Below are positions 1-64,000 of a DNA stretch of 64,000 nucleotides, piece by piece. This stretch comes from Nonlabens arenilitoris. GTDB lineage: Bacteria; Bacteroidota; Bacteroidia; Flavobacteriales; Flavobacteriaceae. The notes under the pieces are model-generated. The model was given only the letters and a program-made list of their open reading frames with translations. It ran no database searches and was not told the DNA's origin. Position numbers and translations under genes: made by a program. How positions within the stretch are numbered: position 1 is the first letter of the stretch; each line of letters starts with the position of its first letter. Where the stretch lies: NCBI RefSeq assembly GCF_002954765.1, contig NZ_MTPW01000001.1, positions 124,001 to 188,000 of the forward strand, written 5' to 3'.

Positions 1-860
1 GGCTCGTTTTAAGCATTACCACATCTAGTTTTCTATATGTGATTTTTAAATACTTTGAACTATTTAAAATCAACACATTACACGCTATTATCATTAATTA
101 CATAGTAGCTTGTATTACTGGTTTTGTATCTTATGGCAGGATGCCTAATGTAGAGCAAATTACAACGGCAAATTGGTTGTACTATGCAATATTTCTGGGC
201 GCGCTGTTTATATTTATTTTTAATATTATGGCGCTTACTAGTCAAAAAAATGGCCTTTCAGTCGCGGCTGTGGCTGGTAAAATGTCACTGGTAATTCCTG
301 TTATTGCAGGTATATGGCTCTATAATGAGTCTATGGGCTGGATGAAAATAGTCGGGATTTTACTAGCACTAGTCTCTGTTTACTTGACATCTGTAAAAAC
401 AAAGGAAGGCATACAACTAGATAAACGATTGCTTATTTTTCCGATTGTTTTATTCTTAGGTAGTGGTATAATAGATACTACGTTGAAATATGCCGAAAAG
501 ATGCACGTGCCTGATGGTGAAGAACCACTTTTTAGTGCGATGTGTTTTGCAATGGCTTTTCTTATAGGAATAGTCGTTTTAATCTATGAGGCTACTCAAA
601 AAAGGTTATTGACTTTGCGCAGTATAATGGGAGGAATTGCTTTAGGAATACCTAATTATTTTTCTATCTATTTTATTATTAAAACACTTAAAAACGGAAT
701 GGAAAGTAGCGTGGTTTACCCTATTAATCACGTAGGAACCGTTCTTTTAACCTGTCTATTAGGTATTATACTGTTTAAGGAACGATTAATTTCTAAAAAC
801 TACATAGGTATTGCAGTTGCCATTATGGCTATTGTGATGATCGCTTTCGCGAAAGCGTAA
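1..860 (+). CDS. EamA/DMT-family transporter (5' end cut by window edge)
   Basis: Integral membrane protein of the drug/metabolite transporter (EamA) superfamily; substrate unknown. The frame has no stop upstream and stays open to base 3 (upstream codons read LVLSITTSSFLYV), so the GTG at 39 is probably internal and the true start lies outside the window. About nine hydrophobic helices remain, with a KMSLVIPVIAGIW segment and a C-terminal half repeating the pattern (VVYPINHVGTVLLT, then ILFKERLISKNYIGIA), the internal duplication typical of EamA. The last codons (AFAKA-stop) are formed by a copy of the CGCTTTCGCGAAAGCG palindrome at 842-857, which ends two bases before the stop. A terminator follows directly. 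Confidence 0.88.
   Translation, partial: LVLSITTSSFLYVIFKYFELFKINTLHAIIINYIVACITGFVSYGRMPNVEQITTANWLYYAIFLGALFIFIFNIMALTSQKNGLSVAAVAGKMSLVIPVIAGIWLYNESMGWMKIVGILLALVSVYLTSVKTKEGIQLDKRLLIFPIVLFLGSGIIDTTLKYAEKMHVPDGEEPLFSAMCFAMAFLIGIVVLIYEATQKRLLTLRSIMGGIALGIPNYFSIYFIIKTLKNGMESSVVYPINHVGTVLLTCLLGIILFKERLISKNYIGIAVAIMAIVMIAFAKA
842..857. repeat. Iterated palindrome, copy 1 (perfect 16 bp)
   Basis: CGCTTTCGCGAAAGCG, perfectly self-complementary, forms the last sense codons (A-F-A-K-A) of the EamA transporter gene. Confidence 0.95.
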
Positions 861-892
861 AAAAAAAACTTCTCATTTCTGAGAAGCTTTTA
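861..892. terminator. Rho-independent terminator, likely bidirectional
   Basis: Stem CTTCTCA / TGAGAAG with loop TTTC, preceded by an A-run and followed by CTTTT. It separates the convergent EamA gene and the small lipoprotein gene. Confidence 0.8.
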
Positions 893-913
893 AAAGCAAA
901 AAAATGATATTGC

Positions 914-1474
914 TTATTGTCTTTGAAAATCAGCAAATCCATCTATCAGAATTTCTATGGACGCTCCACCAGTGGTTTGCGTTGATAATCCATTAACATC
1001 GATTGATAAATCTGTAGCATTTAAAGTACTTATAGTTAGTGTAGTTGTGTCATCAAAAGGTGTAACATTATTAGGTGAAGCGCTATTAAATCTTAATATA
1101 TCACCTGTTACAGTATAGGTACCTGCGTCGTTAAAGGTATTAGTCTGATTACCTTGAGAGACACCTTGATTGATTACTTCAAATTCTAGGTCACCTGTTA
1201 TGGCATAGGTTCCATCTGCATTAAAGGTCATTATAGCATTTGAACTAACATATTCTACAGATGCCGTAATAGATACTGGTGTACCAGAAACCGTAGTTGT
1301 AGTTGTAGTATTAGTTTCTACATCTGTATATAACCAGTTACCTACTAGTAATGTTGCATCAACATTACCACCACCTGTTCCACCAGTAGTAGGATTTAAT
1401 CCTGGATCTAGAGCTTCAGTTTCACAACTAGTTATAGCTAAAACAGTAATTAATATGATAAATAACTTTTTCAT
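914..1474 (-). CDS. Putative lipoprotein, lipocalin-like
   Basis: Exported 186-residue protein of unknown function. It starts MKKLFIILITVLAITSC, a signal peptide with lipobox ITSC, so Cys17 is the predicted lipidated residue. A Thr/Gly-rich linker follows, then a beta-rich region of about 130 residues beginning LLVGNWLYTDVET with later NADGTYAITGDLEF and TGDILRF strands. This G-x-W plus repeated short-strand pattern resembles the lipocalin-like families common in Bacteroidota; that assignment is by pattern only. It is convergent with the EamA gene and divergent from the YigZ gene. Confidence 0.75.
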   Translation of the reverse strand: MKKLFIILITVLAITSCETEALDPGLNPTTGGTGGGNVDATLLVGNWLYTDVETNTTTTTTVSGTPVSITASVEYVSSNAIMTFNADGTYAITGDLEFEVINQGVSQGNQTNTFNDAGTYTVTGDILRFNSASPNNVTPFDDTTTLTISTLNATDLSIDVNGLSTQTTGGASIEILIDGFADFQRQ

Positions 1475-1559
1475 TTTTTGGTTTTTGGGTTACATTGCAA
1501 ATGAAATAGATTATCACGATAAAACTTTCATTCACCAATTCTTTACCAAAACTTTAACA

Positions 1560-2165
1560 TTGACAGATTCTTACAAAACCATTATCAAACCAACAGAAGA
1601 AATTCTTTATAAGGAAAAGGGTAGTAAGTTTTATGGATATGCTTTTCCCTTAAAAAACGATCAAGAGGTTAATGAATTAATAGCACCATTGCGCAATCGA
1701 CATCCTAAGGCTGGACATCATTGTTATGCATGGAAACTGGGAGCTGATGAGCACAACTATAGGGCAAATGATGATGGAGAACCTAGTCATAGTGCAGGTG
1801 ACCCTATATTAGGACAGATCAATTCTTATGAGCTGAGCGATATATTAGTGGTGGTCTCAAGGATTTTTGGTGGTACAAAGTTAGGTGTAGGTGGATTGAT
1901 AAGTGCTTATAGGGAAACTGCAAAATTAACCTTGGATACTGCAGATATAAGATTAAGAACCATAACGGCTGCTATAGAAATTAGCTTTGAATATCCACAA
2001 ATGAGTCAAGTTATGCGATTTATTGACGAAGGTAATTTCTCTATGATTTCTCAAAATTTAACTGCTAGTTGTATCATAACGATTGCAGTACCTCAATCAC
2101 AACAAGAATCTATTACCGCATCAATTAACCAGATGTACCCGATTAAGGCCAAAGCACTAGACTAG
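1560..2165 (+). CDS. yigZ: YigZ/IMPACT-family protein
   Basis: Member of the YigZ (UPF0029/IMPACT N-terminal) family of two-domain proteins; the bacterial role is unsettled. Key features: GSKFYGYAFPL near residue 20, HHCYAWKLG, NDDGEPSHSAGDPIL and the family signature IFGGTKLGVGGLISAYRE. The frame is open back to 1455, but that overlaps the divergent lipoprotein start and adds about 35 unrelated residues. Homologues as I know them begin near the TDSYKTI segment, so I chose the TTG at 1560, giving 201 residues, the normal family length. Its stop overlaps by 4 bp the end of the convergent flavoprotein gene. Confidence 0.85.
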   Translation: MTDSYKTIIKPTEEILYKEKGSKFYGYAFPLKNDQEVNELIAPLRNRHPKAGHHCYAWKLGADEHNYRANDDGEPSHSAGDPILGQINSYELSDILVVVSRIFGGTKLGVGGLISAYRETAKLTLDTADIRLRTITAAIEISFEYPQMSQVMRFIDEGNFSMISQNLTASCIITIAVPQSQQESITASINQMYPIKAKALD

Positions 2166-2707
2166 GGAACCAGCCACTGTCCTTTCCAGTCGTTATGTTT
2201 AAAAAAGATTGCTCTTAAATGATGTGGTCTTTTGAGTTTTAAAGCTTCCCACTGATCTGGAACAAATTTTAGTGCGAGAAAATGATTCTGACTACGTTCT
2301 CCATAATCAACATGATCGGGAGTTGCGATAGGTGTACCAGGAGATGATAAGGTTGTGTAGTCTTTAAGCGCTTTTTCACCTACCTTTTGAAATAATCTTT
2401 TAATTTCTACAGGATCCTCGATTGGGTATAATTTACCATTGAGTTTAAGTTGTAAAAGTTTTTTGGGATGATAAGCAAGAATACAAGCATGGCAATTGTT
2501 CTCGATCTGTTTAACCTTATCTGTACGAGAGTCTGTAAAAATGATACAATCTAGATTGTCATTGACCTCTCTTAGAACGACCATTCTGGACTGTGGTCTC
2601 AAGTCTTTATCAATTGTTGATAAAGTCATGTATTTAAAAGGGTGCTTATTTTTTGACAAACAACTTTTAAACTCTACAACCAGTTCTTTAAAAAAATTAT
2701 CTAGCAT
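2162..2707 (-). CDS. PNPOx-like FMN split-barrel protein
   Basis: 181-residue protein resembling the pyridoxamine 5'-phosphate oxidase-like flavoprotein superfamily, which binds FMN in a homodimeric split barrel. Visible features: the early strand YMTLSTIDKDLRPQSRMVVLR (PQSR-VVLR is the typical FMN phosphate-binding stretch), IIFTDSRTDKVKQI, and the C-terminal FVPDQWEALKL...RAIFF. It is more like the alr4036/Pyridox_oxase_2 branch than true PdxH, because the PdxH C-terminal signature is absent; the substrate is unknown. It is probably co-transcribed after the thioesterase gene (53-bp gap, same strand). Confidence 0.75.
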   Translation of the reverse strand: MLDNFFKELVVEFKSCLSKNKHPFKYMTLSTIDKDLRPQSRMVVLREVNDNLDCIIFTDSRTDKVKQIENNCHACILAYHPKKLLQLKLNGKLYPIEDPVEIKRLFQKVGEKALKDYTTLSSPGTPIATPDHVDYGERSQNHFLALKFVPDQWEALKLKRPHHLRAIFFKHNDWKGQWLVP

Positions 2708-2760
2708 TTTATTGAGTTAAGTAATATAATACACAAAGGTTACCATTGAAAACAACTTGA

Positions 2761-3171
2761 TTAATCATTAAACAATGACTGACAAGCTTTGAGGAAATCA
2801 GGAAGAGGTTTCATAGGTCTAAAATTAGTAGCATTTGTGAATACTAGAGTTAAATCTGCGGTAGCACAAATCACACCATCTTGATTAACAATTTCATACT
2901 CAAATTCAACCCTTGTTGTAGGAAGACTCTTAAGGGTAGTTTTAATTGTAATTTGGTCACCAAACTTCATCGGATTTTTGTACTTGATATCGATTTGATA
3001 GACAGGTAACAGCACTTTTTTTTCTTCCATAAGCCTATAGGAGAACCCTAGATGATCTAGCCAGTCTAGCCTTGCTTGCTCCATGTAAATCAAATAGTTA
3101 GAATGATGAATAATTCCCATTTGATCTGTTTCTACATATCTTGTTGTAATTTTTGTAAGTGTACTCTTCAT
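2761..3171 (-). CDS. YbgC/4-hydroxybenzoyl-CoA-type acyl-CoA thioesterase
   Basis: 136-residue single hot-dog-fold thioesterase. The signature TDQMGIIHHSNYLIYMEQAR near residue 15 holds the catalytic Asp (of DQMG) and the H-x-N-Y stretch of the 4HBT/YbgC family. It should hydrolyse an acyl-CoA thioester; the substrate cannot be read from sequence. Length matches the family. It is divergent from dnaA across about 200 bp and precedes the flavoprotein gene on the same strand. Confidence 0.87.
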   Translation of the reverse strand: MKSTLTKITTRYVETDQMGIIHHSNYLIYMEQARLDWLDHLGFSYRLMEEKKVLLPVYQIDIKYKNPMKFGDQITIKTTLKSLPTTRVEFEYEIVNQDGVICATADLTLVFTNATNFRPMKPLPDFLKACQSLFND

Positions 3172-3375
3172 TCTACTAATTAAATTATTTGTATATTAAC
3201 TGGGTTGAATAAATGATGATTTACTTGCAACAATATTTTAGATAAATCAAACACTTTTCTAGTTTTTTTAAGGTTTTTTATTCACATATTTGTCATCGAT
3301 TAGAAAGAAGTATTTTGTCCTCATTTTCCACTTTTTTAATCCCAACAATCTTAATCTTTAAAAGTAATTTATTTT

Positions 3376-4803
3376 ATGGCATCGACGGCAGCATCGGTAT
3401 GGGAAAATTGCCTACTATTTATAAAAGATAATATAAATCCTCAAGCCTACAAAACGTGGTTTGAACCTATAAAACCTGTTAAATTAACTGAGACTGCTTT
3501 AAGTATACAAGTACCTAGTCGTTTTTTCTATGAATGGTTAGAAGAACATTATATTAAATTATTAAAAACAGCTCTTACACGCGAGCTAGGTGAAGGTGCA
3601 AAATTAATTTATGCCATTAAGATGGAGAATACCTTAAAGGGTATGGAGCCATTTACTGAAAAAATACCTAGTAGCAACCGTTCTATACAGTCATCCCAAT
3701 CTGTTGACGCACCGGTAAGAAGTAAAAGCCCTGAATTAAAAAACCCATTTATTATTCCAGGAATAAGAAATGTAAAAATAGAATCTCAATTAAATCCATC
3801 TTACAATTTTGATAGTTTCTTAGAAGGTGACTCCAATAGACTTGCACGTAGTGCTGGAATGGCGGTAGCAAATAAGCCTGGAGGAACTTCTTTCAATCCA
3901 TTACTTATTTTTGGTGGTGTGGGATTGGGTAAAACTCACCTTGCTCACGCAATAGGTGTAGGAATTAAAGAAAATTATCCTGATAAGACAGCACTATATA
4001 TCAGTGCTGAAAAGTTTACTCAACAATACATTGAATCGGTACGTAAGAATAATAGAAACGATTTTATACATTTCTACCAGATTGTAGATGTGCTTATCGT
4101 TGACGATATTCAATTTTTTGCTGGTAAAGCAAGTACACAAGATGTATTCTTCCATATTTTCAACCATTTACATCAAAATGGTAAACAAGTTATTCTAACA
4201 AGTGATAAGAAGCCTGTAGACATGCAGGATATTGAGCAACGATTACTTTCTCGTTTCAAATGGGGACTTAGTGCAGAGCTTAATCATCCAGATTATGAAA
4301 CAAGAGTTTCTATCATCAAGAATAAATTATATCGCGATGGTGTAGAAATGGATGATGATATCATACATTACCTAGCTGACAATATTAAAACCAACATACG
4401 TGAATTAGAAGGTGCAATTATTTCATTAATTGCTCACTCTTCTTTTAACCGTAAAGACATTACTATAGACCTTGCACGTAAGATAGTAGAGAACTATGTT
4501 AAGAATACGAAACGCGAGATTTCTATAGACCAAATACAGCAAGTCGTAAGTGATTATTTCCAAATGGATGTTGAAACGTTGCAGTCTAAAACACGTAAAC
4601 GTCATATCGTTCAGGCAAGACAACTAGCTATGTATTTCTCTAAGAAAATGACCAAAGCGTCTCTTGCGAGTATAGGTTCTCAGATAGGTAAACGTGATCA
4701 CGCCACAGTTTTACATGCTTGTAAAACTGTAGATAACCTTGCTTCTACTGATAAACAATTCAACAAATATGTTGAAGATTTAAGTAAAAAACTGACGAAT
4801 TAA
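3376..4803 (+). CDS. dnaA: Chromosomal replication initiator DnaA
   Basis: 475-residue initiator ATPase that binds DnaA boxes and opens oriC. Domain I (SVWENCLLFIKDNINPQAYKTWF) comes first, then a linker to about residue 120, the AAA+ domain with Walker A GGVGLGKTHL, Walker B VLIVDDIQFF, sensor/arginine region LLSRFKWGL, and the C-terminal DNA-binding domain with DnaA signature GKRDHATVLHACKTV. Length is normal. The start ATG has the N-terminus expected for the family. No cluster of canonical DnaA boxes was seen upstream, so the origin need not be here. The phosphatase gene follows 9 bp later, suggesting co-transcription. Confidence 0.98.
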   Translation: MASTAASVWENCLLFIKDNINPQAYKTWFEPIKPVKLTETALSIQVPSRFFYEWLEEHYIKLLKTALTRELGEGAKLIYAIKMENTLKGMEPFTEKIPSSNRSIQSSQSVDAPVRSKSPELKNPFIIPGIRNVKIESQLNPSYNFDSFLEGDSNRLARSAGMAVANKPGGTSFNPLLIFGGVGLGKTHLAHAIGVGIKENYPDKTALYISAEKFTQQYIESVRKNNRNDFIHFYQIVDVLIVDDIQFFAGKASTQDVFFHIFNHLHQNGKQVILTSDKKPVDMQDIEQRLLSRFKWGLSAELNHPDYETRVSIIKNKLYRDGVEMDDDIIHYLADNIKTNIRELEGAIISLIAHSSFNRKDITIDLARKIVENYVKNTKREISIDQIQQVVSDYFQMDVETLQSKTRKRHIVQARQLAMYFSKKMTKASLASIGSQIGKRDHATVLHACKTVDNLASTDKQFNKYVEDLSKKLTN

Positions 4804-4812
4804 GAATAAGTG

Positions 4813-5274
4813 ATGAGTAAGACGTCCATTTTAATGGTATGCTTGGGTAACATTTGCCGTTCTCCGCTGGCAGAAGGTATCATGCGTTCTAAACTTAATT
4901 TTACTAAGTTCAATATTGATAGCGCAGGAACTAGTGGTAGCCATCGTGGACAAGCTCCGGATAAAAGATCTATAACCGTTGCAAAAAAGAATGGACTAGA
5001 TATCTCTAGCCAAGCCAGTCGCAAGTTAGTTCCTGAAGATTTAGTTAAATTTGATTACATCTTTGTAATGGATAATTCTAACTATAGAGATGTAATTGCT
5101 CTTGCGCAAAATGATGAGCAACGAGCTAAAGTTCATAAAATAATGGATTGGGCCTTTCCAGATGAAGATCTCGATATTCCTGATCCTTATTATGGTGGCG
5201 ACAGTGGCTTTGAAAACGTGTACCGAATGCTAGATCATGTGACTGATGTAGTGGCTAAAAAGCTTCAATCTTAG
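4813..5274 (+). CDS. Low-molecular-weight protein-tyrosine phosphatase
   Basis: 153-residue cytoplasmic phosphatase. The P-loop CLGNICRSP near the N-terminus matches C-x5-R-S and supplies the nucleophilic Cys and the Arg; the general-acid Asp is in DIPDPYYGG near residue 115. A GTG lies one codon earlier (4810), but the ATG at 4813 gives the usual N-terminus. It lies 9 bp after dnaA, an arrangement I have seen in other Flavobacteriia, and is convergent with menE with only 9 bp between stop codons. Confidence 0.94.
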   Translation: MSKTSILMVCLGNICRSPLAEGIMRSKLNFTKFNIDSAGTSGSHRGQAPDKRSITVAKKNGLDISSQASRKLVPEDLVKFDYIFVMDNSNYRDVIALAQNDEQRAKVHKIMDWAFPDEDLDIPDPYYGGDSGFENVYRMLDHVTDVVAKKLQS

Positions 5275-5283
5275 CTTACAAGT

Positions 5284-6333
5284 TTACTTCCTAAACAAAC
5301 GCTCTAACGTCGATCGCTTATCTACTTTTTTAGTATGCGTTTCTTCAAAAGAGTTGATAAAATAGACCTCTTTAGGTATTTCATATTTATCTAAGACTTT
5401 AAAGGCTTGTTGTGTATCAGACTCCTTACCTTCTACTATCAATATGACTTTTTCACCTAGGTCTTCATCATTCATTCCTGTAATAAAAAAGCGTTGTGCG
5501 ATTTGTGCGGCAAGCTTCTGCTCTACTTGGTCTGGATGAATTTTAATTCCACCAGTATTGATGACATCATCAATACGGCCTAGTATTTTAAATCTATACT
5601 CATCAATCAATTCAACAATATCATTAGTAACTAAATTATTAGTTCCTAACGATGGTGCATTAATGACTAGACAATCCCTTTTATCTTTTGAAAAACTAAT
5701 ATCACCAACTGCGGTATATTCATTCTCAAACTTTGGATACAACTGTTTAATAGCTACATGTGAAGCTGTTTCTGTCATTCCATAAGAGTGAAATGCTTTA
5801 GTATGTTTGTGCTGTAAGTCTTCAATAAGTTGAGATCTTATTGCTGCTCCACCTATTAAAACCATTTTAGTCTTATGGATATTTTTCAAAGATTTTGTAA
5901 CCTGCATAGGTGTCATCGCAGTAAAATCATAACGTTTCTCTGCCTTTTTCAGTGGCCTTGAATTGGGTTTCACTAAATCTATATCCCAGCCCAGAATTAA
6001 TGCGCGAACCATCATCATTTTACCTGCGATATAACTTAACGGCAAACAACATAAGGCCTCAGTTTCTGGACCTAAATCAAAATGTTTACCAGTCATTAAA
6101 GCACTATTAATCATGTGCTGTTTGTTCAACTTATATTGTCTAGGTGAACCTGTAGAACCACTTGTATAAACAGTCATCACATCAAAATCATCTAGCCAGT
6201 TTAGTAAAAAATCGCCTACTTCTTTCTCCCATTCTGTGCCTTCTTTTACATAAGAATAAGCGACAATCATAACTCCTTGATGATCAAGATGACGACCATT
6301 AAGCTTAAAAGTAGGATGTATTTTAGGAATCAT
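5284..6333 (-). CDS. menE: o-Succinylbenzoate--CoA ligase MenE
   Basis: 349-residue AMP-forming acyl-CoA ligase activating o-succinylbenzoate in menaquinone synthesis. Adenylation motifs are clear: P-loop VYTSGSTGSPRQYKL near residue 55, A5 motif HSYGMTETASHVA, and A7/A8 GRIDDVINTGGIKIHPDQVE. It is shorter than canonical MenE (about 450 residues) because the N-terminal part is reduced, common in Bacteroidota MenE. It directly abuts the CPBP protease gene and is in one operon with menC. Confidence 0.92.
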   Translation of the reverse strand: MIPKIHPTFKLNGRHLDHQGVMIVAYSYVKEGTEWEKEVGDFLLNWLDDFDVMTVYTSGSTGSPRQYKLNKQHMINSALMTGKHFDLGPETEALCCLPLSYIAGKMMMVRALILGWDIDLVKPNSRPLKKAEKRYDFTAMTPMQVTKSLKNIHKTKMVLIGGAAIRSQLIEDLQHKHTKAFHSYGMTETASHVAIKQLYPKFENEYTAVGDISFSKDKRDCLVINAPSLGTNNLVTNDIVELIDEYRFKILGRIDDVINTGGIKIHPDQVEQKLAAQIAQRFFITGMNDEDLGEKVILIVEGKESDTQQAFKVLDKYEIPKEVYFINSFEETHTKKVDKRSTLERLFRK

Positions 6334-7269
6334 TTATGATGCGTTTAAGTTATCAAATTCTTCTTTAGAAAGCACTTTACCAAAAAGCTTTTCTTTCCAA
6401 TTAGACCATTTATAAATCTTAGCTAAAATCAACAAAATTATTGGATAACCTACAACTATAGGTAACATATCTACAAGACCAAAACTAGGTTGTGAAACAT
6501 CTAAAAAAACAGAGTCTGTCTGTATGGCTGTCCAGGTAGACGTTACCATAAGCGCCGCGGTAATATTATTTGCCGCATGAAAACCTAAGGCAAGCTCAAG
6601 ACCTTCATCTAATAAGGTCATCGCTCCTAATAGTAATCCAGTCCCTATATAATAGACCATTATTTCCATCCCTAATTTTTCTACCTCTGGATTTGCAGCA
6701 TGCATAACACCAAATAGTACAGAGGTAAGAAAAAACGGCACCCATCTTGTTTTTGTAAGAATACCTAATCCCTGTAATAACTGACCACGGAATAAATACT
6801 CTTCAAAACTAGTTTGAAATGGAAATAGTAAAAACGACACCACAACTAATGGTATAAACTTTGACCAATTTAAATTGTACTCAAAATTCTCTGGCGAACT
6901 ATAAACACTCAATAACATTGTTGCGGCAGAGATACTTGCCCAAAAAATGAACATAAAGCCAATACGTTTCCAGTCTATTTTTCTTCTGCTAGTTGTTAAT
7001 GAAGTGATTGATTGTTGATGTATATATTTTACCCAGACAAATATGGAGGCGAGACCAACCACAAATACTAGTAAATTCACGATAAGAAAAGGCATCTTCC
7101 CCATCATCTCTATCATTTGTGCCATGATTTCTTCTACAGATTGCCCTTGCTCTTCTACCAGCATTAAAGTCGAGAAGTAATTAAAAACCATAAATAGCAT
7201 GAAACCTACTGGAATCAAAAAGAAATTCCATACTCCTAAATTACCCTTATATCCTTGTTCTATATACAT
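6334..7269 (-). CDS. CPBP-family intramembrane glutamic endopeptidase
   Basis: 311-residue multi-spanning membrane protein with the three CPBP/Abi (CAAX-protease-like) motifs: SFEEYLFRGQLLQGL (EExxxR), FFLTSVLFGVMHAANPE (FxxxH) and LALGFHAANN (HxxxN). These form the glutamate/histidine active site of Rce1-like proteases. About eight hydrophobic segments are visible. It sits between menC and menE (2 bp and 0 bp gaps), so it is certainly co-transcribed with menaquinone genes, but no enzymatic role in that pathway is known to me; membrane-linked regulation or processing is only a guess. Confidence 0.9.
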   Translation of the reverse strand: MYIEQGYKGNLGVWNFFLIPVGFMLFMVFNYFSTLMLVEEQGQSVEEIMAQMIEMMGKMPFLIVNLLVFVVGLASIFVWVKYIHQQSITSLTTSRRKIDWKRIGFMFIFWASISAATMLLSVYSSPENFEYNLNWSKFIPLVVVSFLLFPFQTSFEEYLFRGQLLQGLGILTKTRWVPFFLTSVLFGVMHAANPEVEKLGMEIMVYYIGTGLLLGAMTLLDEGLELALGFHAANNITAALMVTSTWTAIQTDSVFLDVSQPSFGLVDMLPIVVGYPIILLILAKIYKWSNWKEKLFGKVLSKEEFDNLNAS

Positions 7270-7271
7270 CT

Positions 7272-8315
7272 TTATAAATTTAAACTCTTAGTATCCCAAA
7301 TTGAGATATCGTTACATTTTAAGGTACCTTTCTTAATTTCTAATGGAGCTTCAATATTATTAGTATACAATCCTCCAGTCCCTAATCCTTGCGGCATCAT
7401 ATTGCCCAGCGTGTAGGTAAATTGCGCAATTGCGTTAAGACCTACATTAGATTCCAGCGCACTAGTCATCCACCAGCCGATATTATTATTTCCAGCAATA
7501 TTAATCCATTCTCTACAGCTTTGAAAACCACCTACCAATGCTGGTTTTAAAATGATATACTGTGGTTTAATCGTTTCTAGACAACGTTGTTTTTCTTCTA
7601 ACTCATATATCCCTATAAGCTCCTCATCTAGCGCTATATCCACAGGTGATTGCTCACAAAGAGATGCCATCTCATGCCATTGTCCTTGCTTTATAGGCTG
7701 TTCTATACTATGCACTTTAAATTTAGCAAGCGCCTCTAATTTTTCCATCGCATTTTGTGGTGTAAAAGCGCCATTTGCATCAACTCTTATTGTTATCTCG
7801 CTTTCGCGAAAGCGAGACCGTACAGCTTCTAGCAATTCTAATTCCTTATTAAAATCAATTGCACCTATCTTGAATTTAATACAGTTAAAACCGCTAGCCA
7901 ACTTTTCTTCAAGCTGTTGCATCATAAAATCTTGATCACCCATCCATACTAATCCATTGATATTGATCGCATCCATACCTTCAGTAAATAGCGACGGGAA
8001 AAGGGTAAATACATCTGACGATTGTAGAGACTTAAGCGCCATTTCATAACCAAAAAGAATAGACGGCCATTGTTTTAACGCTGTAAATAAAACTGCTGGT
8101 TTTAAATGAATATTATCGCATAACCATTGCAACTTATCTTCATAGTCTGGTCTATCATCAATGGATAGACCTTTAAATAAATTACATTCTCCTATACCCT
8201 TTTTATCACCATTAGAGAGGTATAAAAAATAGGTTTCTTTAACGTCTAGAACACCTCTCGAGGTACCAGCTGGACGCTTAAATTCTAAAGTATACTTTTT
8301 AAATTGAGCTTGCAT
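7272..8315 (-). CDS. menC: o-Succinylbenzoate synthase MenC
   Basis: 347-residue enolase-superfamily enzyme dehydrating SHCHC to o-succinylbenzoate in menaquinone synthesis. Catalytic layout is intact: KFKIG (base Lys), IRVDANGAF (metal Asp), SIEQPI (metal Glu), ALDEEL (metal Asp) and the second Lys in YIILKPALVGG. First gene of the operon menC - CPBP - menE. A 20-bp extended palindrome (7797-7816) is read here as R-F-R-E-S-E within the segment just before IRVDANGAF, a surface-helix position. Confidence 0.93.
   Translation of the reverse strand: MQAQFKKYTLEFKRPAGTSRGVLDVKETYFLYLSNGDKKGIGECNLFKGLSIDDRPDYEDKLQWLCDNIHLKPAVLFTALKQWPSILFGYEMALKSLQSSDVFTLFPSLFTEGMDAININGLVWMGDQDFMMQQLEEKLASGFNCIKFKIGAIDFNKELELLEAVRSRFRESEITIRVDANGAFTPQNAMEKLEALAKFKVHSIEQPIKQGQWHEMASLCEQSPVDIALDEELIGIYELEEKQRCLETIKPQYIILKPALVGGFQSCREWINIAGNNNIGWWMTSALESNVGLNAIAQFTYTLGNMMPQGLGTGGLYTNNIEAPLEIKKGTLKCNDISIWDTKSLNL
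7799..7814. repeat. Iterated palindrome, copy 2 (perfect, extends to 20 bp)
   Basis: CGCTTTCGCGAAAGCG inside menC, extended by CT...AG to a perfect 20-bp palindrome at 7797-7816. It is read in a frame not used by other copies (RFRESE). Confidence 0.95.
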
Positions 8316-8445
8316 TCTTGCAATATAAACATCAAACTATTGAGTTGCCTATTGCTTTTATAAATTTTAATACTGTGATTTAGCAATTTAATTACGCAAC
8401 CTATCTAAACAAAGTGCATCTATTTGATAACCAATCAAAAAAGCC

Positions 8446-10917
8446 ATGATCAAAAAACTACTCTTCATTTTAATAGGATGTATTGCCAACAGTGTATTTG
8501 CCCAATGCCCTACTAGTTTAATTGTTTTAGAAACACAGGCAGATGTAGATGCTTTTCAATCCACATACCCTAACTGCACTCAAATATTAAATGGCTTGCA
8601 AATAGGTCCTGCGACTGGAAGTTCAGATATTAATAATCTTAATAATTTACAAGGATTAGTGCAACTAGATGGTGGATTAAACATCTTAAACAATCCGTTA
8701 CTAAATGATCTTACTGCTTTTTCAACACTTACACAACTAGAAGATATTTACTTATTTAATAATCCAGGCATCACAAGCTTTAACGGCTTTCAAGGAATAA
8801 CGAGTGTTAATGATATTAAACTAGAACAATCTTTTGTAACAGATTTTAGTGGTTTATCAAATATTGATGACGTTCATAAACTATGGATTGTTGATGATAC
8901 GGTTCTCAACGATCTATCTGGATTAAATCAATTAGTTATTCTTAATTTTCTTGAATTAGATAACACTCGTTTAACTAGTATCAACTCCTTTGACCTAGTG
9001 GATCAAGTAGAATGGATGATTATTAAAGATAATGACTTCCTGACTTCTATAGACGGTTTTGGCACAATGACAATGGTTGATAATCTATCCATATTACGTA
9101 ATTCGCAACTATCAACGATATCACAATCTTTTCAATCATTAAGGCATATTCAAAATAACTTGATTATTAAAGGTAACACCAATCTAAGTGATATAAGTGG
9201 CTTTAGTTCTATTCAGACTGTTGATACCATTCAATTAGACCAAATGATAGGATCTCAAGATTTATCATTTTTCAACACCATCATACAATTAAGAATATTG
9301 CGTGTGACTCGAGTAGACTCTATCACTAGTCTAAATGGATTACAAAACGCTCTCACCTTGACCTACATCAGTATTGAAAACAATCCATTATTATCTGATA
9401 TTAACGCTATAGGTGGTAGTGATGCTAATTTTTTAACAGGCATGCGTATTATAGGAAATCCGTTGCTAGCCATTTGTGATATTCCAGTTGTCTGTAATTA
9501 TTTGAGTGGATCTGCTTCTACTGCAACTATTAATGGAAATGCTACTGGATGTGCTTCAGAACAAGAAATAGCAAATGAATGCGAACTTAATGTAATAAGT
9601 GGTACTATCTACTATGACACTAATGGTAGTGGTGATTATTCACCAGCTACAGATGCAGTAGTTCCATATTATAAAGTATTTAGCACACACAGTACAGGAA
9701 CTAGCACTACCTTTTCTAAAGCCTATGGCGATTATTCAAACTATGTAGGTACTGGTAATATCAATACAGATGTAGAAGACTTAGCCATGTTTGCATTTAC
9801 ACCTGCAAATGGTTTTAATAACAACTTTACAGGTTACGGCAATGTAGCTAGTGGCGATTTTGAAGCACAAACTACCAATACCGTTCAAGATGTCTCTATA
9901 GATCTTATAGCAACTATTGCTACCAGACCTGGATTTACAGCTGGTTACAAGCTAATTGCGATTAATAAAGGATCTGTACCTGTGTCTGGAACTATTGAAT
10001 TACCATATAACAGTAATCTTTTCACTTATCAAACTAGTGTACCAGCAGCTAGTACAGTATCTACCGGTATGTTGAACTGGTCGTATAATTTAGGCCCATT
10101 TGAAAGATTACGTATAGATGTAGAATTTCTAGTAGCTCAACCACCTGTTTTAATAGGTGGAGAAACAGAAACATGGACAGCGACAATTAACCCAATACCT
10201 GGTGACGCAAATCCACAAGACAATGTTTTCTATTATAATAACAATATTGTTAACTCTTATGACCCTAACGATAAAACCGTTTTTGAAGGCGCAGAAATAC
10301 TACCTACAGAGTTAGATAAATATCTACATTATAGAATTCGTTTTCAAAACACAGGTACTGCTAGTGCGATAAATGTTACCGTTAAAGATACCTTATCTGA
10401 TAACCTAGACTGGGATACCTTTGAACCTATAGACATGAGTCATGATGTAGGAGAGATTCATATTAAGAACAAGAGATTCATCGACTTTGATTTTCCTAAT
10501 ATCAACTTACAAGATAGTACTACTAATGAGCCATTAAGTCACGGATATATTTATTACCGCATTAAGCCTAAACAAAATTTAGTCATTGGTGATTTTATAG
10601 ATAACACTGCTTATATATATTTTGATTTTAATGAAGCTATTATAACCAATACAGCTACAACGACCATTGTACAAACACTTTCGAATAGCGATGATAAACT
10701 ATTGAAAATTAGTCTATATCCTAATCCGGTAGCAGACATAGTTCAATTACAAACGTCAGAAAAAATTGATTTTGCTGTCATTATGAATCTTCAGGGACAG
10801 TCATTAATTGAAACTACTGATAAAGATATTAATGTAAGTAACTTAGATACTGGAGTATATTTTATTAGAGTTACTTCTGATAATAAATCTCAAGTTTTAA
10901 AATTCATTAAAAAGTAA
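8446..10917 (+). CDS. T9SS-exported leucine-rich-repeat surface protein
   Basis: 823-residue secreted protein. The signal peptide MIKKLLFILIGCIANSVFA is followed by a leucine-rich region to about residue 350 with repeated units such as LEDIYLFNNPGITSFNGF and LNFLELDNTRLTSINSF, resembling receptor L-domain/BspA-type repeats. After residue 380 comes an SdrD-like strand (GTIYYDTNGSGDYSP), then a conserved DUF7619-like domain with SYDPNDKTVFEGAEIL and YRIRFQNTGTA (about residues 600-735). The last 75 residues (ISLYPNPVADIV...TGVYFIRVTS...KFIKK) are a T9SS type A sorting domain. Likely a cell-surface binding or adhesion protein; the ligand is unknown. Monocistronic by layout. Confidence 0.9.
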   Translation: MIKKLLFILIGCIANSVFAQCPTSLIVLETQADVDAFQSTYPNCTQILNGLQIGPATGSSDINNLNNLQGLVQLDGGLNILNNPLLNDLTAFSTLTQLEDIYLFNNPGITSFNGFQGITSVNDIKLEQSFVTDFSGLSNIDDVHKLWIVDDTVLNDLSGLNQLVILNFLELDNTRLTSINSFDLVDQVEWMIIKDNDFLTSIDGFGTMTMVDNLSILRNSQLSTISQSFQSLRHIQNNLIIKGNTNLSDISGFSSIQTVDTIQLDQMIGSQDLSFFNTIIQLRILRVTRVDSITSLNGLQNALTLTYISIENNPLLSDINAIGGSDANFLTGMRIIGNPLLAICDIPVVCNYLSGSASTATINGNATGCASEQEIANECELNVISGTIYYDTNGSGDYSPATDAVVPYYKVFSTHSTGTSTTFSKAYGDYSNYVGTGNINTDVEDLAMFAFTPANGFNNNFTGYGNVASGDFEAQTTNTVQDVSIDLIATIATRPGFTAGYKLIAINKGSVPVSGTIELPYNSNLFTYQTSVPAASTVSTGMLNWSYNLGPFERLRIDVEFLVAQPPVLIGGETETWTATINPIPGDANPQDNVFYYNNNIVNSYDPNDKTVFEGAEILPTELDKYLHYRIRFQNTGTASAINVTVKDTLSDNLDWDTFEPIDMSHDVGEIHIKNKRFIDFDFPNINLQDSTTNEPLSHGYIYYRIKPKQNLVIGDFIDNTAYIYFDFNEAIITNTATTTIVQTLSNSDDKLLKISLYPNPVADIVQLQTSEKIDFAVIMNLQGQSLIETTDKDINVSNLDTGVYFIRVTSDNKSQVLKFIKK

Positions 10918-11004
10918 TTACTCCTATACTTTAACTACTTTAAACCTGCCTTACCATTTAATAAGATTAAAATATCTAACTTAAATAATGTGAGACAGGT
11001 TTAA

Positions 11005-11466
11005 TTATGCCTTCTTTTTAACAGTCCATTCAAATCTGAACTGGCTTACCTCTACTCCATCTTGATTCACACCACGTGATTCCATCCATACGGTTTGTCC
11101 TTCACCAGTGGCTACCGTTTTCTCTATCGCTTGTTGAATAGCTTTACCATCATGACAAGTGAAGGTGATAATACCGGTTGCTTTTTTAGTAAAAACAGCC
11201 TCATTACGAGCCACTAGCATTGAAACTCTAGCATCGCTTTTTTGTATAAATGACATCACTAACGCTCCTGTAGAAAGCTCGGCAGCCATCGCTTGTGTGG
11301 CAAAATACATACTCTTAAATGGATTCTGGTTGAACCATTTATGGCGCACTTTTACCGTACAAGATTCCTCACTTATAGTCTTACATCTGACACCTGCCCA
11401 CCATGCACTAGGTAGTTTTAAGAAGGTAAATGCATTTATTTTCTTTGGAGTGATCATTTTTAACAT
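11005..11466 (-). CDS. DUF4442 hot-dog-fold protein
   Basis: About 153 residues with the DUF4442 pattern: FLKLPSAWWAGVRCKTI, VRHKWFNQNPFKSMYFATQAMAAEL, then a C-terminal FRFEWTVKKK strand. The family has a PaaI/4HBT thioesterase-like fold; catalytic activity is unproven. Start: the frame opens with TTG at 11475, but that TTG is part of a TACATTTG -7 promoter element (11473-11480), so it cannot be translated. ATG 11466 or ATG 11457 (MITPKKINAF) are the plausible starts; the latter fits the family N-terminus equally well. With 11466 the mRNA would be nearly leaderless. Confidence 0.82.
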   Translation of the reverse strand: MLKMITPKKINAFTFLKLPSAWWAGVRCKTISEESCTVKVRHKWFNQNPFKSMYFATQAMAAELSTGALVMSFIQKSDARVSMLVARNEAVFTKKATGIITFTCHDGKAIQQAIEKTVATGEGQTVWMESRGVNQDGVEVSQFRFEWTVKKKA

Positions 11467-11472
11467 TTTGTA

Positions 11473-11480
11473 CAAATGTA
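11473..11480 (-). promoter_or_regulatory. -7 element TACATTTG for the DUF4442 gene
   Basis: Exact match to the Bacteroidota -7 consensus TAnnTTTG on the minus strand, 6 nt before ATG 11466. No TTG is seen 17-23 nt upstream; the region that would carry the -33 box instead holds a copy of the iterated palindrome (11503-11518). Confidence 0.6.
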
Positions 11481-11502
11481 ATCAAAAGGCGCGTTGTTGT
11501 TA

Positions 11503-11518
11503 CGCTTTCGCGAAAGCG
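11503..11518. repeat. Iterated palindrome, copy 3 (perfect, intergenic)
   Basis: CGCTTTCGCGAAAGCG between the divergent DUF4442 and DUF4870 genes, beginning 22 nt upstream of the TACATTTG element of the minus-strand gene. Confidence 0.95.
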
Positions 11519-11563
11519 AAATATAAAATATCAAACAATTTTAAAAATATATGGTACTTTGTA

Positions 11564-11595
11564 TTGCATAATACTATCTTTTAGATATATATTTG
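11564..11595 (+). promoter_or_regulatory. Promoter of the DUF4870-PadR-PspC operon
   Basis: TTG (11564-11566), 21-nt spacer, TATATTTG (11588-11595), matching the flavobacterial TTG-N17-23-TAnnTTTG consensus. The ATG is 20 nt downstream. Confidence 0.7.
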
Positions 11596-11614
11596 CATAA
11601 GAAAATAATATGCC

Positions 11615-12118
11615 ATGGAGAATACTTTACAAAATAACCATCGAAACTTAGCGACTTGTTTACACTTGTTGAGCTTTGGCAAATGGTTGTTTCCTTTAGG
11701 GAATTTCATTTTACCCATTTTATTATGGATGATGAATTCAAAAAAATCTGACTTTGTAGATCATCACGGGAAACAGGTCATCAACTTTCAATTAAGCATG
11801 ACGCTTTATTCAATAGCTCTAGCTGTTATTGCAGCTATCATACTAGTAGTTGCGTTTGCATCTGGCGGAATTGAATTTTTAGAAGGTCTAGATAGAATGG
11901 ATGGCGATGAATGGATGCATGGTGAACATATGGGGATTTTTGCTACTATGATAGGTGTAGGAATCCTTTTTGGTGGCGCACTTTTACTCATCGCTATTGT
12001 AGACTTAGTCTATACTATTAAAGGAGCGATGCAAGCAAATGATGGGGTGCTTTTTAAATACCCTTTAACGATTCCGTTTTTAAGCACAAAAACAGAATCT
12101 AATAACACAACAACATGA
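11615..12118 (+). CDS. DUF4870 membrane protein
   Basis: 167-residue inner-membrane protein with three or four hydrophobic segments. The N-terminal half has the DUF4870 pattern: LHLLSFGKWLFPLGNFILPILLW, then KKSDFVDHHGKQVINFQLS (the HHGKQxxNFQ core). The loop around residue 95 is acidic and His/Met-rich (DRMDGDEWMHGEHMG), perhaps metal-binding. Function unknown. It overlaps the PadR gene by 4 bp and is first in the operon, so it is probably the effector-side or membrane-sensing partner of the downstream regulator and PspC protein. Confidence 0.88.
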   Translation: MENTLQNNHRNLATCLHLLSFGKWLFPLGNFILPILLWMMNSKKSDFVDHHGKQVINFQLSMTLYSIALAVIAAIILVVAFASGGIEFLEGLDRMDGDEWMHGEHMGIFATMIGVGILFGGALLLIAIVDLVYTIKGAMQANDGVLFKYPLTIPFLSTKTESNNTTT

Positions 12119-12456
12119 AGATAGAAAACACAAAAGCGCAAATGCGTAAAGGAGTACTCGAGTACTGCATTCTATCCATTCTTAAGGAAGAAGATGCCTA
12201 TGTAGCAGAGATTCTCGATACTCTTAAGGATGCAAAGTTACTAGTGGTAGAAGGAACAATCTATCCATTATTAACCCGATTAAAAAATGCAGGTTTACTT
12301 AATTATAGATGGGAAGAAAGTACCAGTGGTCCACCACGTAAATATTATGGACTGACTGAAACTGGAAAGATTTTCCTTAAAGAATTATCCAGTACCTGGG
12401 ATGATCTTAAAAACGCCGTTAACCTGGTAACCACCACAAAAACAAAGAAATCATGA
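12115..12456 (+). CDS. PadR-family transcriptional regulator
   Basis: 113-residue winged-helix regulator. Typical PadR features: MRKGVLEYCILSILKEEDAYVAEI (helix 1 region), VVEGTIYPLLTRLKNAGLL (recognition helix, with the E-G-T-I-Y-P-L-L-x-R-L motif) and the wing SGPPRKYYGLTETGK. Short length with little C-terminal dimerisation helix corresponds to the PadR-s2 type. It overlaps both neighbours by 4 bp (ATGA), so expression is translationally coupled; it probably autoregulates this envelope operon, an arrangement conserved beside PspC genes in Bacteroidota. Confidence 0.93.
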   Translation: MKIENTKAQMRKGVLEYCILSILKEEDAYVAEILDTLKDAKLLVVEGTIYPLLTRLKNAGLLNYRWEESTSGPPRKYYGLTETGKIFLKELSSTWDDLKNAVNLVTTTKTKKS

Positions 12457-14210
12457 ACAAGACCATAAATATAAACCTCGCAGGGCTGTTCTTCCACATC
12501 GATGAAGATGCCTATAATAAATTACAAAAATACCTTGCCGCTGTACGTCGCTCTTTTAGTGGTATGCAAGGATCTGAAGAGATCATGGCAGATATTGAAT
12601 CTCGTGTTGCAGAACTTTTTCTAGAAAAAAGAGCTAATGAACAACAAGTCATTTCCATCACTCATGTCGAAGATGTAATTTCCATAATGGGACAGCCAGA
12701 AGATTATGAGGTAGATGAAGAAATCTTTGAAGGTGAGAGAAGATCAACTGCTCAAGAGATGAAATCACGTTTCAGCAGACCATTGTTTAGAGATACCTTA
12801 AACGGTTATATAGGTGGTGTTTGTGCTGGTCTAGGTCATTTTCTGGGTATAGACGCTATATGGGTACGCATCTTTTTTGTGGTAGTATCCTTTGTATCAT
12901 TCCCATTTAATGTACTGGCTTACATCATCTTCTGGATCGTTGCTAAAGATGCTGTTACAACAAACCAACGTCTAGCGATGATGGGTAAAGAAGTAAATAT
13001 CTCAAACATAGGTGAAAACTTTAAGTCGGGTTTTGATGATGTAGTCGATGGGCAGACCGACGCCGACTACCGAATTGTAGGTCAAAAAGGAAAGCGTGGA
13101 ACCGTACGTTTCTTTAGTTTTTTAGGACGATTTATTAAAGGTATTTTTAAAGCTATAGCTAAAATCATAGGACTGTTTATGTTCCTACTAGGTGCTACAG
13201 GTTTAATTGCATTATTCTTTAGTTTGATAGGTATAGGTACAGCACAATTACAAAGTGATGATTTTATGTTACTTATGAATATGAGCATACCTTCTAACCT
13301 GTCTACATGGTGGATTTATTTAACTGCCTTTTTCTTAATAGGAATTCCATTCTTTATTATTGCTGTTTTAGGATTGCGATTGTTAGTATCTAATCTAGCT
13401 TCCATAGGTCGAACGGCCAAGGTAATTATAGGATTACTTTGGGTAGCATCTGTAATTGGATTGTGTGTGATTATCGCTACCATAGGAACATCTCAAGCTT
13501 TTGATGGGAACGTAAACAGCTTAGAAAAATTCCCTGTAAATAAAGAGAAAGTATTCCAACTTAACATGGAAGATAGCACTCTAGAAGGCTACGATAATAT
13601 CTATGTGAATGGTTCTCATTTTAGTATAGGAGAATTTGATGGTGCTAAAGAAATACGTTTAATGGGTATTAAAACGGCGATTGCTGCTACTACTGATAGC
13701 GTTGCATCTATAAACGTTAGATTTAAGGCTAAAGGTTCATCTATTCAAGAGGCTAAAGAAAAAGCTTCACAAATAGAATATAATTATGTGATTACAGATT
13801 CTATCATTACACTAGATGATTTCTTTAAAATTAACAGTGGTAGTCTTAATAACCACAAGATTGAAATCATTGTAAATCTTCCCGAAGGAACTAAAGCTAG
13901 AATGAATGATGAGTTTGCAAACCATTATAGAGATTACATTAGTAATGATGCTTTCTCTCTAGGTAGTAATGACTCTTACACTTATCAAGTAAAAGATGGC
14001 AAAGCAGTATGCCTAGACTGTCCTGTTGTAGAAGAAAGAAAAGATGACGTTGAAAAAGATGAAATCAATTCTTCATCTAACTCAACAGATGATAATGAGT
14101 GGAAATATGAAGAGGACGAAGACGAGGAAAATGAAAGAGCTGAAACCACTACTATTAAAACATCGATAGACTTAGGACCTATAGAAATAGAAACAGAAGA
14201 AAGTTTCTAA
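12453..14210 (+). CDS. PspC-domain membrane protein
   Basis: 585-residue envelope protein. An N-terminal soluble region (about 1-110) includes VRRSFSGMQGSEEIMADIESRVAELF and FEGERRS. The PspC domain follows (about 112-170: RPLFRDTLNGYIGGVCAGLGHFLGIDAIWVRIFFVV), then several further transmembrane segments (about 220-350) and an extracytoplasmic C-terminal domain with short beta strands (YDNIYVNGSHFSIGEFDGAKEIRL) and a highly acidic tail. PspC proteins act in phage-shock/envelope stress. Last gene of the DUF4870 - PadR - PspC operon; the GIN-domain gene downstream has its own promoter. Confidence 0.92.
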   Translation: MNKTININLAGLFFHIDEDAYNKLQKYLAAVRRSFSGMQGSEEIMADIESRVAELFLEKRANEQQVISITHVEDVISIMGQPEDYEVDEEIFEGERRSTAQEMKSRFSRPLFRDTLNGYIGGVCAGLGHFLGIDAIWVRIFFVVVSFVSFPFNVLAYIIFWIVAKDAVTTNQRLAMMGKEVNISNIGENFKSGFDDVVDGQTDADYRIVGQKGKRGTVRFFSFLGRFIKGIFKAIAKIIGLFMFLLGATGLIALFFSLIGIGTAQLQSDDFMLLMNMSIPSNLSTWWIYLTAFFLIGIPFFIIAVLGLRLLVSNLASIGRTAKVIIGLLWVASVIGLCVIIATIGTSQAFDGNVNSLEKFPVNKEKVFQLNMEDSTLEGYDNIYVNGSHFSIGEFDGAKEIRLMGIKTAIAATTDSVASINVRFKAKGSSIQEAKEKASQIEYNYVITDSIITLDDFFKINSGSLNNHKIEIIVNLPEGTKARMNDEFANHYRDYISNDAFSLGSNDSYTYQVKDGKAVCLDCPVVEERKDDVEKDEINSSSNSTDDNEWKYEEDEDEENERAETTTIKTSIDLGPIEIETEESF

Positions 14211-14262
14211 TATAAAGATTCATGTGATGTCAACTGTATTTTAAGAGATTCTTGTTGACTAG

Positions 14263-14297
14263 AAAACCGCTTCATTCATTTGGAGCGGTTTTTGTTT
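14263..14297 (+). terminator. Terminator after the PspC operon
   Basis: Stem AAAACCGCTT / GGAGCGGTTTT (outer pairs; one bulge) with a short loop, followed by T-rich sequence. It lies between the PspC gene and the GIN-domain gene. Confidence 0.7.
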
Positions 14298-14305
14298 TAC
14301 CTTTG
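14298..14305 (+). promoter_or_regulatory. -7 element TACCTTTG for the GIN-domain gene
   Basis: Exact TAnnTTTG match 20 nt before the ATG and immediately after the terminator. A TTTG at 14279-14282 is 15 nt upstream, a shorter spacer than usual. Confidence 0.55.
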
Positions 14306-14325
14306 TTAAACAAATTATTTAAATA

Positions 14326-15144
14326 ATGAAAAAATTATTACTAGCAATCATGATTCTTACAGCCGCTGTTTCTCAAGCACAAGAAAAGGTAAAAGGAAAT
14401 CGCGAACCTAGCACTGTTATTACAGATGTTGATCCATTTACTATTATTGAAATAGGTGGTGATTATGAAGTAGCAATCGTAGAAGGTGTGGTACCTCAAG
14501 TAGAAATTACCACAGATTCAAATTTACATCAGTTTTTAGAAGTTGCTGTAGTTGATGGTAATTTAAGTATTAGCTCTACCGCAAACATACGTTCTAAAAA
14601 AGAGATGACGATACGCTTAATTTATCCTGCTGGACTAACTAAAATCGTTGCTAAAGAAAAGGCAGAGATAAGCGCTATCACTGAACTAAAAATGGACAAG
14701 TTAGAAATTGAAGTACGTGATGATGCAAAATTATTTCTAACCGCAAACATTAGTAATTTAACTCTCAATCTAAAAGGAGACTCTAGATCTGAGTTGAATT
14801 TAAGAGGTAACGATGCTAAAATTAATTTTGACGATAAGGCTAATGTAAAGGCATTGCTAAAATTCCAAGATTTAAACCTAACGATGAAAGGTCGCACTGT
14901 AGCAAAATTAGAAGGTGATGTAAAATCAGGAACCTTATTATTAGAAAACAAGGCGAGCTTTCAAGGCGACAACCTAGTATTTAACAACTTAAATATGAAA
15001 GCCTCTCAAAATACCAATTGTGAGGTAAATGTAAAAGATGAATTAACTCTAGCTGCCAGCGATAGTTCTAAAGTAGAACTATTCAATTCACCTAAAGTCA
15101 TTTTAGAAAAATTTACAGGAAAAACGCAATTGATAAAAAAATAA
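14326..15144 (+). CDS. GIN-domain (head GIN/DUF2807) exported protein
   Basis: 272-residue secreted protein. Signal peptide MKKLLLAIMILTAAVSQAQ, then a DUF2807 putative auto-transporter adhesin-like head GIN domain: DPFTIIEIGGDYEVAIVEG near residue 38, NLSISSTANIRSKKEMTIRLIYP, and many short repeated strands (SRSELNLRGNDAKINFDDKA, LEGDVKSGTLLLENKA) that suggest a right-handed beta-helix. Function unknown; such proteins usually occur beside PspC genes, as here. The final residues include the strand KVELFNSPKVILEKFTGK. Confidence 0.88.
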   Translation: MKKLLLAIMILTAAVSQAQEKVKGNREPSTVITDVDPFTIIEIGGDYEVAIVEGVVPQVEITTDSNLHQFLEVAVVDGNLSISSTANIRSKKEMTIRLIYPAGLTKIVAKEKAEISAITELKMDKLEIEVRDDAKLFLTANISNLTLNLKGDSRSELNLRGNDAKINFDDKANVKALLKFQDLNLTMKGRTVAKLEGDVKSGTLLLENKASFQGDNLVFNNLNMKASQNTNCEVNVKDELTLAASDSSKVELFNSPKVILEKFTGKTQLIKK

Positions 15145-15197
15145 ACGTTGATTGCATTTGTTGGCCTGAATAGTCAACATCTCAATTCTAATTAAAT

Positions 15198-15227
15198 AAA
15201 AAAAGCCTCGCGATGCGAGGCTTTTTT
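15198..15227. terminator. Terminator, left member of an identical pair
   Basis: Perfect stem GCCTCGC / GCGAGGC with loop GAT, flanked by A7 and T6, so usable in both directions. It separates the GIN gene and the end of the M43 protease gene. The same 30-nt sequence recurs at 18282-18312. Confidence 0.9.
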
Positions 15228-15250
15228 ATGATTTTGACGTACAAAAAGAC

Positions 15251-18160
15251 TTAGTCTTGAATTGATACAGAAAATGTTATAGGATTATTATCGTCTATAT
15301 CATAAAACCTAATATAATAAGTATCATTTGGATTTAAATTTAAATTAACGTCTTCAACACCATTGGAAGCATTATTAATAGTATAAATTGGAGATCCTGA
15401 ACAACTAGAAAATATTTGAAATCCAGCATTACCGTTAGTTGTTGCACCTGCAAAAGTAATTACTGTTATTCTATAAGTAGTGTTGGAGTTGGTATCAAAT
15501 TGATACCACATTCCTCGATTACCGTCAGAACCGTAGCTTATGATGTTATTTAAATTCCAATTAGCCTTAGCATACTGAGTATTTAAATCCAAATTATATA
15601 CACTACTCGAACCAGTCGCAGAACAACTATCTCTTGGGGTATTATTCCCTACATCCACAAGAGGTAAAGCACCACCGCCAGAGCCTACAATATCAAAAGT
15701 AAACGTATCATTCCAAGTTCCTTCATTTGAAGTTATTGTAACTGTGCAATTAACCGTTTGAGAAGAAGCATTTGGGTCTACATCAAAATCTAATGCACCA
15801 GAATTCCATTCAAAACTACCTGAATTAATGTCTGGAACAGATCGGTCTGCATCAATAATATTTATATCTGGATTATTAGTGTTCCATACAACGTCTACAT
15901 TCGTAGCGGTAGCATTACCGAAATTTTCAACTTCTAGATCAAAATCGATATCCTCGCCTGCATTAATGATACCATCGCTATTATCATCTCCTGTCACTCT
16001 AAATCCTGAAATTCTTAGATTTGGAATATTGTTTTGATTATTAATTCCGTTACCGCTTACCTGAATTCTACTGTTAGTAGCGTTCATGTTATCTGCATCA
16101 TTATTAAACTCTATGAAACCACTATAACTTTGAACACTAGTTGGTGAAAAGGTAATATCATAAGTTCTGGATTGTCCACCACCTAAATTAGTTGAGGAAT
16201 TTGGACTGATACTAAATCCATTAGGTACTGAGATACTATTAATATTAAAACTACTATTACCTGTATTTAAAACGGTAACTGACTGAACGTTGGAATTAGT
16301 TCCTACATCAACATTACCAAAAGACAGCGAATTGTTATTAATAGATATGGCAGATTGATTACTTTGATTAGTCGTCCCAATTCCACTCACTTGCACTCTA
16401 CTATTTACTGTAGTCGCATTATCAGCATTATTTGTAAAAACTATGTTGCCGCTATAATTCTGAGTAGCCGATGGAGAAAATGTCACTTGGTAAGTTTTAC
16501 TTTGACCAGCATTTATAGTAGTAGAAGAACTAGGAGAAATAGAAAAACCATTAGGAACACTAATATTACTTATATTAAAACTACTTCCACCCGTATTAGA
16601 CACAATAATAGATTGTGAATTTGAAGTTGAACCTACTGTTTGATTTCCAAAGGACAAGGAACTATTATTGATTGAAATTGCAGATTGATTTGATTGATTA
16701 GCCACACCATTTCCAATGGCTTGAATACGACTGTTATTACTATTAGCATTATCTGCATCATTATTAACTTCTATGAAAGCTTGGAAAGAAGCTACAGCAG
16801 ATGGCGCAAATACCACATTAAAAGTCCTACTTCCCATAGCTGGAACGGTGATACCACTCGCACCGTTAGTTATTCTAAATTCATTAGTATCTATTAAACT
16901 CTGTATTGAGAAAGATGCATCTCCTAAATTCTCTACCGTAAATGTTCTTGGCGCAGATTGAGAACCATTTTGAGTATCTGGAAAATTAAGATCTCCTGTT
17001 ATTTGTATTTGGCTTGTATTGGAACTTCCATTGCATGTATTAAGATTTTTTTGACTTCTAGCTGAGAAAGCCATTCTAATTAACTGTTCTGTGGTAAAAT
17101 CTGTTCTACATCCATGTGCTGCGTAGGACATTATATTATCTGGCAATGTAGTTCCATTAGGAGATAGGCAATCTGGAAAATTAACTAAATCATTCAGATT
17201 TGGATCGAAAGGAGTATCACAAATTGCGTCACCAGTGAAAAGACAACCAGATCCATTTACTCCTACAGAAGCAATGTTTCCAGATTGGTGAGTATGAAAT
17301 AACGAAAAGAAATGACCGATTTCATGTTCTAGAGTACTACTATAAAAACCGGCTCTTGTCACATAAATCCTATCATTTCCTTCAAATGGGAAAAAGGCAT
17401 ATCCACCAATAAATTTTTCATTACCTTGAGAATCAAAAGTTTTTATTTTACGATTAACATATATATTTAAGGTGTTTGCCACATCTCTAGAATCAGCATA
17501 CTGTTCATTATTCTTTGTGTGATTATAAAAGTTATTGTCGTCGATGTAATCTATATTTGAATTACATAAAGAAAATATAATTTTAGCTCCAAAAAATTTA
17601 GTATTTAGTTCTTGAATTTTATTAGTTAATTGACTTAAGTCCAAACCACCGTTACCGTTATTATCTCTAGCTATGTGTAAAGTAATTGGAACCTCCATAA
17701 ACCCGACACTATTAATATCAAAACTTGATAGACCATTTAAAATCGATTGATTCAAAGTTGATAAATTTGCGGCGGAAATTTCATTGTCAGAATCATCAAA
17801 TAATTCACTTGATATTTCTTTTTCCAATTGTATTGATAATTCATTGTTAGCTAAATTGGGATCATTTAAAACATTCAAAAATTCTGGTTTTAATTGTATT
17901 GAAACATCAACCCTAGTGCTATCATTATTAAAAAAGAAAACTTTATTAACTTGATTTTCTATTGCATTACCTAGATTATAAGATAATGATTCATTTAACT
18001 TTTGATTTAAGTCATTTGAATTTAGCCAAATAATAAATTCAGCACTAGTAGCGACTGAAATATCTGTATTTAAGATCTCAACCTCATCATCATTCTCCTT
18101 AGTACAACCATTCAACAATAGGATAAAAAATAAAAACTTTAATAAATAACTCTTTTTCAT
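15251..18160 (-). CDS. M43-like zinc metalloprotease lipoprotein with choice-of-anchor D repeats
   Basis: About 969-residue lipoprotein; start at ATG 18160 because MKKSYLLKFLFFILLLNGC is a lipoprotein signal (lipobox LNGC). The catalytic domain (to about residue 380) has LEHEIGHFFSLFHTH, a metzincin HExxHxxxxxH zinc site, and the Met-turn NIMSYAAHG, as in M43 cytophagalysin-like proteases. The usual Gly between the second and third His (HExxHxxGxxH) is Ser here. Three about 110-residue ASH/choice-of-anchor D repeats follow (SLSFGNQTVGSTSN, SLSFGNVDVGTNSN, each ending SRVQVSG/SRIQVSG), then a CARDB-like domain (NAGEDIDFDLEVENFG) and a C-terminal domain resembling PPC. No T9SS sorting domain. 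Likely a surface protease; substrates unknown. Confidence 0.88.
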   Translation of the reverse strand: MKKSYLLKFLFFILLLNGCTKENDDEVEILNTDISVATSAEFIIWLNSNDLNQKLNESLSYNLGNAIENQVNKVFFFNNDSTRVDVSIQLKPEFLNVLNDPNLANNELSIQLEKEISSELFDDSDNEISAANLSTLNQSILNGLSSFDINSVGFMEVPITLHIARDNNGNGGLDLSQLTNKIQELNTKFFGAKIIFSLCNSNIDYIDDNNFYNHTKNNEQYADSRDVANTLNIYVNRKIKTFDSQGNEKFIGGYAFFPFEGNDRIYVTRAGFYSSTLEHEIGHFFSLFHTHQSGNIASVGVNGSGCLFTGDAICDTPFDPNLNDLVNFPDCLSPNGTTLPDNIMSYAAHGCRTDFTTEQLIRMAFSARSQKNLNTCNGSSNTSQIQITGDLNFPDTQNGSQSAPRTFTVENLGDASFSIQSLIDTNEFRITNGASGITVPAMGSRTFNVVFAPSAVASFQAFIEVNNDADNANSNNSRIQAIGNGVANQSNQSAISINNSSLSFGNQTVGSTSNSQSIIVSNTGGSSFNISNISVPNGFSISPSSSTTINAGQSKTYQVTFSPSATQNYSGNIVFTNNADNATTVNSRVQVSGIGTTNQSNQSAISINNNSLSFGNVDVGTNSNVQSVTVLNTGNSSFNINSISVPNGFSISPNSSTNLGGGQSRTYDITFSPTSVQSYSGFIEFNNDADNMNATNSRIQVSGNGINNQNNIPNLRISGFRVTGDDNSDGIINAGEDIDFDLEVENFGNATATNVDVVWNTNNPDINIIDADRSVPDINSGSFEWNSGALDFDVDPNASSQTVNCTVTITSNEGTWNDTFTFDIVGSGGGALPLVDVGNNTPRDSCSATGSSSVYNLDLNTQYAKANWNLNNIISYGSDGNRGMWYQFDTNSNTTYRITVITFAGATTNGNAGFQIFSSCSGSPIYTINNASNGVEDVNLNLNPNDTYYIRFYDIDDNNPITFSVSIQD

Positions 18161-18281
18161 AAATAACTGATTTTTAAGCAATATTAAGATAATTTAACAT
18201 TGCATGTAGGATATTACTTTAACTATTAGCTGTATAAGTAATTAAATTCGACAAAGTGTAACTTACTTAGATTCAGCTAAC

Positions 18282-18312
18282 AAAAAAAGCCTCGCGATGC
18301 GAGGCTTTTTTT
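18282..18312. terminator. Terminator, right member of an identical pair
   Basis: Same stem-loop as at 15198-15227 (GCCTCGC-GAT-GCGAGGC between A7 and T7). It lies between trxB and the divergent-side upstream region of the M43 protease gene and would terminate trxB. Confidence 0.9.
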
Positions 18313-18334
18313 ATCAACTTAAAAGTAGGTATAC

Positions 18335-19312
18335 TTAATAACTACCACCTATTACTTCTTCTACAATACCTACCTCAGCAAGATAGCGTTCTGCATCTAG
18401 TGCTGCCATACAGCCTGTACCGGCAGCGGTAATCGCCTGTCTATATATTTTATCTTGAACATCTCCACTAGCAAATACACCTGGCATGTTTGTATAAGTA
18501 GATCCAGCTTTAGTTTTTAAATAACCAGCGTCATCCATATCTAGTTGACCTTTAAAAATATCAGTATTAGGCTTGTGCCCTATCGCGATAAACAATCCTG
18601 TGATTTCAATATCGTGCTTTTCATTAGTCTGATTATTTACTATTCGTAAACCTTCAACCACTTGTTCTCCTAGCACTTCTTCAACTTCGCTATTAAACAG
18701 TACTTCTATATTCTTAGTTTGCGCTACACGATGTTGCATTGCTTTAGACGCACGCATTTCTCCTTTACGCACCAGCATAGTAACTTTAGTACAAATATTA
18801 GATAGATAAGTAGCCTCTTCTGCAGCCGTATCTCCTGCACCTACAATAGCGACATCTTGTCCACGATAGAAGAATCCATCACAAACAGCACAAGCACTTA
18901 CTCCACCACCACGCAATCTTTGCTCACTAGGTAATCCTAGATATTTTGCTGTTGCACCTGTAGAAATGATAATTGTATTTGCTTCAATTTTAGTTTTCCC
19001 ATCTACAATTGCTGTGTGAATACCGCCTTTTTCACTGGCAAAATTTACTTCAGTAACCATACCTATACGCACTTCTGTACCAAAACGCTCTGCCTGTTTC
19101 TGTAAATCTACCATCATAGCTGGTCCATCAATACCTTCTGGATAACCTGGGAAGTTATCAACTTCTGTAGTGGTTGTTAATTGTCCGCCTGGTTCCATAC
19201 CTGTGTAAAGTAGTGGCTTCATATCTGCACGTGCGGCATATATAGCTGCTGTATATCCTGCTGGTCCTGATCCTATGATCAAACACTTTACTCTTTCTAT
19301 TTGTTCTGACAT
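18335..19312 (-). CDS. trxB: Thioredoxin-disulfide reductase
   Basis: 325-residue FAD/NADPH enzyme reducing thioredoxin. FAD motif GSGPAGYTAAIYAARA near residue 14, redox-active CAVCDG (C-x-x-C) near residue 140, NADPH motif VGAGDTAAEEATYLS, and the C-terminal FAD motif GVFASGDVQDKIYRQAITAAGTGCMAALDAERYL. Length and order are standard. A TAGATTTG -7-like element lies at 19360-19367 on the minus strand. Likely partner of the thioredoxin-like protein at 24338 among others. Confidence 0.97.
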   Translation of the reverse strand: MSEQIERVKCLIIGSGPAGYTAAIYAARADMKPLLYTGMEPGGQLTTTTEVDNFPGYPEGIDGPAMMVDLQKQAERFGTEVRIGMVTEVNFASEKGGIHTAIVDGKTKIEANTIIISTGATAKYLGLPSEQRLRGGGVSACAVCDGFFYRGQDVAIVGAGDTAAEEATYLSNICTKVTMLVRKGEMRASKAMQHRVAQTKNIEVLFNSEVEEVLGEQVVEGLRIVNNQTNEKHDIEITGLFIAIGHKPNTDIFKGQLDMDDAGYLKTKAGSTYTNMPGVFASGDVQDKIYRQAITAAGTGCMAALDAERYLAEVGIVEEVIGGSY

Positions 19313-19432
19313 TGTGTAAACTTTGGATTGTAAAAATAATGATTCTCTTCACTTGAAATCAAATCTAGTTATCACTATTTATTATCACTTTATTAAGGTT
19401 ATCCATGTCATCCTGTTTTACTTTTACATTTA

Positions 19433-19981
19433 ATGACTAGAACCTACATCAATCCTATCACAAAAGAACGCGCTACCATTCTTAAAACTAGCGCACAAAC
19501 TAATGGATCATACACTTACATAGAAGTAGAATTGCAGCCTGGTGGCGGTAATCCTATCCATTATCATCAACATTTTACAGAACAGTTTGAACCTATTGAC
19601 GGTACCTTAGGCGTTCATTATTTAGGTAAAGAAATAAGCTTAAAACCTGGTCAAATATTTAAAGTACCCGTAATAGATAATCATCGTTTTTATAATCCAG
19701 GTGATCGGCCTATTATCTTTAGAGCAAAACTGGAACCTGGCCAGCCCGGATTTGAAAATTTCATGGCAGCACTTTTTGGATTGGTTAGTGATGGTAAAAC
19801 TTTTGGAAAAAACCAGATTCCGTTCAATCCATTTTATGCTATAATTTTACTTAAATGGGGCGATACTCAAGTAGATAGCTTATTCTTCAGGTTATTTAAA
19901 CCTGTTTTGATATTACTGTATACGCTTTCGCGAAAGCTGGGATACGAAAAGAAATTGCTACACAAATATGTCATAGGTTAA
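19433..19981 (+). CDS. Cupin-domain protein
   Basis: 182-residue protein with one cupin fold: cupin motif 1 is GGGNPIHYHQHFTEQFEPIDG (metal ligands His-x-His and Glu), motif 2 PVIDNHRFYNPGDRPI. The C-terminal about 70 residues are hydrophobic-aromatic (FFRLFKPVLILLYTLSRKLGYEKK), perhaps a membrane-associated helix. Function unknown. A palindrome copy at 19923-19937 is read in the LSRKL frame near the C-terminus. Divergent from trxB. Confidence 0.83.
   Translation: MTRTYINPITKERATILKTSAQTNGSYTYIEVELQPGGGNPIHYHQHFTEQFEPIDGTLGVHYLGKEISLKPGQIFKVPVIDNHRFYNPGDRPIIFRAKLEPGQPGFENFMAALFGLVSDGKTFGKNQIPFNPFYAIILLKWGDTQVDSLFFRLFKPVLILLYTLSRKLGYEKKLLHKYVIG
19923..19937. repeat. Iterated palindrome, copy 4 (14-bp core perfect)
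   Basis: CGCTTTCGCGAAAGC followed by T instead of G, so the 14-bp core GCTTTCGCGAAAGC is intact. Read as T-L-S-R-K-L inside the cupin gene. Confidence 0.93.
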
Positions 19982-20039
19982 GGCAGTACTTGCAAACGCG
20001 TTTTCAAAATCGTAACATTACACTCAATAATCCCTATAC

Positions 20040-21560
20040 ATGGAAAGTCAAAATATCAACCAAGAGGACGAAAAAATAATCATTAATCAAGAATTAAACA
20101 TTTGGGAAGCGCTTATTCCTGTAATAGCGTTAGTTGGGCTACTGGCTTATAATGTGTTTGTTTTTGGTGATAGCGCTTTAGGTGGTTCTAACCAATTTAT
20201 ATTAATTATAGGTGCAGCTATTGCAGCTATCGTAGGCTTTAAAAACAAAGTTTCTTATAAATCCATGGTGGAGGAAGTTGCTCAAAATTTAAAATCTACT
20301 ACCGGTGCTATTCTTATACTTTTAATGGTAGGCGCGCTTGCTGGGACCTGGCTGGTTAGTGGTATTATACCTACCATGATTTATTATGGACTTGATATTT
20401 TAAACCCAACTATTTTTCTGGCTGCATGTGTTATTATTTGTGCTGTGATTTCTGTCGCAACTGGTAGTAGCTGGACTACTAGTGCAACAGTAGGTATCGC
20501 ACTTATAGGTATTGCAGGCGCATTAGGGATAAGTCCAGGAATGACTGCTGGTGCGGTGTTGAGTGGTGCCTATTTTGGTGATAAATTAAGTCCGCTGAGT
20601 GATACGACTAACCTTGCTCCTGCTATGGCTGGTACTGATTTATTTACTCATATTAGATACATGACCTACACAACAGTACCAACTATCATAGTAACACTAT
20701 TATTCTTTATTATTCTAGGATTTACTAATGATACGACCGGTGCTGCAGACGTATCTCAATATCAAGGTGCTATAGATGCCACTTTTAATACTTCTCCTTG
20801 GTTATTTCTAGTACCCATTGCTGTAATAGCTATGATTGTTAAAAAGATATCGCCTTTAATCGCTTTACTGGCTGGTACGTTACTAGCAGCTGTATTTGCA
20901 TTGATTTTTCAACCCGATCTTGTACTAGCTGTTTCTGGAATGAAAGAATGGAGTTTTGAAGCTGGTTATAAAGGAATCATGAATGCTATCACTGTAAAAA
21001 CCACTGTTAATCCTGTGTCTGACAATCCTAAAATTGTTGAAGAACTAGCAGGACTATTTGAAGGAAAAGGAATGGAATCTATGTTAGGTACTATATGGTT
21101 GATTATTTGTGCCATGGTCTTTGGTGGTGTCATGGATGCTATAGGTGCATTGAGCAGAATTTCAAAAAGTTTGCTGAATTTATTCAGTAGTGTTTTTGGA
21201 TTATTCTTTAGTACGGTAGCTAGTTGTATCGCGATTAATTTTACTGCAAGTGATCAATACCTAGCACTGGTAGTACCAGGAAAAATGTATGAGAAAGCTT
21301 ATCGTGAAAAAGGACTCGCGCCAGAGAATTTATCGAGAACACTAGAAGACTCAGGAACAGTTACATCTGTTTTAATACCTTGGAATACCTGTGGTGCTTA
21401 CCACAGTGGTACTTTAGGTGTAAGTGTATTGGATTATGCTATCTATGCTATGTTTAGCTGGTTGTCTCCTATCATGACGCTCATTTTTGCAGCGTTTAGC
21501 ATTAAGATTAAACAATTAGTTACTAAAACACCTACTCTAGATACAATAGGTGAAGAATAA
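20040..21560 (+). CDS. nhaC: NhaC-family Na+/H+ antiporter
   Basis: 506-residue inner-membrane antiporter with about 11-12 hydrophobic helices. NhaC-family stretches: ATGSSWTTSATVGIALIGIAGALG, GAVLSGAYFGDKLSPLSDTTNLAP and the C-terminal LEDSGTVTSVLIPWNTCGAYHSGTLGV (the Asp/Ser/Thr-rich ion-binding half-helices). It should exchange Na+ for H+, supporting pH and sodium homeostasis in a marine cell. It is 16 bp upstream of the MBL hydrolase and likely co-transcribed with it and the patatin gene. Confidence 0.93.
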   Translation: MESQNINQEDEKIIINQELNIWEALIPVIALVGLLAYNVFVFGDSALGGSNQFILIIGAAIAAIVGFKNKVSYKSMVEEVAQNLKSTTGAILILLMVGALAGTWLVSGIIPTMIYYGLDILNPTIFLAACVIICAVISVATGSSWTTSATVGIALIGIAGALGISPGMTAGAVLSGAYFGDKLSPLSDTTNLAPAMAGTDLFTHIRYMTYTTVPTIIVTLLFFIILGFTNDTTGAADVSQYQGAIDATFNTSPWLFLVPIAVIAMIVKKISPLIALLAGTLLAAVFALIFQPDLVLAVSGMKEWSFEAGYKGIMNAITVKTTVNPVSDNPKIVEELAGLFEGKGMESMLGTIWLIICAMVFGGVMDAIGALSRISKSLLNLFSSVFGLFFSTVASCIAINFTASDQYLALVVPGKMYEKAYREKGLAPENLSRTLEDSGTVTSVLIPWNTCGAYHSGTLGVSVLDYAIYAMFSWLSPIMTLIFAAFSIKIKQLVTKTPTLDTIGEE

Positions 21561-21576
21561 TATCAACACATTAACA

Positions 21577-22440
21577 ATGAAAAATTTATTATCTGTATTT
21601 GCACTTTTAAGTATTCTTAATGCTGGTGCACAAGACCGATTTGCAAAAGTTCAAATAACATCTATTGAGGTAAGCGAAAACACTTTCATGCTTACTGGAG
21701 CTGGCGGTAATATCATGATTGCCATTGACAAAGAAAAGGTAGTGATGATAGACGATCAATTTGCACCATTAAGTGATAAAATTAAAGATGCCATTGAAGG
21801 CATTACAGACTATCCCATTGCTTATTTAATCAATACACACCACCATGGAGATCATACAGGTGGTAATGGAAATTTTAACTCTAAAGAAACAACAATTGTT
21901 GCTCACGTGAACGTAAAAGAACGATTGATTTCTGAAGGAAAAGAAGAGAATTTTATACCTGAAATGACGCTGGAAGAAGAGCTTGAATTACAATTACCTA
22001 CTCAAACTTGTTTATTAATCCACGTTCACAACGCACATACGGACGGTGATACATTTATCTTTTTTGTTCAGGAAAATGTGGTACATATGGGTGATGTATT
22101 CTTTAATGCAAAATATCCATATATCGATCTAAAATCCGGCGGATCTATAGATGGGTATATCGCGGCTCAAGAAAGAGTCCTATCTACTATTAATGAAGAG
22201 ACTAAGATCATACCAGGTCATGGGACATTAGCCAGTTATGAGGATTTAAGAAATAACATTGAAATGTTAGTAGATATTAAAGAAAACATCGCTTCAAAAA
22301 TTAAGAAAGGTGTTTCTAAAGAAGATATTATCGCAGACACTACTATAACAGCAGCATATGATGCAAAAGGTTATGGAGATGGCTTTATTAATGCAGAGCG
22401 TTTTAGAACTACCGTTTACGAAAGCATCACAGGTCAATAA
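21577..22440 (+). CDS. MBL-fold metallo-hydrolase (exported)
   Basis: 287-residue metallo-beta-lactamase-fold hydrolase. The upstream in-frame ATG (21550) lies inside nhaC; ATG 21577 gives a clean signal peptide, MKNLLSVFALLSILNAGAQ, so the protein is periplasmic. Zinc motifs: THHHGDHTGGN (HxHxDH), HAHTDGDTF-type segment VHNAHTDGDT, GDVFFN and IIPGHG. Resembles B3/quinoprotein-relay-type hydrolases more than true beta-lactamases; substrate unknown. Confidence 0.9.
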   Translation: MKNLLSVFALLSILNAGAQDRFAKVQITSIEVSENTFMLTGAGGNIMIAIDKEKVVMIDDQFAPLSDKIKDAIEGITDYPIAYLINTHHHGDHTGGNGNFNSKETTIVAHVNVKERLISEGKEENFIPEMTLEEELELQLPTQTCLLIHVHNAHTDGDTFIFFVQENVVHMGDVFFNAKYPYIDLKSGGSIDGYIAAQERVLSTINEETKIIPGHGTLASYEDLRNNIEMLVDIKENIASKIKKGVSKEDIIADTTITAAYDAKGYGDGFINAERFRTTVYESITGQ

Positions 22441-22460
22441 ATAGTTTTACAATTTAAACA

Positions 22461-23375
22461 ATGAGAGCATTAGTCATATCTGGCGGTGGTAGTAAAGGTG
22501 CATTTGCCGGTGGCGTTGCTCAATACCTCATTGAAGAAAAAAAACTAGACTATGATATTTATATAGGGACATCTACAGGCAGTCTTCTTATTTCGCATCT
22601 AGCACTTCATAAAATAGAAAAGATTAAAGAGGTCTATACCAATGTAAATCAAAAGTCAATATTCAGCAATTGCCCATTTATAATTAAGAGAAGTAAATAT
22701 GGTGTTGAGGAAATAAAAATCAATCACTGGAATGTTCTACGCAATTTTTTAAATGGTAATAAAACCTTTGGTGAAAGCAAAAACCTCAGGAAACTAATCA
22801 AAAAGATTTTTACCATTGAAGAATTTAATGAGTTAAAGGCGACGCAAAAAGAAGTCATCGTTACCGTATCTAATCTTTCACTCAATGAAACCGAATATAA
22901 ATCGATTCAAGAAGTGAGCTATGAGGACTTTTGTGACTGGATATGGATTTCTTGCAACTATATCCCTTTTATGAGCATGGTAAAGAAGGATAATTGCGAG
23001 TATGCAGATGGTGGCTATGGTAGTATGGTACCTATTAAAGAGGCTATAGAGCGTGGTGCAACAACAGTCGATGTTATCGTATTAGAGACAGAAGCTACTT
23101 ACTATAATAGCTTGCCATCAACTAATGTTTTTTCACTACTTACAAGCCTTCATGGTTTTATGATGGATCGTATTGAAAAACAGAATATTGCGATAGGAAA
23201 GTTTACAGCAAACCATCACGATGCTATTCTTAACTTCTATTATACACCTACGGTATTAACGACCAATTCGCTCATTTTTAATAAATCAAAAATGACTAAT
23301 TGGTGGAATAGCGGATTTAAATATGCCGCAAGCACTACAGAAAAAACAAGCGAAATCAAGCCTCAAGAAGAGTAA
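22461..23375 (+). CDS. Patatin-like phospholipase
   Basis: 304-residue cytoplasmic lipid acyl hydrolase. The oxyanion loop ISGGGSKGAFAGG is at the N-terminus, nucleophile elbow GTSTGS (G-x-S-x-G) near residue 39, and the dyad Asp in YADGGYGSMVPI near residue 178. No signal peptide. It follows the MBL gene by 20 bp. The C-terminal third (FSLLTSLHGFMMDRIEKQN) has no recognised domain. Confidence 0.93.
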   Translation: MRALVISGGGSKGAFAGGVAQYLIEEKKLDYDIYIGTSTGSLLISHLALHKIEKIKEVYTNVNQKSIFSNCPFIIKRSKYGVEEIKINHWNVLRNFLNGNKTFGESKNLRKLIKKIFTIEEFNELKATQKEVIVTVSNLSLNETEYKSIQEVSYEDFCDWIWISCNYIPFMSMVKKDNCEYADGGYGSMVPIKEAIERGATTVDVIVLETEATYYNSLPSTNVFSLLTSLHGFMMDRIEKQNIAIGKFTANHHDAILNFYYTPTVLTTNSLIFNKSKMTNWWNSGFKYAASTTEKTSEIKPQEE

Positions 23376-23525
23376 AGCAAATTACTTCCTTACTCTACTA
23401 CTCCATCTTTTATAAAATGCACTTTATTTATCTATCCAATTACTGGATTGCATTAGCATGATTAAAACGAATACAACACAAATAACTGTAGACTATTACA
23501 AGTTTTACATACTATAATCATAACC

Positions 23526-23545
23526 TATAACACTATTGTGTTATA
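23526..23545. promoter_or_regulatory. Candidate operator dyad upstream of peroxiredoxin
   Basis: Perfect 8-bp inverted repeat TATAACAC-TATT-GTGTTATA centred about 48 bp upstream of the TATTTTTG -7 element of the peroxiredoxin gene. An A/T-rich dyad before a peroxide-detoxifying gene suggests an OxyR- or PerR-type site, but no regulator is encoded nearby. Confidence 0.4.
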
Positions 23546-23582
23546 AGATTGTAAATCACATTTAAAAACGGCCATTCTAAAC

Positions 23583-23590
23583 TATTTTTG
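23583..23590 (+). promoter_or_regulatory. -7 element TATTTTTG for peroxiredoxin
   Basis: Exact TAnnTTTG match. It contains the TTG that would otherwise be read as an upstream start (23588), showing that translation starts later, at ATG 23627. Confidence 0.6.
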
Positions 23591-23626
23591 CACTCTGAAA
23601 AACAACACAATTTAAAACTAACAACA

Positions 23627-24262
23627 ATGGCAATAGTAGGAAGACAGTTTCCAAGTATCGATGTAGATGCAATGAACGAAATGGGAGATACGTTTAAATT
23701 AAACGTTCTTGAAGAAGCAAAAAATAAGAATAAGAAAGTATTACTTTTTTGGTATCCTAAAGATTTCACTTTTGTATGCCCTACTGAGTTACATGCTTTT
23801 CAAACTGCTTTAGGTGAATTTGAAAAGAGAAATACTATCGTAATAGGTGCATCATGTGATACTCCAGAAGTACACTTTGCATGGTTAAATACTGCAAAAG
23901 ACGATGGTGGAATTGAAGGTGTAACTTACCCAATTCTTGCAGACTCTAACCGTAATCTTGCAAACATGCTAGATATACTAGATGTAGAAGAAGAGTACAA
24001 TGATGATTTAGAAGGATATATCCTTAAAGGTGATAATGTAACCTTCCGTGCTACATACCTTATTGATGAAGAAGGTACGGTATTTCATGAAGGTGTGAAC
24101 CACATGCCAGTAGGTCGTAACGTAAATGAATTCTTAAGAATGATTGATGCTTACACTCACGTACAAAAGAATGGTGAGGTTTGTCCTGCAAACTGGGAAG
24201 AAGGAAAAGATGCAATGAGTGCTGACCGTAAAAGTACAGCTGCATACCTATCTCAAAACTAA
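23627..24262 (+). CDS. Peroxiredoxin (AhpC/TSA, Prx1 type)
   Basis: 211-residue thiol peroxidase. Peroxidatic Cys in FTFVCPTELHAF near residue 50; resolving Cys in NGEVCPANW near residue 185; YLIDEEGTVFHEGVN and NHMPVGRNVNEFLRMIDA are typical Prx1 segments. Start at ATG 23627 (MAIVGRQFPSIDV); the longer frame would begin within the -7 promoter element. Followed after a terminator by a thioredoxin-like gene and DUF6952, a redox cluster common in Flavobacteriia; the thioredoxin could reduce this enzyme. Confidence 0.95.
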   Translation: MAIVGRQFPSIDVDAMNEMGDTFKLNVLEEAKNKNKKVLLFWYPKDFTFVCPTELHAFQTALGEFEKRNTIVIGASCDTPEVHFAWLNTAKDDGGIEGVTYPILADSNRNLANMLDILDVEEEYNDDLEGYILKGDNVTFRATYLIDEEGTVFHEGVNHMPVGRNVNEFLRMIDAYTHVQKNGEVCPANWEEGKDAMSADRKSTAAYLSQN

Positions 24263-24278
24263 TTTATCAATAATATAG

Positions 24279-24322
24279 AAACACAACAAGTGGTTTCTTA
24301 AACTTACTTGTTGTGTTTTTTT
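24279..24322 (+). terminator. Terminator after peroxiredoxin
   Basis: Perfect stem AACACAACAAGT / ACTTGTTGTGTT, 14-nt loop, followed by a T-run. It sits between the peroxiredoxin and thioredoxin genes, so much of the transcript should end here. Confidence 0.85.
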
Positions 24323-24337
24323 ATACCATAGTATCAT

Positions 24338-24649
24338 ATGCAAACTTTAGAACAAGATAACCTACAGGAAATCGTTGCAAACAACGATACTGTAATAGTA
24401 CAATATATGGCTAGCTGGTGCGGAAACTGCCGCCTAATGAAGCCTAAGTTTAAAAAACTAGCTGCCGAAAATGAGAATACGACATTCTTAATAGTAGACG
24501 CAGAAAAGTTCCCAGAATCACGTAAAATGGCAACTGTAGATAACCTACCTACGTTTGCAACATTTAAAGGCGGCTCTTTTGTAAATCAAGTACAAACTAA
24601 CAAGTTTGAAAACCTTAAAGAATTAGTACATGAAGTTACCAATAATTAG
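24338..24649 (+). CDS. Thioredoxin-family protein
   Basis: 103-residue thioredoxin fold with active site ASWCGNCRLMKPKF (C-G-N-C rather than the classical CGPC) near residue 28, cis-Pro region DNLPTFATFKGG near residue 67. No signal peptide, so cytoplasmic. Its end overlaps the DUF6952 gene by 20 bp, indicating tight coupling. Confidence 0.93.
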   Translation: MQTLEQDNLQEIVANNDTVIVQYMASWCGNCRLMKPKFKKLAAENENTTFLIVDAEKFPESRKMATVDNLPTFATFKGGSFVNQVQTNKFENLKELVHEVTNN

Positions 24650-24878
24650 ACATCTACAAAAAGGTACTACTCCAGATCAATTAGAGGCTACTCTAGAGGT
24701 TTTAGAGCATTTCTCTGAACATAGATCTGTAACTGATGAAGAAATGGATGTTGTAGGTGAATTAATCACTAACATCTGTGGTGCCTTAGAAGTACACGCT
24801 AATGTAGCACAAGGCATGAGTGGCATAGAAGCGGCAAATGCTTTTGCTCAAAAAGTTATGGGCTCAATAGACCAGTAA
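24630..24878 (+). CDS. DUF6952 small protein
   Basis: 82-residue acidic protein, mostly helical (TPDQLEATLEVLEHFSEHRSV, DVVGELITNICGALEVH). It matches the small family, as I recall DUF6952, that follows peroxiredoxin/thioredoxin in Flavobacteriia. It has one cysteine (in NICGALEV). Function unknown; the 20-bp overlap with the thioredoxin gene implies a linked role. Confidence 0.83.
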   Translation: MKLPIIRHLQKGTTPDQLEATLEVLEHFSEHRSVTDEEMDVVGELITNICGALEVHANVAQGMSGIEAANAFAQKVMGSIDQ

Positions 24879-24895
24879 CGTTTAACAATCTTATT

Positions 24896-24935
24896 AAAAC
24901 ACCTCAAAACACTTAACACTTTGAGGTGTTTTTAT
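24896..24935 (+). terminator. Terminator after the thioredoxin-DUF6952 genes
   Basis: Perfect stem AAACACCTCAAA / TTTGAGGTGTTT with an 11-nt loop, followed by T-rich sequence. Confidence 0.85.
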
Positions 24936-25008
24936 TCATTATATTATCGATTAAGCAATAATTTGATAATAAAAATGAATTTTTCATTATTTCTAGTTTC
25001 TGTTTTAA

Positions 25009-25016
25009 TATTTTTG
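25009..25016 (+). promoter_or_regulatory. -7 element TATTTTTG for the DUF6268 gene
   Basis: Exact TAnnTTTG match 22 nt before ATG 25039; no clear -33 TTG. Confidence 0.5.
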
Positions 25017-25038
25017 ATTTTAACATATCCCTATTTAT

Positions 25039-25926
25039 ATGAAAAATCAATTAACTTTTATGGTTGCTCTTCTAGGATTAAGCATAGCAACGGCACAAAA
25101 CTACTTAGACATTGCCCGTATTAATGTCTCTAACACAACACTAGAAGATTTAGAACAAACTCACGAGACTAACATTACTAATGTAAATCTCGAGTTTCTT
25201 CTCCCTACTCCTATTAATGATAAAACAATTTTAATAACAGGCCTGACAGCTGAGAATTCGAGTCTTGTATTAAGCAATGGACTATCTAGAGAAAATTTAA
25301 TAATGACGAGATTAAATTTAGGAGCTAAGGTCTATCATTCTAAAAAATGGACTGGAACCTATTTATTATTACCTAAGATTGCTTCTAATCTTAATGAAGT
25401 TGCAAGTCAAGATTTTCAAATAGGTGCTATCGCTTTATTAGAGTATCGTCACAAAAACAGATTTAGAACAAAGTACGGTTTGTACAGTTCATCAGAAGAG
25501 TTTGGTACCATCATTACACCCTTATTAGGAGTTTACTATAGAACACCAAATAATAAATTTTACATAGATGCCGCATTTCCTATACGCATGGAAGCTAACT
25601 ACAATCTCACCAAAAAATTAAGTTTAGGAGCAGATTTGCGTACATCTGTAAAATCATACAATCTAGGATTAACTGATCGTTATGTACAAGAAGAATCCAT
25701 ACGCGGTGGTTTATATGCCTCTTACTCTTTAATGGATGATAAACTCATATTGAGAGCCAAGGCAGGCCTAGACACTACAGATTATGGCCTTTATAATTCT
25801 GGTGACAGGATAGGCGCACAAATCTTAACAATACAAGTTAATGGAGATGATCGAGCACGTCTAAATAATGAATTTGATAGCAGTGTATATTTTGGCTTTG
25901 ATGCGATATATAGACTTAATCTATAA
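25039..25926 (+). CDS. DUF6268-like outer-membrane beta-barrel protein
   Basis: 295-residue outer-membrane protein. Signal peptide MKNQLTFMVALLGLSIATAQ, then amphipathic strands (KTILITGLTAENSSLVL, RTKYGLYSSSEEFGTIITPLLGVYYRTP, KLSLGADLRTSVKSYNLGL) and a C-terminal strand ending YFGFDAIYRLNL, with terminal aromatic/hydrophobic residue as expected for a BAM substrate. The pattern matches DUF6268-type proteins. Function unknown. Confidence 0.8.
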   Translation: MKNQLTFMVALLGLSIATAQNYLDIARINVSNTTLEDLEQTHETNITNVNLEFLLPTPINDKTILITGLTAENSSLVLSNGLSRENLIMTRLNLGAKVYHSKKWTGTYLLLPKIASNLNEVASQDFQIGAIALLEYRHKNRFRTKYGLYSSSEEFGTIITPLLGVYYRTPNNKFYIDAAFPIRMEANYNLTKKLSLGADLRTSVKSYNLGLTDRYVQEESIRGGLYASYSLMDDKLILRAKAGLDTTDYGLYNSGDRIGAQILTIQVNGDDRARLNNEFDSSVYFGFDAIYRLNL

Positions 25927-25947
25927 ATTAATATACACCGTATAATT

Positions 25948-25986
25948 TAAACACCTTATACTTCAAAAGTTAAGGTGTTTTTATTT
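25948..25986. terminator. Bidirectional terminator
   Basis: Stem AAACACCTTA / TAAGGTGTTT with a 12-nt loop and flanking A/T-runs; it overlaps the stop codon of the minus-strand lipoprotein gene and serves both convergent genes. Confidence 0.8.
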
Positions 25987-26538
25987 TAATATTTTTCTAT
26001 CAGGTCTTTGGTCACTTCTTCTTAAGTAAACTGCTGTTACCACTTCTGCATCATCTATAGCTTCATCTTCCATAAGCATGGTTGTATGTGAATGACCTTG
26101 CGCTATTAATAAATCTGCATTTGCGTCATTTCCTAAAATGGTCTTCTTACTTTGGATTGAAGTCAGAAAAATTAAAGTAAAGAAGTGGCTTCCTTTTCTT
26201 ATTGTAAAAAATTTATCCTTTGGCCTTCCAGTAAGCGTCATCTTATCTATTAAAAAATCATCTTGATAAAGCTCAGCCGTTATTTCATTTCCTTCAATAT
26301 AGGATAAAAAGACTTGATTTCCCTCAGCGATATTTTGCTTTTTATCTTTGTTATGAAGACACAAGTCGTTCCACAGACTATTTTGATCATCTCCTTCTAT
26401 TCTATTTTCATAAAGTCCAGTTAGCGCGCTAGGTGTTAAAACCATAGGGTTTTCTTGAATTCTGCTTGCTAGGCTTTTTGAGGTATAACAGCTACTTAAT
26501 AAAATAGTTATTAATAGAAGTGTAAAACATTGTTTCAT
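25981..26538 (-). CDS. Hypothetical lipoprotein
   Basis: 185-residue protein of unknown function. Start chosen at ATG 26538, giving the lipoprotein signal MKQCFTLLLITILLSSC (lipobox LSSC); the frame extends 11 residues further upstream without improving it. The mature part has LTPSALTGLYENRIEGDDQN, which recalls small Bacteroidota lipoproteins with an N-terminal GxYxN strand, and beta strands such as VFLSYIEGNEITAELYQDD. No catalytic motif seen. Confidence 0.75.
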   Translation of the reverse strand: MKQCFTLLLITILLSSCYTSKSLASRIQENPMVLTPSALTGLYENRIEGDDQNSLWNDLCLHNKDKKQNIAEGNQVFLSYIEGNEITAELYQDDFLIDKMTLTGRPKDKFFTIRKGSHFFTLIFLTSIQSKKTILGNDANADLLIAQGHSHTTMLMEDEAIDDAEVVTAVYLRRSDQRPDRKILK

Positions 26539-26623
26539 AACATCATTTTTTGGTTGTTTATCTGTTATCAAAAAGCATGCTAAACTATTTAGAGATAAAA
26601 ATCATGTTGCTCATCATATATTT

Positions 26624-26631
26624 TATCTTTG
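26624..26631 (+). promoter_or_regulatory. -7 element TATCTTTG for the DUF4197 gene
   Basis: Exact TAnnTTTG match 14 nt before ATG 26646, implying a very short leader. Confidence 0.55.
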
Positions 26632-26645
26632 TAAAAAATACGTAA

Positions 26646-27356
26646 ATGAAAAAAATCATAATCCTTCTAACCATTGCAATTAGTTTTAATAGCTGTGGCA
26701 GCCTTAATGAAATAGTTAATAGTATACCATCAAGTAGTGGCGGTGTTCTATCTCAAGCAGATATAGGTAATGGACTTAGACAAGCTCTCGATCAAGGAAT
26801 TGACAAGGAAGTTTCTAAACTTATGGCTACTGATGGTTTTTATAGAAATGAACTGGTTAAGATTTTATTACCTGAAGAATTACAAAAGGTAGATGATGGT
26901 TTACGTAAAATAGGCCTATCAAGTGTTGCAGATGAAGGACTTAAACTTCTTAATCGCGCTGCCGAGGATGCTACAAAAGAAGCTCTTCCTATCTTTGTAG
27001 ATGCTGTTAAAGGGATTTCTTTTAATGACGCAAAACAAATATTGCTAGGTGATCAACGTGCTGCCACTTCTTATCTTGAAAATGCAACACAACAAGCGTT
27101 GTATGCAAAATTCAGTCCTATTATTAATAATAAATTAGGTGAAGTAGGTGCCACAGAACTGTGGTCTGGTGCAATTAATAAATATAATTCTTTACCATTA
27201 ACTAGTGATGTAAATCCAGACCTTACAGATTATGTAACACAAAAAGCACTAGAAGGTGTTTACAAAATGATTGCTCAAGAAGAGATAGAAATACGTAATA
27301 AGGTGTCTTCAAGAGGTACAGATTTATTACAACGTGTATTTGCTCTACAAGATTAA
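26646..27356 (+). CDS. DUF4197 lipoprotein
   Basis: 236-residue helical protein. Lipoprotein signal MKKIIILLTIAISFNSC (lipobox FNSC). DUF4197 features: ADIGNGLRQALDQGIDKEVSKL, LNRAAEDATKEALPIFVDAVKGISFNDAKQILLG and LTDYVTQKALEGVYKMIAQEE. The family is widespread in Bacteroidota and Proteobacteria; function unknown. Monocistronic by layout, with two hairpins downstream. Confidence 0.9.
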   Translation: MKKIIILLTIAISFNSCGSLNEIVNSIPSSSGGVLSQADIGNGLRQALDQGIDKEVSKLMATDGFYRNELVKILLPEELQKVDDGLRKIGLSSVADEGLKLLNRAAEDATKEALPIFVDAVKGISFNDAKQILLGDQRAATSYLENATQQALYAKFSPIINNKLGEVGATELWSGAINKYNSLPLTSDVNPDLTDYVTQKALEGVYKMIAQEEIEIRNKVSSRGTDLLQRVFALQD

Positions 27357-27449
27357 ATGTAACAGACTTTTTACAATCAGTTAACCTCTGAAGAAATAAT
27401 ATTATAGAATTTTGCCCTGCTGTTAAAGCGTTATTATGGGTTAGTTAGT

Positions 27450-27485
27450 AAAGGAAACCGTCTATAGAGATGGTTTCTTTTTTTT
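27450..27485 (+). terminator. Terminator downstream of DUF4197 gene
   Basis: Stem GAAACC(G)TCT / AGATGGTTTC followed by a long T-run. Confidence 0.75.
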
Positions 27486-27552
27486 ATATCAATTCTCACG
27501 CAACCATTTAAGATATATGACGTCTAGTAAATGTATGTTTCGACATCAATAA

Positions 27553-27597
27553 GGGGATTTTAAAAAAGGTTGTTTCAATTGAAGCAGCCTTTTTTTT
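27553..27597 (+). terminator. Second terminator; may end a small RNA
   Basis: Stem AAGGTTGTTTC / GAAGCAGCCTT with loop AATT (one G-U or mismatch) and T8. No protein gene precedes it since the previous terminator. Confidence 0.65.
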
Positions 27598-27716
27598 GAA
27601 ACTAAGCTGTTTGTGAACAAAATCACAATTGGTATATTGTTAACCGTTATTAACTTTAAATGGGGAAAACAATAGACATACTAGTTTTAATTTTGTTATC
27701 TAAATGACAAAGTAAA

Positions 27717-27887
27717 ATGAGTGATCGTACTTTAGATCTATATAAAAAAGAACGTTTATATTGTTCTATGATTAGAAAATCTTTTGATGTTGCATTAAAA
27801 GATAGAGATCGTAGTCAGGCGATTCTTAAAAAAGCAGAATTGCTTAAAGCCGAAATTATTCAGCTTAAGCAAGCACTATTTATTTAG
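27717..27887 (+). CDS. Small helical protein, 56 residues
   Basis: Short ORF starting MSDRTLDLYKKERLYCSMIRK and ending LKQALFI. Strongly amphipathic/charged helix composition (AILKKAELLKAEIIQLKQAL), regular flavobacterial codon use and complete absence of rare stretches support it as real. No signal peptide, no recognised domain. Its stop overlaps by 8 bp the stop end of the convergent metal-receptor gene. It could be a small regulatory or coiled-coil protein; function unknown. Confidence 0.6.
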   Translation: MSDRTLDLYKKERLYCSMIRKSFDVALKDRDRSQAILKKAELLKAEIIQLKQALFI

Positions 27888-28680
27888 ACCTCAACTCTCT
27901 AATATAGTCGACCGTATTTTTTAAGCGGCTACCATACCAAGAAAAATAAGTTCCGTCTACATGAAGTAATTGTGGACTTTTTAATCCTGCTTTCGCGAAA
28001 GCGTCTTCAAATTCCTTCTTATCTAAATCATTAAAAGCATAAGGCTCTGATGAGAGCATAATGACTTGAGGATTTAAATTAACAATGTTTTGAAGTGTCA
28101 ATTCTGGATAGCGACTTGCACCATCCATCATGTTTTTATAACCACCACGTTCCATGATATCGTGAATAAAGGTATCACTACCAACCGTCATATATGGATC
28201 TTTCCATATCAAATAGAGTGCATTTATAGCGCTATGCGACTCTTTTTCAAAATGATTGAAGTTGATTTTGATTCTATTCACTAACGATTTAGCTTTAAAA
28301 CTAGTTCCTGTCATTTTCCCTAAATCTGTAATCATTTCCATAGCATCATCTAGATTAGCTATATCTGACACGTATGTAGGTGCGATTTCTTGACAAGCTA
28401 GAACAATTTCTTGTGTGTTCTCTTCTTTATTACAAATGATAAGATCTGGTTTCACTTCCCAAATACGTGAAGCAATCACCTTTTTTGTACCACCTACCAC
28501 TTTTATCTTATCAATTAATCCAGCAGGATATTCACAAAATCTAGTGATACCAACTAGATGATCTTCTAGACCTAAATCTACCAAAAGCTCTGTTTGTGAA
28601 GGTACTAAAGATACAATACGTAAAGGTCGTTGTGGCAGTTCAACAATGCGATAACATTGGTCAGTGATTGATATAAACAT
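27880..28680 (-). CDS. Helical-backbone metal receptor (BtuF-like), no signal peptide
   Basis: 266-residue protein of the periplasmic-binding TroA/BtuF superfamily: PLRIVSLVPSQTELLVDLGLEDHLVGITRFCEYP at the start, VVGGTKKV, IWEVKPDLIICNKEENTQE, and YMTVGSDTFIHDIMERGGYKNM. These match cobalamin/iron-siderophore receptors. There is no signal peptide or lipobox, unlike true BtuF, so a cytoplasmic or undefined role is possible. A palindrome copy at 27989-28002 encodes AFAKA near the C-terminus. It overlaps by one base the small gene upstream. Confidence 0.85.
   Translation of the reverse strand: MFISITDQCYRIVELPQRPLRIVSLVPSQTELLVDLGLEDHLVGITRFCEYPAGLIDKIKVVGGTKKVIASRIWEVKPDLIICNKEENTQEIVLACQEIAPTYVSDIANLDDAMEMITDLGKMTGTSFKAKSLVNRIKINFNHFEKESHSAINALYLIWKDPYMTVGSDTFIHDIMERGGYKNMMDGASRYPELTLQNIVNLNPQVIMLSSEPYAFNDLDKKEFEDAFAKAGLKSPQLLHVDGTYFSWYGSRLKNTVDYIRELRSK
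27989..28002. repeat. Iterated palindrome, copy 5 (14-bp core)
   Basis: GCTTTCGCGAAAGC, followed by G on the right only. Read as D-A-F-A-K-A in the metal-receptor gene. Confidence 0.93.
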
Positions 28681-28832
28681 TAGTCAAGTGCGTTTTTAGT
28701 AACCCATAATCTATAACCGAAGATCATCATTTGCCATTTACTGGCCTTGCTTAAATCTAATCGACGTTTTGTAAAGCTGGGTAAAATGGCTTTATTAACA
28801 CGGGCTAATATTTTAAAGAGCTTTTTTCTCAT
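28680..28832 (-). CDS. Small conserved basic protein, 50 residues
   Basis: Start ATG 28832: MRKKLFKILARVNKAILPSF, ending GYRLWVTKNALD. Very basic N-terminus (pI high), no signal peptide. I recognise this type as a short protein common in Flavobacteriia that is sometimes labelled SsrA-binding protein; the length and sequence do not support a real SmpB. The frame runs 11 codons further upstream, but those codons contain a full promoter (28837-28865). Its stop overlaps the start of the metal-receptor gene by one base, so the two are co-transcribed. Confidence 0.75.
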   Translation of the reverse strand: MRKKLFKILARVNKAILPSFTKRRLDLSKASKWQMMIFGYRLWVTKNALD

Positions 28833-28836
28833 ACTG

Positions 28837-28865
28837 CAAAGGTATCTTATTATCGATAAGTTCAA
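28837..28865 (-). promoter_or_regulatory. Promoter giving an apparently leaderless mRNA
   Basis: Minus strand: TTG (28865-28863), 18-nt spacer, TACCTTTG (28844-28837), then only 4 nt to the ATG at 28832. If transcription starts at the usual distance from the -7 box, the A of the ATG is at or next to +1. Confidence 0.65.
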
Positions 28866-28877
28866 TTCTTTAAATAT

Positions 28878-28911
28878 AAAAAAGCCTGTCTTAATGAAAG
28901 ACAGGCTTTTT
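28878..28911. terminator. Terminator after the M56/BlaI operon
   Basis: Perfect stem AAAAGCCTGTCTT / AAGACAGGCTTTT with loop AATGA-type bases; A/T flanks on both sides. It ends the minus-strand BlaI - M56 transcript. Confidence 0.85.
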
Positions 28912-28931
28912 AGGGCTAATTATAATTTTGA

Positions 28932-31766
28932 TTATTGATAGGTGATCATACCATCTCTATTATTAATATGAATTATAATTTCTTCAATACCATCGCTATC
29001 GCTCACTTTATAATTGCGACCATTCATATTAAAGCTCAATTTATAAAGTTGACCTATCGAATTTCTTTTTACTGTTTTGAATTCAAAATCGATCCCTAAT
29101 TTTTTCATTCTGTTCTCATAAGCTTTTAATTGAGAGTCTGGTGTATCGACATTAATATGTATTCGATCATAATAATCAATAGATAATTCTTCTGACTCCT
29201 TTCCTGGTATAGTATATAGAATCTTTACTGCATCCAATGAATGGTACTTAACCCTATTCATAATTTTATATTCACCATTGTATTTTGGCTTTGAGGCAAA
29301 TCTAAACTCTCTTATTTCACTATTGCGACGGTTGTTAATTTCTTGTCTCTTTTCATCTCTGCGTTGTAATAGTTCTTGTCTTCTAGATTCCATTTGCTCT
29401 CTGTTAATGGACCTTAAAGAATCTGTTTTTATTGCTCTTCCTTGCATGATTTCTTGTCTCCTTTGTTCGACTTCCATTCTTCTATTACTGCGCACAGAAT
29501 CCATTTCAACTCGTCTTTGTGTCATTAAATGACTTCTCTCTCTTACACGAGATATTTTTTTAAGATCTTTTCCATCTTTAGTAGTAATAAGTATGACACC
29601 TTCTTCACCCTTTAGGCCATATGAATCAGTTGCATCTTTACCTTTTAAAATATTCATAGAGGCAACATTGCTCATGTCCATTTCACCGTTAAAAATGGTC
29701 TGGTCAGACTCTTTACCGTTAACAATTACCAATGGTTTCACACCATGGGAATTATTCATAACGATGTAGCTACCAGAGCTTAAATTACTGTTAGGCATTT
29801 CAAACCGTGAGTAATCAATATCATCTAAGTCATTTAAATCTGGTAACTCCTGAAAATAATTACCTATAGAATCTGAATTGATATAGATTAGGGATTTTTG
29901 AATGTGTGATTCTATAGAGTCAAAATTGATATTCATAAGCTGTAAATCAATTTGACTCTGTAATGAGTCCAAATCGATGCTACTCAACTTTATAGTTTGC
30001 ATGATGCTATCCACATTAATTTGCGCCAGTTGATGATACTCATCAGGTGATAGGTTCATATACTTAACATCTCCTAATTGATAAGTAGTTTGAGGTGCGT
30101 CCTCGCAATTGTTGAGTTTCCAGTTTTTATGATCTCCTTTTATAGAACCGTTAATACATATATGAGGTATTGCGGTATCATTCTTATAGGCTTGTGATAT
30201 TCTGGTTCCGTCATTATCATCTAGTTCTATTTTAATAGATACCAGCTGTCCTTCTTTATATCTAAGCTTACTATATTTAAAATCAACATTATAAGATTCT
30301 TTTAAAAACTTTTTATGCTCTTCTAGAGATTCCTTTGTAGATGAAGGTGTGATTTTAATAAAAATCTTTACATCTTTAGCGTTTACTTCTCTCCATTGAA
30401 GGTTTTCATCTTGCTCTATATTTAAATCACCATAAGTCCAATCGTCACCCATTTCAACATGAACTCCATCTTTATTTACGTATAGAGTTTCACTAGAACT
30501 ATCATCATTTACCCATAGCTTTTCTTTACTAGCTTTAATAAGTAAGATCTTGAAAGGCTCAGTCCCTATAGTCATGTTCTTATCCCATTTTTTACCAGGA
30601 AACTTTGTAGATATACTTAGACGTTTTAATCTATTTCTTTCATCACGTTCTTGATCACTAAATTTTACTTGATAATTTGCGTGGTCATTGATTTGTGATG
30701 CATACATTTCTAAATCTTCATCAGTAGTCTGTGCTGTGATGTCATAGATAAGCTCCTCAAAATTTTGAACAATAGAATCTGGTTTAGAATTCTTTACCTC
30801 ATTGATCATATTTAGATCACTGTATTCTTTTAATGAATTTTGAACCTCTAGAGTGGGATCATTTTCTACTTCTAGATACTCTACTTCAGTAACAACGTTA
30901 AAGCTGTATAGAAAAACGACAATTACTGGTAATATTAATGCATACTTATATGCGTTCCAGCGTGCACTGGCTTCTTTTTGTAACATCATAATACGTTTTT
31001 TAATGAAAGGTGTAAAAAAATTATTGGCTAGTGATGGTTGTAAGTGAAATGCAGCACTACTTAACAAGGTACGTTCATAGCTTATACCTTTTTTGGTTTG
31101 AGTTTTCGCTTCGGCATCTGCAATGAATTCTAGGTTCTCTCCTATTTGCTTTTTCAACCACCACGCTAGCGGATTGATCCAAAAAATGGCTCTATATAAA
31201 TGGCTTACTAGTACGTCAATACTATGCCATTGTCTAGCATGAACTCTCTCGTGATCTAATATGATATCTAATGCAGCACTGGGCTCTTCTTTTTCACTAT
31301 AGCATATATAATGGAAGAAGCTGAATGGTGTTAGCTTTCGCGAAAGCGTGACCATTACAAATTTCCCACTCTTAACTGACTTACCTGAACGTATTAAACG
31401 ATACAGCGAGTTGAGCTCTATAATCATTTTACCAATAAAAAAGGCGACAACAGCCAAGTATAGAAAACCAAATAATCGCCAGTAATCAAAAGGTTCTTGT
31501 GCCTCAACCAAAGGCTGTTCTAGCATTATTGCCATGGGCGTTGCTACCTGCCGTGGTACATATGAATATTGTTGAATGGGTTGTTCTATATAAACAGTTT
31601 GAGTGATCTCTATTAAAGGGAATAAAACAGATGCTACAATACCAGCAAATAGAAACCAACGATTTGCTTGAAAAAAAGTCAACCGACGCAATAAAAAATG
31701 ATATGTAAGAACAAATATGCTCAGTGCACCAGCACATTTTAGTAAATATTCTATAATAGCTTCCAT
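28932..31766 (-). CDS. M56/BlaR1-type membrane metalloprotease with repeated periplasmic modules
   Basis: 944-residue sensor-protease. Transmembrane helices in the first 300 residues; zinc motif LDHERVHARQWH (HExxH, residues about 172-176). The C-terminal part is extracytoplasmic and holds three copies of one module of about 75 residues (about 340-412, 464-537, 867-941), recognisable as strand - T/S-rich turn - charged helix - G-x-L/I strand, e.g. FIKITPSSTKESLEEHKKFL and NSIGQLYKLSFNMNG. Between them are a TonB-receptor plug-like segment (PLVIVNGKE...GVILITTKDG, about 677-729) and an Arg/Glu-rich stretch (about 735-830). BlaR1 family members cleave the repressor BlaI on signal; the ligand here is unknown. 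Gene lies 1 bp after the BlaI gene. Palindrome copy at 31334-31347 reads LSRKL. Confidence 0.9.
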   Translation of the reverse strand: MEAIIEYLLKCAGALSIFVLTYHFLLRRLTFFQANRWFLFAGIVASVLFPLIEITQTVYIEQPIQQYSYVPRQVATPMAIMLEQPLVEAQEPFDYWRLFGFLYLAVVAFFIGKMIIELNSLYRLIRSGKSVKSGKFVMVTLSRKLTPFSFFHYICYSEKEEPSAALDIILDHERVHARQWHSIDVLVSHLYRAIFWINPLAWWLKKQIGENLEFIADAEAKTQTKKGISYERTLLSSAAFHLQPSLANNFFTPFIKKRIMMLQKEASARWNAYKYALILPVIVVFLYSFNVVTEVEYLEVENDPTLEVQNSLKEYSDLNMINEVKNSKPDSIVQNFEELIYDITAQTTDEDLEMYASQINDHANYQVKFSDQERDERNRLKRLSISTKFPGKKWDKNMTIGTEPFKILLIKASKEKLWVNDDSSSETLYVNKDGVHVEMGDDWTYGDLNIEQDENLQWREVNAKDVKIFIKITPSSTKESLEEHKKFLKESYNVDFKYSKLRYKEGQLVSIKIELDDNDGTRISQAYKNDTAIPHICINGSIKGDHKNWKLNNCEDAPQTTYQLGDVKYMNLSPDEYHQLAQINVDSIMQTIKLSSIDLDSLQSQIDLQLMNINFDSIESHIQKSLIYINSDSIGNYFQELPDLNDLDDIDYSRFEMPNSNLSSGSYIVMNNSHGVKPLVIVNGKESDQTIFNGEMDMSNVASMNILKGKDATDSYGLKGEEGVILITTKDGKDLKKISRVRERSHLMTQRRVEMDSVRSNRRMEVEQRRQEIMQGRAIKTDSLRSINREQMESRRQELLQRRDEKRQEINNRRNSEIREFRFASKPKYNGEYKIMNRVKYHSLDAVKILYTIPGKESEELSIDYYDRIHINVDTPDSQLKAYENRMKKLGIDFEFKTVKRNSIGQLYKLSFNMNGRNYKVSDSDGIEEIIIHINNRDGMITYQ
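31334..31347. repeat. Iterated palindrome, copy 6 (14-bp core)
   Basis: GCTTTCGCGAAAGC, read as T-L-S-R-K-L in the M56 protease just before the TPFSFF segment that precedes the protease motif. Confidence 0.93.
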
Positions 31767-31767
31767 G

Positions 31768-32127
31768 TTATTTTTCTTTAGATTCTATCATTTCTAAAAT
31801 CTCACGTAAATCTGATGCAGATATCTTTTCTTCTTTAGCAAAGAAGGAAACCATATTCTTATAACTATCATTAAAATAACGCGTCATAGCATTATTAACA
31901 AAGGTGTTGCGATAAGTCTCTTTATCAATTACAGGATAATAACGATGTGTTTTCCCAAAAGCCTCATAAGCAACATAACCTTTCTCCTCTAGTTTACGTA
32001 CAATAGTAGAAACTGTGTTGTAATGATTAGTGCCCGATAATTGTGGTACGATTTCTTTAACAAACGCTTTCTTCAACTGCCAAAGCGCTTGCATGATTTC
32101 TTCTTCTTTTTGTGTGAGTTTTTCCAT
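31768..32127 (-). CDS. BlaI/MecI-family transcriptional repressor
   Basis: 119-residue winged-helix repressor. LTQKEEEIMQALWQLKKAFVKEIV and NHYNTVSTIVRKLEEKGYVAYEAFGKTHRYYPV are the typical helix-turn-helix and wing; the C-terminal dimerisation region (FNDSYKNMVSFFAKEEKISASDLREILEMIE) follows, with the region cut by BlaR1 proteases. It should bind the three AACTA-N6-TAGTT dyads at 32173-32228 and repress its own operon. The M56 gene follows with 1 bp between. Confidence 0.96.
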   Translation of the reverse strand: MEKLTQKEEEIMQALWQLKKAFVKEIVPQLSGTNHYNTVSTIVRKLEEKGYVAYEAFGKTHRYYPVIDKETYRNTFVNNAMTRYFNDSYKNMVSFFAKEEKISASDLREILEMIESKEK

Positions 32128-32163
32128 AATTACATTTTTATAGTACCATCGCTAAATGATATT

Positions 32164-32194
32164 CAAACATATAACTATTTTTATAGTTATCAAA
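32164..32194 (-). promoter_or_regulatory. Promoter of the BlaI-M56 operon
   Basis: Minus strand: TTTG (32194-32191), 19-nt spacer, TATGTTTG (32171-32164), a full match to the Bacteroidota consensus. The ATG of the BlaI gene is 36 nt downstream of the -7 box. The first BlaI dyad fills the spacer. Confidence 0.8.
32171..32190. promoter_or_regulatory. BlaI operator 1 (perfect dyad in promoter spacer)
   Basis: ATAACTAT-TTTT-ATAGTTAT, a perfect 8+8 dyad whose core is AACTA-N6-TAGTT (32173-32188). It occupies the spacer between the -33 and -7 boxes, so a bound repressor would exclude RNA polymerase. Confidence 0.75.
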
Positions 32195-32208
32195 CTATAA
32201 ACGTAGTT
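32193..32208. promoter_or_regulatory. BlaI operator 2
   Basis: AACTA-N6-TAGTT starting exactly 20 bp from operator 1; overlaps the -33 box. Confidence 0.7.
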
Positions 32209-32212
32209 ATTC

Positions 32213-32228
32213 AACTATTATTATAGTT
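32213..32228. promoter_or_regulatory. BlaI operator 3
   Basis: AACTA-N6-TAGTT starting exactly 20 bp from operator 2, upstream of the promoter. Confidence 0.7.
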
Positions 32229-32235
32229 TATCGCA

Positions 32236-32275
32236 AAAAAAATCCCGTACTATTCAACAGTACGGGATATAATAA
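32236..32275 (-). terminator. Terminator after paralog A
   Basis: Stem ATCCCGTACT / AGTACGGGAT, 7-nt loop, T-run on the minus strand (A7 at 32235-32241). It ends the paralog A transcript just before the BlaI operators. Confidence 0.85.
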
Positions 32276-32288
32276 AAAATTTTGTGAA

Positions 32289-33791
32289 TTAGTAAGCTGT
32301 CTGCACTCTAGCTCTTTGATGTATTTCATCAATTTGAATTAATAGGACAGGTATTCCATCTTCTCCTCCAAAACTGTATAATTTATCATTAATTTTAAAA
32401 GAAATATTAGTGATAATATTTTCAGTATTACTAATGTTTTCAAGAGTCGTAAAATTAAAATTTCTACTTTCCATTTCTAGAAGAATACCTTGTACATCTA
32501 TTGCTTTAGAATTTTTAGTAATCACAAATTCTTTAGTTAATTGAAAACTGACTACTGCTACCTCACTATCAAATGAGGCTGATGGGTTAAGTAAATTTCC
32601 GTCTTTATTAATAAGCATACCGTTACTGTTTTTTAAAACCAACGATAGACCATCAAATTCAAAATTAAAAACCTCGCCCTTAAGAGTGGTCGTTCCTTTT
32701 TCTGGAATATCTGACAACGATTTATTTAAAATCATAATTGTCTTACCTAAAGAATCATAGATAAAAGTTTTATCTGCAAAGGCCTTATAGGTACATTGTT
32801 CTCCAGAGAAGAACAGTGTATGATCACCTACAATGTCCTCTACACCAGTAGCATTTTGTTGCATGGCTTTTAAAACATAATCCGTGTTTTGTTTATCCTC
32901 TTCTATATAATTTTGTGAGTGATTAAAAGGTGCTTCTACTTGTGTAGTATTTTTTTCATTCTTAACAGACTCTGAAACAACTATCACAACAGGTTTTTTA
33001 GCACTATCTAATGGTGTAAATTGAGTATTTAATAAAGCCCTAGCTCTTTTAAGAGAATCTTTTCTGTGTTTCGTTTGTTGTGCAATTTCTTCTGCCTTTA
33101 ACCTTTCTGCTTCTAGTTTTTCTTCTTTAATTCTTTTTAAAGAATCTTTACGTTCATTATAATCCTTATTTACTGCTTGAGAAAGTGTTGAATAGCCACC
33201 ACTAGATTGATTAAGTCTTGCGCGTCTAGAATTTTCACGGGCTTTTTGAGCAGCTTGCTTTTGAGTATCTGCAACATCATCATACTCTACAGTGATATCT
33301 TCTTTTTCAAAAATATCTTTAATGCGCTGTTTGTATTGCTTCAATTTTTCTACACGAGCATTATAAATTTTTTTCTCTTTAGCTTCTTGAACAGGATCAC
33401 GATATAAGATAGACGGACTATCTTCATCACAAGAACCTGCATAGCTTACTATTTTAGTAACATTATTAATGACGATACATAAATCGTCAATTTCAGAATT
33501 AGACTTAATTACAAATTTTGTAGAACGTTGCGTTTTTTCTTGAAAAGCAATTCCTAATGTCATTACCTTTCCATTACGTGCCTTATAAGAAATTAACTGT
33601 GCATTGATTTCAAAAGATTCTTTTAAAGTGTCAAAAAATAAAAAGAGATCTTCTTTACTACTACTACTATCTAATTTAAATATGGTTTGATTTACACCTT
33701 CCACATCGTCAATAGACATTGAACTAGCGTGTGCATAATTACTTGAAAATAAAACAACTGTAAAAACAGTCATTATTAATCTAGAGAACAT
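32289..33791 (-). CDS. Exported protein, paralog A of a tandem pair
   Basis: 500-residue exported protein of unknown function. Start ATG 33791 gives signal peptide MFSRLIMTVFTVVLFSSNYAHA; the frame open further upstream covers the promoter. An N-terminal module (about 36-110, IFKLDSSSSKEDLFLFFDTLKE...) and a C-terminal module (about 425-497) match the repeat in the M56 protease. Between them is a charged coiled-coil (KDSLKRIKEEKLEAERLKAEE) and a beta domain with GEQCTYKAFADKTFIYDSLGK that recurs in paralog B. It follows paralog B on the same strand; a -7 TATTTTTG at 33816-33823 gives it its own promoter. Confidence 0.8.
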   Translation of the reverse strand: MFSRLIMTVFTVVLFSSNYAHASSMSIDDVEGVNQTIFKLDSSSSKEDLFLFFDTLKESFEINAQLISYKARNGKVMTLGIAFQEKTQRSTKFVIKSNSEIDDLCIVINNVTKIVSYAGSCDEDSPSILYRDPVQEAKEKKIYNARVEKLKQYKQRIKDIFEKEDITVEYDDVADTQKQAAQKARENSRRARLNQSSGGYSTLSQAVNKDYNERKDSLKRIKEEKLEAERLKAEEIAQQTKHRKDSLKRARALLNTQFTPLDSAKKPVVIVVSESVKNEKNTTQVEAPFNHSQNYIEEDKQNTDYVLKAMQQNATGVEDIVGDHTLFFSGEQCTYKAFADKTFIYDSLGKTIMILNKSLSDIPEKGTTTLKGEVFNFEFDGLSLVLKNSNGMLINKDGNLLNPSASFDSEVAVVSFQLTKEFVITKNSKAIDVQGILLEMESRNFNFTTLENISNTENIITNISFKINDKLYSFGGEDGIPVLLIQIDEIHQRARVQTAY

Positions 33792-33815
33792 TTTTATATT
33801 TATTAATTCAGTTTG

Positions 33816-33823
33816 CAAAAATA
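33816..33823 (-). promoter_or_regulatory. -7 element TATTTTTG for paralog A
   Basis: Exact TAnnTTTG match on the minus strand, 24 nt before the chosen ATG at 33791 and inside the frame's upstream extension. Confidence 0.55.
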
Positions 33824-33907
33824 CATAGTAAAAGATATTAATGATTATTCCCACGATATAGTTACTGTTAAATCCATTAAATACATAACTTTTAAGTTGA
33901 ACGGTAA

Positions 33908-35790
33908 CTATTCTTTACTCTCTGTTACATTTACTCGATTATTTCTTTCATCTATATCAATTAAAACAAACGTAACAGACTCTAATACATTGAAAACAAA
34001 TGTCTCATCGTCAATTCTAAAAACCAGATCAGTCAATTGACCGCGATCATTATGTTTTAATTCTAGTAACTCTGTGTCAAACTGATATTGCTTAATTTTA
34101 ATAAGAATATCTTCAACCTCATTCTTATTAAAAGAGGTTGGTATCTTAAAACTATGAGTAGGCTTAAACTCTTTATTATTAATATCTTCACTATCAACTC
34201 CAGCACCTACTACCTTACCTTTCTCGTCAATAAGTTCTCCTTGTAAATTTTTAATAATGAGTAAATTTTCTGTAAATTCATAAATAGCCTCAACACTATT
34301 AACAATGACTTTACCTTTTTGTGGTGCGTCTATGAGCTCATCTTCTATGGTTAAAATTTTATTCCCGAAAGCATCATATATAAATGTGCGTCCCATATAG
34401 ACTTTAAAGCTACACTGCTCTGCATTAAAAATTAAAAACCTTGTTCAATTATTCTATTCTCAATAGCTATGTAACCTTGTTGATTTGCATTAATCATTAG
34501 TTGTTTGCGAGAAGTTGTTTGATCTAAATCTTCTCTATATCTTTCTCTCTCATCAATTAGCTCCTGTTCTGCTTTCAACAGCGCCGCTCTTCTCTTTTCT
34601 TCTTCAATGAGACGTTCTTTCTCTAATTGTGCATTAAGTTCATCTTGTAAAGCTTGTCGCTCTAGGGCGAGTCTATCTAATTCGATCTGTCTTTCTAACC
34701 GTTTTAATTCTAGAGCCTCTTTTTCTTTCTTTACTCGTTCATTTTCCGCCTTAACTTGCTCTAATCGTTCGGCTTCCAGTCTTTTACGTACTCTTATTAC
34801 TTCTCTAGCACGTTCTTTTTCTTCTTCCTTTAAGCGCAGTGCTTCTTTTTTATCTTGTTCTTCTTGCAGACGTCGTTGCTCTAGTCGTTGTTGAGCAGCA
34901 AGCCGTTCCTTTTCTAATGTTTCTAACTGAAGTCGTTCTTCTTGCGCAAGAGTTTCTAGTCTAGCCGTTTCAATAGCTATTTGCTTCTTTTCCTCTTCTA
35001 GTTTTGCAATTCGCGCTGCTTCTTCTTCTTGTCTTCTAGCTAGTTGCCGTTCACTAACTTCTTTTAATTGCTGTTCTCTTTTTAATGCCCTTTCTGCTAT
35101 TAATTGCTCGTTTTGAATACGTCTTTCCTCTTGTTGCGCTTCTAGTTTTGCTTTTCTAGCTAATACATCAATACGTCGTTGTTCTTGCTGTTGTTTCACT
35201 CTCAATCTGGCTGCCTCTATATCTTTCTCCGTTTTTGCCTTACGAGCTGCTATTACAGATTGAGCAGCCTGACGAGCATCAACCTCTTTTTGCTCTTCTT
35301 GTTTTTGATTTTCTTTTACTTCAACCTCAGTAGAGTCTGCTGGTTTTTGATTTGAAAATGATTCATATTGTGCAGCACTTATAGGTGTGACTGCCTTTAA
35401 AGCCACTTCACACGGCGCAAACTCAATGATGTCATTTAAAGCAGGATTGAGAGTTAAGCAAATAGTATCGATACCATTCTCATTTTGAATATGTAAAGGA
35501 AATACGGTGCCATTTTTATCTGTCAAAGTAAGATCTAGTAAAGTAATAACTCCACCATGGCGCTTATATCCATTTAATTTTGCCTTAATGCTATGATTTA
35601 AAAACAGCTCTTTAAAAAGCTCAAAGATTTCTGTTCTAGTCGAACTTTTTTCAATGCTAAAGGTTGCAATTTCTGTATTGGAGTAGATAGTATGTGCAAT
35701 GGTTGCTGGTGTTTCCGCTTTCGCGAAAGCGTAGAACCCAACAAATAGCACGATCACTAACAACTTCCATTTCCCTACAAATGAAGTCAT
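33908..35790 (-). pseudogene. Exported protein, paralog B, split by a one-base frameshift
   Basis: Two frames that together match paralog A end to end. The first (35790-34432, 452 residues) has signal peptide MTSFVGKWKLLVIVLFVGFY, the N-terminal M56-type module (about 42-118), a conserved Cys near residue 127 and a very long charged alpha-helix (about 160-420, rich in E, R, K, L, Q) and stops in EQGF-stop. The second (from about 34440 to 33908) continues LIFNAEQCSFKVY-MGRTFIYDAFGNKI, aligned residue for residue to paralog A. Adding one T to the T5 run (minus strand, bases 34438-34434) restores a 627-residue protein. Either a true pseudogene, a sequencing error, or, less likely, programmed slippage at UUU-UAA. 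Palindrome copy at 35716-35731 lies in the signal peptide (FAKA). Confidence 0.75.
35716..35731. repeat. Iterated palindrome, copy 7 (perfect 16 bp)
   Basis: CGCTTTCGCGAAAGCG at the signal-peptide end of paralog B, read A-F-A-K-A. Confidence 0.95.
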
Positions 35791-35902
35791 CGTCGTTTAA
35801 TTTATGACTCCTAAAGTAAACAAATAATCAAAAGCAACCTTAATACTATTTTTAATTTAGAAGAATCAACAAAAATAGGCGCTAAATGACATCAAAATAA
35901 TA

Positions 35903-35931
35903 TTGCCATTTCTATAAAGCGATTAACTTTG
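35903..35931 (+). promoter_or_regulatory. Promoter of thrS
   Basis: TTG (35903-35905), 18-nt spacer, TAACTTTG (35924-35931); ATG of thrS is 21 nt downstream. No T-box or other leader structure fits in so short a leader. Confidence 0.75.
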
Positions 35932-35951
35932 CAAGTTCATATTTTGTAGTT

Positions 35952-37898
35952 ATGATTAAAATTACTTTGCCAGACGGCAGTATAAAAGAAATGGAAAACG
36001 GCACCACACCTATGGATGTCGCGATGAGCATATCACAAGGACTTGCTCGCAATGTAATAAGCGCTAGTTTTAACGGCACTAAAGTAGAAACTAAAACACC
36101 TCTTACTGAAGATGGAAGTTTAGTCCTATACACCTTTAGTAATCCTGAAGGTAAAGAAGCTTTCTGGCACTCTACTTCTCACATTATGGCACAAGCTATT
36201 GAAGAGTTGTTTCCTGGTGTAAGCTTAACGATAGGTCCTGCAATAGATAATGGTTTTTACTATGATATAGATTTTAAAGAACATTCAATATCTGAAAGTG
36301 ATATACCTAAAATAGAGGCTCGCATGCTAGAAATCGCACGTGGTAAACATGAGTTTACCATGCGTAGTGTTTCAAAAGCAGATGCTCTTCAATTTTACAA
36401 AGATCAAAATAACCCTTATAAGGTAGAACTGATTGAAAATCTGACAGATGGTGAGATCACTTTTTGTGATCACGATACATTTACTGATTTATGTCGTGGT
36501 GGTCATATCCCTAACACTGGAATTATAAAGGCCGTAAAAATTATGAGTATTGCTGGTGCATACTGGCGTGGAGATGAAAATAATCCACAATTAACACGTA
36601 TGTACGGTACTTCTTTTCCTAAACAAAAAGATCTTAAAGAATATCTAGAATTACTAGAAGAAGCAAAAAAACGAGATCATAGAAAATTAGGTAAAGAATT
36701 ACAATTATTTACCTTTTCTCAACGTGTAGGTCAAGGTTTACCATTGTGGTTACCTAAAGGTGCTGCATTGCGTGAACGATTAGAGGACTTTTTAAAGAAA
36801 GCACAAAAAAAGGCTGGATATGAAATGGTAGTGAGTCCTCATATAGGTTCTAAAGAACTCTATGTTACATCTGGTCACTATGCTAAGTATGGTGAAGACT
36901 CTTTTCAACCTATTAAGACGCCTAATGATGACGAAGAGTTTTTATTAAAACCTATGAACTGTCCACATCACTGTGAGATTTATAAAAGTTCACAATGGTC
37001 TTATAGAGATTTACCTAAACGATTTGCAGAATTCGGTACTGTATACAGATATGAACAAAGTGGTGAATTACACGGACTTACTCGAGTAAGAGGTTTTACT
37101 CAAGATGATGCGCACATTTTCTGTATGCCAGAGCAACTTGACAAAGAGTTTAAAGCAGTTATAGATTTAGTGTTATATGTATTTGGCTCTTTAGGATTTG
37201 AGAATTTTACAGCACAAGTAAGTATACGCGATCCTAAGAAACCAGAAAAATATATAGGTGACACTAAAAACTGGGAAATTGCAGAAAACGCGATTATCAG
37301 TGCAGCAAAAGATAAAGGTCTTAATTATGTAATTGAAGAAGGTGAAGCTGCCTTTTATGGTCCTAAATTAGACTTTATGGTGAAAGATGCCCTAGGTCGC
37401 AGCTGGCAATTAGGTACTATTCAAGTAGATTACAATTTACCAGAACGTTTTGACTTATGGTATAAAGGAGCTGACAATGAGTCACATAGGCCAGTAATGA
37501 TCCATAGAGCACCATTTGGTAGTATGGAACGTTTTATAGCTATTTTATTAGAACACACCGGCGGAAACTTCCCATTATGGTTGATGCCAGAGCAGTGTAC
37601 TATTCTGTCTCTCAGTGAGAAATATGAAAATTATGCTAAACAAGTGGCAAATTCGCTAGAAAATAACGAAATTCGCACAACGGTTGATAATCGTGCCGAG
37701 ACCATGGGTAAAAAAATCCGTGAGGCTGAGATGAACAAGTTACCCTACATGTTGATTGTAGGAGAACAAGAAGAAAAAGACGGCACAATTTCTGTACGTA
37801 AACATGGAGGAGACGATTTAGGAAGTATGAGTGTTGAAACATTCAGCCAACTTATAAAAGACGAGATTGCCTCGACAATAAAAACATTTGAAGTTTAA
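35952..37898 (+). CDS. thrS: Threonyl-tRNA synthetase
   Basis: 648-residue class II synthetase charging tRNA-Thr. Order: TGS domain (MIKITLPDGSIKEMENG), editing/SAD domain with FWHSTSHIMAQAIEELFPG (HxxxH zinc-like site) and CRGGHIPNTG, catalytic core with motif 2 FGTVYRYEQSGELHGLTRVRGFTQDDAHIFC and zinc ligands KPMNCPHHCEIYK, motif 3 PVMIHRAPFGSMERFIAILLEH, then the anticodon-binding domain. Length is normal. infC follows 16 bp after the stop. Confidence 0.98.
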   Translation: MIKITLPDGSIKEMENGTTPMDVAMSISQGLARNVISASFNGTKVETKTPLTEDGSLVLYTFSNPEGKEAFWHSTSHIMAQAIEELFPGVSLTIGPAIDNGFYYDIDFKEHSISESDIPKIEARMLEIARGKHEFTMRSVSKADALQFYKDQNNPYKVELIENLTDGEITFCDHDTFTDLCRGGHIPNTGIIKAVKIMSIAGAYWRGDENNPQLTRMYGTSFPKQKDLKEYLELLEEAKKRDHRKLGKELQLFTFSQRVGQGLPLWLPKGAALRERLEDFLKKAQKKAGYEMVVSPHIGSKELYVTSGHYAKYGEDSFQPIKTPNDDEEFLLKPMNCPHHCEIYKSSQWSYRDLPKRFAEFGTVYRYEQSGELHGLTRVRGFTQDDAHIFCMPEQLDKEFKAVIDLVLYVFGSLGFENFTAQVSIRDPKKPEKYIGDTKNWEIAENAIISAAKDKGLNYVIEEGEAAFYGPKLDFMVKDALGRSWQLGTIQVDYNLPERFDLWYKGADNESHRPVMIHRAPFGSMERFIAILLEHTGGNFPLWLMPEQCTILSLSEKYENYAKQVANSLENNEIRTTVDNRAETMGKKIREAEMNKLPYMLIVGEQEEKDGTISVRKHGGDDLGSMSVETFSQLIKDEIASTIKTFEV

Positions 37899-37914
37899 TT
37901 AAAATTATTTAGCC

Positions 37915-38469
37915 ATAGCAATAAGAAGACGCAGAAGCCGCGGACCGGCTCGTATTATCAAAGAAGACAAGCACGCGATTAATGAGAAAATCCGCGCTAG
38001 AAAAGTACGCCTTGTAGGTGAAGGAGTTGAACCACAAGTAATCGACACACGAGATGCGCTTGCAAAAGCACGTGAAATGGAGTTAGATCTTGTAGAAATT
38101 TCACCTAACGCAGATCCGCCGGTAGCAAAAATCATGGACTACAAAAAGTTTGTCTATGAACAGAAGAAACGTGAAAAGGTGATGAAGGCCAATGCCTCTA
38201 AAGTAGTCATCAAGGAAATCCGTTTTGGACCTAATACAGATGACCACGATTACGAGTTTAAAAGAAAACACGCTGAAAAGTTCCTTAAAGAAGGCGCTAA
38301 ATTGAAAGCTTATGTCTTTTTTAAAGGTCGTTCTATTATCTACAAAGATCAAGGAGAAATTCTATTATTAAGACTTGCCCGTGACTTAGAAGAACTAGGT
38401 AAAGTGGAGCAAATGCCTAAACTAGAAGGGAAACGTATGAATATGTTTCTTGCACCTAAGAAAAAGTAG
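37915..38469 (+). CDS. infC: Translation initiation factor IF-3, apparent AUA start
   Basis: 184-residue factor that binds the 30S subunit and proofreads initiator codon-anticodon pairing. The first ATG in frame (38077) would remove 54 residues including the conserved [14 protein letters not shown] segment. Reading back to the in-frame TAA at 37900, the only codons in the normal N-terminal position are ATA-GCA-ATA-AGA-AGA ([10 protein letters not shown]), so AUA at 37915 is the likely start. IF-3 genes elsewhere use AUU/AUC/AUA starts for autoregulation. C-terminal features: [15 protein letters not shown] and [25 protein letters not shown]. It lies 16 bp after thrS. Confidence 0.93.
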
Positions 38470-38489
38470 GTAGATATCAATAAAAATAC

Positions 38490-38518
38490 TATTTTTGCAG
38501 TCCTCAAAATGAGGGCTG
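38490..38518 (+). promoter_or_regulatory. Promoter and leader hairpin before rpmI
   Basis: TATTTTTG (38490-38497) matches the -7 consensus and is followed at once by a hairpin CAGTCCTCA / TGAGGGCTG, loop AAA, then TTTTATTT. The hairpin could terminate infC readthrough or act as the L20/L35 autoregulatory site in the rpmI leader. Confidence 0.55.
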
Positions 38519-38570
38519 TTTTATTTCAACGGCTTTCGTGCTGAGAATGCGAGAATTTAAAAAGGAAATT

Positions 38571-38768
38571 ATGCCTAAAATGAAAACTAAATCTAGTGCT
38601 AAGAAGCGTTTTAAGCTTACAGGTACTGGTAAAATCAAAAGAAAACACGCTTTTAAGAGTCACATCCTTACTAAAAAAAGTAAGAAGCGTAAACTAGCTT
38701 TAACGCACGATGGACTTGTGCACAAAGCAGATGAAGACAATATCAAGTTACAATTACGTCTTAAGTAA
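38571..38768 (+). CDS. rpmI: 50S ribosomal protein L35
   Basis: 65 residues starting [20 protein letters not shown], the standard L35 N-terminus (the frame is open 33 bp further upstream, not translated). Basic, with [22 protein letters not shown]. It lies between infC and rplT in the conserved infC - rpmI - rplT order. Confidence 0.97.
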
Positions 38769-38871
38769 GACCTTATTGTAAACCTTGATGGTTTATTAAT
38801 TAATAACAAACCCAGTAGAAAGGCTTATCAAGAATTCTTTATGAATCGCCTCCTATTAAAAAATTAAAATT

Positions 38872-39216
38872 ATGCCTAGAGCTAAAAACAGAGTAGCGAG
38901 CAGAGCTCGCAGAAAAAGAGTGCTTAAACAAGCCAAAGGTTACTTCGGACGTCGTAAAAACGTATGGACAGTAGCAAAAAACGCAGTAGAGAAGGCAATG
39001 TCTTACTCTTACCGTGATAGAAGAAATAAGAAAAGAACTTTCCGTGCCTTATGGATCACGCGTATCAACGCTGGTGCACGTATGCATGGAATGAGCTACT
39101 CACAGTTTATGGGAGCTGTTAAGAAGAATGATATCGAGTTAAATCGTAAAGTTCTTGCTGACTTAGCAATGAATCACCCAGAAGCTTTTGAAGCTGTAGT
39201 AAACAAAGTAAAATAA
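38872..39216 (+). CDS. rplT: 50S ribosomal protein L20
   Basis: 114-residue large-subunit protein: [29 protein letters not shown] at the N-terminus and [24 protein letters not shown] in the core; normal length. The 103-bp gap after rpmI contains a short inverted repeat TAAACC-TTGAT-GGTTTA (about 38780-38796), which may be part of an L20 operator. Confidence 0.98.
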
Positions 39217-39242
39217 ATTAGGTTTAACAACCTCTCGCAAAT

Positions 39243-39276
39243 AAAAAATCCCATCAGCAATGATGGGATTTTTTTA
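39243..39276. terminator. Bidirectional terminator after rplT
   Basis: Perfect stem AAATCCCATCA / TGATGGGATTT, loop GCAA, with T7 on the right and A-run on the left; serves convergent rplT and the 39303 gene. Confidence 0.9.
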
Positions 39277-39302
39277 TTTACAATTATAGATCTTAATAAC
39301 TA

Positions 39303-39890
39303 TTATTTTTCTTCAGATATATGTTCTAGCTCTTTTATTTCTTTATTATATTTTTCTTGAGCTTTTTCATAATTACCTTTTTCTAATTGATCTTTACGCT
39401 CTTCATTTGCTGATTCTAAAGCTCCAATGTATTCCATAGTAACTTCTTTAAGTTCTTCACGCAAGTCCTCATATTTCTCAGTCAATTCTTCTAGATCTTC
39501 CATATACTCTTCACGATCTGTCTTGTAAGCAATAAGCTCTTTATATTCTTTCTGAACATCAGCAACATCTTCTCTAACTTCCTCAGTATTTACCCAAGAT
39601 GGCATGGTATCATCTAACATCATAATATTAGTTCCCATTTTTGAAACTAATACTTTAGTTTGCTCTAAGCTTGCTCCTTCTAATAAATACATATGATTAG
39701 AAAGGGTATTGAAACTGGTCCAATCGCCTACTCCTACAACACCTTCGTCTTTTAAATCATCTGCGATACCGTTAACATTGGTAATTGTCCCTTTATTAAC
39801 GCCCGGTAATGGCTCATAGGTTTGAGCATTTACCGCATTTAATGATAACAATCCTGCTACAGCTATTGTACTTAAAATTCTCTTCTTCAT
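39303..39890 (-). CDS. Exported coiled-coil protein
   Basis: 195-residue periplasmic protein of unknown function. Signal peptide MKKRILSTIAVAGLLSLNAVNA with AxA-type cleavage, then a short globular part (GVVGVGDWTSFNTLSNHMYLL, IMMLDDTMPSWV) and a long highly acidic coiled coil from about residue 105 to 185 (VADVQKEYKELIAY, DLEELTEKYEDLREELKEV). No enzyme motif. Promoter at 39933-39959. Confidence 0.78.
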   Translation of the reverse strand: MKKRILSTIAVAGLLSLNAVNAQTYEPLPGVNKGTITNVNGIADDLKDEGVVGVGDWTSFNTLSNHMYLLEGASLEQTKVLVSKMGTNIMMLDDTMPSWVNTEEVREDVADVQKEYKELIAYKTDREEYMEDLEELTEKYEDLREELKEVTMEYIGALESANEERKDQLEKGNYEKAQEKYNKEIKELEHISEEK

Positions 39891-39932
39891 TGGTCTAAAT
39901 CTTTATATTAGTTATACTTAATTATTATAACA

Positions 39933-39959
39933 CAAAGATAAATTTGACTATGTAACCAA
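39933..39959 (-). promoter_or_regulatory. Promoter of the coiled-coil protein gene
   Basis: Minus strand: TTG (39959-39957), 16-nt spacer, TATCTTTG (39940-39933); ATG 43 nt downstream. Confidence 0.6.
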
Positions 39960-40087
39960 TGAAAACTATTAAATTAAGATTTATACAAAAAAAACGTTGC
40001 TTTTAACAAAATGAGCTACAATATTAACGTAATCAACCTCTTTTACTACAAAAAACTTAAAATAAGCTGTCTTTTTTAAAAAATCGT

Positions 40088-41080
40088 TTAATTAATATGA
40101 TAAATACCACCTATATTTAAATTGATGAAATTACCTGCACTTAATTGAGAACTCAAATCCCAATTATTAAAATGATAAGTAGCACCTACATCCACTTTGT
40201 AGCTATCTTGTGTTTCACTTAAAACCTCTAGCACTTGATTTAAAGTTTGCAGAAAAATGCCATCGTCTCCACTTAACTCATAATCTATCCAGCTACGATT
40301 ATAAGCAACACCTGAACTAAAAGTCCAGTCCTTATAATTTTTACTTGCTATTATCTGAAATAATATAGCATGTGCGTCAACTAAAGACCCATCGATAACT
40401 GCTAGCGGCGGAAAATTATCATCAGATCGTAATTCATATGGATTGAATGATAGATTTAAGTCAAATAAAGAATAACTGGTTAAAAACGCCAACTCAACAG
40501 GACGATCACCCTTGAAAAAATATTGTGATAAATTATGTTTTACTCCAATTCCATAAATTGCATAATCAGATTTATCTATCTTTATATTAGGTGAATATCT
40601 TAATAGAAGCTCTGTTTCCTGCCACAACCCTACTCCTACTTGTAAAAATGGGTAGGCTAGAAATCCTGTATCGATACCTTCAAAAGCCTGAAATTCGTAC
40701 TCTTCACCATCAATTGTAAAATCAAAAAAGGTACGTTGTTCACCTCCTAACGTAGTAGGTATGGTAGTAGACTCATCACCTCGTATCGTTAAATTTAATA
40801 AGTCATCGTTATTGATATCAAAATTCTTTTTGCTTGATGGAAAGACTAAAGCATTAGCATGTAATGCAATGGTGACCTTATACTTATCTAAAGAATTTGC
40901 ACTATGATACCAACCAGCACTAGATTGCATCACAGAAGCTTCAGCCGCTGGCTGAACATACCGGTCAGAAATTAGAAGCAAATCGGTAAGTACGTTTCCC
41001 AAATCCTCATTTTGAGATTTAGAAAATTCCGCTTTCGCGAAAGCGAAAACACAACAAAGAATAGTAACTTTAAAATTCAT
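40088..41080 (-). CDS. DUF6588-like outer-membrane protein
   Basis: 330-residue exported protein, probably an outer-membrane barrel: signal peptide MNFKVTILCCVFAFA, then QNEDLGNVLTDLLLISDRYVQPAAEA, a pattern matching DUF6588 proteins of Bacteroidota, alternating strands (GFLAYPFLQVGVGLWQETELLLRY), and a C-terminal FINLNIGGIYHIN. The palindrome at 41030-41045 supplies AFAKA at the signal peptide/mature junction, giving an abnormal AEFSKSQ stretch before the conserved NEDLG. Confidence 0.8.
   Translation of the reverse strand: MNFKVTILCCVFAFAKAEFSKSQNEDLGNVLTDLLLISDRYVQPAAEASVMQSSAGWYHSANSLDKYKVTIALHANALVFPSSKKNFDINNDDLLNLTIRGDESTTIPTTLGGEQRTFFDFTIDGEEYEFQAFEGIDTGFLAYPFLQVGVGLWQETELLLRYSPNIKIDKSDYAIYGIGVKHNLSQYFFKGDRPVELAFLTSYSLFDLNLSFNPYELRSDDNFPPLAVIDGSLVDAHAILFQIIASKNYKDWTFSSGVAYNRSWIDYELSGDDGIFLQTLNQVLEVLSETQDSYKVDVGATYHFNNWDLSSQLSAGNFINLNIGGIYHIN
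41030..41045. repeat. Iterated palindrome, copy 8 (perfect 16 bp)
   Basis: CGCTTTCGCGAAAGCG in the signal-peptide region of the DUF6588-like gene, read A-F-A-K-A. Confidence 0.95.
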
Positions 41081-41121
41081 AAGGCTGGCAATAAGTCGGT
41101 GAAAATAAATAAAAACAAATT

Positions 41122-41436
41122 ATGATAGTTTCAACAACTGATTTTATACCAGGAAAAGAAATAGAAGCCATTCTAGGAGTTGCTAGAGGCAGCACTGTTA
41201 GAGCAAGAAATGTAGGGAGCGATATTTTTGCGGGTTTAAAAAATCTAGTAGGAGGAGAAATTGATGAGTATACAAAATTACAAGCACATAGTAGAGATCA
41301 AGCCATGCAACGTATGGTAGACGATGCTAGAAGACTGGGCGCAGACGCTATTATTAACGTAAGACTTACTTCTTCAATGGTAATGCAAGGTGCAAGCGAA
41401 ATCCTAGCCTACGGGACCGCGGTTAAAATAAAATAA
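41122..41436 (+). CDS. YbjQ/DUF74 (heavy-metal-binding domain) protein
   Basis: 104-residue YbjQ-family protein: IVSTTDFIPGKEIEAILGVARG at the N-terminus, then RDQAMQRMVDDARRLGADAIINVRL and AYGTAVKI. The fold forms a pentameric ring in structural studies of the family; function unsettled. A 42-residue membrane protein gene starts 1 bp after its stop. Confidence 0.92.
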   Translation: MIVSTTDFIPGKEIEAILGVARGSTVRARNVGSDIFAGLKNLVGGEIDEYTKLQAHSRDQAMQRMVDDARRLGADAIINVRLTSSMVMQGASEILAYGTAVKIK

Positions 41437-41437
41437 G

Positions 41438-41566
41438 ATGACAGCACTACTTATTATGTTAGTTTATTTAATAGGAATAGCAGCCTGTGCAGGAATTGTT
41501 ATTTATTTAATCATTAAGCGAATTGAAAAGAAAGGAAATGAAGGTTTTGAAGAACGTGACTGGTAA
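41438..41566 (+). CDS. Small single-pass membrane protein, 42 residues
   Basis: Starts MTALLIMLVYLIGIAACAG with one hydrophobic helix (residues 3-26) followed by a charged tail KRIEKKGNEGFEERDW. It begins one base after the YbjQ stop codon, so it is translationally coupled. A possible membrane anchor or partner for YbjQ; no family recognised. Confidence 0.65.
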   Translation: MTALLIMLVYLIGIAACAGIVIYLIIKRIEKKGNEGFEERDW

Positions 41567-41602
41567 ATTATAATAGTATAGAGAGCTATCATTTAATAAA
41601 CC

Positions 41603-41610
41603 TATTTTTG
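41603..41610 (+). promoter_or_regulatory. -7 element TATTTTTG for trmD
   Basis: Exact TAnnTTTG match 19 nt before the GTG start. Confidence 0.55.
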
Positions 41611-41629
41611 CATTTTAAAACTTGCAATC

Positions 41630-42310
41630 GTGCGCATAGATATCGTTACCGTTTTACCAGAATTAATTAAAAGTCCATTTGAAGCTTCTATTCTTAAAAG
41701 AGCTATTGAAAAAGGACTTGTAGAAGTGCATATGCACGATTTAAGAAAGTATGGTCTCAATAAATACAATCAGGTTGATGATTACCAATATGGTGGTGGC
41801 GCAGGTATGGTGATGATGATTGAGCCATTAGATAAAATAATTACAGATTTAAAAAGTGAACGTGAATATGATGAAATTATATACATGACACCTGATGGTG
41901 AAACTCTTAATCAAGGAATAGCAAATCACATATCACTTAAAGAAAATTTGATGATCATTTGCGGTCATTATAAAGGTATAGACCAGAGAGTGCGAGATAT
42001 GTTTATCACTAAGGAGATTTCAATAGGTGATTATGTATTAAGTGGAGGCGAATTAGGTGCTGCAGTTTTATGTGATTCTATCATCAGATTAATTCCTGGC
42101 GTGATTAGTGATGAGACTAGTGCATTAACAGATAGTTTTCAAGATGGCCTTCTTGCTCCACCAGTATACACACGACCGGCAGAATATAAAGGCCATAAAG
42201 TTCCTGAAATTTTATTGAGTGGAAATTTACCAGCTATAGATCAATGGAGAGAAGACCAAGCTATACAACGCACCAAGGATAGACGACCAGATCTTTTAAG
42301 CGATCTTTAA
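41630..42310 (+). CDS. trmD: tRNA (guanine-N1)-methyltransferase TrmD (GTG start)
   Basis: 226-residue SPOUT methyltransferase making m1G37 in tRNA. Starts at GTG ([13 protein letters not shown]). SAM-knot motifs: [36 protein letters not shown]; the catalytic Asp region is at the C-terminal side ([20 protein letters not shown]). In the standard trmD - rplS neighbourhood, here interrupted by a mini T9SS gene. Confidence 0.97.
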
Positions 42311-42361
42311 CGTTTATAATTGATTGAAATGTTGTAACTTTACTTTAATATGTAGACAAAC

Positions 42362-42721
42362 ATGAAACAATTTTTACTTTTTTTACTTTTAATAATCTTT
42401 ACTAGTCCTGCTTTAACAGCAGCGACTCCGGTAGAAGATATTGTTGTTTCAAATACATTTAATATTGATATTGAAGATGAGTTTACACTTTTAACTAACC
42501 CGATTAAAAATGGCGTTCTTAAATTAAGAGTAAATCGCACTAGCACTAAAAGTGTAGGTATAACAATCATTAATTCTTTAGGAGAGCAAGTTTACAATGC
42601 AAAGAGTGGCTTGAATAAATCTGTTATTGATTTTGATGTATCTAAGCTAGCAGCCGGTATCTATTTCTTACGCATACAAAGTGATACTTATAGCACTGTA
42701 AAGAAACTTATCATTCAATAA
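42362..42721 (+). CDS. Minimal T9SS type A sorting-domain protein
   Basis: 119-residue secreted protein. Signal peptide MKQFLLFLLLIIFTSPALTA, about 20 residues of linker, then almost nothing but a type A sorting domain: FTLLTNPIKNGVLKLRV, IINSLGEQVYNAKSG, KLAAGIYFLRIQSDTYSTVKKLIIQ. There is no room for a passenger. It may be a remnant, a decoy substrate, or a small surface peptide. Between trmD and rplS. Confidence 0.82.
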   Translation: MKQFLLFLLLIIFTSPALTAATPVEDIVVSNTFNIDIEDEFTLLTNPIKNGVLKLRVNRTSTKSVGITIINSLGEQVYNAKSGLNKSVIDFDVSKLAAGIYFLRIQSDTYSTVKKLIIQ

Positions 42722-42763
42722 TTCAACAATTCTATCAAGACTTATTATTTTTCTTTAAAAACA

Positions 42764-42794
42764 TTTGTTACAGTTAAAGAAGTTTGTATTTTTG
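42764..42794 (+). promoter_or_regulatory. Promoter of rplS
   Basis: TTTG (42764-42767), 19-nt spacer, TATTTTTG (42787-42794): a textbook flavobacterial promoter. It leaves a leader of about 70 nt before the ATG at 42870. Confidence 0.8.
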
Positions 42795-42869
42795 CGGCTC
42801 GTAAAAATTAACCTCTGACGATATTCGTGAATGTTAGTCTTTACTTAAACAAATTAATTCCCATTCAAC

Positions 42870-43223
42870 ATGGAACATTTAGTAAAATTCGTACAAGACG
42901 AATTCATTGAAAAGAAAGATTTCCCTAAGTTTGGTGCTGGTGATACAATCACTGTGTACTACGAGATTAAAGAAGGTGAAAAAAGCCGTACACAGTTTTT
43001 CCGTGGAGTTGTTATCCAGGTGAGAGGAACAGGTGCTACAAAAACTTTTACAATAAGAAAAATGAGTGGTAACATAGGTGTAGAGCGTATCTTCCCTATC
43101 AACCTTCCAGCAATTCAGAAAATTGAATTGAACAAAGCCGGAGCTGTACGTAGAAAGCGTATCTACTATTTCCGTGAACTTACTGGTAAGAAAGCACGTA
43201 TCAAAGAAGCTCGTAGAAAATAG
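42870..43223 (+). CDS. rplS: 50S ribosomal protein L19
   Basis: 117-residue ribosomal protein: FGAGDTITVYYEIKEGEKSRTQFFRGVVIQVRG and TIRKMSGNIGVERIFPINLP are hallmark L19 segments, with the basic tail RRKRIYYFRELTGKKARIKE. Normal length, own promoter and terminator. Confidence 0.98.
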   Translation: MEHLVKFVQDEFIEKKDFPKFGAGDTITVYYEIKEGEKSRTQFFRGVVIQVRGTGATKTFTIRKMSGNIGVERIFPINLPAIQKIELNKAGAVRRKRIYYFRELTGKKARIKEARRK

Positions 43224-43245
43224 TCTACTAGATCTTATTTATATT

Positions 43246-43278
43246 AAAAAAAGCTGTCCAATGGGCAGCTTTTTTTTG
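43246..43278 (+). terminator. Terminator after rplS
   Basis: Stem GCTGTCC / GGGCAGC (one T-G pair), loop AAT, A-run left and T8 right. Confidence 0.85.
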
Positions 43279-43418
43279 TTAGTCTTAATCAATACTGTAT
43301 ACTTCATCTTTTATCCATATTGAGTGATGCTTAAAAAATCTCTTGACTTAGTGATGAAAAAGAAATATTTAACAACTAAGCTTATGATAATAAGGTTTTA
43401 AATAAGCTTGCTAAATAT

Positions 43419-43426
43419 TATATTTG
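43419..43426 (+). promoter_or_regulatory. -7 element TATATTTG for icd
   Basis: Exact TAnnTTTG match 58 nt before the icd ATG. No TTG at the normal distance upstream. Confidence 0.5.
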
Positions 43427-43483
43427 CGAGACTACTCAATTAAGATAATTTGAGAAAATAATACTAATTAAAAATCATAATAA

Positions 43484-45703
<2,220 letters not shown>

Positions 45704-45722
45704 AAGAACTTTTTTCAAATTC

Positions 45723-45758
45723 AAAGCCCTGATTGACAAACAATCAGGGCTTTTTTTA
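45723..45758 (+). terminator. Terminator after icd
   Basis: Perfect stem AAAGCCCTGATT / AATCAGGGCTTT, loop GACAAAC, followed by T7. Confidence 0.9.
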
Positions 45759-45855
45759 TACTTTATATTTACAGTTGAGTCTATTACTTTTACAGTTGAG
45801 CACTTTATATAATTAAACTTTTAACATGACCATCTATATTTAAAGAAAACAACAC

Positions 45856-46257
45856 ATGTTACTATACAGCAACTCCTATTATTTTTTAATGTATTTACAT
45901 CTGGTCACTGTTGTACCATGTATATTTCTAGGAGCGTACTTACTTTTTTTTAGAAAAGGAAATGCTTTACACAAAGTTTTAGGGAAGATCTATATGCTTA
46001 TGATGTTAATCACAGCGATTGTTTCCTTGTTTTTACCGGCGCTAGTAGGTCCTCAATTCTTAAATCACTTTGGGTGGATTCATCTATTCAGTCTGTTAAC
46101 ACTTTACTCTATTCCCACAGCTTTTACGGCTATACGACGAGGAAATGTGCGTAAGCATAAAATCAAAATGGTAATGCTTTACGTTGGCGCTATAATGATT
46201 GCAGGAGGCTTTACATTAGTTCCTGGTAGGTATCTGCATGGTGTGTTTTTTGGATAA
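45856..46257 (+). CDS. DUF2306 membrane protein
   Basis: 133-residue inner-membrane protein with four hydrophobic helices, typical of DUF2306: YLHLVTVVPCIFLGAYLLF, KGNALHKVLGKIYM, HFGWIHLFSLLTLYSIPTAFTAIRRGNVRKHK (conserved His residues and RxGxxxxHK). Function unknown; possibly haem-related by the conserved His pattern, but that is inference. Confidence 0.85.
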   Translation: MLLYSNSYYFLMYLHLVTVVPCIFLGAYLLFFRKGNALHKVLGKIYMLMMLITAIVSLFLPALVGPQFLNHFGWIHLFSLLTLYSIPTAFTAIRRGNVRKHKIKMVMLYVGAIMIAGGFTLVPGRYLHGVFFG

Positions 46258-46270
46258 TTATATTATAACA

Positions 46271-46286
46271 CGCTTTCGCGAAAGCG
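46271..46286. repeat. Iterated palindrome, copy 9 (perfect, intergenic)
   Basis: CGCTTTCGCGAAAGCG in the 32-bp gap between the stop codons of the convergent DUF2306 and Omp85 genes; no T-run follows, so it is not an obvious terminator. Confidence 0.95.
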
Positions 46287-46289
46287 GAA

Positions 46290-47546
46290 TTAAAAATATT
46301 GACCTATTCCAAAAACGAATCCATGTGTAGAACCAGGTGTAATACCTACTCCATAATCAATACGTAATATCGCATTAAAAATACGTTTATGCATGAAACG
46401 CACTCCTAATCCTGGATAAACTCGTACATTATCTGAATTAGTAAAGTCAGAAAATGAACCGCCAGGATTGCGCCACGTACCGGCATCTATAAACGCATTT
46501 CCCTGCAGTACAAACCATTCCTTATCGATGATACTGTGTCTGTACTCTGTGTTGATGACTACAGATCCTGTACCACGATCTATTAAATTTCCTACTCCAC
46601 GTACATTTAAATTATTATCAACAGCAAATGGTGCAAATGGAGACTCATCATTTGTTGCTAGACCTAATGTTAATCTTGTAGCCCAGTTCCCTCGTTTTTT
46701 TATTCTTTTAAAATAAGTTAAATCATTTCTGACGATTAAAAAACTGGGTAGTGCCCTATTAGTACTTTCTACATATTGAGCATTGAACATATTTCTAAAA
46801 CCTTCACTATACTGATAGTAGAAATCGATCCCATTGTATTCATAGATAAACTTTACTAAATGTTTATCGACATCAAGGTTTAATGGCGCTTGATTACTAA
46901 TGGTACCTGATTTATATTCATATTTTTCTGTAAATAAACTAAAACCTAATTCTACTCTATTTTTAAGATTGAACTGGTAAAGTCCAGACAATTCAATAGA
47001 GTTGTTATTATACCTATAAAGAGCCGTGCCTTCATTAAAAAATACGGGTTCTTCTGTAGTTAGATTTTGATAGTTAACAGCGACACCTATATGTTTATTG
47101 AATAGATAAGGCGCCCGTATACCGGCACCATAAGAATCATAGATATCTCTTAAGTAATGTCCTCCTATAGAAATACCTCGACCTAAGGCATTAAATTCTG
47201 CGAGACCAAGACGATAAGCTATCTCATCGTCATTAGTAGTATAAAAATTGAAAGAAGGAATGATGGTAAAGTTTTCTTCAACACCATAGACAATTTTATA
47301 ACCTTGGTCAGTTTGATGAACTTGATAATATGCATGGGCAATTCCCGCTTCTCGTTTTAGACGCAAAACATCACTTTTAAGTGTCAGACTATCTAATGAT
47401 TGCCCTACCTTAAGGTCAATGAGAGAGGTTATATAACCTGTTTTAGTCCTTTTATTATCTTGTATAATAATCTCTGTGACTACCTGTGACAAGGCATACG
47501 GCGATATGAAAAGAATTAAAAATAAGGTGGTTAGTTGCGTTCTCAT
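46290..47546 (-). CDS. Omp85/BamA-type outer-membrane protein
   Basis: 418-residue Omp85-superfamily protein. Signal peptide MRTQLTTLFLILFISPYALS, one POTRA-like domain (VTEIIIQDNKRTKTGYITSLIDLKVGQSLDSL...KREAGIAHAYYQVHQ) and a C-terminal barrel with FNALGRGISIGGHY, VRVYPGLGVRFMHKRIFNAILRIDYGVG and terminal FVFGIGQYF. Single POTRA and small size place it among short Omp85-like proteins, not BamA. Last gene of a three-gene minus-strand operon (DUF547, barrel, Omp85). Confidence 0.85.
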   Translation of the reverse strand: MRTQLTTLFLILFISPYALSQVVTEIIIQDNKRTKTGYITSLIDLKVGQSLDSLTLKSDVLRLKREAGIAHAYYQVHQTDQGYKIVYGVEENFTIIPSFNFYTTNDDEIAYRLGLAEFNALGRGISIGGHYLRDIYDSYGAGIRAPYLFNKHIGVAVNYQNLTTEEPVFFNEGTALYRYNNNSIELSGLYQFNLKNRVELGFSLFTEKYEYKSGTISNQAPLNLDVDKHLVKFIYEYNGIDFYYQYSEGFRNMFNAQYVESTNRALPSFLIVRNDLTYFKRIKKRGNWATRLTLGLATNDESPFAPFAVDNNLNVRGVGNLIDRGTGSVVINTEYRHSIIDKEWFVLQGNAFIDAGTWRNPGGSFSDFTNSDNVRVYPGLGVRFMHKRIFNAILRIDYGVGITPGSTHGFVFGIGQYF

Positions 47547-47547
47547 A

Positions 47548-48453
47548 TTATTTTACAAATCGTAGACCTATGTTAAAGGTTTGTCCTAGTCCTGTATCAT
47601 TACCTCTTATAAAATTGGTGTATAAGGATTCTATATTAAGCTCATCAGTAAGTTGGTATTTTACACCTGTCCCTATGGCTGTAAAGTCTTGTGTGAAATT
47701 ATTCCCTAAATCGATACGTTGTGAATGTTGCGCAAGTGCAAGCACTGTAAACTTTGAAGATGGGAAGTAACTAAGAAACACTCCAGGAGTAAGATTTAAA
47801 CTGTTATTTGCAAAGCTCTTATCTTCATCACCAAAGTTAAATTCTGAATTAAGTTCTCCAAAAATTTGCCATTTATCTCCATCAAAGGTGTAGTCATAGA
47901 AAAATCTGTTTTGCCATGTGAATCCATTTTGATCTAAAAAGACACCGTTGTTATTATTAATAGGAGCAAAATCTTCTGATTCATTATCTACAAGCGGTAT
48001 GAAAAGAGAACTTTGAATAGAAAAATTATTAACTCTTGAGAAAGGTACAAATTTTACTGATGGTGCTATAGAGGTAAGACCTGATCGAGCAGTACCATAC
48101 TCTCCATCAAATGAGAAAACGTCTAAAGCTGACCTGTCTGCAACGACATTACTACGCGCTTCTAGAATAAGCCCTACATTCCACCTCTTATCATTACCTA
48201 TACCGGTATAAGCCTCTATGGTTGATGTAAAGAAAGTTTGTCGGTCTTCTCTTCCATTTGAAAATGTACTTCTAGTTTGGGTATATAAGTTATTGAACCA
48301 CTTGATATCGTATTGACCTTTACCTATTAATTTTGAAGGTGTTAATGTTTGAATAACTGAACCTTTAGGCTCATCATTCATAATTTCTTGTGCTGTAGTC
48401 GCTAAACCCGTTATAAGGGCAAGAAGAACTAAAAATAGACGGGTTGATTTCAT
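47548..48453 (-). CDS. Outer-membrane beta-barrel protein, possible transporter
   Basis: 301-residue exported protein: signal peptide MKSTRLFLVLLALITGLATTAQ, then amphipathic strands (IKWFNNLYTQTRSTFSNG, RWNVGLILEARSNVV, FTVLALAQHSQRIDLG) and terminal FNIGLRFVK. All aromatic-rich strands and end residue suggest a barrel; no specific family recognised. Middle gene, 1 bp from the Omp85 gene and 29 bp from DUF547. Confidence 0.75.
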   Translation of the reverse strand: MKSTRLFLVLLALITGLATTAQEIMNDEPKGSVIQTLTPSKLIGKGQYDIKWFNNLYTQTRSTFSNGREDRQTFFTSTIEAYTGIGNDKRWNVGLILEARSNVVADRSALDVFSFDGEYGTARSGLTSIAPSVKFVPFSRVNNFSIQSSLFIPLVDNESEDFAPINNNNGVFLDQNGFTWQNRFFYDYTFDGDKWQIFGELNSEFNFGDEDKSFANNSLNLTPGVFLSYFPSSKFTVLALAQHSQRIDLGNNFTQDFTAIGTGVKYQLTDELNIESLYTNFIRGNDTGLGQTFNIGLRFVK

Positions 48454-48482
48454 TGATATAGGTGTGTTTATGTTTAAATTAA

Positions 48483-49190
48483 TTATTGTTTATTTACTTT
48501 CCAGTTATAGGTATAAAAAGACAGTTTGGCATTTTCTGGAAGAGCTTGCTTTCTATATTTTGATATGAATTCTAGTATGCTTTTTCCTGAAGCTATAAAG
48601 TCTTCTTGATACCATTCAAAGATTTGTGATACTGCTACTCTATTTTTCTTGACTTGTATAAATTCATTATTATTTAAAGCCTTAATAGTTTGTTGCTCTA
48701 GTTGCTTTTCTAATGTTACTGGACTATATACTTGATTGATTAAAGGTGGACAACCTAACGCACCACATACTAAAACAAAATGAAATCGAGCATCATGAAA
48801 TGTGGCTCTAAGTTTTTTATTTTCAATATCATTTAAAGTCAGTGACTCTCCAGCTACTTTTCGCTTTATTGAATCAAAAAAACCTTTTTTATCTAATGGA
48901 GACGATAATTTATCATCTACAATACCTTTGATAACATATAAATTATATGCATTGATATAAAAGGCTTGATAATCTTGAGAGTTTGATGAATCGACTTGTG
49001 CGTTTATAATCATGTCAATTAATTTATTTAATTGAGTAGGTTCTTTTGCAATAGCGTCATAATCTACTAAACCATTTTTTACATGGGTTTGTAAAAAGAC
49101 ATTAGCTTCTTTATAGAATTGATCATTCCCTATACCACTAGCAGTAGTTGATAGACTTATCATTATTAAAATAGAAAGTATTGTTTTCAT
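48483..49190 (-). CDS. DUF547 exported protein
   Basis: 235-residue protein. Signal peptide MKTILSILIMISLSTTASG, then the DUF547 pattern: AFYINAYNLYVIKGIVDD, LTLNDIENKKLRATFHDARFHFVLVCGALGCPPL (conserved His/Cys; a papain-like fold has been suggested for the family). First gene of the operon; TAAATTTG element 49220-49227. Confidence 0.9.
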   Translation of the reverse strand: MKTILSILIMISLSTTASGIGNDQFYKEANVFLQTHVKNGLVDYDAIAKEPTQLNKLIDMIINAQVDSSNSQDYQAFYINAYNLYVIKGIVDDKLSSPLDKKGFFDSIKRKVAGESLTLNDIENKKLRATFHDARFHFVLVCGALGCPPLINQVYSPVTLEKQLEQQTIKALNNNEFIQVKKNRVAVSQIFEWYQEDFIASGKSILEFISKYRKQALPENAKLSFYTYNWKVNKQ

Positions 49191-49219
49191 AATAGATTTA
49201 ATATTAAATATTTATGTGA

Positions 49220-49227
49220 CAAATTTA
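49220..49227 (-). promoter_or_regulatory. -7 element TAAATTTG for the DUF547 operon
   Basis: Exact TAnnTTTG match on the minus strand, 29 nt before ATG 49190. Confidence 0.55.
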
Positions 49228-49400
49228 AATCGCGGTTTAGGCTCGTAATTTTATGATAATGCCTTTAAGGTGATATATTATTCCCTATGGAAATATGACA
49301 TTTATCCCGATTTGTGATGACAAACTTATACGTCTAAGATTTCAATAAAGTTTCAAAGTGTTAACTAAAGTATCACGGTTATCTTTTTATAACTATAGTC

Positions 49401-49434
49401 CATAAAAAAAGCGACCCGATTGGATCGCTTTTTA
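49401..49434. terminator. Terminator after small membrane protein gene
   Basis: Stem AAAGCGA-C-CC / GG-A-TCGCTTT (one mismatch), A7 and T5 flanks; ends the minus-strand gene at 49452. Confidence 0.75.
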
Positions 49435-49451
49435 CAATAATTGTTTTGTAG

Positions 49452-49679
49452 TTATTCTATCTCTTTTTCTATAGGATGATCTTGATAACCATCTTTAAAA
49501 GTTAACGCAGTCTTATAATCGTCCTTTAAAACTTTATAAACTGTTATAATTAAAAATGCCTGACCTAATATTACCAGTGAAAATATCCATTTAAAAGTAA
49601 CATTGTAAGATGATAATATGGTTATTAAGATTAAAAACGCTGTGGTGAAAATCATCCAAAGGATCGCTTTGTTATTCAT
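49452..49679 (-). CDS. Small two-helix membrane protein
   Basis: 75 residues, MNNKAILWMIFTTAFLILIT at the start, two hydrophobic helices (about 6-25 and 30-50), then a charged tail (KDDYKTALTFKDGYQDHPIEKE). No family recognised. Its own terminator follows, so it is a separate transcript. Confidence 0.7.
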   Translation of the reverse strand: MNNKAILWMIFTTAFLILITILSSYNVTFKWIFSLVILGQAFLIITVYKVLKDDYKTALTFKDGYQDHPIEKEIE

Positions 49680-49762
49680 ACTATTTAATTTGCTTAAAAT
49701 TAAATGGTTATTGCTAAAACCAGCGTTAATGTTTAATTAATTAAAAAATAAAATAAACAAAA

Positions 49763-50542
49763 TTAATTTGGATACCATTCTAGTTGTGTTACTTGAATAT
49801 CACTATTTCCAATATTTACTAATTCTTTAAACTTAACCACATCAGATTTACCATCAGTTCCTCTATAGTGATAAGGATAAACTTCAACTGGGGCAAAGTC
49901 TAGAACAGCATCTGCTGCGCTTTCCACAGTCATAGTATATGGTAGATTCATACACACAAAGGCTTTATTAATCCCTTCAAGCGCTCTCATTTCAGGAATA
50001 TCTTCTGTATCTCCAGAAATATAGACTTTAAATGCATTTTTTTCAATTACATATCCGTTACCTCTTCCTTTTTCATGAAACTTAAGACGTTCTTCTGTGA
50101 GGTTATACATAGGTATTGCGGTCACTTTAAAACCATCAAAACTTGTGGATTGATCATTATGTATCACCTCAGCATCTCTTTGATCATCTTTTATTTTATC
50201 ATTAACAGCCTCAGGCACGATGAGTAGAGATTCTTTATTTCGCACGCCGTTTAAGGTTTCTATGTTTAGGTGATCTCCATGTATATCTGTAATTAAGATA
50301 ACATCTTCTTCAGGCATATTTTGAAAGGCTTCAATACCACCAACAGGATCTATATAAAAAACTTTATCATCCCATTTCATCACAAATGTCGCATGAGAAA
50401 TCGGCATTATTTCTATGTCAGGTTGATAACTATCAGTAGAGGTTACCTCATTTTGCACTGTTGATTCTACTTCTTTGGTGGTTTCTTTTTTACAGCTTAC
50501 CAGTATAGCAATAAGACTGAGCGATAGTATAATTTTTTTCAT
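49763..50542 (-). CDS. MBL-fold metal-dependent hydrolase, lipoprotein
   Basis: 259-residue lipoprotein; start ATG 50542 gives MKKIILSLSLIAILVSC (lipobox LVSC). The upstream frame extension would translate the degraded palindrome copy, so is rejected. Belongs to the UlaG-like/MBL superfamily: IMPISHATFVMKWDDKVFYIDPVGG, ITDIHGDHLNIETL (HxDHxx), GNGYVIEKNAFKVYISGDTEDIPEM, YPYHYRG. Substrate unknown. Confidence 0.87.
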   Translation of the reverse strand: MKKIILSLSLIAILVSCKKETTKEVESTVQNEVTSTDSYQPDIEIMPISHATFVMKWDDKVFYIDPVGGIEAFQNMPEEDVILITDIHGDHLNIETLNGVRNKESLLIVPEAVNDKIKDDQRDAEVIHNDQSTSFDGFKVTAIPMYNLTEERLKFHEKGRGNGYVIEKNAFKVYISGDTEDIPEMRALEGINKAFVCMNLPYTMTVESAADAVLDFAPVEVYPYHYRGTDGKSDVVKFKELVNIGNSDIQVTQLEWYPN

Positions 50543-50566
50543 AGTCGTAATTATTTTGAAATCAAA

Positions 50567-50579
50567 TTTCGCGAAAGCG
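50567..50579. repeat. Iterated palindrome, copy 10 (half-degraded)
   Basis: TTTCGCGAAAGCG with the left arm replaced (AAA instead of GC), so the central TTTCGCGAAA and right arm remain. It lies 25 bp upstream of the MBL lipoprotein ATG. Confidence 0.8.
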
Positions 50580-50828
50580 ATGACCAATACCTATGAATTA
50601 AGAAGGATTTATTACTATATGTGGTCTATTTATATAGATGTAGCAAAATTTTAACTTTAAATTAAAATTACAATTCAATTTTTAGAAAATTGATTATGAG
50701 TGAATTAATTATTTATCAAAACATTTAATTAAAACTCTTAACCTTAGAGTAACGAGCAAGTCCATATAGATTACAAACGCTTAAAGATTCATTGATTTTG
50801 ATATTTAAACATTGCTGGATGGGACGTT

Positions 50829-50836
50829 TACTTTTG
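50829..50836 (+). promoter_or_regulatory. -7 element TACTTTTG for the PhoX-like gene
   Basis: Exact TAnnTTTG match 24 nt before the ATG; nearest TTG is 14 nt upstream (50812-50814), shorter than usual. Confidence 0.5.
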
Positions 50837-50860
50837 CCGCAACTAAAAAAATCATAACTT

Positions 50861-52330
50861 ATGAAAACAAAATATTTACTCTTTTCTGCATCGTTACTTT
50901 CCCTATTAGTAAGTTGTAACAATGACGATGATAATCCGACAACTGGTTCACAAGGAAAAGAAATTGTGTTGCAAGCTCACTCTAGCACACCTAATTTTTT
51001 AAAGACCACATCCTCTTTTAATAATGTGAGCGTCTACCCTATTCTCTCCAGTGCTGATCAATTGCCAGACACTCCTAACTTTGTATACGGTTCAATGGCA
51101 GATGGTGCTGGATTAATGTACAATCAACAGGATGACAATTTTATGTTGATTAATAATATAGAAGCAGACTATTCAATAGCTCGCATCACATTAGACAAGA
51201 CGTTTAAACCTGTTGCAGGAGAATATATTCTTAATTCAGATGCTACTGCTGCTACAGCACAATGTTCAGGTTCTTTAATTACACCAGAAGAGCATGGATT
51301 TGGTCCTTTATATTTATCTGGTGGTGAATGGGGTGGCGCATCAAAGGGTGTTTTTGTGACCGAACCTTTTAAGCCTAGCTCTTCTCGTACTACTCCAGAG
51401 ATTCTAACAGCAATGGGACAATGGAGTACAGAAAATGCTGTCGCTATAGGTAAGGATGCTTATGATGATAAAACAGTTGTTTTTATAGGTGATGACCATT
51501 CAGATAACAGCATTCCATCAGGTCAACTTGGGATGTATGTAGGTGATCGTGGTGATTTGTATAGTGGTAAACTATATGGATTAAAAGTAAACACTAGCGG
51601 TATCAACTTTGAAGTAGATATGGTAGAAGGACAAACATATGATGCAGAATTTGTTGAACTGAATCAAAGAAATATCGATTTACTAGATGCTGAAGCTAAA
51701 CAGAAAGGCGTTATGGGATTCTCTAGATTAGAAGACATCGACTGGAGAAGAGGTAGCGACGACAATCAAAGAGAAATATATTTTGCAGTTACAGGACGCC
51801 TTAAAGCAGATCTAGTAGGTAAAGGATCTCTTTATGGTAGAATTTATAAAGTAGAGCTTAATGAAAACGATCCTACAGGTCCTGCAAAAATTACTTGTGT
51901 ATTAGATGGTGATAAGCAAGGCGGAAAAGCATGGGGTTTTCATAGTCCTGACAACATTTTAGTAACAGAAAACTATGCTTATATCCAAGAGGATCCTAAT
52001 GGATACTTTGATGATGCTGCAAGAACACACTATGCTAGATTATATCAATACAATTTAAATACTGGCGAATTAAAAACGGTGTTAGAATGTGATCAAGTAG
52101 CTGCAGCTGCAGCAGGAATAGGTACTGAAAACAGCATCTGGGAAATCACCGGTATGATTGATATATCAGAAACTATAGGTGTGGACAATACCTTTTTAGT
52201 TATGACTCAAAATCACGGATGGGAACCTGCAGACGGTAGTGCTTTCACAGATCCAACTGCGGTATCTGATGTCGCTTCTAGCCGTAAAGAAGGTAGTATG
52301 ATGTATGTGATTTCAGGATTAGAAAGATAA
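50861..52330 (+). CDS. PhoX-like (DUF839) lipoprotein
   Basis: 489-residue lipoprotein (MKTKYLLFSASLLSLLVSC, then acidic NNDDDNP). Resembles alkaline-phosphatase PhoX-like/DUF839 beta-propellers: FVYGSMADGAGLMYNQQDDNFMLI, GVMGFSRLEDIDWRRG, REIYFAVTGR, AWGFHSPDNILVTENYAYIQED. PhoX ligands for Ca/Fe are not clearly all present, so the activity is unsure. It ends 1 bp before the di-haem peroxidase gene, implying a shared function. Confidence 0.75.
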   Translation: MKTKYLLFSASLLSLLVSCNNDDDNPTTGSQGKEIVLQAHSSTPNFLKTTSSFNNVSVYPILSSADQLPDTPNFVYGSMADGAGLMYNQQDDNFMLINNIEADYSIARITLDKTFKPVAGEYILNSDATAATAQCSGSLITPEEHGFGPLYLSGGEWGGASKGVFVTEPFKPSSSRTTPEILTAMGQWSTENAVAIGKDAYDDKTVVFIGDDHSDNSIPSGQLGMYVGDRGDLYSGKLYGLKVNTSGINFEVDMVEGQTYDAEFVELNQRNIDLLDAEAKQKGVMGFSRLEDIDWRRGSDDNQREIYFAVTGRLKADLVGKGSLYGRIYKVELNENDPTGPAKITCVLDGDKQGGKAWGFHSPDNILVTENYAYIQEDPNGYFDDAARTHYARLYQYNLNTGELKTVLECDQVAAAAAGIGTENSIWEITGMIDISETIGVDNTFLVMTQNHGWEPADGSAFTDPTAVSDVASSRKEGSMMYVISGLER

Positions 52331-52331
52331 T

Positions 52332-54140
52332 ATGGAAGAACTTAAAATATTTTTAAATAAGACCTGTATCATAGCAGGTCTTATTTTTTTAATGACATCC
52401 TGTAAACAAGAAAACGATTATAAGATAAGTAAGCCTATTAATCAAAATCAAGTATTACAAGATATTTACATCAATGACATTAGTGAGTGTATAGAATATA
52501 CAACACAACTATCTAGTACAACTGAAAGGGATTCACTAGAATTTTATTTCATAAAAGCGAGAAACTCCTTTAAAAAAGTTGAGCCTATATTATCGTTTCA
52601 CGATATCAATAACTATAATTTTTTAAACGCTCCCAATATTCTAAAAGTAGAAGAAGAAGACCTCACAGATATTAAAATTAATAATCCGCAGAGTTTTCAA
52701 ACTCTTGAAGAATTAATATTTACGGATCAACTTGATATCGACTCCATTCACAAAACCTCTACTATAATTGCATCTCGATTAGAATTATTAAGTAAAAACT
52801 CAGATTTAAGTCACTACCAGCCATACCATATTTTATGGATAGTACGTAAACAAATAATACGTACCGCTACAACTGGCGTCACTGGTTTTGACTCACCAGT
52901 TTTAGAGAATAGTCTTGAAGATGCTGTTATCGCTCTTGCGAAAACCGAACAAATACTATCTCTTTACTCTTCACAGTTTAAGGATTCAACATTAAAAGAC
53001 CGCTGGAAAACTCATTTTCTAAAAGCCCGTTCTTTTTTAAAATCAACAGATTTTAATCATTTTAATAGATATGAATTTATTACTGAGCATGTCGATCCTT
53101 TTCTCAAATTATGGAATAGTACAGTTACAGAATGGAATGTAGAATTCCCTATTGAACTTGCAATAATAAATGAGGCTAGCAGTCTTTTTTCTAAGGAGAC
53201 CTTATCATTAGATTATTTTGCTAAAACAGGTGAACTAAATTTAAATAATAGTAAAGTGGCCTTAGGTAAACGATTATTTAATGATTCAAATTTATCTACC
53301 AGCAAATCAATAAGCTGTGCGACATGTCATATGGAGCAATTAGCTTTTACAGATGGTATTTCAAAACCAAAAGGGCTAACTCGCAATAGCCCTACATTAA
53401 CTTACAGTGCATATCAACAAGGTTTTTTTTATGATAAAAGAGCAGGTAGTCTAGAAGGTCAAATAGTATCTGTTATTAATAACAGTAATGAATTTCATTC
53501 TGATCTTAAAAGTTTTACAAAAGCCATTGAATCAGATTCTAGTTATGTAAATCAATTTAAAAAAGCTTATGCTACAAACATAAATCAACAAACCGTCAGA
53601 AAAGCTATTGCAGATTATGTGAGAACACTAAATGATTGGGATTCTAAATGGGATAAAAATATTAGAGATGAACAAAATGATTTAACCGCTTCAGAAATCA
53701 ATGGATTCAATCTATTTAATGGAAAAGCAAAATGTGCCACTTGTCATTTTGCACCGGTTTTTAATGGTACCGTGCCACCAGATTATATGGATACAGAAAT
53801 GGAGCATTTAGGTATTCCTGAGACAGCTGTAATTACTAATGGCCATATAGATCCTGACTTGGGAAGGTATGACGTTTTTAAAACAGAGAATAGAAAGTAC
53901 TTTTTTAAAACACCAACCATACGTAATATTGAACTAACAGCTCCATATATGCATAATGGTGTGTATCAAACTTTAGAAGAGGTTGTCGATTTTTATAATC
54001 GTGGTGGTGGTTATGGAATCGGTATTATTGATCAAGAATATCAAACTCTACCTACTGAACCATTAAATCTTACACAAGATGAGATGAATGACATCATTAA
54101 CTTTATGAAGACGCTCACTGATTCTAGATTTATTGACTAA
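52332..54140 (+). CDS. Di-haem cytochrome-c peroxidase family protein with imelysin-like N-terminus
   Basis: 602-residue lipoprotein (signal ends FLMTSC). Two CxxCH haem sites: SISCATCHMEQLAFTDG and AKCATCHFAPVFNG, plus distal FKTPTIRNIELTAPYMHNGVYQTLEEVVDFYNRGG, as in MauG/CcpA proteins. The first about 270 residues are helical and carry NPQSFQTLEELIF, which resembles the imelysin/EfeM-type helical domain; that part is inference. Starts 1 bp after the PhoX-like stop, so the two proteins probably work together in the periplasm. Confidence 0.85.
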   Translation: MEELKIFLNKTCIIAGLIFLMTSCKQENDYKISKPINQNQVLQDIYINDISECIEYTTQLSSTTERDSLEFYFIKARNSFKKVEPILSFHDINNYNFLNAPNILKVEEEDLTDIKINNPQSFQTLEELIFTDQLDIDSIHKTSTIIASRLELLSKNSDLSHYQPYHILWIVRKQIIRTATTGVTGFDSPVLENSLEDAVIALAKTEQILSLYSSQFKDSTLKDRWKTHFLKARSFLKSTDFNHFNRYEFITEHVDPFLKLWNSTVTEWNVEFPIELAIINEASSLFSKETLSLDYFAKTGELNLNNSKVALGKRLFNDSNLSTSKSISCATCHMEQLAFTDGISKPKGLTRNSPTLTYSAYQQGFFYDKRAGSLEGQIVSVINNSNEFHSDLKSFTKAIESDSSYVNQFKKAYATNINQQTVRKAIADYVRTLNDWDSKWDKNIRDEQNDLTASEINGFNLFNGKAKCATCHFAPVFNGTVPPDYMDTEMEHLGIPETAVITNGHIDPDLGRYDVFKTENRKYFFKTPTIRNIELTAPYMHNGVYQTLEEVVDFYNRGGGYGIGIIDQEYQTLPTEPLNLTQDEMNDIINFMKTLTDSRFID

Positions 54141-54153
54141 AATATTAAAGGTA

Positions 54154-55164
54154 TTATGGCAAATCGTTTACCAAGTTAGCCAGTGCTTTACCTACCTGAT
54201 TAGGGTAACCGTAAATAGGAGCTGCTTCGCAAATATGGATATATCGAGGCATCTCATCGCTTACTTCTAGTATTTCCTTAACCGTTTTGCGCAATCTTTC
54301 TATTGAAAACCCAATAGGAGATTGTGCACTAGACGGAAAATTAGCAACAACATCCATATCTATTTCAAGTCCGTAATTAGTAGAATCTATATGATCTATG
54401 GCAAGTTGAACACCTTCAGCTATATTAGTATAATCATACTGGTATGCAATGTAAGAAAGCCTTAGATCATCATGTAAAATTTTTCGCATCGATTTACTCA
54501 AGTAATTCTCCTGTAATCCTATCATAAAATAATTACGCAAATAGCCTTTTTCTAATGCATGAGAAAAGCCATTACCGCTGTGTCTTCCATTAGCAACTCT
54601 TAAATCGGTATGTGCGTCAATGTTAATGACATCTATACCATTAAAAGCTTTTAATATAGGATAACAATTATTGTGTCCACCACCTATTAAAATAGGTAGT
54701 TTCCCTAAGTCTTTTATTTCTTTTACAATAGTAGAGACACGTTGATCTATCATTTGAACTGCCTCACTTAGTTGTATTCTTTCCTTGTGACTATTTGCAT
54801 TAAGTGTTTGACACTCATCCATTAAATCATTTAATACAACATGACCTAAAACACAAAAACGACTTGAATCATTATCTGAATGATGTTGCAAATTGAGGAA
54901 AGAAGATAAAAAAGCATCCCATGCCTGTGAAGCTCCTGCCCTACCTAAGTTAGCTCGCACACCTATATCTTCTGGAATTCCTATAATAACGTAATCTGAT
55001 GGAGATTCCTTTAACTCAGCTAGACTGGTACAACTATCTACAGCTTGTGCAAATGTGGTTGAATCATCTTCTGACTCAACACCAGTAAAATCATTAATAG
55101 AAGCCCTATTACCATTAAAAGAAAGAAGTTCTTCTCTCGTTGCAAAGTGAAAATAATTCATCAT
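54154..55164 (-). CDS. hutG: Formimidoylglutamase HutG (arginase family)
   Basis: 336-residue Mn-dependent ureohydrolase converting N-formimidoyl-L-glutamate to glutamate and formamide, last step of the short histidine-degradation route. Metal motifs: ILIGGGHNNCYPIL, VINIDAHTDLRVANGRHSGNGFSHAL (D-A-H-x-D), and LEIDMDVVANFP. A start at ATG 55161 is equally possible. Operon hutI - VOC - hutG; hutH and hutU are not in the window. Confidence 0.88.
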   Translation of the reverse strand: MMNYFHFATREELLSFNGNRASINDFTGVESEDDSTTFAQAVDSCTSLAELKESPSDYVIIGIPEDIGVRANLGRAGASQAWDAFLSSFLNLQHHSDNDSSRFCVLGHVVLNDLMDECQTLNANSHKERIQLSEAVQMIDQRVSTIVKEIKDLGKLPILIGGGHNNCYPILKAFNGIDVINIDAHTDLRVANGRHSGNGFSHALEKGYLRNYFMIGLQENYLSKSMRKILHDDLRLSYIAYQYDYTNIAEGVQLAIDHIDSTNYGLEIDMDVVANFPSSAQSPIGFSIERLRKTVKEILEVSDEMPRYIHICEAAPIYGYPNQVGKALANLVNDLP

Positions 55165-55173
55165 AACTGTACT

Positions 55174-55551
55174 TTAATTAATTCTCCATGGTGGATTAAG
55201 TCTATTCTCGCCAGCATAATAAAGAATGATTAAATTTCCATCCATATCCTTTAATCTAGCTTCTCTCCATAACCACGGTTGATTTTTAGGTTTCATATAA
55301 AACTCAACATCTAATTCAATAAGACTTTCCATTTTCTGGTCCAGGTCTTCACATTCAAAATAAACATAAATACCTTCACCTTGAGGCAATTCATCTGTTT
55401 GATGAATAGAAAAAGTTGACTTACCATCTGGACATTCAAATCTTGCATAATGTGGTAAAGACTTAACAATAAGTTTTAATCCTAACTTTTCATAAAAAGG
55501 AATAGATCTTTCTAAATCTAACGACGGAACAGTGACCTGATTTAAATTCAT
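55174..55551 (-). CDS. VOC/glyoxalase-family protein
   Basis: 125-residue single vicinal-oxygen-chelate domain: MNLNQVTVPSLDLERSIPFYEKLGLKLIV, ARFECPDGKSTFSIHQ, YVYFECEDLDQKMESLIE, WLWREARLKDMDGNLIILYYAG. Metal ligands typical of VOC (start of strand 1 and Glu near the end) are not all conserved, so the activity is unclear. It lies between hutI (2-bp gap) and hutG (9-bp gap), so is part of the histidine-degradation operon. Confidence 0.88.
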   Translation of the reverse strand: MNLNQVTVPSLDLERSIPFYEKLGLKLIVKSLPHYARFECPDGKSTFSIHQTDELPQGEGIYVYFECEDLDQKMESLIELDVEFYMKPKNQPWLWREARLKDMDGNLIILYYAGENRLNPPWRIN

Positions 55552-55553
55552 CT

Positions 55554-56795
55554 TTAATCCTGTATGTGATGTCCATTTACTAATACCTTATCTATAATTG
55601 AGTGACCAAAATGATAAGGAACAGCAGCCATCGAATCTATATCTTTAAAAAATAATAAATGAGCTTTTTTACCTCTAGTGATACTACCTACCTCATATTG
55701 TAATCCCATTGCATGTGCTGCATTAACAGTCATTGCATTAAATGCTCGTTGAGGCGTCATTTTCATTTTTATACAAGCAAGAGAAAACACAAAATTCATG
55801 TTCCCAGATGGTGTACTACCTGGATTATAATCTGTTGCCAGCGCGACCGCTATATTTTTATCAATCATCTCATTAACCGGTGCATAATCCAGCCCTAAGA
55901 AAAAAGAACAACTAGGCAATGCTGTCGCAATCGTATTAGCATCAGCAAGCGATTCATAATCTGCAGTCGTCATTACTTCTAGATGGTCTACACTTACCGC
56001 ACCAGCTTTAACAGCAGCGTCTATCGCTCCTAACGCATTAAATTGATTCACATGTACTTTAGCCTTCAATCCATATGCACTACCAGTTTCAATGATTCGT
56101 AGCATTTCATCGACTGTAAAATAATTTTTCTCACAAAAGACATCAATATAATCGGCTAGATTTTCTTCACCTATCACAGGTAACATTTCATTAACGATCA
56201 AATCTAGATATCCATTTCTGTCATCCTTAAATGCCAGAGGTATGGCGTGAGCTCCTAAAAACGTTGCTTTAATAGGAATGTAATTTTCACTTTTTAACCG
56301 TTTTATGACGCGCAATATTTTAATCTCACTTTCCACACTTAGACCGTAACCACTTTTAATTTCTATAGCTGTAGTTCCCATAGCTATCAATTGCTTGAGA
56401 CGGTCTTGAGCTTGAAGATAAAGATCATCCTCACTCATATCTGCCAGTTTTGCCGCACTATTCAAGATACCACCACCACGTGCAGCAATTTCTTCATAAG
56501 ATAGTCCATGAATACGATCTTCAAACTCTTTCTCACGAGTCGCAGCAAATACTAGATGTGTATGAGAATCCACATAACCAGGCGCGATAATTTGATTTTC
56601 ACAATTATATACCTCTTCTGCGGGATGAGGATGCAAATCATCCATCGATCCATAGTCTACAATACGACCATCTTCTACATATAAATAAGCATTTTTTATA
56701 GATGGTAGCTCATCCATTGCTGTACCTCTTAAAGGCTCATTAGTGTGCTCTCGCACTTGAACCAGTTCTTTGATATAAGTAAATAATATAGACAT
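55554..56795 (-). CDS. hutI: Imidazolonepropionase HutI
   Basis: 413-residue amidohydrolase opening imidazolone-5-propionate to formimidoyl-glutamate. Metal site APGYVDSHTHLVFAATREKEFEDR, later TFLGAHAIPLAFK, KVHVNQFNALGAI, VDHLEVM, and ALATDYNPGSTPSGNM. First gene of the hut operon here; a CACCTTTG near-match to the -7 consensus lies about 50 bp upstream. Length normal. Confidence 0.95.
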   Translation of the reverse strand: MSILFTYIKELVQVREHTNEPLRGTAMDELPSIKNAYLYVEDGRIVDYGSMDDLHPHPAEEVYNCENQIIAPGYVDSHTHLVFAATREKEFEDRIHGLSYEEIAARGGGILNSAAKLADMSEDDLYLQAQDRLKQLIAMGTTAIEIKSGYGLSVESEIKILRVIKRLKSENYIPIKATFLGAHAIPLAFKDDRNGYLDLIVNEMLPVIGEENLADYIDVFCEKNYFTVDEMLRIIETGSAYGLKAKVHVNQFNALGAIDAAVKAGAVSVDHLEVMTTADYESLADANTIATALPSCSFFLGLDYAPVNEMIDKNIAVALATDYNPGSTPSGNMNFVFSLACIKMKMTPQRAFNAMTVNAAHAMGLQYEVGSITRGKKAHLLFFKDIDSMAAVPYHFGHSIIDKVLVNGHHIQD

Positions 56796-56903
56796 AGTGT
56801 GAAGATAGTATTTTTAATAAGCCCTTTAAAACCTATGTACAAAGGTGATAAAACTTGACATAATCTTAACACAATTATTCGGTAACTTGGACTGCTTAAA
56901 AAA

Positions 56904-58073
56904 ATGAATATGAGCTCAAAAAAAAGACTCGTTAATACACTTTGTGTACACGCAGGAAATTTAGAAGATGAAAAGTATGGTGGTGCTACCTCACCTATTT
57001 ATACATCAACTGCTTATGATTATCGTGGCGAAGGCACAAATCTATATCCACGATACTTTAATACACCTAATCAGGTTGCCCTAGCCCAAAAAATTGCTGC
57101 ACTAGAAAACTGTGAAGCTGGACTTATCTTCGGCAGTGGTATGGCAGCCATTAGTGCTATTTTTATGGCGTTCTTAAAAACGGGCGATCACGTTATTTTA
57201 CAACGTGCCATCTATGGTGGCACCTCTCATTTTGTAGATGCCGAGTTTACGAATCTGGGAATTGAATATTCGTTTGTTGAACAAGTCAATAGTGAATCAC
57301 TTAAAGCCCATCTTAAAGAAAATACTAAGATGATTTATATTGAAACTCCTAGCAATCCACTATTAGAAGTAGTAGATATGACTGTGGTTTCCGCTTTCGC
57401 GAAAGCGAACTCTCTAATAAGCGTTATCGATAATACATTTGCTTCACCTATCAACCAGAATCCTGCAGATTTTGGCATCGATATCATTATTCATAGTGCG
57501 ACAAAATATCTAGGTGGTCATAGCGATATTTGTGCTGGTACCGTGAGTAGTTCTCAAAAACACATGGATCAAATATGGAAAACCGCCAAAAATTATGGAG
57601 GTAGCCTAAGTGATCAAACCGTATGGTTGTTAGAACGCAGTATAAAAACACTAGGTCTAAGAGTTAAGAGACAAACTCGCAACGCAAAAAAACTAGCTCG
57701 CTTTCTAGAGAAACATCCATCTATTAAAAGAGTTAATTATCCTGGTTTAAAATCGCATCCAGATCACAAAATTGCCAAAGCACAAATGCATGGATATGGT
57801 GGTATGATGTCATTTGAATTTAAAGAATCTATTAACCATAGTCGTTTTTTAGAAGAATTACAGGTTATTAAGGTAGCGTTGAGTCTAGCTGGTGTAGAAA
57901 GTACCATTCTTGCTCCTACAGAGACATCACATTCATTATTAACACCACAACAACGCAAGGATCAAGGAATTACAGATCAGTTATTACGCTTCTCTGTAGG
58001 TATTGAAGAAGTAAGTAGCCTTATAGAGGATATAGAACGCGCCATGGAGAAAAGCCGTAAAATTGCAAAATGA
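56904..58073 (+). CDS. Cys/Met metabolism PLP-dependent enzyme (methionine gamma-lyase/cystathionine gamma-synthase type)
   Basis: 389-residue trans-sulfuration-family enzyme. PLP Lys in IIHSATKYLGGHSDICAG; SPIYTSTAYDYRGEGTNLYPRYFNTPNQVALAQKIAALENCEAGLIFGSGMAAIS is the typical N-terminal half; WLLERSIKTLGLRV follows. It could be methionine gamma-lyase, cystathionine gamma-lyase or synthase; not resolvable by eye. A palindrome copy at 57393-57408 encodes SAFAKANS in a helix position. Its end overlaps bshB1 by 4 bp, linking it to thiol metabolism. Confidence 0.88.
   Translation: MNMSSKKRLVNTLCVHAGNLEDEKYGGATSPIYTSTAYDYRGEGTNLYPRYFNTPNQVALAQKIAALENCEAGLIFGSGMAAISAIFMAFLKTGDHVILQRAIYGGTSHFVDAEFTNLGIEYSFVEQVNSESLKAHLKENTKMIYIETPSNPLLEVVDMTVVSAFAKANSLISVIDNTFASPINQNPADFGIDIIIHSATKYLGGHSDICAGTVSSSQKHMDQIWKTAKNYGGSLSDQTVWLLERSIKTLGLRVKRQTRNAKKLARFLEKHPSIKRVNYPGLKSHPDHKIAKAQMHGYGGMMSFEFKESINHSRFLEELQVIKVALSLAGVESTILAPTETSHSLLTPQQRKDQGITDQLLRFSVGIEEVSSLIEDIERAMEKSRKIAK
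57393..57408. repeat. Iterated palindrome, copy 11 (perfect 16 bp)
   Basis: CGCTTTCGCGAAAGCG in the PLP-enzyme gene, read A-F-A-K-A. Confidence 0.95.
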
Positions 58074-58798
58074 TGAATAATTTAAAACTCGACATACTCG
58101 CTATAGGCGCACATCCTGATGATGTAGAATTGAGCTGTGCAGGCGTTCTAGCAAAAGAAGCCGCAAACGGTAAGATTACAGGAATACTGGATCTCACACG
58201 TGGTGAATTAGGCACACGTGGTACTGCAGACATACGTGATCAAGAAGCTGCTGCAGCAGCAAAGATATTAGGTGTATCTGTGCGAGAAAACCTAGGTTTC
58301 AGAGATGGATTTTTTGTAAATGACGAACAGCACCAGTTAGAGATTATTAAAATCATAAGAAAGTACAAACCTGAAATAGTGTTGTGTAACGCCATTTATG
58401 ATCGCCATCCAGATCATGGAATGGGATCTGAAGTTACAAGTAAGAGCTGTTTTTTATCTGGATTGCGTAAAATTGAAACAAAATTAGATGGGCAACTACA
58501 AGAAGCCTGGAGACCTAAACACGTCTATCATTACATACAATGGCAAGATATGGAGCCAGACATTCTTATAGACATAACTGGTTATCTAGACACTAAAATA
58601 AAATCTGTAGCAGCTTATAGCTCACAGTTTTACGACCCTAATTCTAAAGAACCTGAGACACCTATTAGCAATAAAAATTTCTTTGATTCAATTAAATATA
58701 GAGCTGCAAATTTAGGTCGTTATTTAGGCACAGAACACGCCGAAGGATTTAAGTCAGAACGCTATCCAGGAGTAAATAGCATATTTGATCTAAAATAA
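58070..58798 (+). CDS. bshB1: Bacillithiol biosynthesis deacetylase BshB1
   Basis: 242-residue PIG-L/LmbE-family zinc enzyme deacetylating GlcNAc-malate in bacillithiol synthesis. Zinc motif AIGAHPDDVELSCAGVL (HPDD), LDLTRGELGTRGT, and YDRHPDHGMGSEVTSKSCFLSGLRK. Start ATG at 58070 (or 58073). Overlaps the preceding PLP enzyme, which may produce or break down its cysteine substrate line. Confidence 0.95.
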   Translation: MMNNLKLDILAIGAHPDDVELSCAGVLAKEAANGKITGILDLTRGELGTRGTADIRDQEAAAAAKILGVSVRENLGFRDGFFVNDEQHQLEIIKIIRKYKPEIVLCNAIYDRHPDHGMGSEVTSKSCFLSGLRKIETKLDGQLQEAWRPKHVYHYIQWQDMEPDILIDITGYLDTKIKSVAAYSSQFYDPNSKEPETPISNKNFFDSIKYRAANLGRYLGTEHAEGFKSERYPGVNSIFDLK

Positions 58799-58813
58799 TT
58801 TTTATAAATTGTT

Positions 58814-58841
58814 TTGAATATTCAGAAATGTATTAAATTTG
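58814..58841 (+). promoter_or_regulatory. Promoter of tRNA-His
   Basis: TTG (58814-58816), 17-nt spacer, TAAATTTG (58834-58841), about 65 nt before the tRNA. Confidence 0.7.
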
Positions 58842-58905
58842 CATCCGCTTAACGGCGCAGTGGTTGAATTCTTGAGATCCACTTTAATAAAACTCACATT
58901 GATAT

Positions 58906-58980
58906 GGTGGTTGTAGCTCAGTTGGTTAGAGCGCTGGTTTGTGGTGCCGGAAGTCGCGGGTTCGAATCCCGTCTTCCACC
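58906..58980 (+). tRNA. tRNA-His (anticodon GTG)
   Basis: Cloverleaf with D-arm GCTC/GAGC, anticodon stem CTGGT/GCCGG around TTGTGGT (anticodon GTG), T-arm GCGGG-TTCGAAT-CCCGT. G at 58906 is the extra G(-1) of tRNA-His opposite C73 (58980). CCA is not encoded. The acceptor stem has two adjacent T-T oppositions (58911/58975, 58912/58974). Confidence 0.93.
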
Positions 58981-58983
58981 CTT

Positions 58984-59015
58984 AAAAGGTCTTAGTTTTA
59001 CTAAGACCTTTTTTT
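58984..59015. terminator. Bidirectional terminator between tRNA-His and apt
   Basis: Perfect stem AAAAGGTCTTAG / CTAAGACCTTTT, loop TTTTA, T-run to the right, A-run to the left. Confidence 0.9.
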
Positions 59016-59027
59016 ATGCCTTAATTT

Positions 59028-59549
59028 TTAATAGTGAAGTACTGATGCGATCTTATAATCTTTAATTTTTTCGCGCCCATTAATAAAGTCTAGTTCTATA
59101 ACAAAGTTAAAACCTTCTACTTTCCCACCAGCTTTTTGAATGATTTGAGCCGCGGCTATTGCTGTTCCTCCTGTTGCTAGCACATCATCATGTATTAAGA
59201 CACAATCACCAGGTGAAATTGCATTTTCCTGTAGCTCTAGTGTATCTGTGCCATATTCTAGCTCATACTCTTGTGAAATAATGGCTCCAGGCAATTTACC
59301 AGGTTTACGCAACATCACAAATTTTGCGTTGAGAGCATCTGCTAGTAGCATTCCAAAAAGAAAACCTCTTGATTCAATACCTACAACCACATCAATAGTT
59401 TGACCTCTAAAGTCTCTAACAAGTAATTCTGTGGTGATTGATCTCGCTTTCGCGGAAGCGAGTAATGGAGAAATATCCTTAAAAATAATTCCTTCTTTAG
59501 GAAAATCTGGGATGTCGTGTATGTGGGATTCTATAAATTCATTATTCAT
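59028..59549 (-). CDS. apt: Adenine phosphoribosyltransferase
   Basis: 173-residue purine-salvage enzyme: HDIPDFPKEGIIFKDISPLL at the start, VVGIESRGFLFGMLLADAL, LRKPGKLPG, and the PRPP loop CVLIHDDVLATGGTAIAA. Length normal. A palindrome copy with one mismatch (59445-59460) encodes ASAKAR where Apt proteins usually have an unrelated, equally long stretch. Confidence 0.97.
   Translation of the reverse strand: MNNEFIESHIHDIPDFPKEGIIFKDISPLLASAKARSITTELLVRDFRGQTIDVVVGIESRGFLFGMLLADALNAKFVMLRKPGKLPGAIISQEYELEYGTDTLELQENAISPGDCVLIHDDVLATGGTAIAAAQIIQKAGGKVEGFNFVIELDFINGREKIKDYKIASVLHY
59445..59460. repeat. Iterated palindrome, copy 12 (one mismatch)
   Basis: CGCTTTCGCGGAAGCG, one A-to-G change from the perfect form; outer CT...AG pairs as in copy 2. 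Read A-S-A-K-A in apt. Confidence 0.9.
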
Positions 59550-59584
59550 TTTCTAAAAGTAAGAAGTTCCTTTTATTTTATCTT

Positions 59585-59592
59585 TAAATTTG
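59585..59592 (+). promoter_or_regulatory. -7 element TAAATTTG for the DUF4139 gene
   Basis: Exact TAnnTTTG match 16 nt before the ATG; no TTG at the normal upstream distance. Confidence 0.5.
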
Positions 59593-59608
59593 AGTCAAAC
59601 ATTTCACT

Positions 59609-61465
59609 ATGAGAATTCTTTTTATCACCATACTGCTTTCCTCATTTCTAGTCCATAGTCAGGATTTAAAAACAGCATCTACTATTAATGAAGTTACCTT
59701 ATACTTACAAGGTGCTCGTATAGAACGTACTGCTAGTATAGAATTGAAAAAAGGAACCCATGAGATTAAATTAAGTGATTTATCACCTGATATTGATGAG
59801 GCCAGTATTAATATTACAGATCTAGATGGAATGAGACTTAACGGACTTTCTTACAGCGTTACTGCATTAGAAAAGAAAGAAACCAGCAATAATATTAAAG
59901 CACTAGATACTCAAATTGCAGAGGTAAAAGATGCGATAGGTAAGTTAAATGCACTCAATAGCGGTCTGGACCAAGAGAGATTATTATTAGAGAGCAATCG
60001 CAGTCTTAACAGTAAAGATACCGGATTGAGCCTTGCACAGATTAAAGAATTTGGTTCTTATTACCGTATTAGATTTGCTGCAATTATTAATGAGCGTAAT
60101 GCAAATAATGAGGCTATTACTAAAGCGAGCGAGCAACTGAATAAGTTGAATATCGAAAAACAGAAGCTTAATCCTGAGGCTAATGAACGTCGAGGAACGA
60201 TAACATTAAAAGTCATCACACCATCAACACGTCGTTACTCGATTAATTTTAGTTATAATGTATATAGCGCTGGATGGGTACCTATCTATGATATCACGGC
60301 ACAAGGTAATGATGACAAAATAAACCTCGCTTTTAAAGCCCAAGCTTATCAAGCTACTGGTACAGACTGGAAAAATGTAAAATTAAAGATATCAACTGGT
60401 GATCCACAGATGGATAACCAGATGCCCCAATTGGAGACAAAACGTCTAGGTTTTGTAAGTAGGAACTACAACGCAAGAGCAACGGGTAGAAGTAATAAAC
60501 GATATAACCCATTAGTTAAAACTATAAATGGTAAAGTGACCGATGGATCTGGCGAACCTGTACTGGGAGCAACGGTATTAATTAAAGGAACTTCTATAGC
60601 AACGACTACAGATTTTGATGGTAATTATAGTATCAATGCAGAGGATGGCGAAGTACTAGTGATTAGTTTTGCCGGTTATTCACCTCAAGAAACACCTATA
60701 TATGCTTCCAACATTAATGTAACTATGGAAGAATCATTAGATGCAGTTGTAATTTCAGCCTATCGTACTGTAAAGAAAAGTAGATTTGATTATGATGCTG
60801 AAGAAGTTGAAGTAGATGATTATGTGCCAGCTGTAGTTGAAGATATTGAAGAGAATATAGCATCGCGCACCTTTAATTTATCACAGCTTTACTCAATACC
60901 TAGTACGGGAGAATCTACAGATATAGAAATATCAAATAATAATGTTGATGCTGCATATGCTTATTATGCTGCTCCTGTAATTAATGAAAATGTATTTCTG
61001 ACCGCTACTCTTTCTAATTGGGAATCATTGAATTTAATACCTGGAGAGGCAAATGTTTATTTTGAGGATGCATTTATAGGTAAAGTATATTTTGACACCG
61101 ATACCACAAAAGAAGAATTGGTAGTAGGATTAGGTGTTGATCCACAGATAAGTGTTAAGCGAGAAGATAAACGAGATTTCAAAGCAAAATCTTTCTTTGG
61201 TAACAATCGCATTGTTTCTAAAAATTATGAAATCACATTAAAAAACAATCGTAATAAAACAGTTATGGTTAAACTGCAAGATCGTGTACCGATAAGTGGT
61301 AATAGTGAGATCAAAGTTGATGAAGTAGAAACAGGAACGGCACAAGTCGATAAAGAAACTCAAATTTTAACTTGGGAAATCGACCTAGGTAGTGGTAGTC
61401 AGGTTCAAGAGCATTTTTCTTATCGAGTTAAGTATCCTAAAAGGAGGCGAATAAATCTAGAGTAA
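59609..61465 (+). CDS. DUF4139 (MuiA-like) exported protein with inserted carboxypeptidase-regulatory-like domain
   Basis: 618-residue periplasmic/surface protein. Signal peptide MRILFITILLSSFLVHS; N-terminal DUF4140-type domain (EVTLYLQGARIERTASIELKKG), a coiled coil (about 95-190), then the first part of DUF4139 (YSINFSYNVYSAGWVPIYDI, TGTDWKNVKLKISTGDP). A CarboxypepD_reg-like domain is inserted at about 300-375 (INGKVTDGSGEPVLGATVLIKGT...FDGNYSI), as in SusC N-termini, and DUF4139 resumes (FLTATLSNWESLNLIPGEANVYFEDAFIGK) to the C-terminus. Function unknown. Confidence 0.88.
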   Translation: MRILFITILLSSFLVHSQDLKTASTINEVTLYLQGARIERTASIELKKGTHEIKLSDLSPDIDEASINITDLDGMRLNGLSYSVTALEKKETSNNIKALDTQIAEVKDAIGKLNALNSGLDQERLLLESNRSLNSKDTGLSLAQIKEFGSYYRIRFAAIINERNANNEAITKASEQLNKLNIEKQKLNPEANERRGTITLKVITPSTRRYSINFSYNVYSAGWVPIYDITAQGNDDKINLAFKAQAYQATGTDWKNVKLKISTGDPQMDNQMPQLETKRLGFVSRNYNARATGRSNKRYNPLVKTINGKVTDGSGEPVLGATVLIKGTSIATTTDFDGNYSINAEDGEVLVISFAGYSPQETPIYASNINVTMEESLDAVVISAYRTVKKSRFDYDAEEVEVDDYVPAVVEDIEENIASRTFNLSQLYSIPSTGESTDIEISNNNVDAAYAYYAAPVINENVFLTATLSNWESLNLIPGEANVYFEDAFIGKVYFDTDTTKEELVVGLGVDPQISVKREDKRDFKAKSFFGNNRIVSKNYEITLKNNRNKTVMVKLQDRVPISGNSEIKVDEVETGTAQVDKETQILTWEIDLGSGSQVQEHFSYRVKYPKRRRINLE

Positions 61466-61494
61466 AATTTAATTGAATTATTATTGATTCTGCT

Positions 61495-61525
61495 TTGTGG
61501 CAATTAAACAAATAATGTATATTTG
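61495..61525 (+). promoter_or_regulatory. Promoter of tRNA-Arg
   Basis: TTG (61495-61497), 20-nt spacer, TATATTTG (61518-61525), 34 nt before the tRNA. Confidence 0.7.
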
Positions 61526-61559
61526 CAGCCGCTAAGGCGTTAAGCTGGATGTGATACTA

Positions 61560-61633
61560 GGCCTCGTGGCGCAACTGAATAGCGCACTTGATTACGGCTC
61601 AAGAGGTTACAGGTTTGAATCCTGTCGAGGTCA
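61560..61633 (+). tRNA. tRNA-Arg (anticodon ACG)
   Basis: Acceptor GGCCTCG/CGAGGTC (one G-T), D-arm, anticodon stem CTTGA/TCAAG around TTACGGC (anticodon ACG), T-arm ACAGG-TTTGAAT-CCTGT, A73. CCA is not encoded. ACG is read as ICG after deamination by TadA, decoding CGU/CGC/CGA. Confidence 0.95.
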
Positions 61634-61644
61634 CTAGATATAAC

Positions 61645-61675
61645 AAGGGTTTCAAGAAATTGAAACCCTTTTTTA
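61645..61675 (+). terminator. Terminator after tRNA-Arg
   Basis: Perfect stem AAGGGTTTCA / TGAAACCCTT, loop AGAAAT, followed by a T-run. Confidence 0.9.
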
Positions 61676-61697
61676 TGCTCTAAACTTAAAACTTTAT

Positions 61698-61740
61698 TAA
61701 AAAATGGGATTATCACAAATTGTAATAATCCCATTTTTAA
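61698..61740. terminator. Second terminator, for the efflux operon
   Basis: Perfect stem AAAAATGGGATTAT / ATAATCCCATTTTT with an 11-nt loop; symmetric A/T flanks, mainly for the minus-strand efflux operon ending at 61780. Confidence 0.85.
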
Positions 61741-61779
61741 AGCTTGCTATTATTGCTTTAGAAGCATATTTCTATCAAG

Positions 61780-63198
61780 TTACCTCCATCCACCTCCTAA
61801 GGCTTCATATAAATTAACGACTGCTACTAATTGCTGTAATTTAGTATCAATAATATTTAACTCTGCTGTTAATGCACTTTCTCTGGCTGTAAGTAAATCA
61901 AGATAGTTTGCATAGCCGTTTTTTAATAATTCTTCAGAATTACTTTCGGCTTTACGTAGCGCCTCTACTTCATTCACTCTAAACTCATATTTTTTAGTTT
62001 CTGATTCATAGCTAAACAATGCATTTGACACTTCATTACCGGCGATCAACAATGTTTTTTTAAACTCTAAAAGTGATTGTTCTTGTTGAGCAAGAGCAAC
62101 TTCTTTTTGCGTTTTAAGCTTTCGCTTATTTAAAATTGGCTGGGTTAATCCACCTACTAAATTTGCGAATAGAGAGTTAACACTCAATAATTCATCTAAT
62201 TGTAAACTCTGTAAACCTCCAGAAGCCGTAAGTGTTAACGATGGATATAAGCTACTATTAGCTACATTGGTCAACTCAAACGAATTTATTAAACCATATT
62301 CTGCTGCCATTACATCTGGTCTATTGCGCAATAAAGTAGAAGGAAAACCTAATTTAATGTTTTCTTCTATCACCTGGCTTTCTAATGTTGATCTATCAAA
62401 ATTTTGTGGTCCCTTACCTAACAAAATACTCAAGGTATTTTCAGTTTTAAAAATAGCTGTCTCAATATCCACCTGTAAAGCTCTAGCATTATTAAACTGA
62501 GCCACATTTTGATCAACGGCTACTTGAGTTACCTGTCCTGCATCTTTTAACGCCTTAATGGTTTCTACACCACTTTGCCTTGTATCAATGGTTTGTTTTG
62601 TAATTTCTAACTGTGCATCTAATGCTAACAAATTATAATATGCACTTGCTATACTAGAAATAAGCTGAGTCTTCACTGCTTGATGACCTGCTACACTTTG
62701 TAAATATGCTGCTTGTGTGGCTCGATTATTACTGCTTATTTTACCCCAAATATCTGCTTCCCATGATAAATTTGCTGTAATGTCGTAGGTGTTTAGTCCA
62801 CCACTAAAAATAGAACCAAACTGGCTATTTTCTGAAAATTCCTGACGAGTATAATTGGGTCCAACATTTAAAGTAGGTTGAAATCCTGCTTTTCCTTGTT
62901 TTGCATAAGCTTGTGCCGCATTCATTTGTTGAATTGCTATTCGAACGTCCATGTTATTTTTTAAACCTTCTTCAATATAACTTTGAAGAACGGAATCTTT
63001 AAACATTGTTTTCCAAGATAAGTCTGCCATAGACAAACTATCTAAAGGCAAGTTATCTGTTCTATAAAGCTCTTGCGTCACTTCAGGTAGATCTGGTCTC
63101 ACATAATCTTGAGCTACAAAACAACTTTGTAGTGTTAATGCTACAACTAATATTAATGCGCCTTTACTAAAGTTTCTGTGTTTTATTATTGACTTCAT
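61780..63198 (-). CDS. RND efflux outer-membrane factor (OprM/NodT type lipoprotein)
   Basis: 472-residue TolC-like outer-membrane channel. Start ATG 63198 gives MKSIIKHRNFSKGALILVVALTLQSC (lipobox LQSC); the open frame upstream overlaps the permease gene. Two OEP repeats: LSWEADIWGKISSNNRATQAAYLQSVAGHQAV, SIASAYYNLLALDAQLEIT, GFPSTLLRNRPDVMAAEYGL, LLKNGYANYLDLLTARESAL, VVNLYEALGGGWR. Follows the RND permease by 4 bp; together with an adaptor outside the window they form a tripartite drug/toxicant efflux pump. Confidence 0.94.
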   Translation of the reverse strand: MKSIIKHRNFSKGALILVVALTLQSCFVAQDYVRPDLPEVTQELYRTDNLPLDSLSMADLSWKTMFKDSVLQSYIEEGLKNNMDVRIAIQQMNAAQAYAKQGKAGFQPTLNVGPNYTRQEFSENSQFGSIFSGGLNTYDITANLSWEADIWGKISSNNRATQAAYLQSVAGHQAVKTQLISSIASAYYNLLALDAQLEITKQTIDTRQSGVETIKALKDAGQVTQVAVDQNVAQFNNARALQVDIETAIFKTENTLSILLGKGPQNFDRSTLESQVIEENIKLGFPSTLLRNRPDVMAAEYGLINSFELTNVANSSLYPSLTLTASGGLQSLQLDELLSVNSLFANLVGGLTQPILNKRKLKTQKEVALAQQEQSLLEFKKTLLIAGNEVSNALFSYESETKKYEFRVNEVEALRKAESNSEELLKNGYANYLDLLTARESALTAELNIIDTKLQQLVAVVNLYEALGGGWR

Positions 63199-63202
63199 TG
63201 TT

Positions 63203-64000
63203 TTAATCTTCAATAGTTTGTACTGCTGGTTTACCCGAAACTTTTTCTTGTAACCATTGGAATAAGATGAAAAGGATTGGAATAACAAATACTCCTAGAA
63301 TAGTACCAATAAGCATTCCGCCTGCTGCACCAGAACCAATCGAATTGTTTCCTTCAGACCCAACACCTGAAGCTAAAGCTAAAGGCATTAATCCTAATAT
63401 AAAGGCAAATGATGTCATCAAAATAGGACGGAGACGTGATTTAGCTCCATGTATTGCTGCATCTACAATGCTCTCTCCATTTTTTCTTCGCTGTAAAGCA
63501 AACTCAACAATAAGTATGGCATTTTTAGCCAACAGACCGATAAGCATAATTAAGGCGATCTGGAAATAGATATTGTTTTCTAGGCCTAAAAATTTAGTAC
63601 TTATATAGGCACCAAATACACCAAATGGTAATGAGAATATGACAGCAAATGGTAGTAAATAACTTTCGTATTGAGCACTTAATAAAAAGTATACAAACAG
63701 AATACTAAGTATAAATATAAACGTCGTTTGGTTTCCTGCATTAACCTCTTCTCTAGTTAAACCAGAATATGCAACTGTATAGTTACTAGGTAATTTTGCA
63801 ACTTCTTCTTCAATAACTTTAATAGCATCACCTGTACTGAAACCTTCGTTTGTAGCACCTGTTATTGTGGTCGAATTAAAAAGATTAAAACGTGTAACCG
63901 ACTGCGGTCCATACACTCTTTCAAGTGATACAAATTGTGTGATTGGTGTCATTTCACCAGAATCTGTTCTGACATACATGCGGTTCAACGCGTCCTCGTC
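63203..64000 (-). CDS. RND (HAE1) efflux permease, 5' end cut by window edge
   Basis: C-terminal about 265 residues of a hydrophobe/amphiphile efflux permease (AcrB/MexB family). Visible: VAYSGLTREEVNAGNQTTFIFILSILFVYFLLSAQYES, LIGLLAKNAILIVEFA, RLRPILMTSFAFILGLMPLALASGVGSEGNNSIGSGAAGGMLIGTILGVFVIPILF, with the last transmembrane helices. The frame stays open to base 64000, so the start lies beyond the window. Confidence 0.95.
   Translation of the reverse strand, partial: DEDALNRMYVRTDSGEMTPITQFVSLERVYGPQSVTRFNLFNSTTITGATNEGFSTGDAIKVIEEEVAKLPSNYTVAYSGLTREEVNAGNQTTFIFILSILFVYFLLSAQYESYLLPFAVIFSLPFGVFGAYISTKFLGLENNIYFQIALIMLIGLLAKNAILIVEFALQRRKNGESIVDAAIHGAKSRLRPILMTSFAFILGLMPLALASGVGSEGNNSIGSGAAGGMLIGTILGVFVIPILFILFQWLQEKVSGKPAVQTIED

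What the first reader, a model, noticed from the sequence alone, without database searches (positions are those of the whole stretch)
842..59460. Iterated palindrome CGCTTTCGCGAAAGCG, 12 copies in 64 kb
Seen directly: 7 perfect 16-bp copies (842, 7799, 11503, 35716, 41030, 46271, 57393), 3 with only the 14-bp core plus at most one outer base (19923, 27989, 31334), and two decayed copies (50567, 59445). A given 14-mer is expected about 0.0002 times in 64 kb. Spacing is fairly even (2-8 kb, mean about 5.3 kb). Most are inside genes, so these are not terminators or ordinary REP elements. It recalls the cyanobacterial HIP1 octamer or Rickettsia palindromic elements, but I know no named family for it. 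Possible roles: chromosome organisation, a protein-binding or methylation mark, or an uptake-type signal.
Basis: partly seen in the sequence, partly recalled or inferred. Interest (0 to 1): 0.82.

Follow-up and report, generated by a model that had tools for sequence, protein, structure and literature searches.

The report
Genome-wide palindromic landmark in marine flavobacteria
A sea-bacterium genome carries hundreds of copies of one exact 16-letter mirror-image DNA word, spaced out along the chromosome and mostly kept intact as species diverge, which looks like a chromosome-wide landing site for a still unknown protein.

Summary
GCTTTCGCGAAAGC occurs 550 times in this 3.32-Mb Nonlabens genome (reversed control 0), 288-857 times in 22 of 22 other Nonlabens genomes, and 857 and 408 times in a Dokdonia-like and a related genome. 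Other genomes in the family and phylum samples have 0-19. Each side of the 16-bp core has an arm of about 18 bp poor in G on the outgoing strand, in all three genera, weakest in G226. With the core masked, it is intact in 334 of 464 diverged species pairs, against 2.3% of control 14-mers. Close neighbours are avoided. Cross-genus comparison suggests in-place substitution and mostly different places (8 sites). A methylase core, half-sites, flank pairing, pilus motors, MatP, SlmA and an extra ParB common to motif-rich genomes were tested without support. Best reading: an array of double-stranded binding sites for an unidentified dimeric chromosome-maintenance protein, kept by selection on density. 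The protein was not found. No description in the papers searched.

The parts
842..857 (.). perfect 16-bp core; arms about 824-841 and 858-875; last codons (AFAKA-stop) of the EamA-type transporter ORF 39-860
7799..7814 (.). perfect core; reads RFRES in ORF 7272-8315(-)
11503..11518 (.). perfect core; in short ORF 11159-11584(+), AFAKA frame (gene call uncertain)
19923..19938 (.). 14-bp core perfect, one outer base changed; LSRK frame near the end of ORF 19433-19981(+)
27988..28003 (.). 14-bp core perfect, one outer base changed; AFAKA in ORF 27880-28680(-)
31333..31348 (.). 14-bp core perfect, one outer base changed; LSRK frame in ORF 28932-31766(-)
35716..35731 (.). perfect core; AFAKA at the end of a signal-peptide-like N-terminus of ORF 34432-35790(-)
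41030..41045 (.). perfect core; AFAKA at the end of a signal-peptide-like N-terminus of ORF 40088-41080(-)
46271..46286 (.). perfect core; intergenic, between ORFs 45856-46257(+) and 46290-47546(-)
50564..50579 (.). damaged copy, three mismatches, one half intact; near the N-terminus of ORF 49763-50587(-)
57392..57407 (.). perfect core; AFAKA inside ORF 56904-58073(+)
59445..59460 (.). copy with one inner mismatch (A to G); in ORF 59028-59549(-)

Best explanation
The element is a double-stranded DNA address about 52 bp long: a 16-bp palindrome CGCTTTCGCGAAAGCG that a homodimeric protein reads with both halves at once, plus two arms of about 18 bp, poor in G on the outgoing strand, that each half contacts or deforms. 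One such site every 4-9 kb makes a chromosome-wide array. The protein most likely serves chromosome maintenance (nucleoid organisation or segregation, less likely repair). Selection keeps the density and spreads the sites out, while the exact places are free to change over genus-level time. Shown: genome-wide abundance, conservation within the genus, arms, avoidance of close neighbours, lineage restriction. Supported by few cases: in-place origin and change of place between genera. Inferred: that a protein binds it, that it is a dimer, and that the role is chromosome maintenance.
For: 550 copies against 0 reversed; 22 of 22 congeners; exact copies far outnumber near ones (69 exact, 12 one-off, 2 two-off, 18 three-off in 387 kb; first-order Markov 0, 0, 0.6, 9.9); core intact in 334 of 464 pairs against 2.3% of control windows with the core masked; arms seen in Nonlabens, Dokdonia and, more weakly, G226 at 46% GC; mirrored arm positions do not clearly co-vary, so no stem; half-sites outside exact copies lie almost all in near-copies (11 of 13); few short spacings in three genomes; found between genes in all four orientations and at 1-6 copies in each of 17 sampled 20-kb stretches from 0.4 to 3.2 Mb; a 35-kb gap in the array overlaps a polysaccharide-utilisation locus.
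Against: No binding protein was identified. No MatP, no extra ParB common to the motif-rich genomes and no SlmA-grade protein, so no known analogue supports the role. Known organising sites number tens per chromosome, not hundreds (recalled). Conservation and spacing would look much the same under uptake-driven molecular drive. In G004 (full range) and G242 only the short-spacing deficit, not the overall spacing variance, differs from random. Only 509 of 1010 site-genome combinations with any alignment span the site, so lost sites in diverged stretches are under-counted. G depletion does not stop sharply at 18 bp in Nonlabens and Dokdonia. Under first-order Markov TCGCGA and CGCG outside the motif are 1.4 and 1.2 times expected.
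Confidence: 0.45

Rival explanations
1. DNA-uptake signal: the site marks kin DNA for natural transformation and accumulates by molecular drive.
For: Lineage-restricted, dispersed, conserved at orthologous places, mostly in ORFs, missing over a stretch that looks acquired, with biased flanks. [quoted passage not shown]
Against: No type II secretion/type IV pilus ATPase above cut-off in 6 of 6 motif-rich genomes, only weak sub-threshold matches. The site is a perfect palindrome, whereas PMC1939737 states that uptake sequences are not palindromes. Density is 1 per 4-9 kb, not about 1 per kb (recalled).
Confidence: 0.2
2. HIP1-like by-product of methylation-directed mismatch repair: a methylase core plus biased repair creates and preserves the longer palindrome.
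For: HIP1 is also an iterated palindrome, and Elhai's model yields saturating density (PMC4390886, abstract and section 18 part 1). In G226 most listed one-off 16-mers differ at the outermost base. TCGCGA and CGCG outside the motif are slightly above a first-order expectation (32 against 23.3, 291 against 240.4).
Against: Against a maximal-order expectation they are not raised (32 against 31.3, 291 against 329.8). A 14-16 bp site with long arms is too long for a methylase site (established knowledge).
Confidence: 0.12
3. Recombination or repair signal of Chi type, acting from either side because it is palindromic.
For: Density is close to E. coli Chi (recalled), sites avoid close neighbours, and the 5' arm of each strand is poor in C.
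Against: Chi is read as a short single-stranded word (recalled), but half-sites outside exact copies number only 9 and 4 in 387 kb, and 11 of these 13 are one- or two-off copies of the whole site. Both halves are kept together.
Confidence: 0.1
4. Transcription feature: terminator, operator of a large regulon, or RNA hairpin.
For: The core can form a 6-bp hairpin, although the one site folded is not unusual against shuffles (z -1.49), and intergenic DNA is enriched.
Against: 57 of 91 placed sites lie within genes. Intergenic sites occur in all four gene orientations: 9 divergent, 5 convergent, 14 and 6 co-directional of 34. Mirrored flank positions do not clearly co-vary (largest z 2.25 of 19 tested). 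Places were not shared in 8 of 8 cross-genus comparisons, with one exception found elsewhere.
Confidence: 0.06
5. Mobile palindromic element or decaying insertion family.
For: Many copies, and some ride on islands.
Against: In 6 of 8 cross-genus protein alignments the site replaces existing residues without a gap. Of 130 non-intact orthologous places none lacks 10 or more of the 14 columns. The arms are a bias of composition, dinucleotide ratios 0.80-1.30, not a decayed fixed sequence. Exact copies dominate.
Confidence: 0.03

Closest known systems
HIP1 (GCGATCGC) of cyanobacteria
   Same: Palindrome repeated genome-wide, lineage-specific, function open
   Different: 14-16 bp instead of 8; 4-9 kb spacing instead of about 1 kb; no shorter core raised above a maximal-order expectation; composition-biased arms
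Uptake signal sequences (USS/DUS) of Pasteurellaceae and Neisseriaceae
   Same: Dispersed, lineage-specific, many in ORFs, even spacing reported
   Different: Those are not palindromic; no pilus motor above cut-off here; lower density
Sites of chromosome-organising proteins: matS/MatP, SBS/SlmA, NBS/Noc, parS/ParB
   Same: Perfect or near-perfect palindromes read by dimers, dispersed on the chromosome (recalled)
   Different: Hundreds of copies; MatP absent, SlmA cut-off not reached, no extra ParB common to motif-rich genomes; exact parS core present separately in 3 of 3 Nonlabens
Chi
   Same: Similar density (recalled)
   Different: Both halves kept together; half-sites alone are rare

Membership tests
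Highly iterated palindromes (HIP1 type) | short palindrome far above expectation genome-wide | tested here: met
   550 against 0 reversed
Highly iterated palindromes (HIP1 type) | shorter methyltransferase core with a signal of its own | tested here: not met
   outside the motif TCGCGA 32 (expected 31.3 maximal-order, 23.3 first-order), CGCG 291 (329.8, 240.4); no excess beyond 1.4 times under either model
Highly iterated palindromes (HIP1 type) | one-off variants concentrated at outer bases | tested here: inconclusive
   so in the G226 list for the 16-mer; in the G000 sample 11 of 12 one-off 14-mers differ at inner positions
Highly iterated palindromes (HIP1 type) | cognate DNA methyltransferase and methylation at sites | not tested
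   no long-read signal data; methyltransferases were not surveyed
Uptake signal sequence | non-palindromic word about once per kb | tested here: not met
   palindrome, mean 6.4 kb apart over the first 100 listed sites
Uptake signal sequence | type IV pilus motor ATPases | tested here: not met
   0 of 6 motif-rich genomes above the PF00437 cut-off (weak sub-threshold matches in all 13 genomes searched; 1 motif-poor genome and 13 of 14 controls above it)
Uptake signal sequence | preferential uptake of site-bearing DNA | not testable with these tools
   needs an experiment
parS / Noc-binding site | extra ParB-family protein in motif-rich genomes, or motif equal to parS | tested here: not met
   one ParB in 6 of 7 motif-rich genomes; the second hit in G015 lies in a 616-aa frame also seen in motif-poor G137 and G180; ParB of G226 and G242 aligns with motif-poor ones, the five Nonlabens ParB were not extracted; exact parS core 1-2 copies in 3 of 3 Nonlabens, 0 in the other 5 genomes
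matS/MatP | MatP present | tested here: not met
   0 of 6 genomes (5 motif-rich), E. coli control positive
SBS/SlmA | SlmA-grade protein | tested here: not met
   0 of 6 over cut-off; the 11 weak TetR-like hits were fetched; one group in all three genera precedes a tolC-like gene and has a different palindrome upstream in 3 of its 4 loci
Chi | short asymmetric word acting alone | tested here: not met
   13 half-sites outside exact copies, 11 of them in near-copies
Rickettsia palindromic / REP-type element | arrives as an insertion | tested here: not met
   ungapped replacement in 6 of 8 cross-genus alignments; 0 of 130 non-intact orthologous places lack 10 or more columns
Intrinsic terminator | hairpin placed at gene 3' ends | tested here: not met
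   57 of 91 placed sites inside genes, 9 of 34 intergenic ones between divergent genes

The most novel reading that the evidence does not exclude
A so far undescribed chromosome-wide loading-site system of Bacteroidota: a dimer binds the palindrome and assembles symmetrically outward over the arms. The arms show a weak three-base phasing of A (positions 7, 10, 13), also at sites classed as intergenic, reminiscent of proteins that bind DNA in triplets. Loaders every few kb would organise or patrol the chromosome, unlike parS, matS, HIP1, USS or Chi.
Probability: 0.3. Interest if true: 0.92.

Novelty: new variant of a known kind. Interest (0 to 1): 0.8.

Why it matters
Genome-wide iterated words such as HIP1 have remained puzzling because their readers are uncertain. 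This one is long, nearly all-or-none, lineage-restricted and present at hundreds of copies with a fixed core. That makes a direct biochemical search for its reader easy and gives a clean contrast between relatives (Nonlabens, Dokdonia and G226 have it; Leeuwenhoekiella-like genomes have only a few copies). The word also tags DNA shared between these genera and others: 11.2 kb of a motif-rich island is 99.98% identical in this genome and in a genome of another genus.

Tried and rejected
ParB respecification: ParB of G226 and G242 aligns with those of motif-poor genomes. My script failed to extract the five Nonlabens ParB proteins, so those were not compared. MatP: absent. A TetR group shared by G000, G002, G226 and G242, with the motif just behind it, looked like an autoregulated reader. 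The motif turned out to encode the signal-peptide end (AFAKA) of the next, tolC-like gene (my reading of the sequence, no family search), and a different palindrome (GGAAACT...AGTTTCC) lies upstream of tetR in three of the four loci. Close pairs of copies (222-270 bp) were checked as possible promoters of a reader gene: they lie in or beside genes of a shared module of unknown proteins, in one other gene of G004, and inside an amidohydrolase-like gene of the Dokdonia MAG. Extended RNA stem: no clear covariation. Rfam found only two tRNAs and an L19 leader in the window. Replication bias: sampled stretches only, 1-6 copies each, no formal test. Sites of G226 and Dokdonia gave no DNA alignment to Nonlabens across the site, so protein alignments were used.
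Full report
CHECK OF THE OBSERVATION. All 12 sites are present, with three start coordinates off by one and the copy at 59445 only one base away from perfect. Shuffles with the same dinucleotides give 0.06 matches. The whole genome (3.32 Mb, 3 contigs) holds 550 exact 14-mers, and the same pattern read backwards none.

ORGANISM AND RANGE. DnaA of the window is 100% identical to that of 'Flavobacteria bacterium BBFL7' and falls in one fully supported set with an 'uncultured Nonlabens' record, so I take the genus to be Nonlabens. All 22 other genomes of the genus searched carry 288-857 copies and the 16 genomes of other genera in that call none. In 349 genomes of the family, own genome included, 72 have at least one copy. 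Apart from the own genome and two other Nonlabens, only G226 (408) and G242 (857) exceed 19. G242 groups with a Dokdonia MAG (support 96), which itself has 4 copies in 21 kb. G226, 46% GC in the stretches read, falls in a set of five with Dokdonia and Leeuwenhoekiella (support 98); inside it the latter two join at 83. On this quick single-gene tree the motif-rich rows need three changes, at least two of them forced by well-supported branches, so one origin is not shown. In 247 genomes of the phylum, 16 have a copy and none except G000 more than 4. Two genomes of the Leeuwenhoekiella-like genus g159 have 9 and 6 exact 14-mers, spread over several contigs, and 31 and 22 16-mers within two mismatches, against 3 and 2 in the control. 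Remnants after a loss would look like this; repeated transfer is not excluded.

ISLANDS. In the three largest sets outside the motif-rich genera (G112 16, G322 19, G087 17 copies) the listed places cluster on one to three contigs (the G087 list was cut). A recurring 933-bp pair lies inside a 405-aa gene next to a 1,250-aa gene; I read these as the outer-membrane channel and RND pump of a Cus/Czc-like metal-efflux operon (my reading of the sequences, not a family search). An 11.2-kb piece of G087 contig 6 is 99.98% identical to G000 632-644 kb, a recent transfer. The direction of transfer is inferred. Singletons elsewhere were mostly not examined.

ANATOMY. In 387 kb of G000 there are 69 exact copies, 12 one-off, 2 two-off and 18 three-off, where a first-order Markov sequence gives 0, 0, 0.6 and 9.9. 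Over 92 Nonlabens, 21 further Nonlabens, 18 G226 and 15 Dokdonia sites, the arms at +5 to +18 have 6.2, 4.8, 16.1 and 7.9% G against 17.5, 16.3, 22.9 and 19.2% background, and A is high at +3/+4; a slighter G deficit goes on at +19 to +40 in G000 (14.6%) and Dokdonia (14.2%), so the outer edge is not sharp. The effect is in the positional composition: dinucleotides run at 0.80-1.30 of what that predicts. Bases at mirrored arm positions do not clearly co-vary (largest z 2.25 at position 15 of 19 tested), which speaks for two separate protein contacts and against a stem. A weak three-base phasing of A is seen at 55 sites classed as intergenic (difference 0.12, bootstrap 0.064-0.176) and at 59 sites in the AFAKA frame, where codons could cause it; it is not significant in the 32 genic sites of the other frames (P 0.11). 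Intergenic calls rest on my simple ORF finder.

PLACES. 42 of 68 sites are in genes and 26 between genes, with about 10% non-coding sequence. In genes the AFAKA frame dominates (29 of 42; RFRES 8, LSRK 5), and 9 of 42 lie within 90 nt of the ORF start, several in signal-peptide-like stretches. Intergenic sites occur in all four neighbour orientations. Among the first 100 listed sites of G000 the spacing CV is 0.73 (random 0.99, P 0.0002), and 3 of 99 spacings are under 1.5 kb (random 20.5). G004 has 5 spacings below a quarter of the mean (random 20.4) and G242 3 (random 9.8), although their overall CV does not differ from random over the full range (P 0.24, 0.41); a part of the G004 list chosen afterwards (14-260 kb) has CV 0.66. 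These lists are the first places that the tool prints, not whole genomes, and for G242 only perfect 16-mers. A gap at 383-418 kb overlaps sulfatase, rhamnosidase, SusD and TonB-receptor genes, a polysaccharide-utilisation locus as I read it; only its second half was read.

CONSERVATION AND ORIGIN. With the core masked before alignment, 464 Nonlabens pairs with flank identity below 0.85 (18 genomes, about 20 kb around dnaA, 96 sites) have the core intact in 334 (72.0%), against 2.3% of control 14-mers in the same alignments. Of the other 130, 48 have 1-2 mismatches, 67 three or more, 15 lack 1-9 columns and none lacks ten or more. Pairs share ancestry and are not independent, and only 509 of 1010 combinations with any alignment span the site, so the figure is for alignable DNA. 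Between genera, 27 of 33 sites of G226 and Dokdonia lie in long open frames; 8 had a Nonlabens protein hit across the site, 0 of 8 share the motif in the hits shown (three at most per site), and 6 of 8 are ungapped there. Some hits may be paralogues, and only the fetched Nonlabens stretches were searched. One exception is the signal peptide of a tolC-like gene, which carries the motif in 4 of 4 loci from three genera. So sites are stable within a genus and, on this small sample, mostly change place between genera.

WHAT IT IS NOT. The inner hexamer and CGCG outside the motif are not raised over a maximal-order Markov expectation, and 1.4 and 1.2 times over a first-order one. Of 13 half-sites outside exact copies 11 are one- or two-off copies of the whole site. 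No T2SSE/pilus ATPase passes the cut-off in 6 of 6 motif-rich genomes, though all 13 genomes searched have weak matches; one motif-poor genome and 13 of 14 control genomes pass. ParB is single in 6 of 7 motif-rich genomes; the second one, in G015, has counterparts in motif-poor genomes. Exact parS core is present separately in 3 of 3 Nonlabens searched and in 0 of the other 5 genomes. No MatP in 6 genomes, no SlmA-grade protein in the same 6. Many other DNA-binding families were not searched.

MECHANISM. The sequence evidence fits a site read as a whole by a dimer, with arms, selected for density. Which chromosomal process it serves is inferred. Architecture or segregation is favoured because of the wide spread, avoidance of close neighbours, indifference to gene orientation and lack of a pilus-type uptake motor.

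LITERATURE. Searches for the 14-mer and its 10-bp core, for Nonlabens, Dokdonia or Flavobacteria with palindrome terms, for HIP1, uptake signals and nucleoid sites found no description. Ten papers hold the 10-bp core, seen only as a search listing, and none of their titles concerns this. The library holds only openly licensed papers. Read: PMC4390886 (abstract, outline, section 18 part 1, one passage) and PMC1939737 (passages). Statements marked recalled rest on memory.

The site spacing across genomes is now 4-9 kb per copy, first-order expectations and sub-threshold hits are told, and island and empty-site statements rest.

Noticed in passing
L009-L012 (933-bp pair), L016, L020, L021 (single copies); G112 contig 3; G322 contig 5; G087 contig 6 against G000 632-644 kb: Motif-bearing islands with a metal-efflux-like operon in several genera; 11.2 kb of one is 99.98% identical between G087 and G000. 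The word could serve as a tracer of transfer.
   Followed up: partly
G000 contig 1, 383115-418454 (L140 covers the second half): 35-kb stretch without exact copies that overlaps a sulfatase/rhamnosidase/SusD polysaccharide-utilisation locus.
   Followed up: partly
G015 locus around dnaA, aligned with window 7800: A 33-bp GC-rich insertion appears to sit in the middle of an otherwise intact core.
   Followed up: no
L331, L332, L333: Two copies 222-223 bp apart kept in a conserved module of unknown proteins in G322, G112 and G004.
   Followed up: partly
L361, L362, L367 upstream of tetR: Conserved palindrome GGAAACT...AGTTTCC before a tetR-tolC-like operon, probably its operator.
   Followed up: no
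window 42809-42836: L19-Flavobacteria ribosomal protein leader (Rfam RF03130).
   Followed up: no
G000 contig 1, 1338580; G002 contig 1, 1525833 and 1527726: Exact parS cores lie over 1 Mb from dnaA, so the origin may not be next to dnaA.
   Followed up: no
L352 (G002 contig 1, 2000001-2020000): A 20-kb stretch of only 22.5% GC that still carries three motif copies.
   Followed up: no
Leeuwenhoekiella-like G180 and G364: Scattered exact and near copies, possibly remnants of a lost array.
   Followed up: partly
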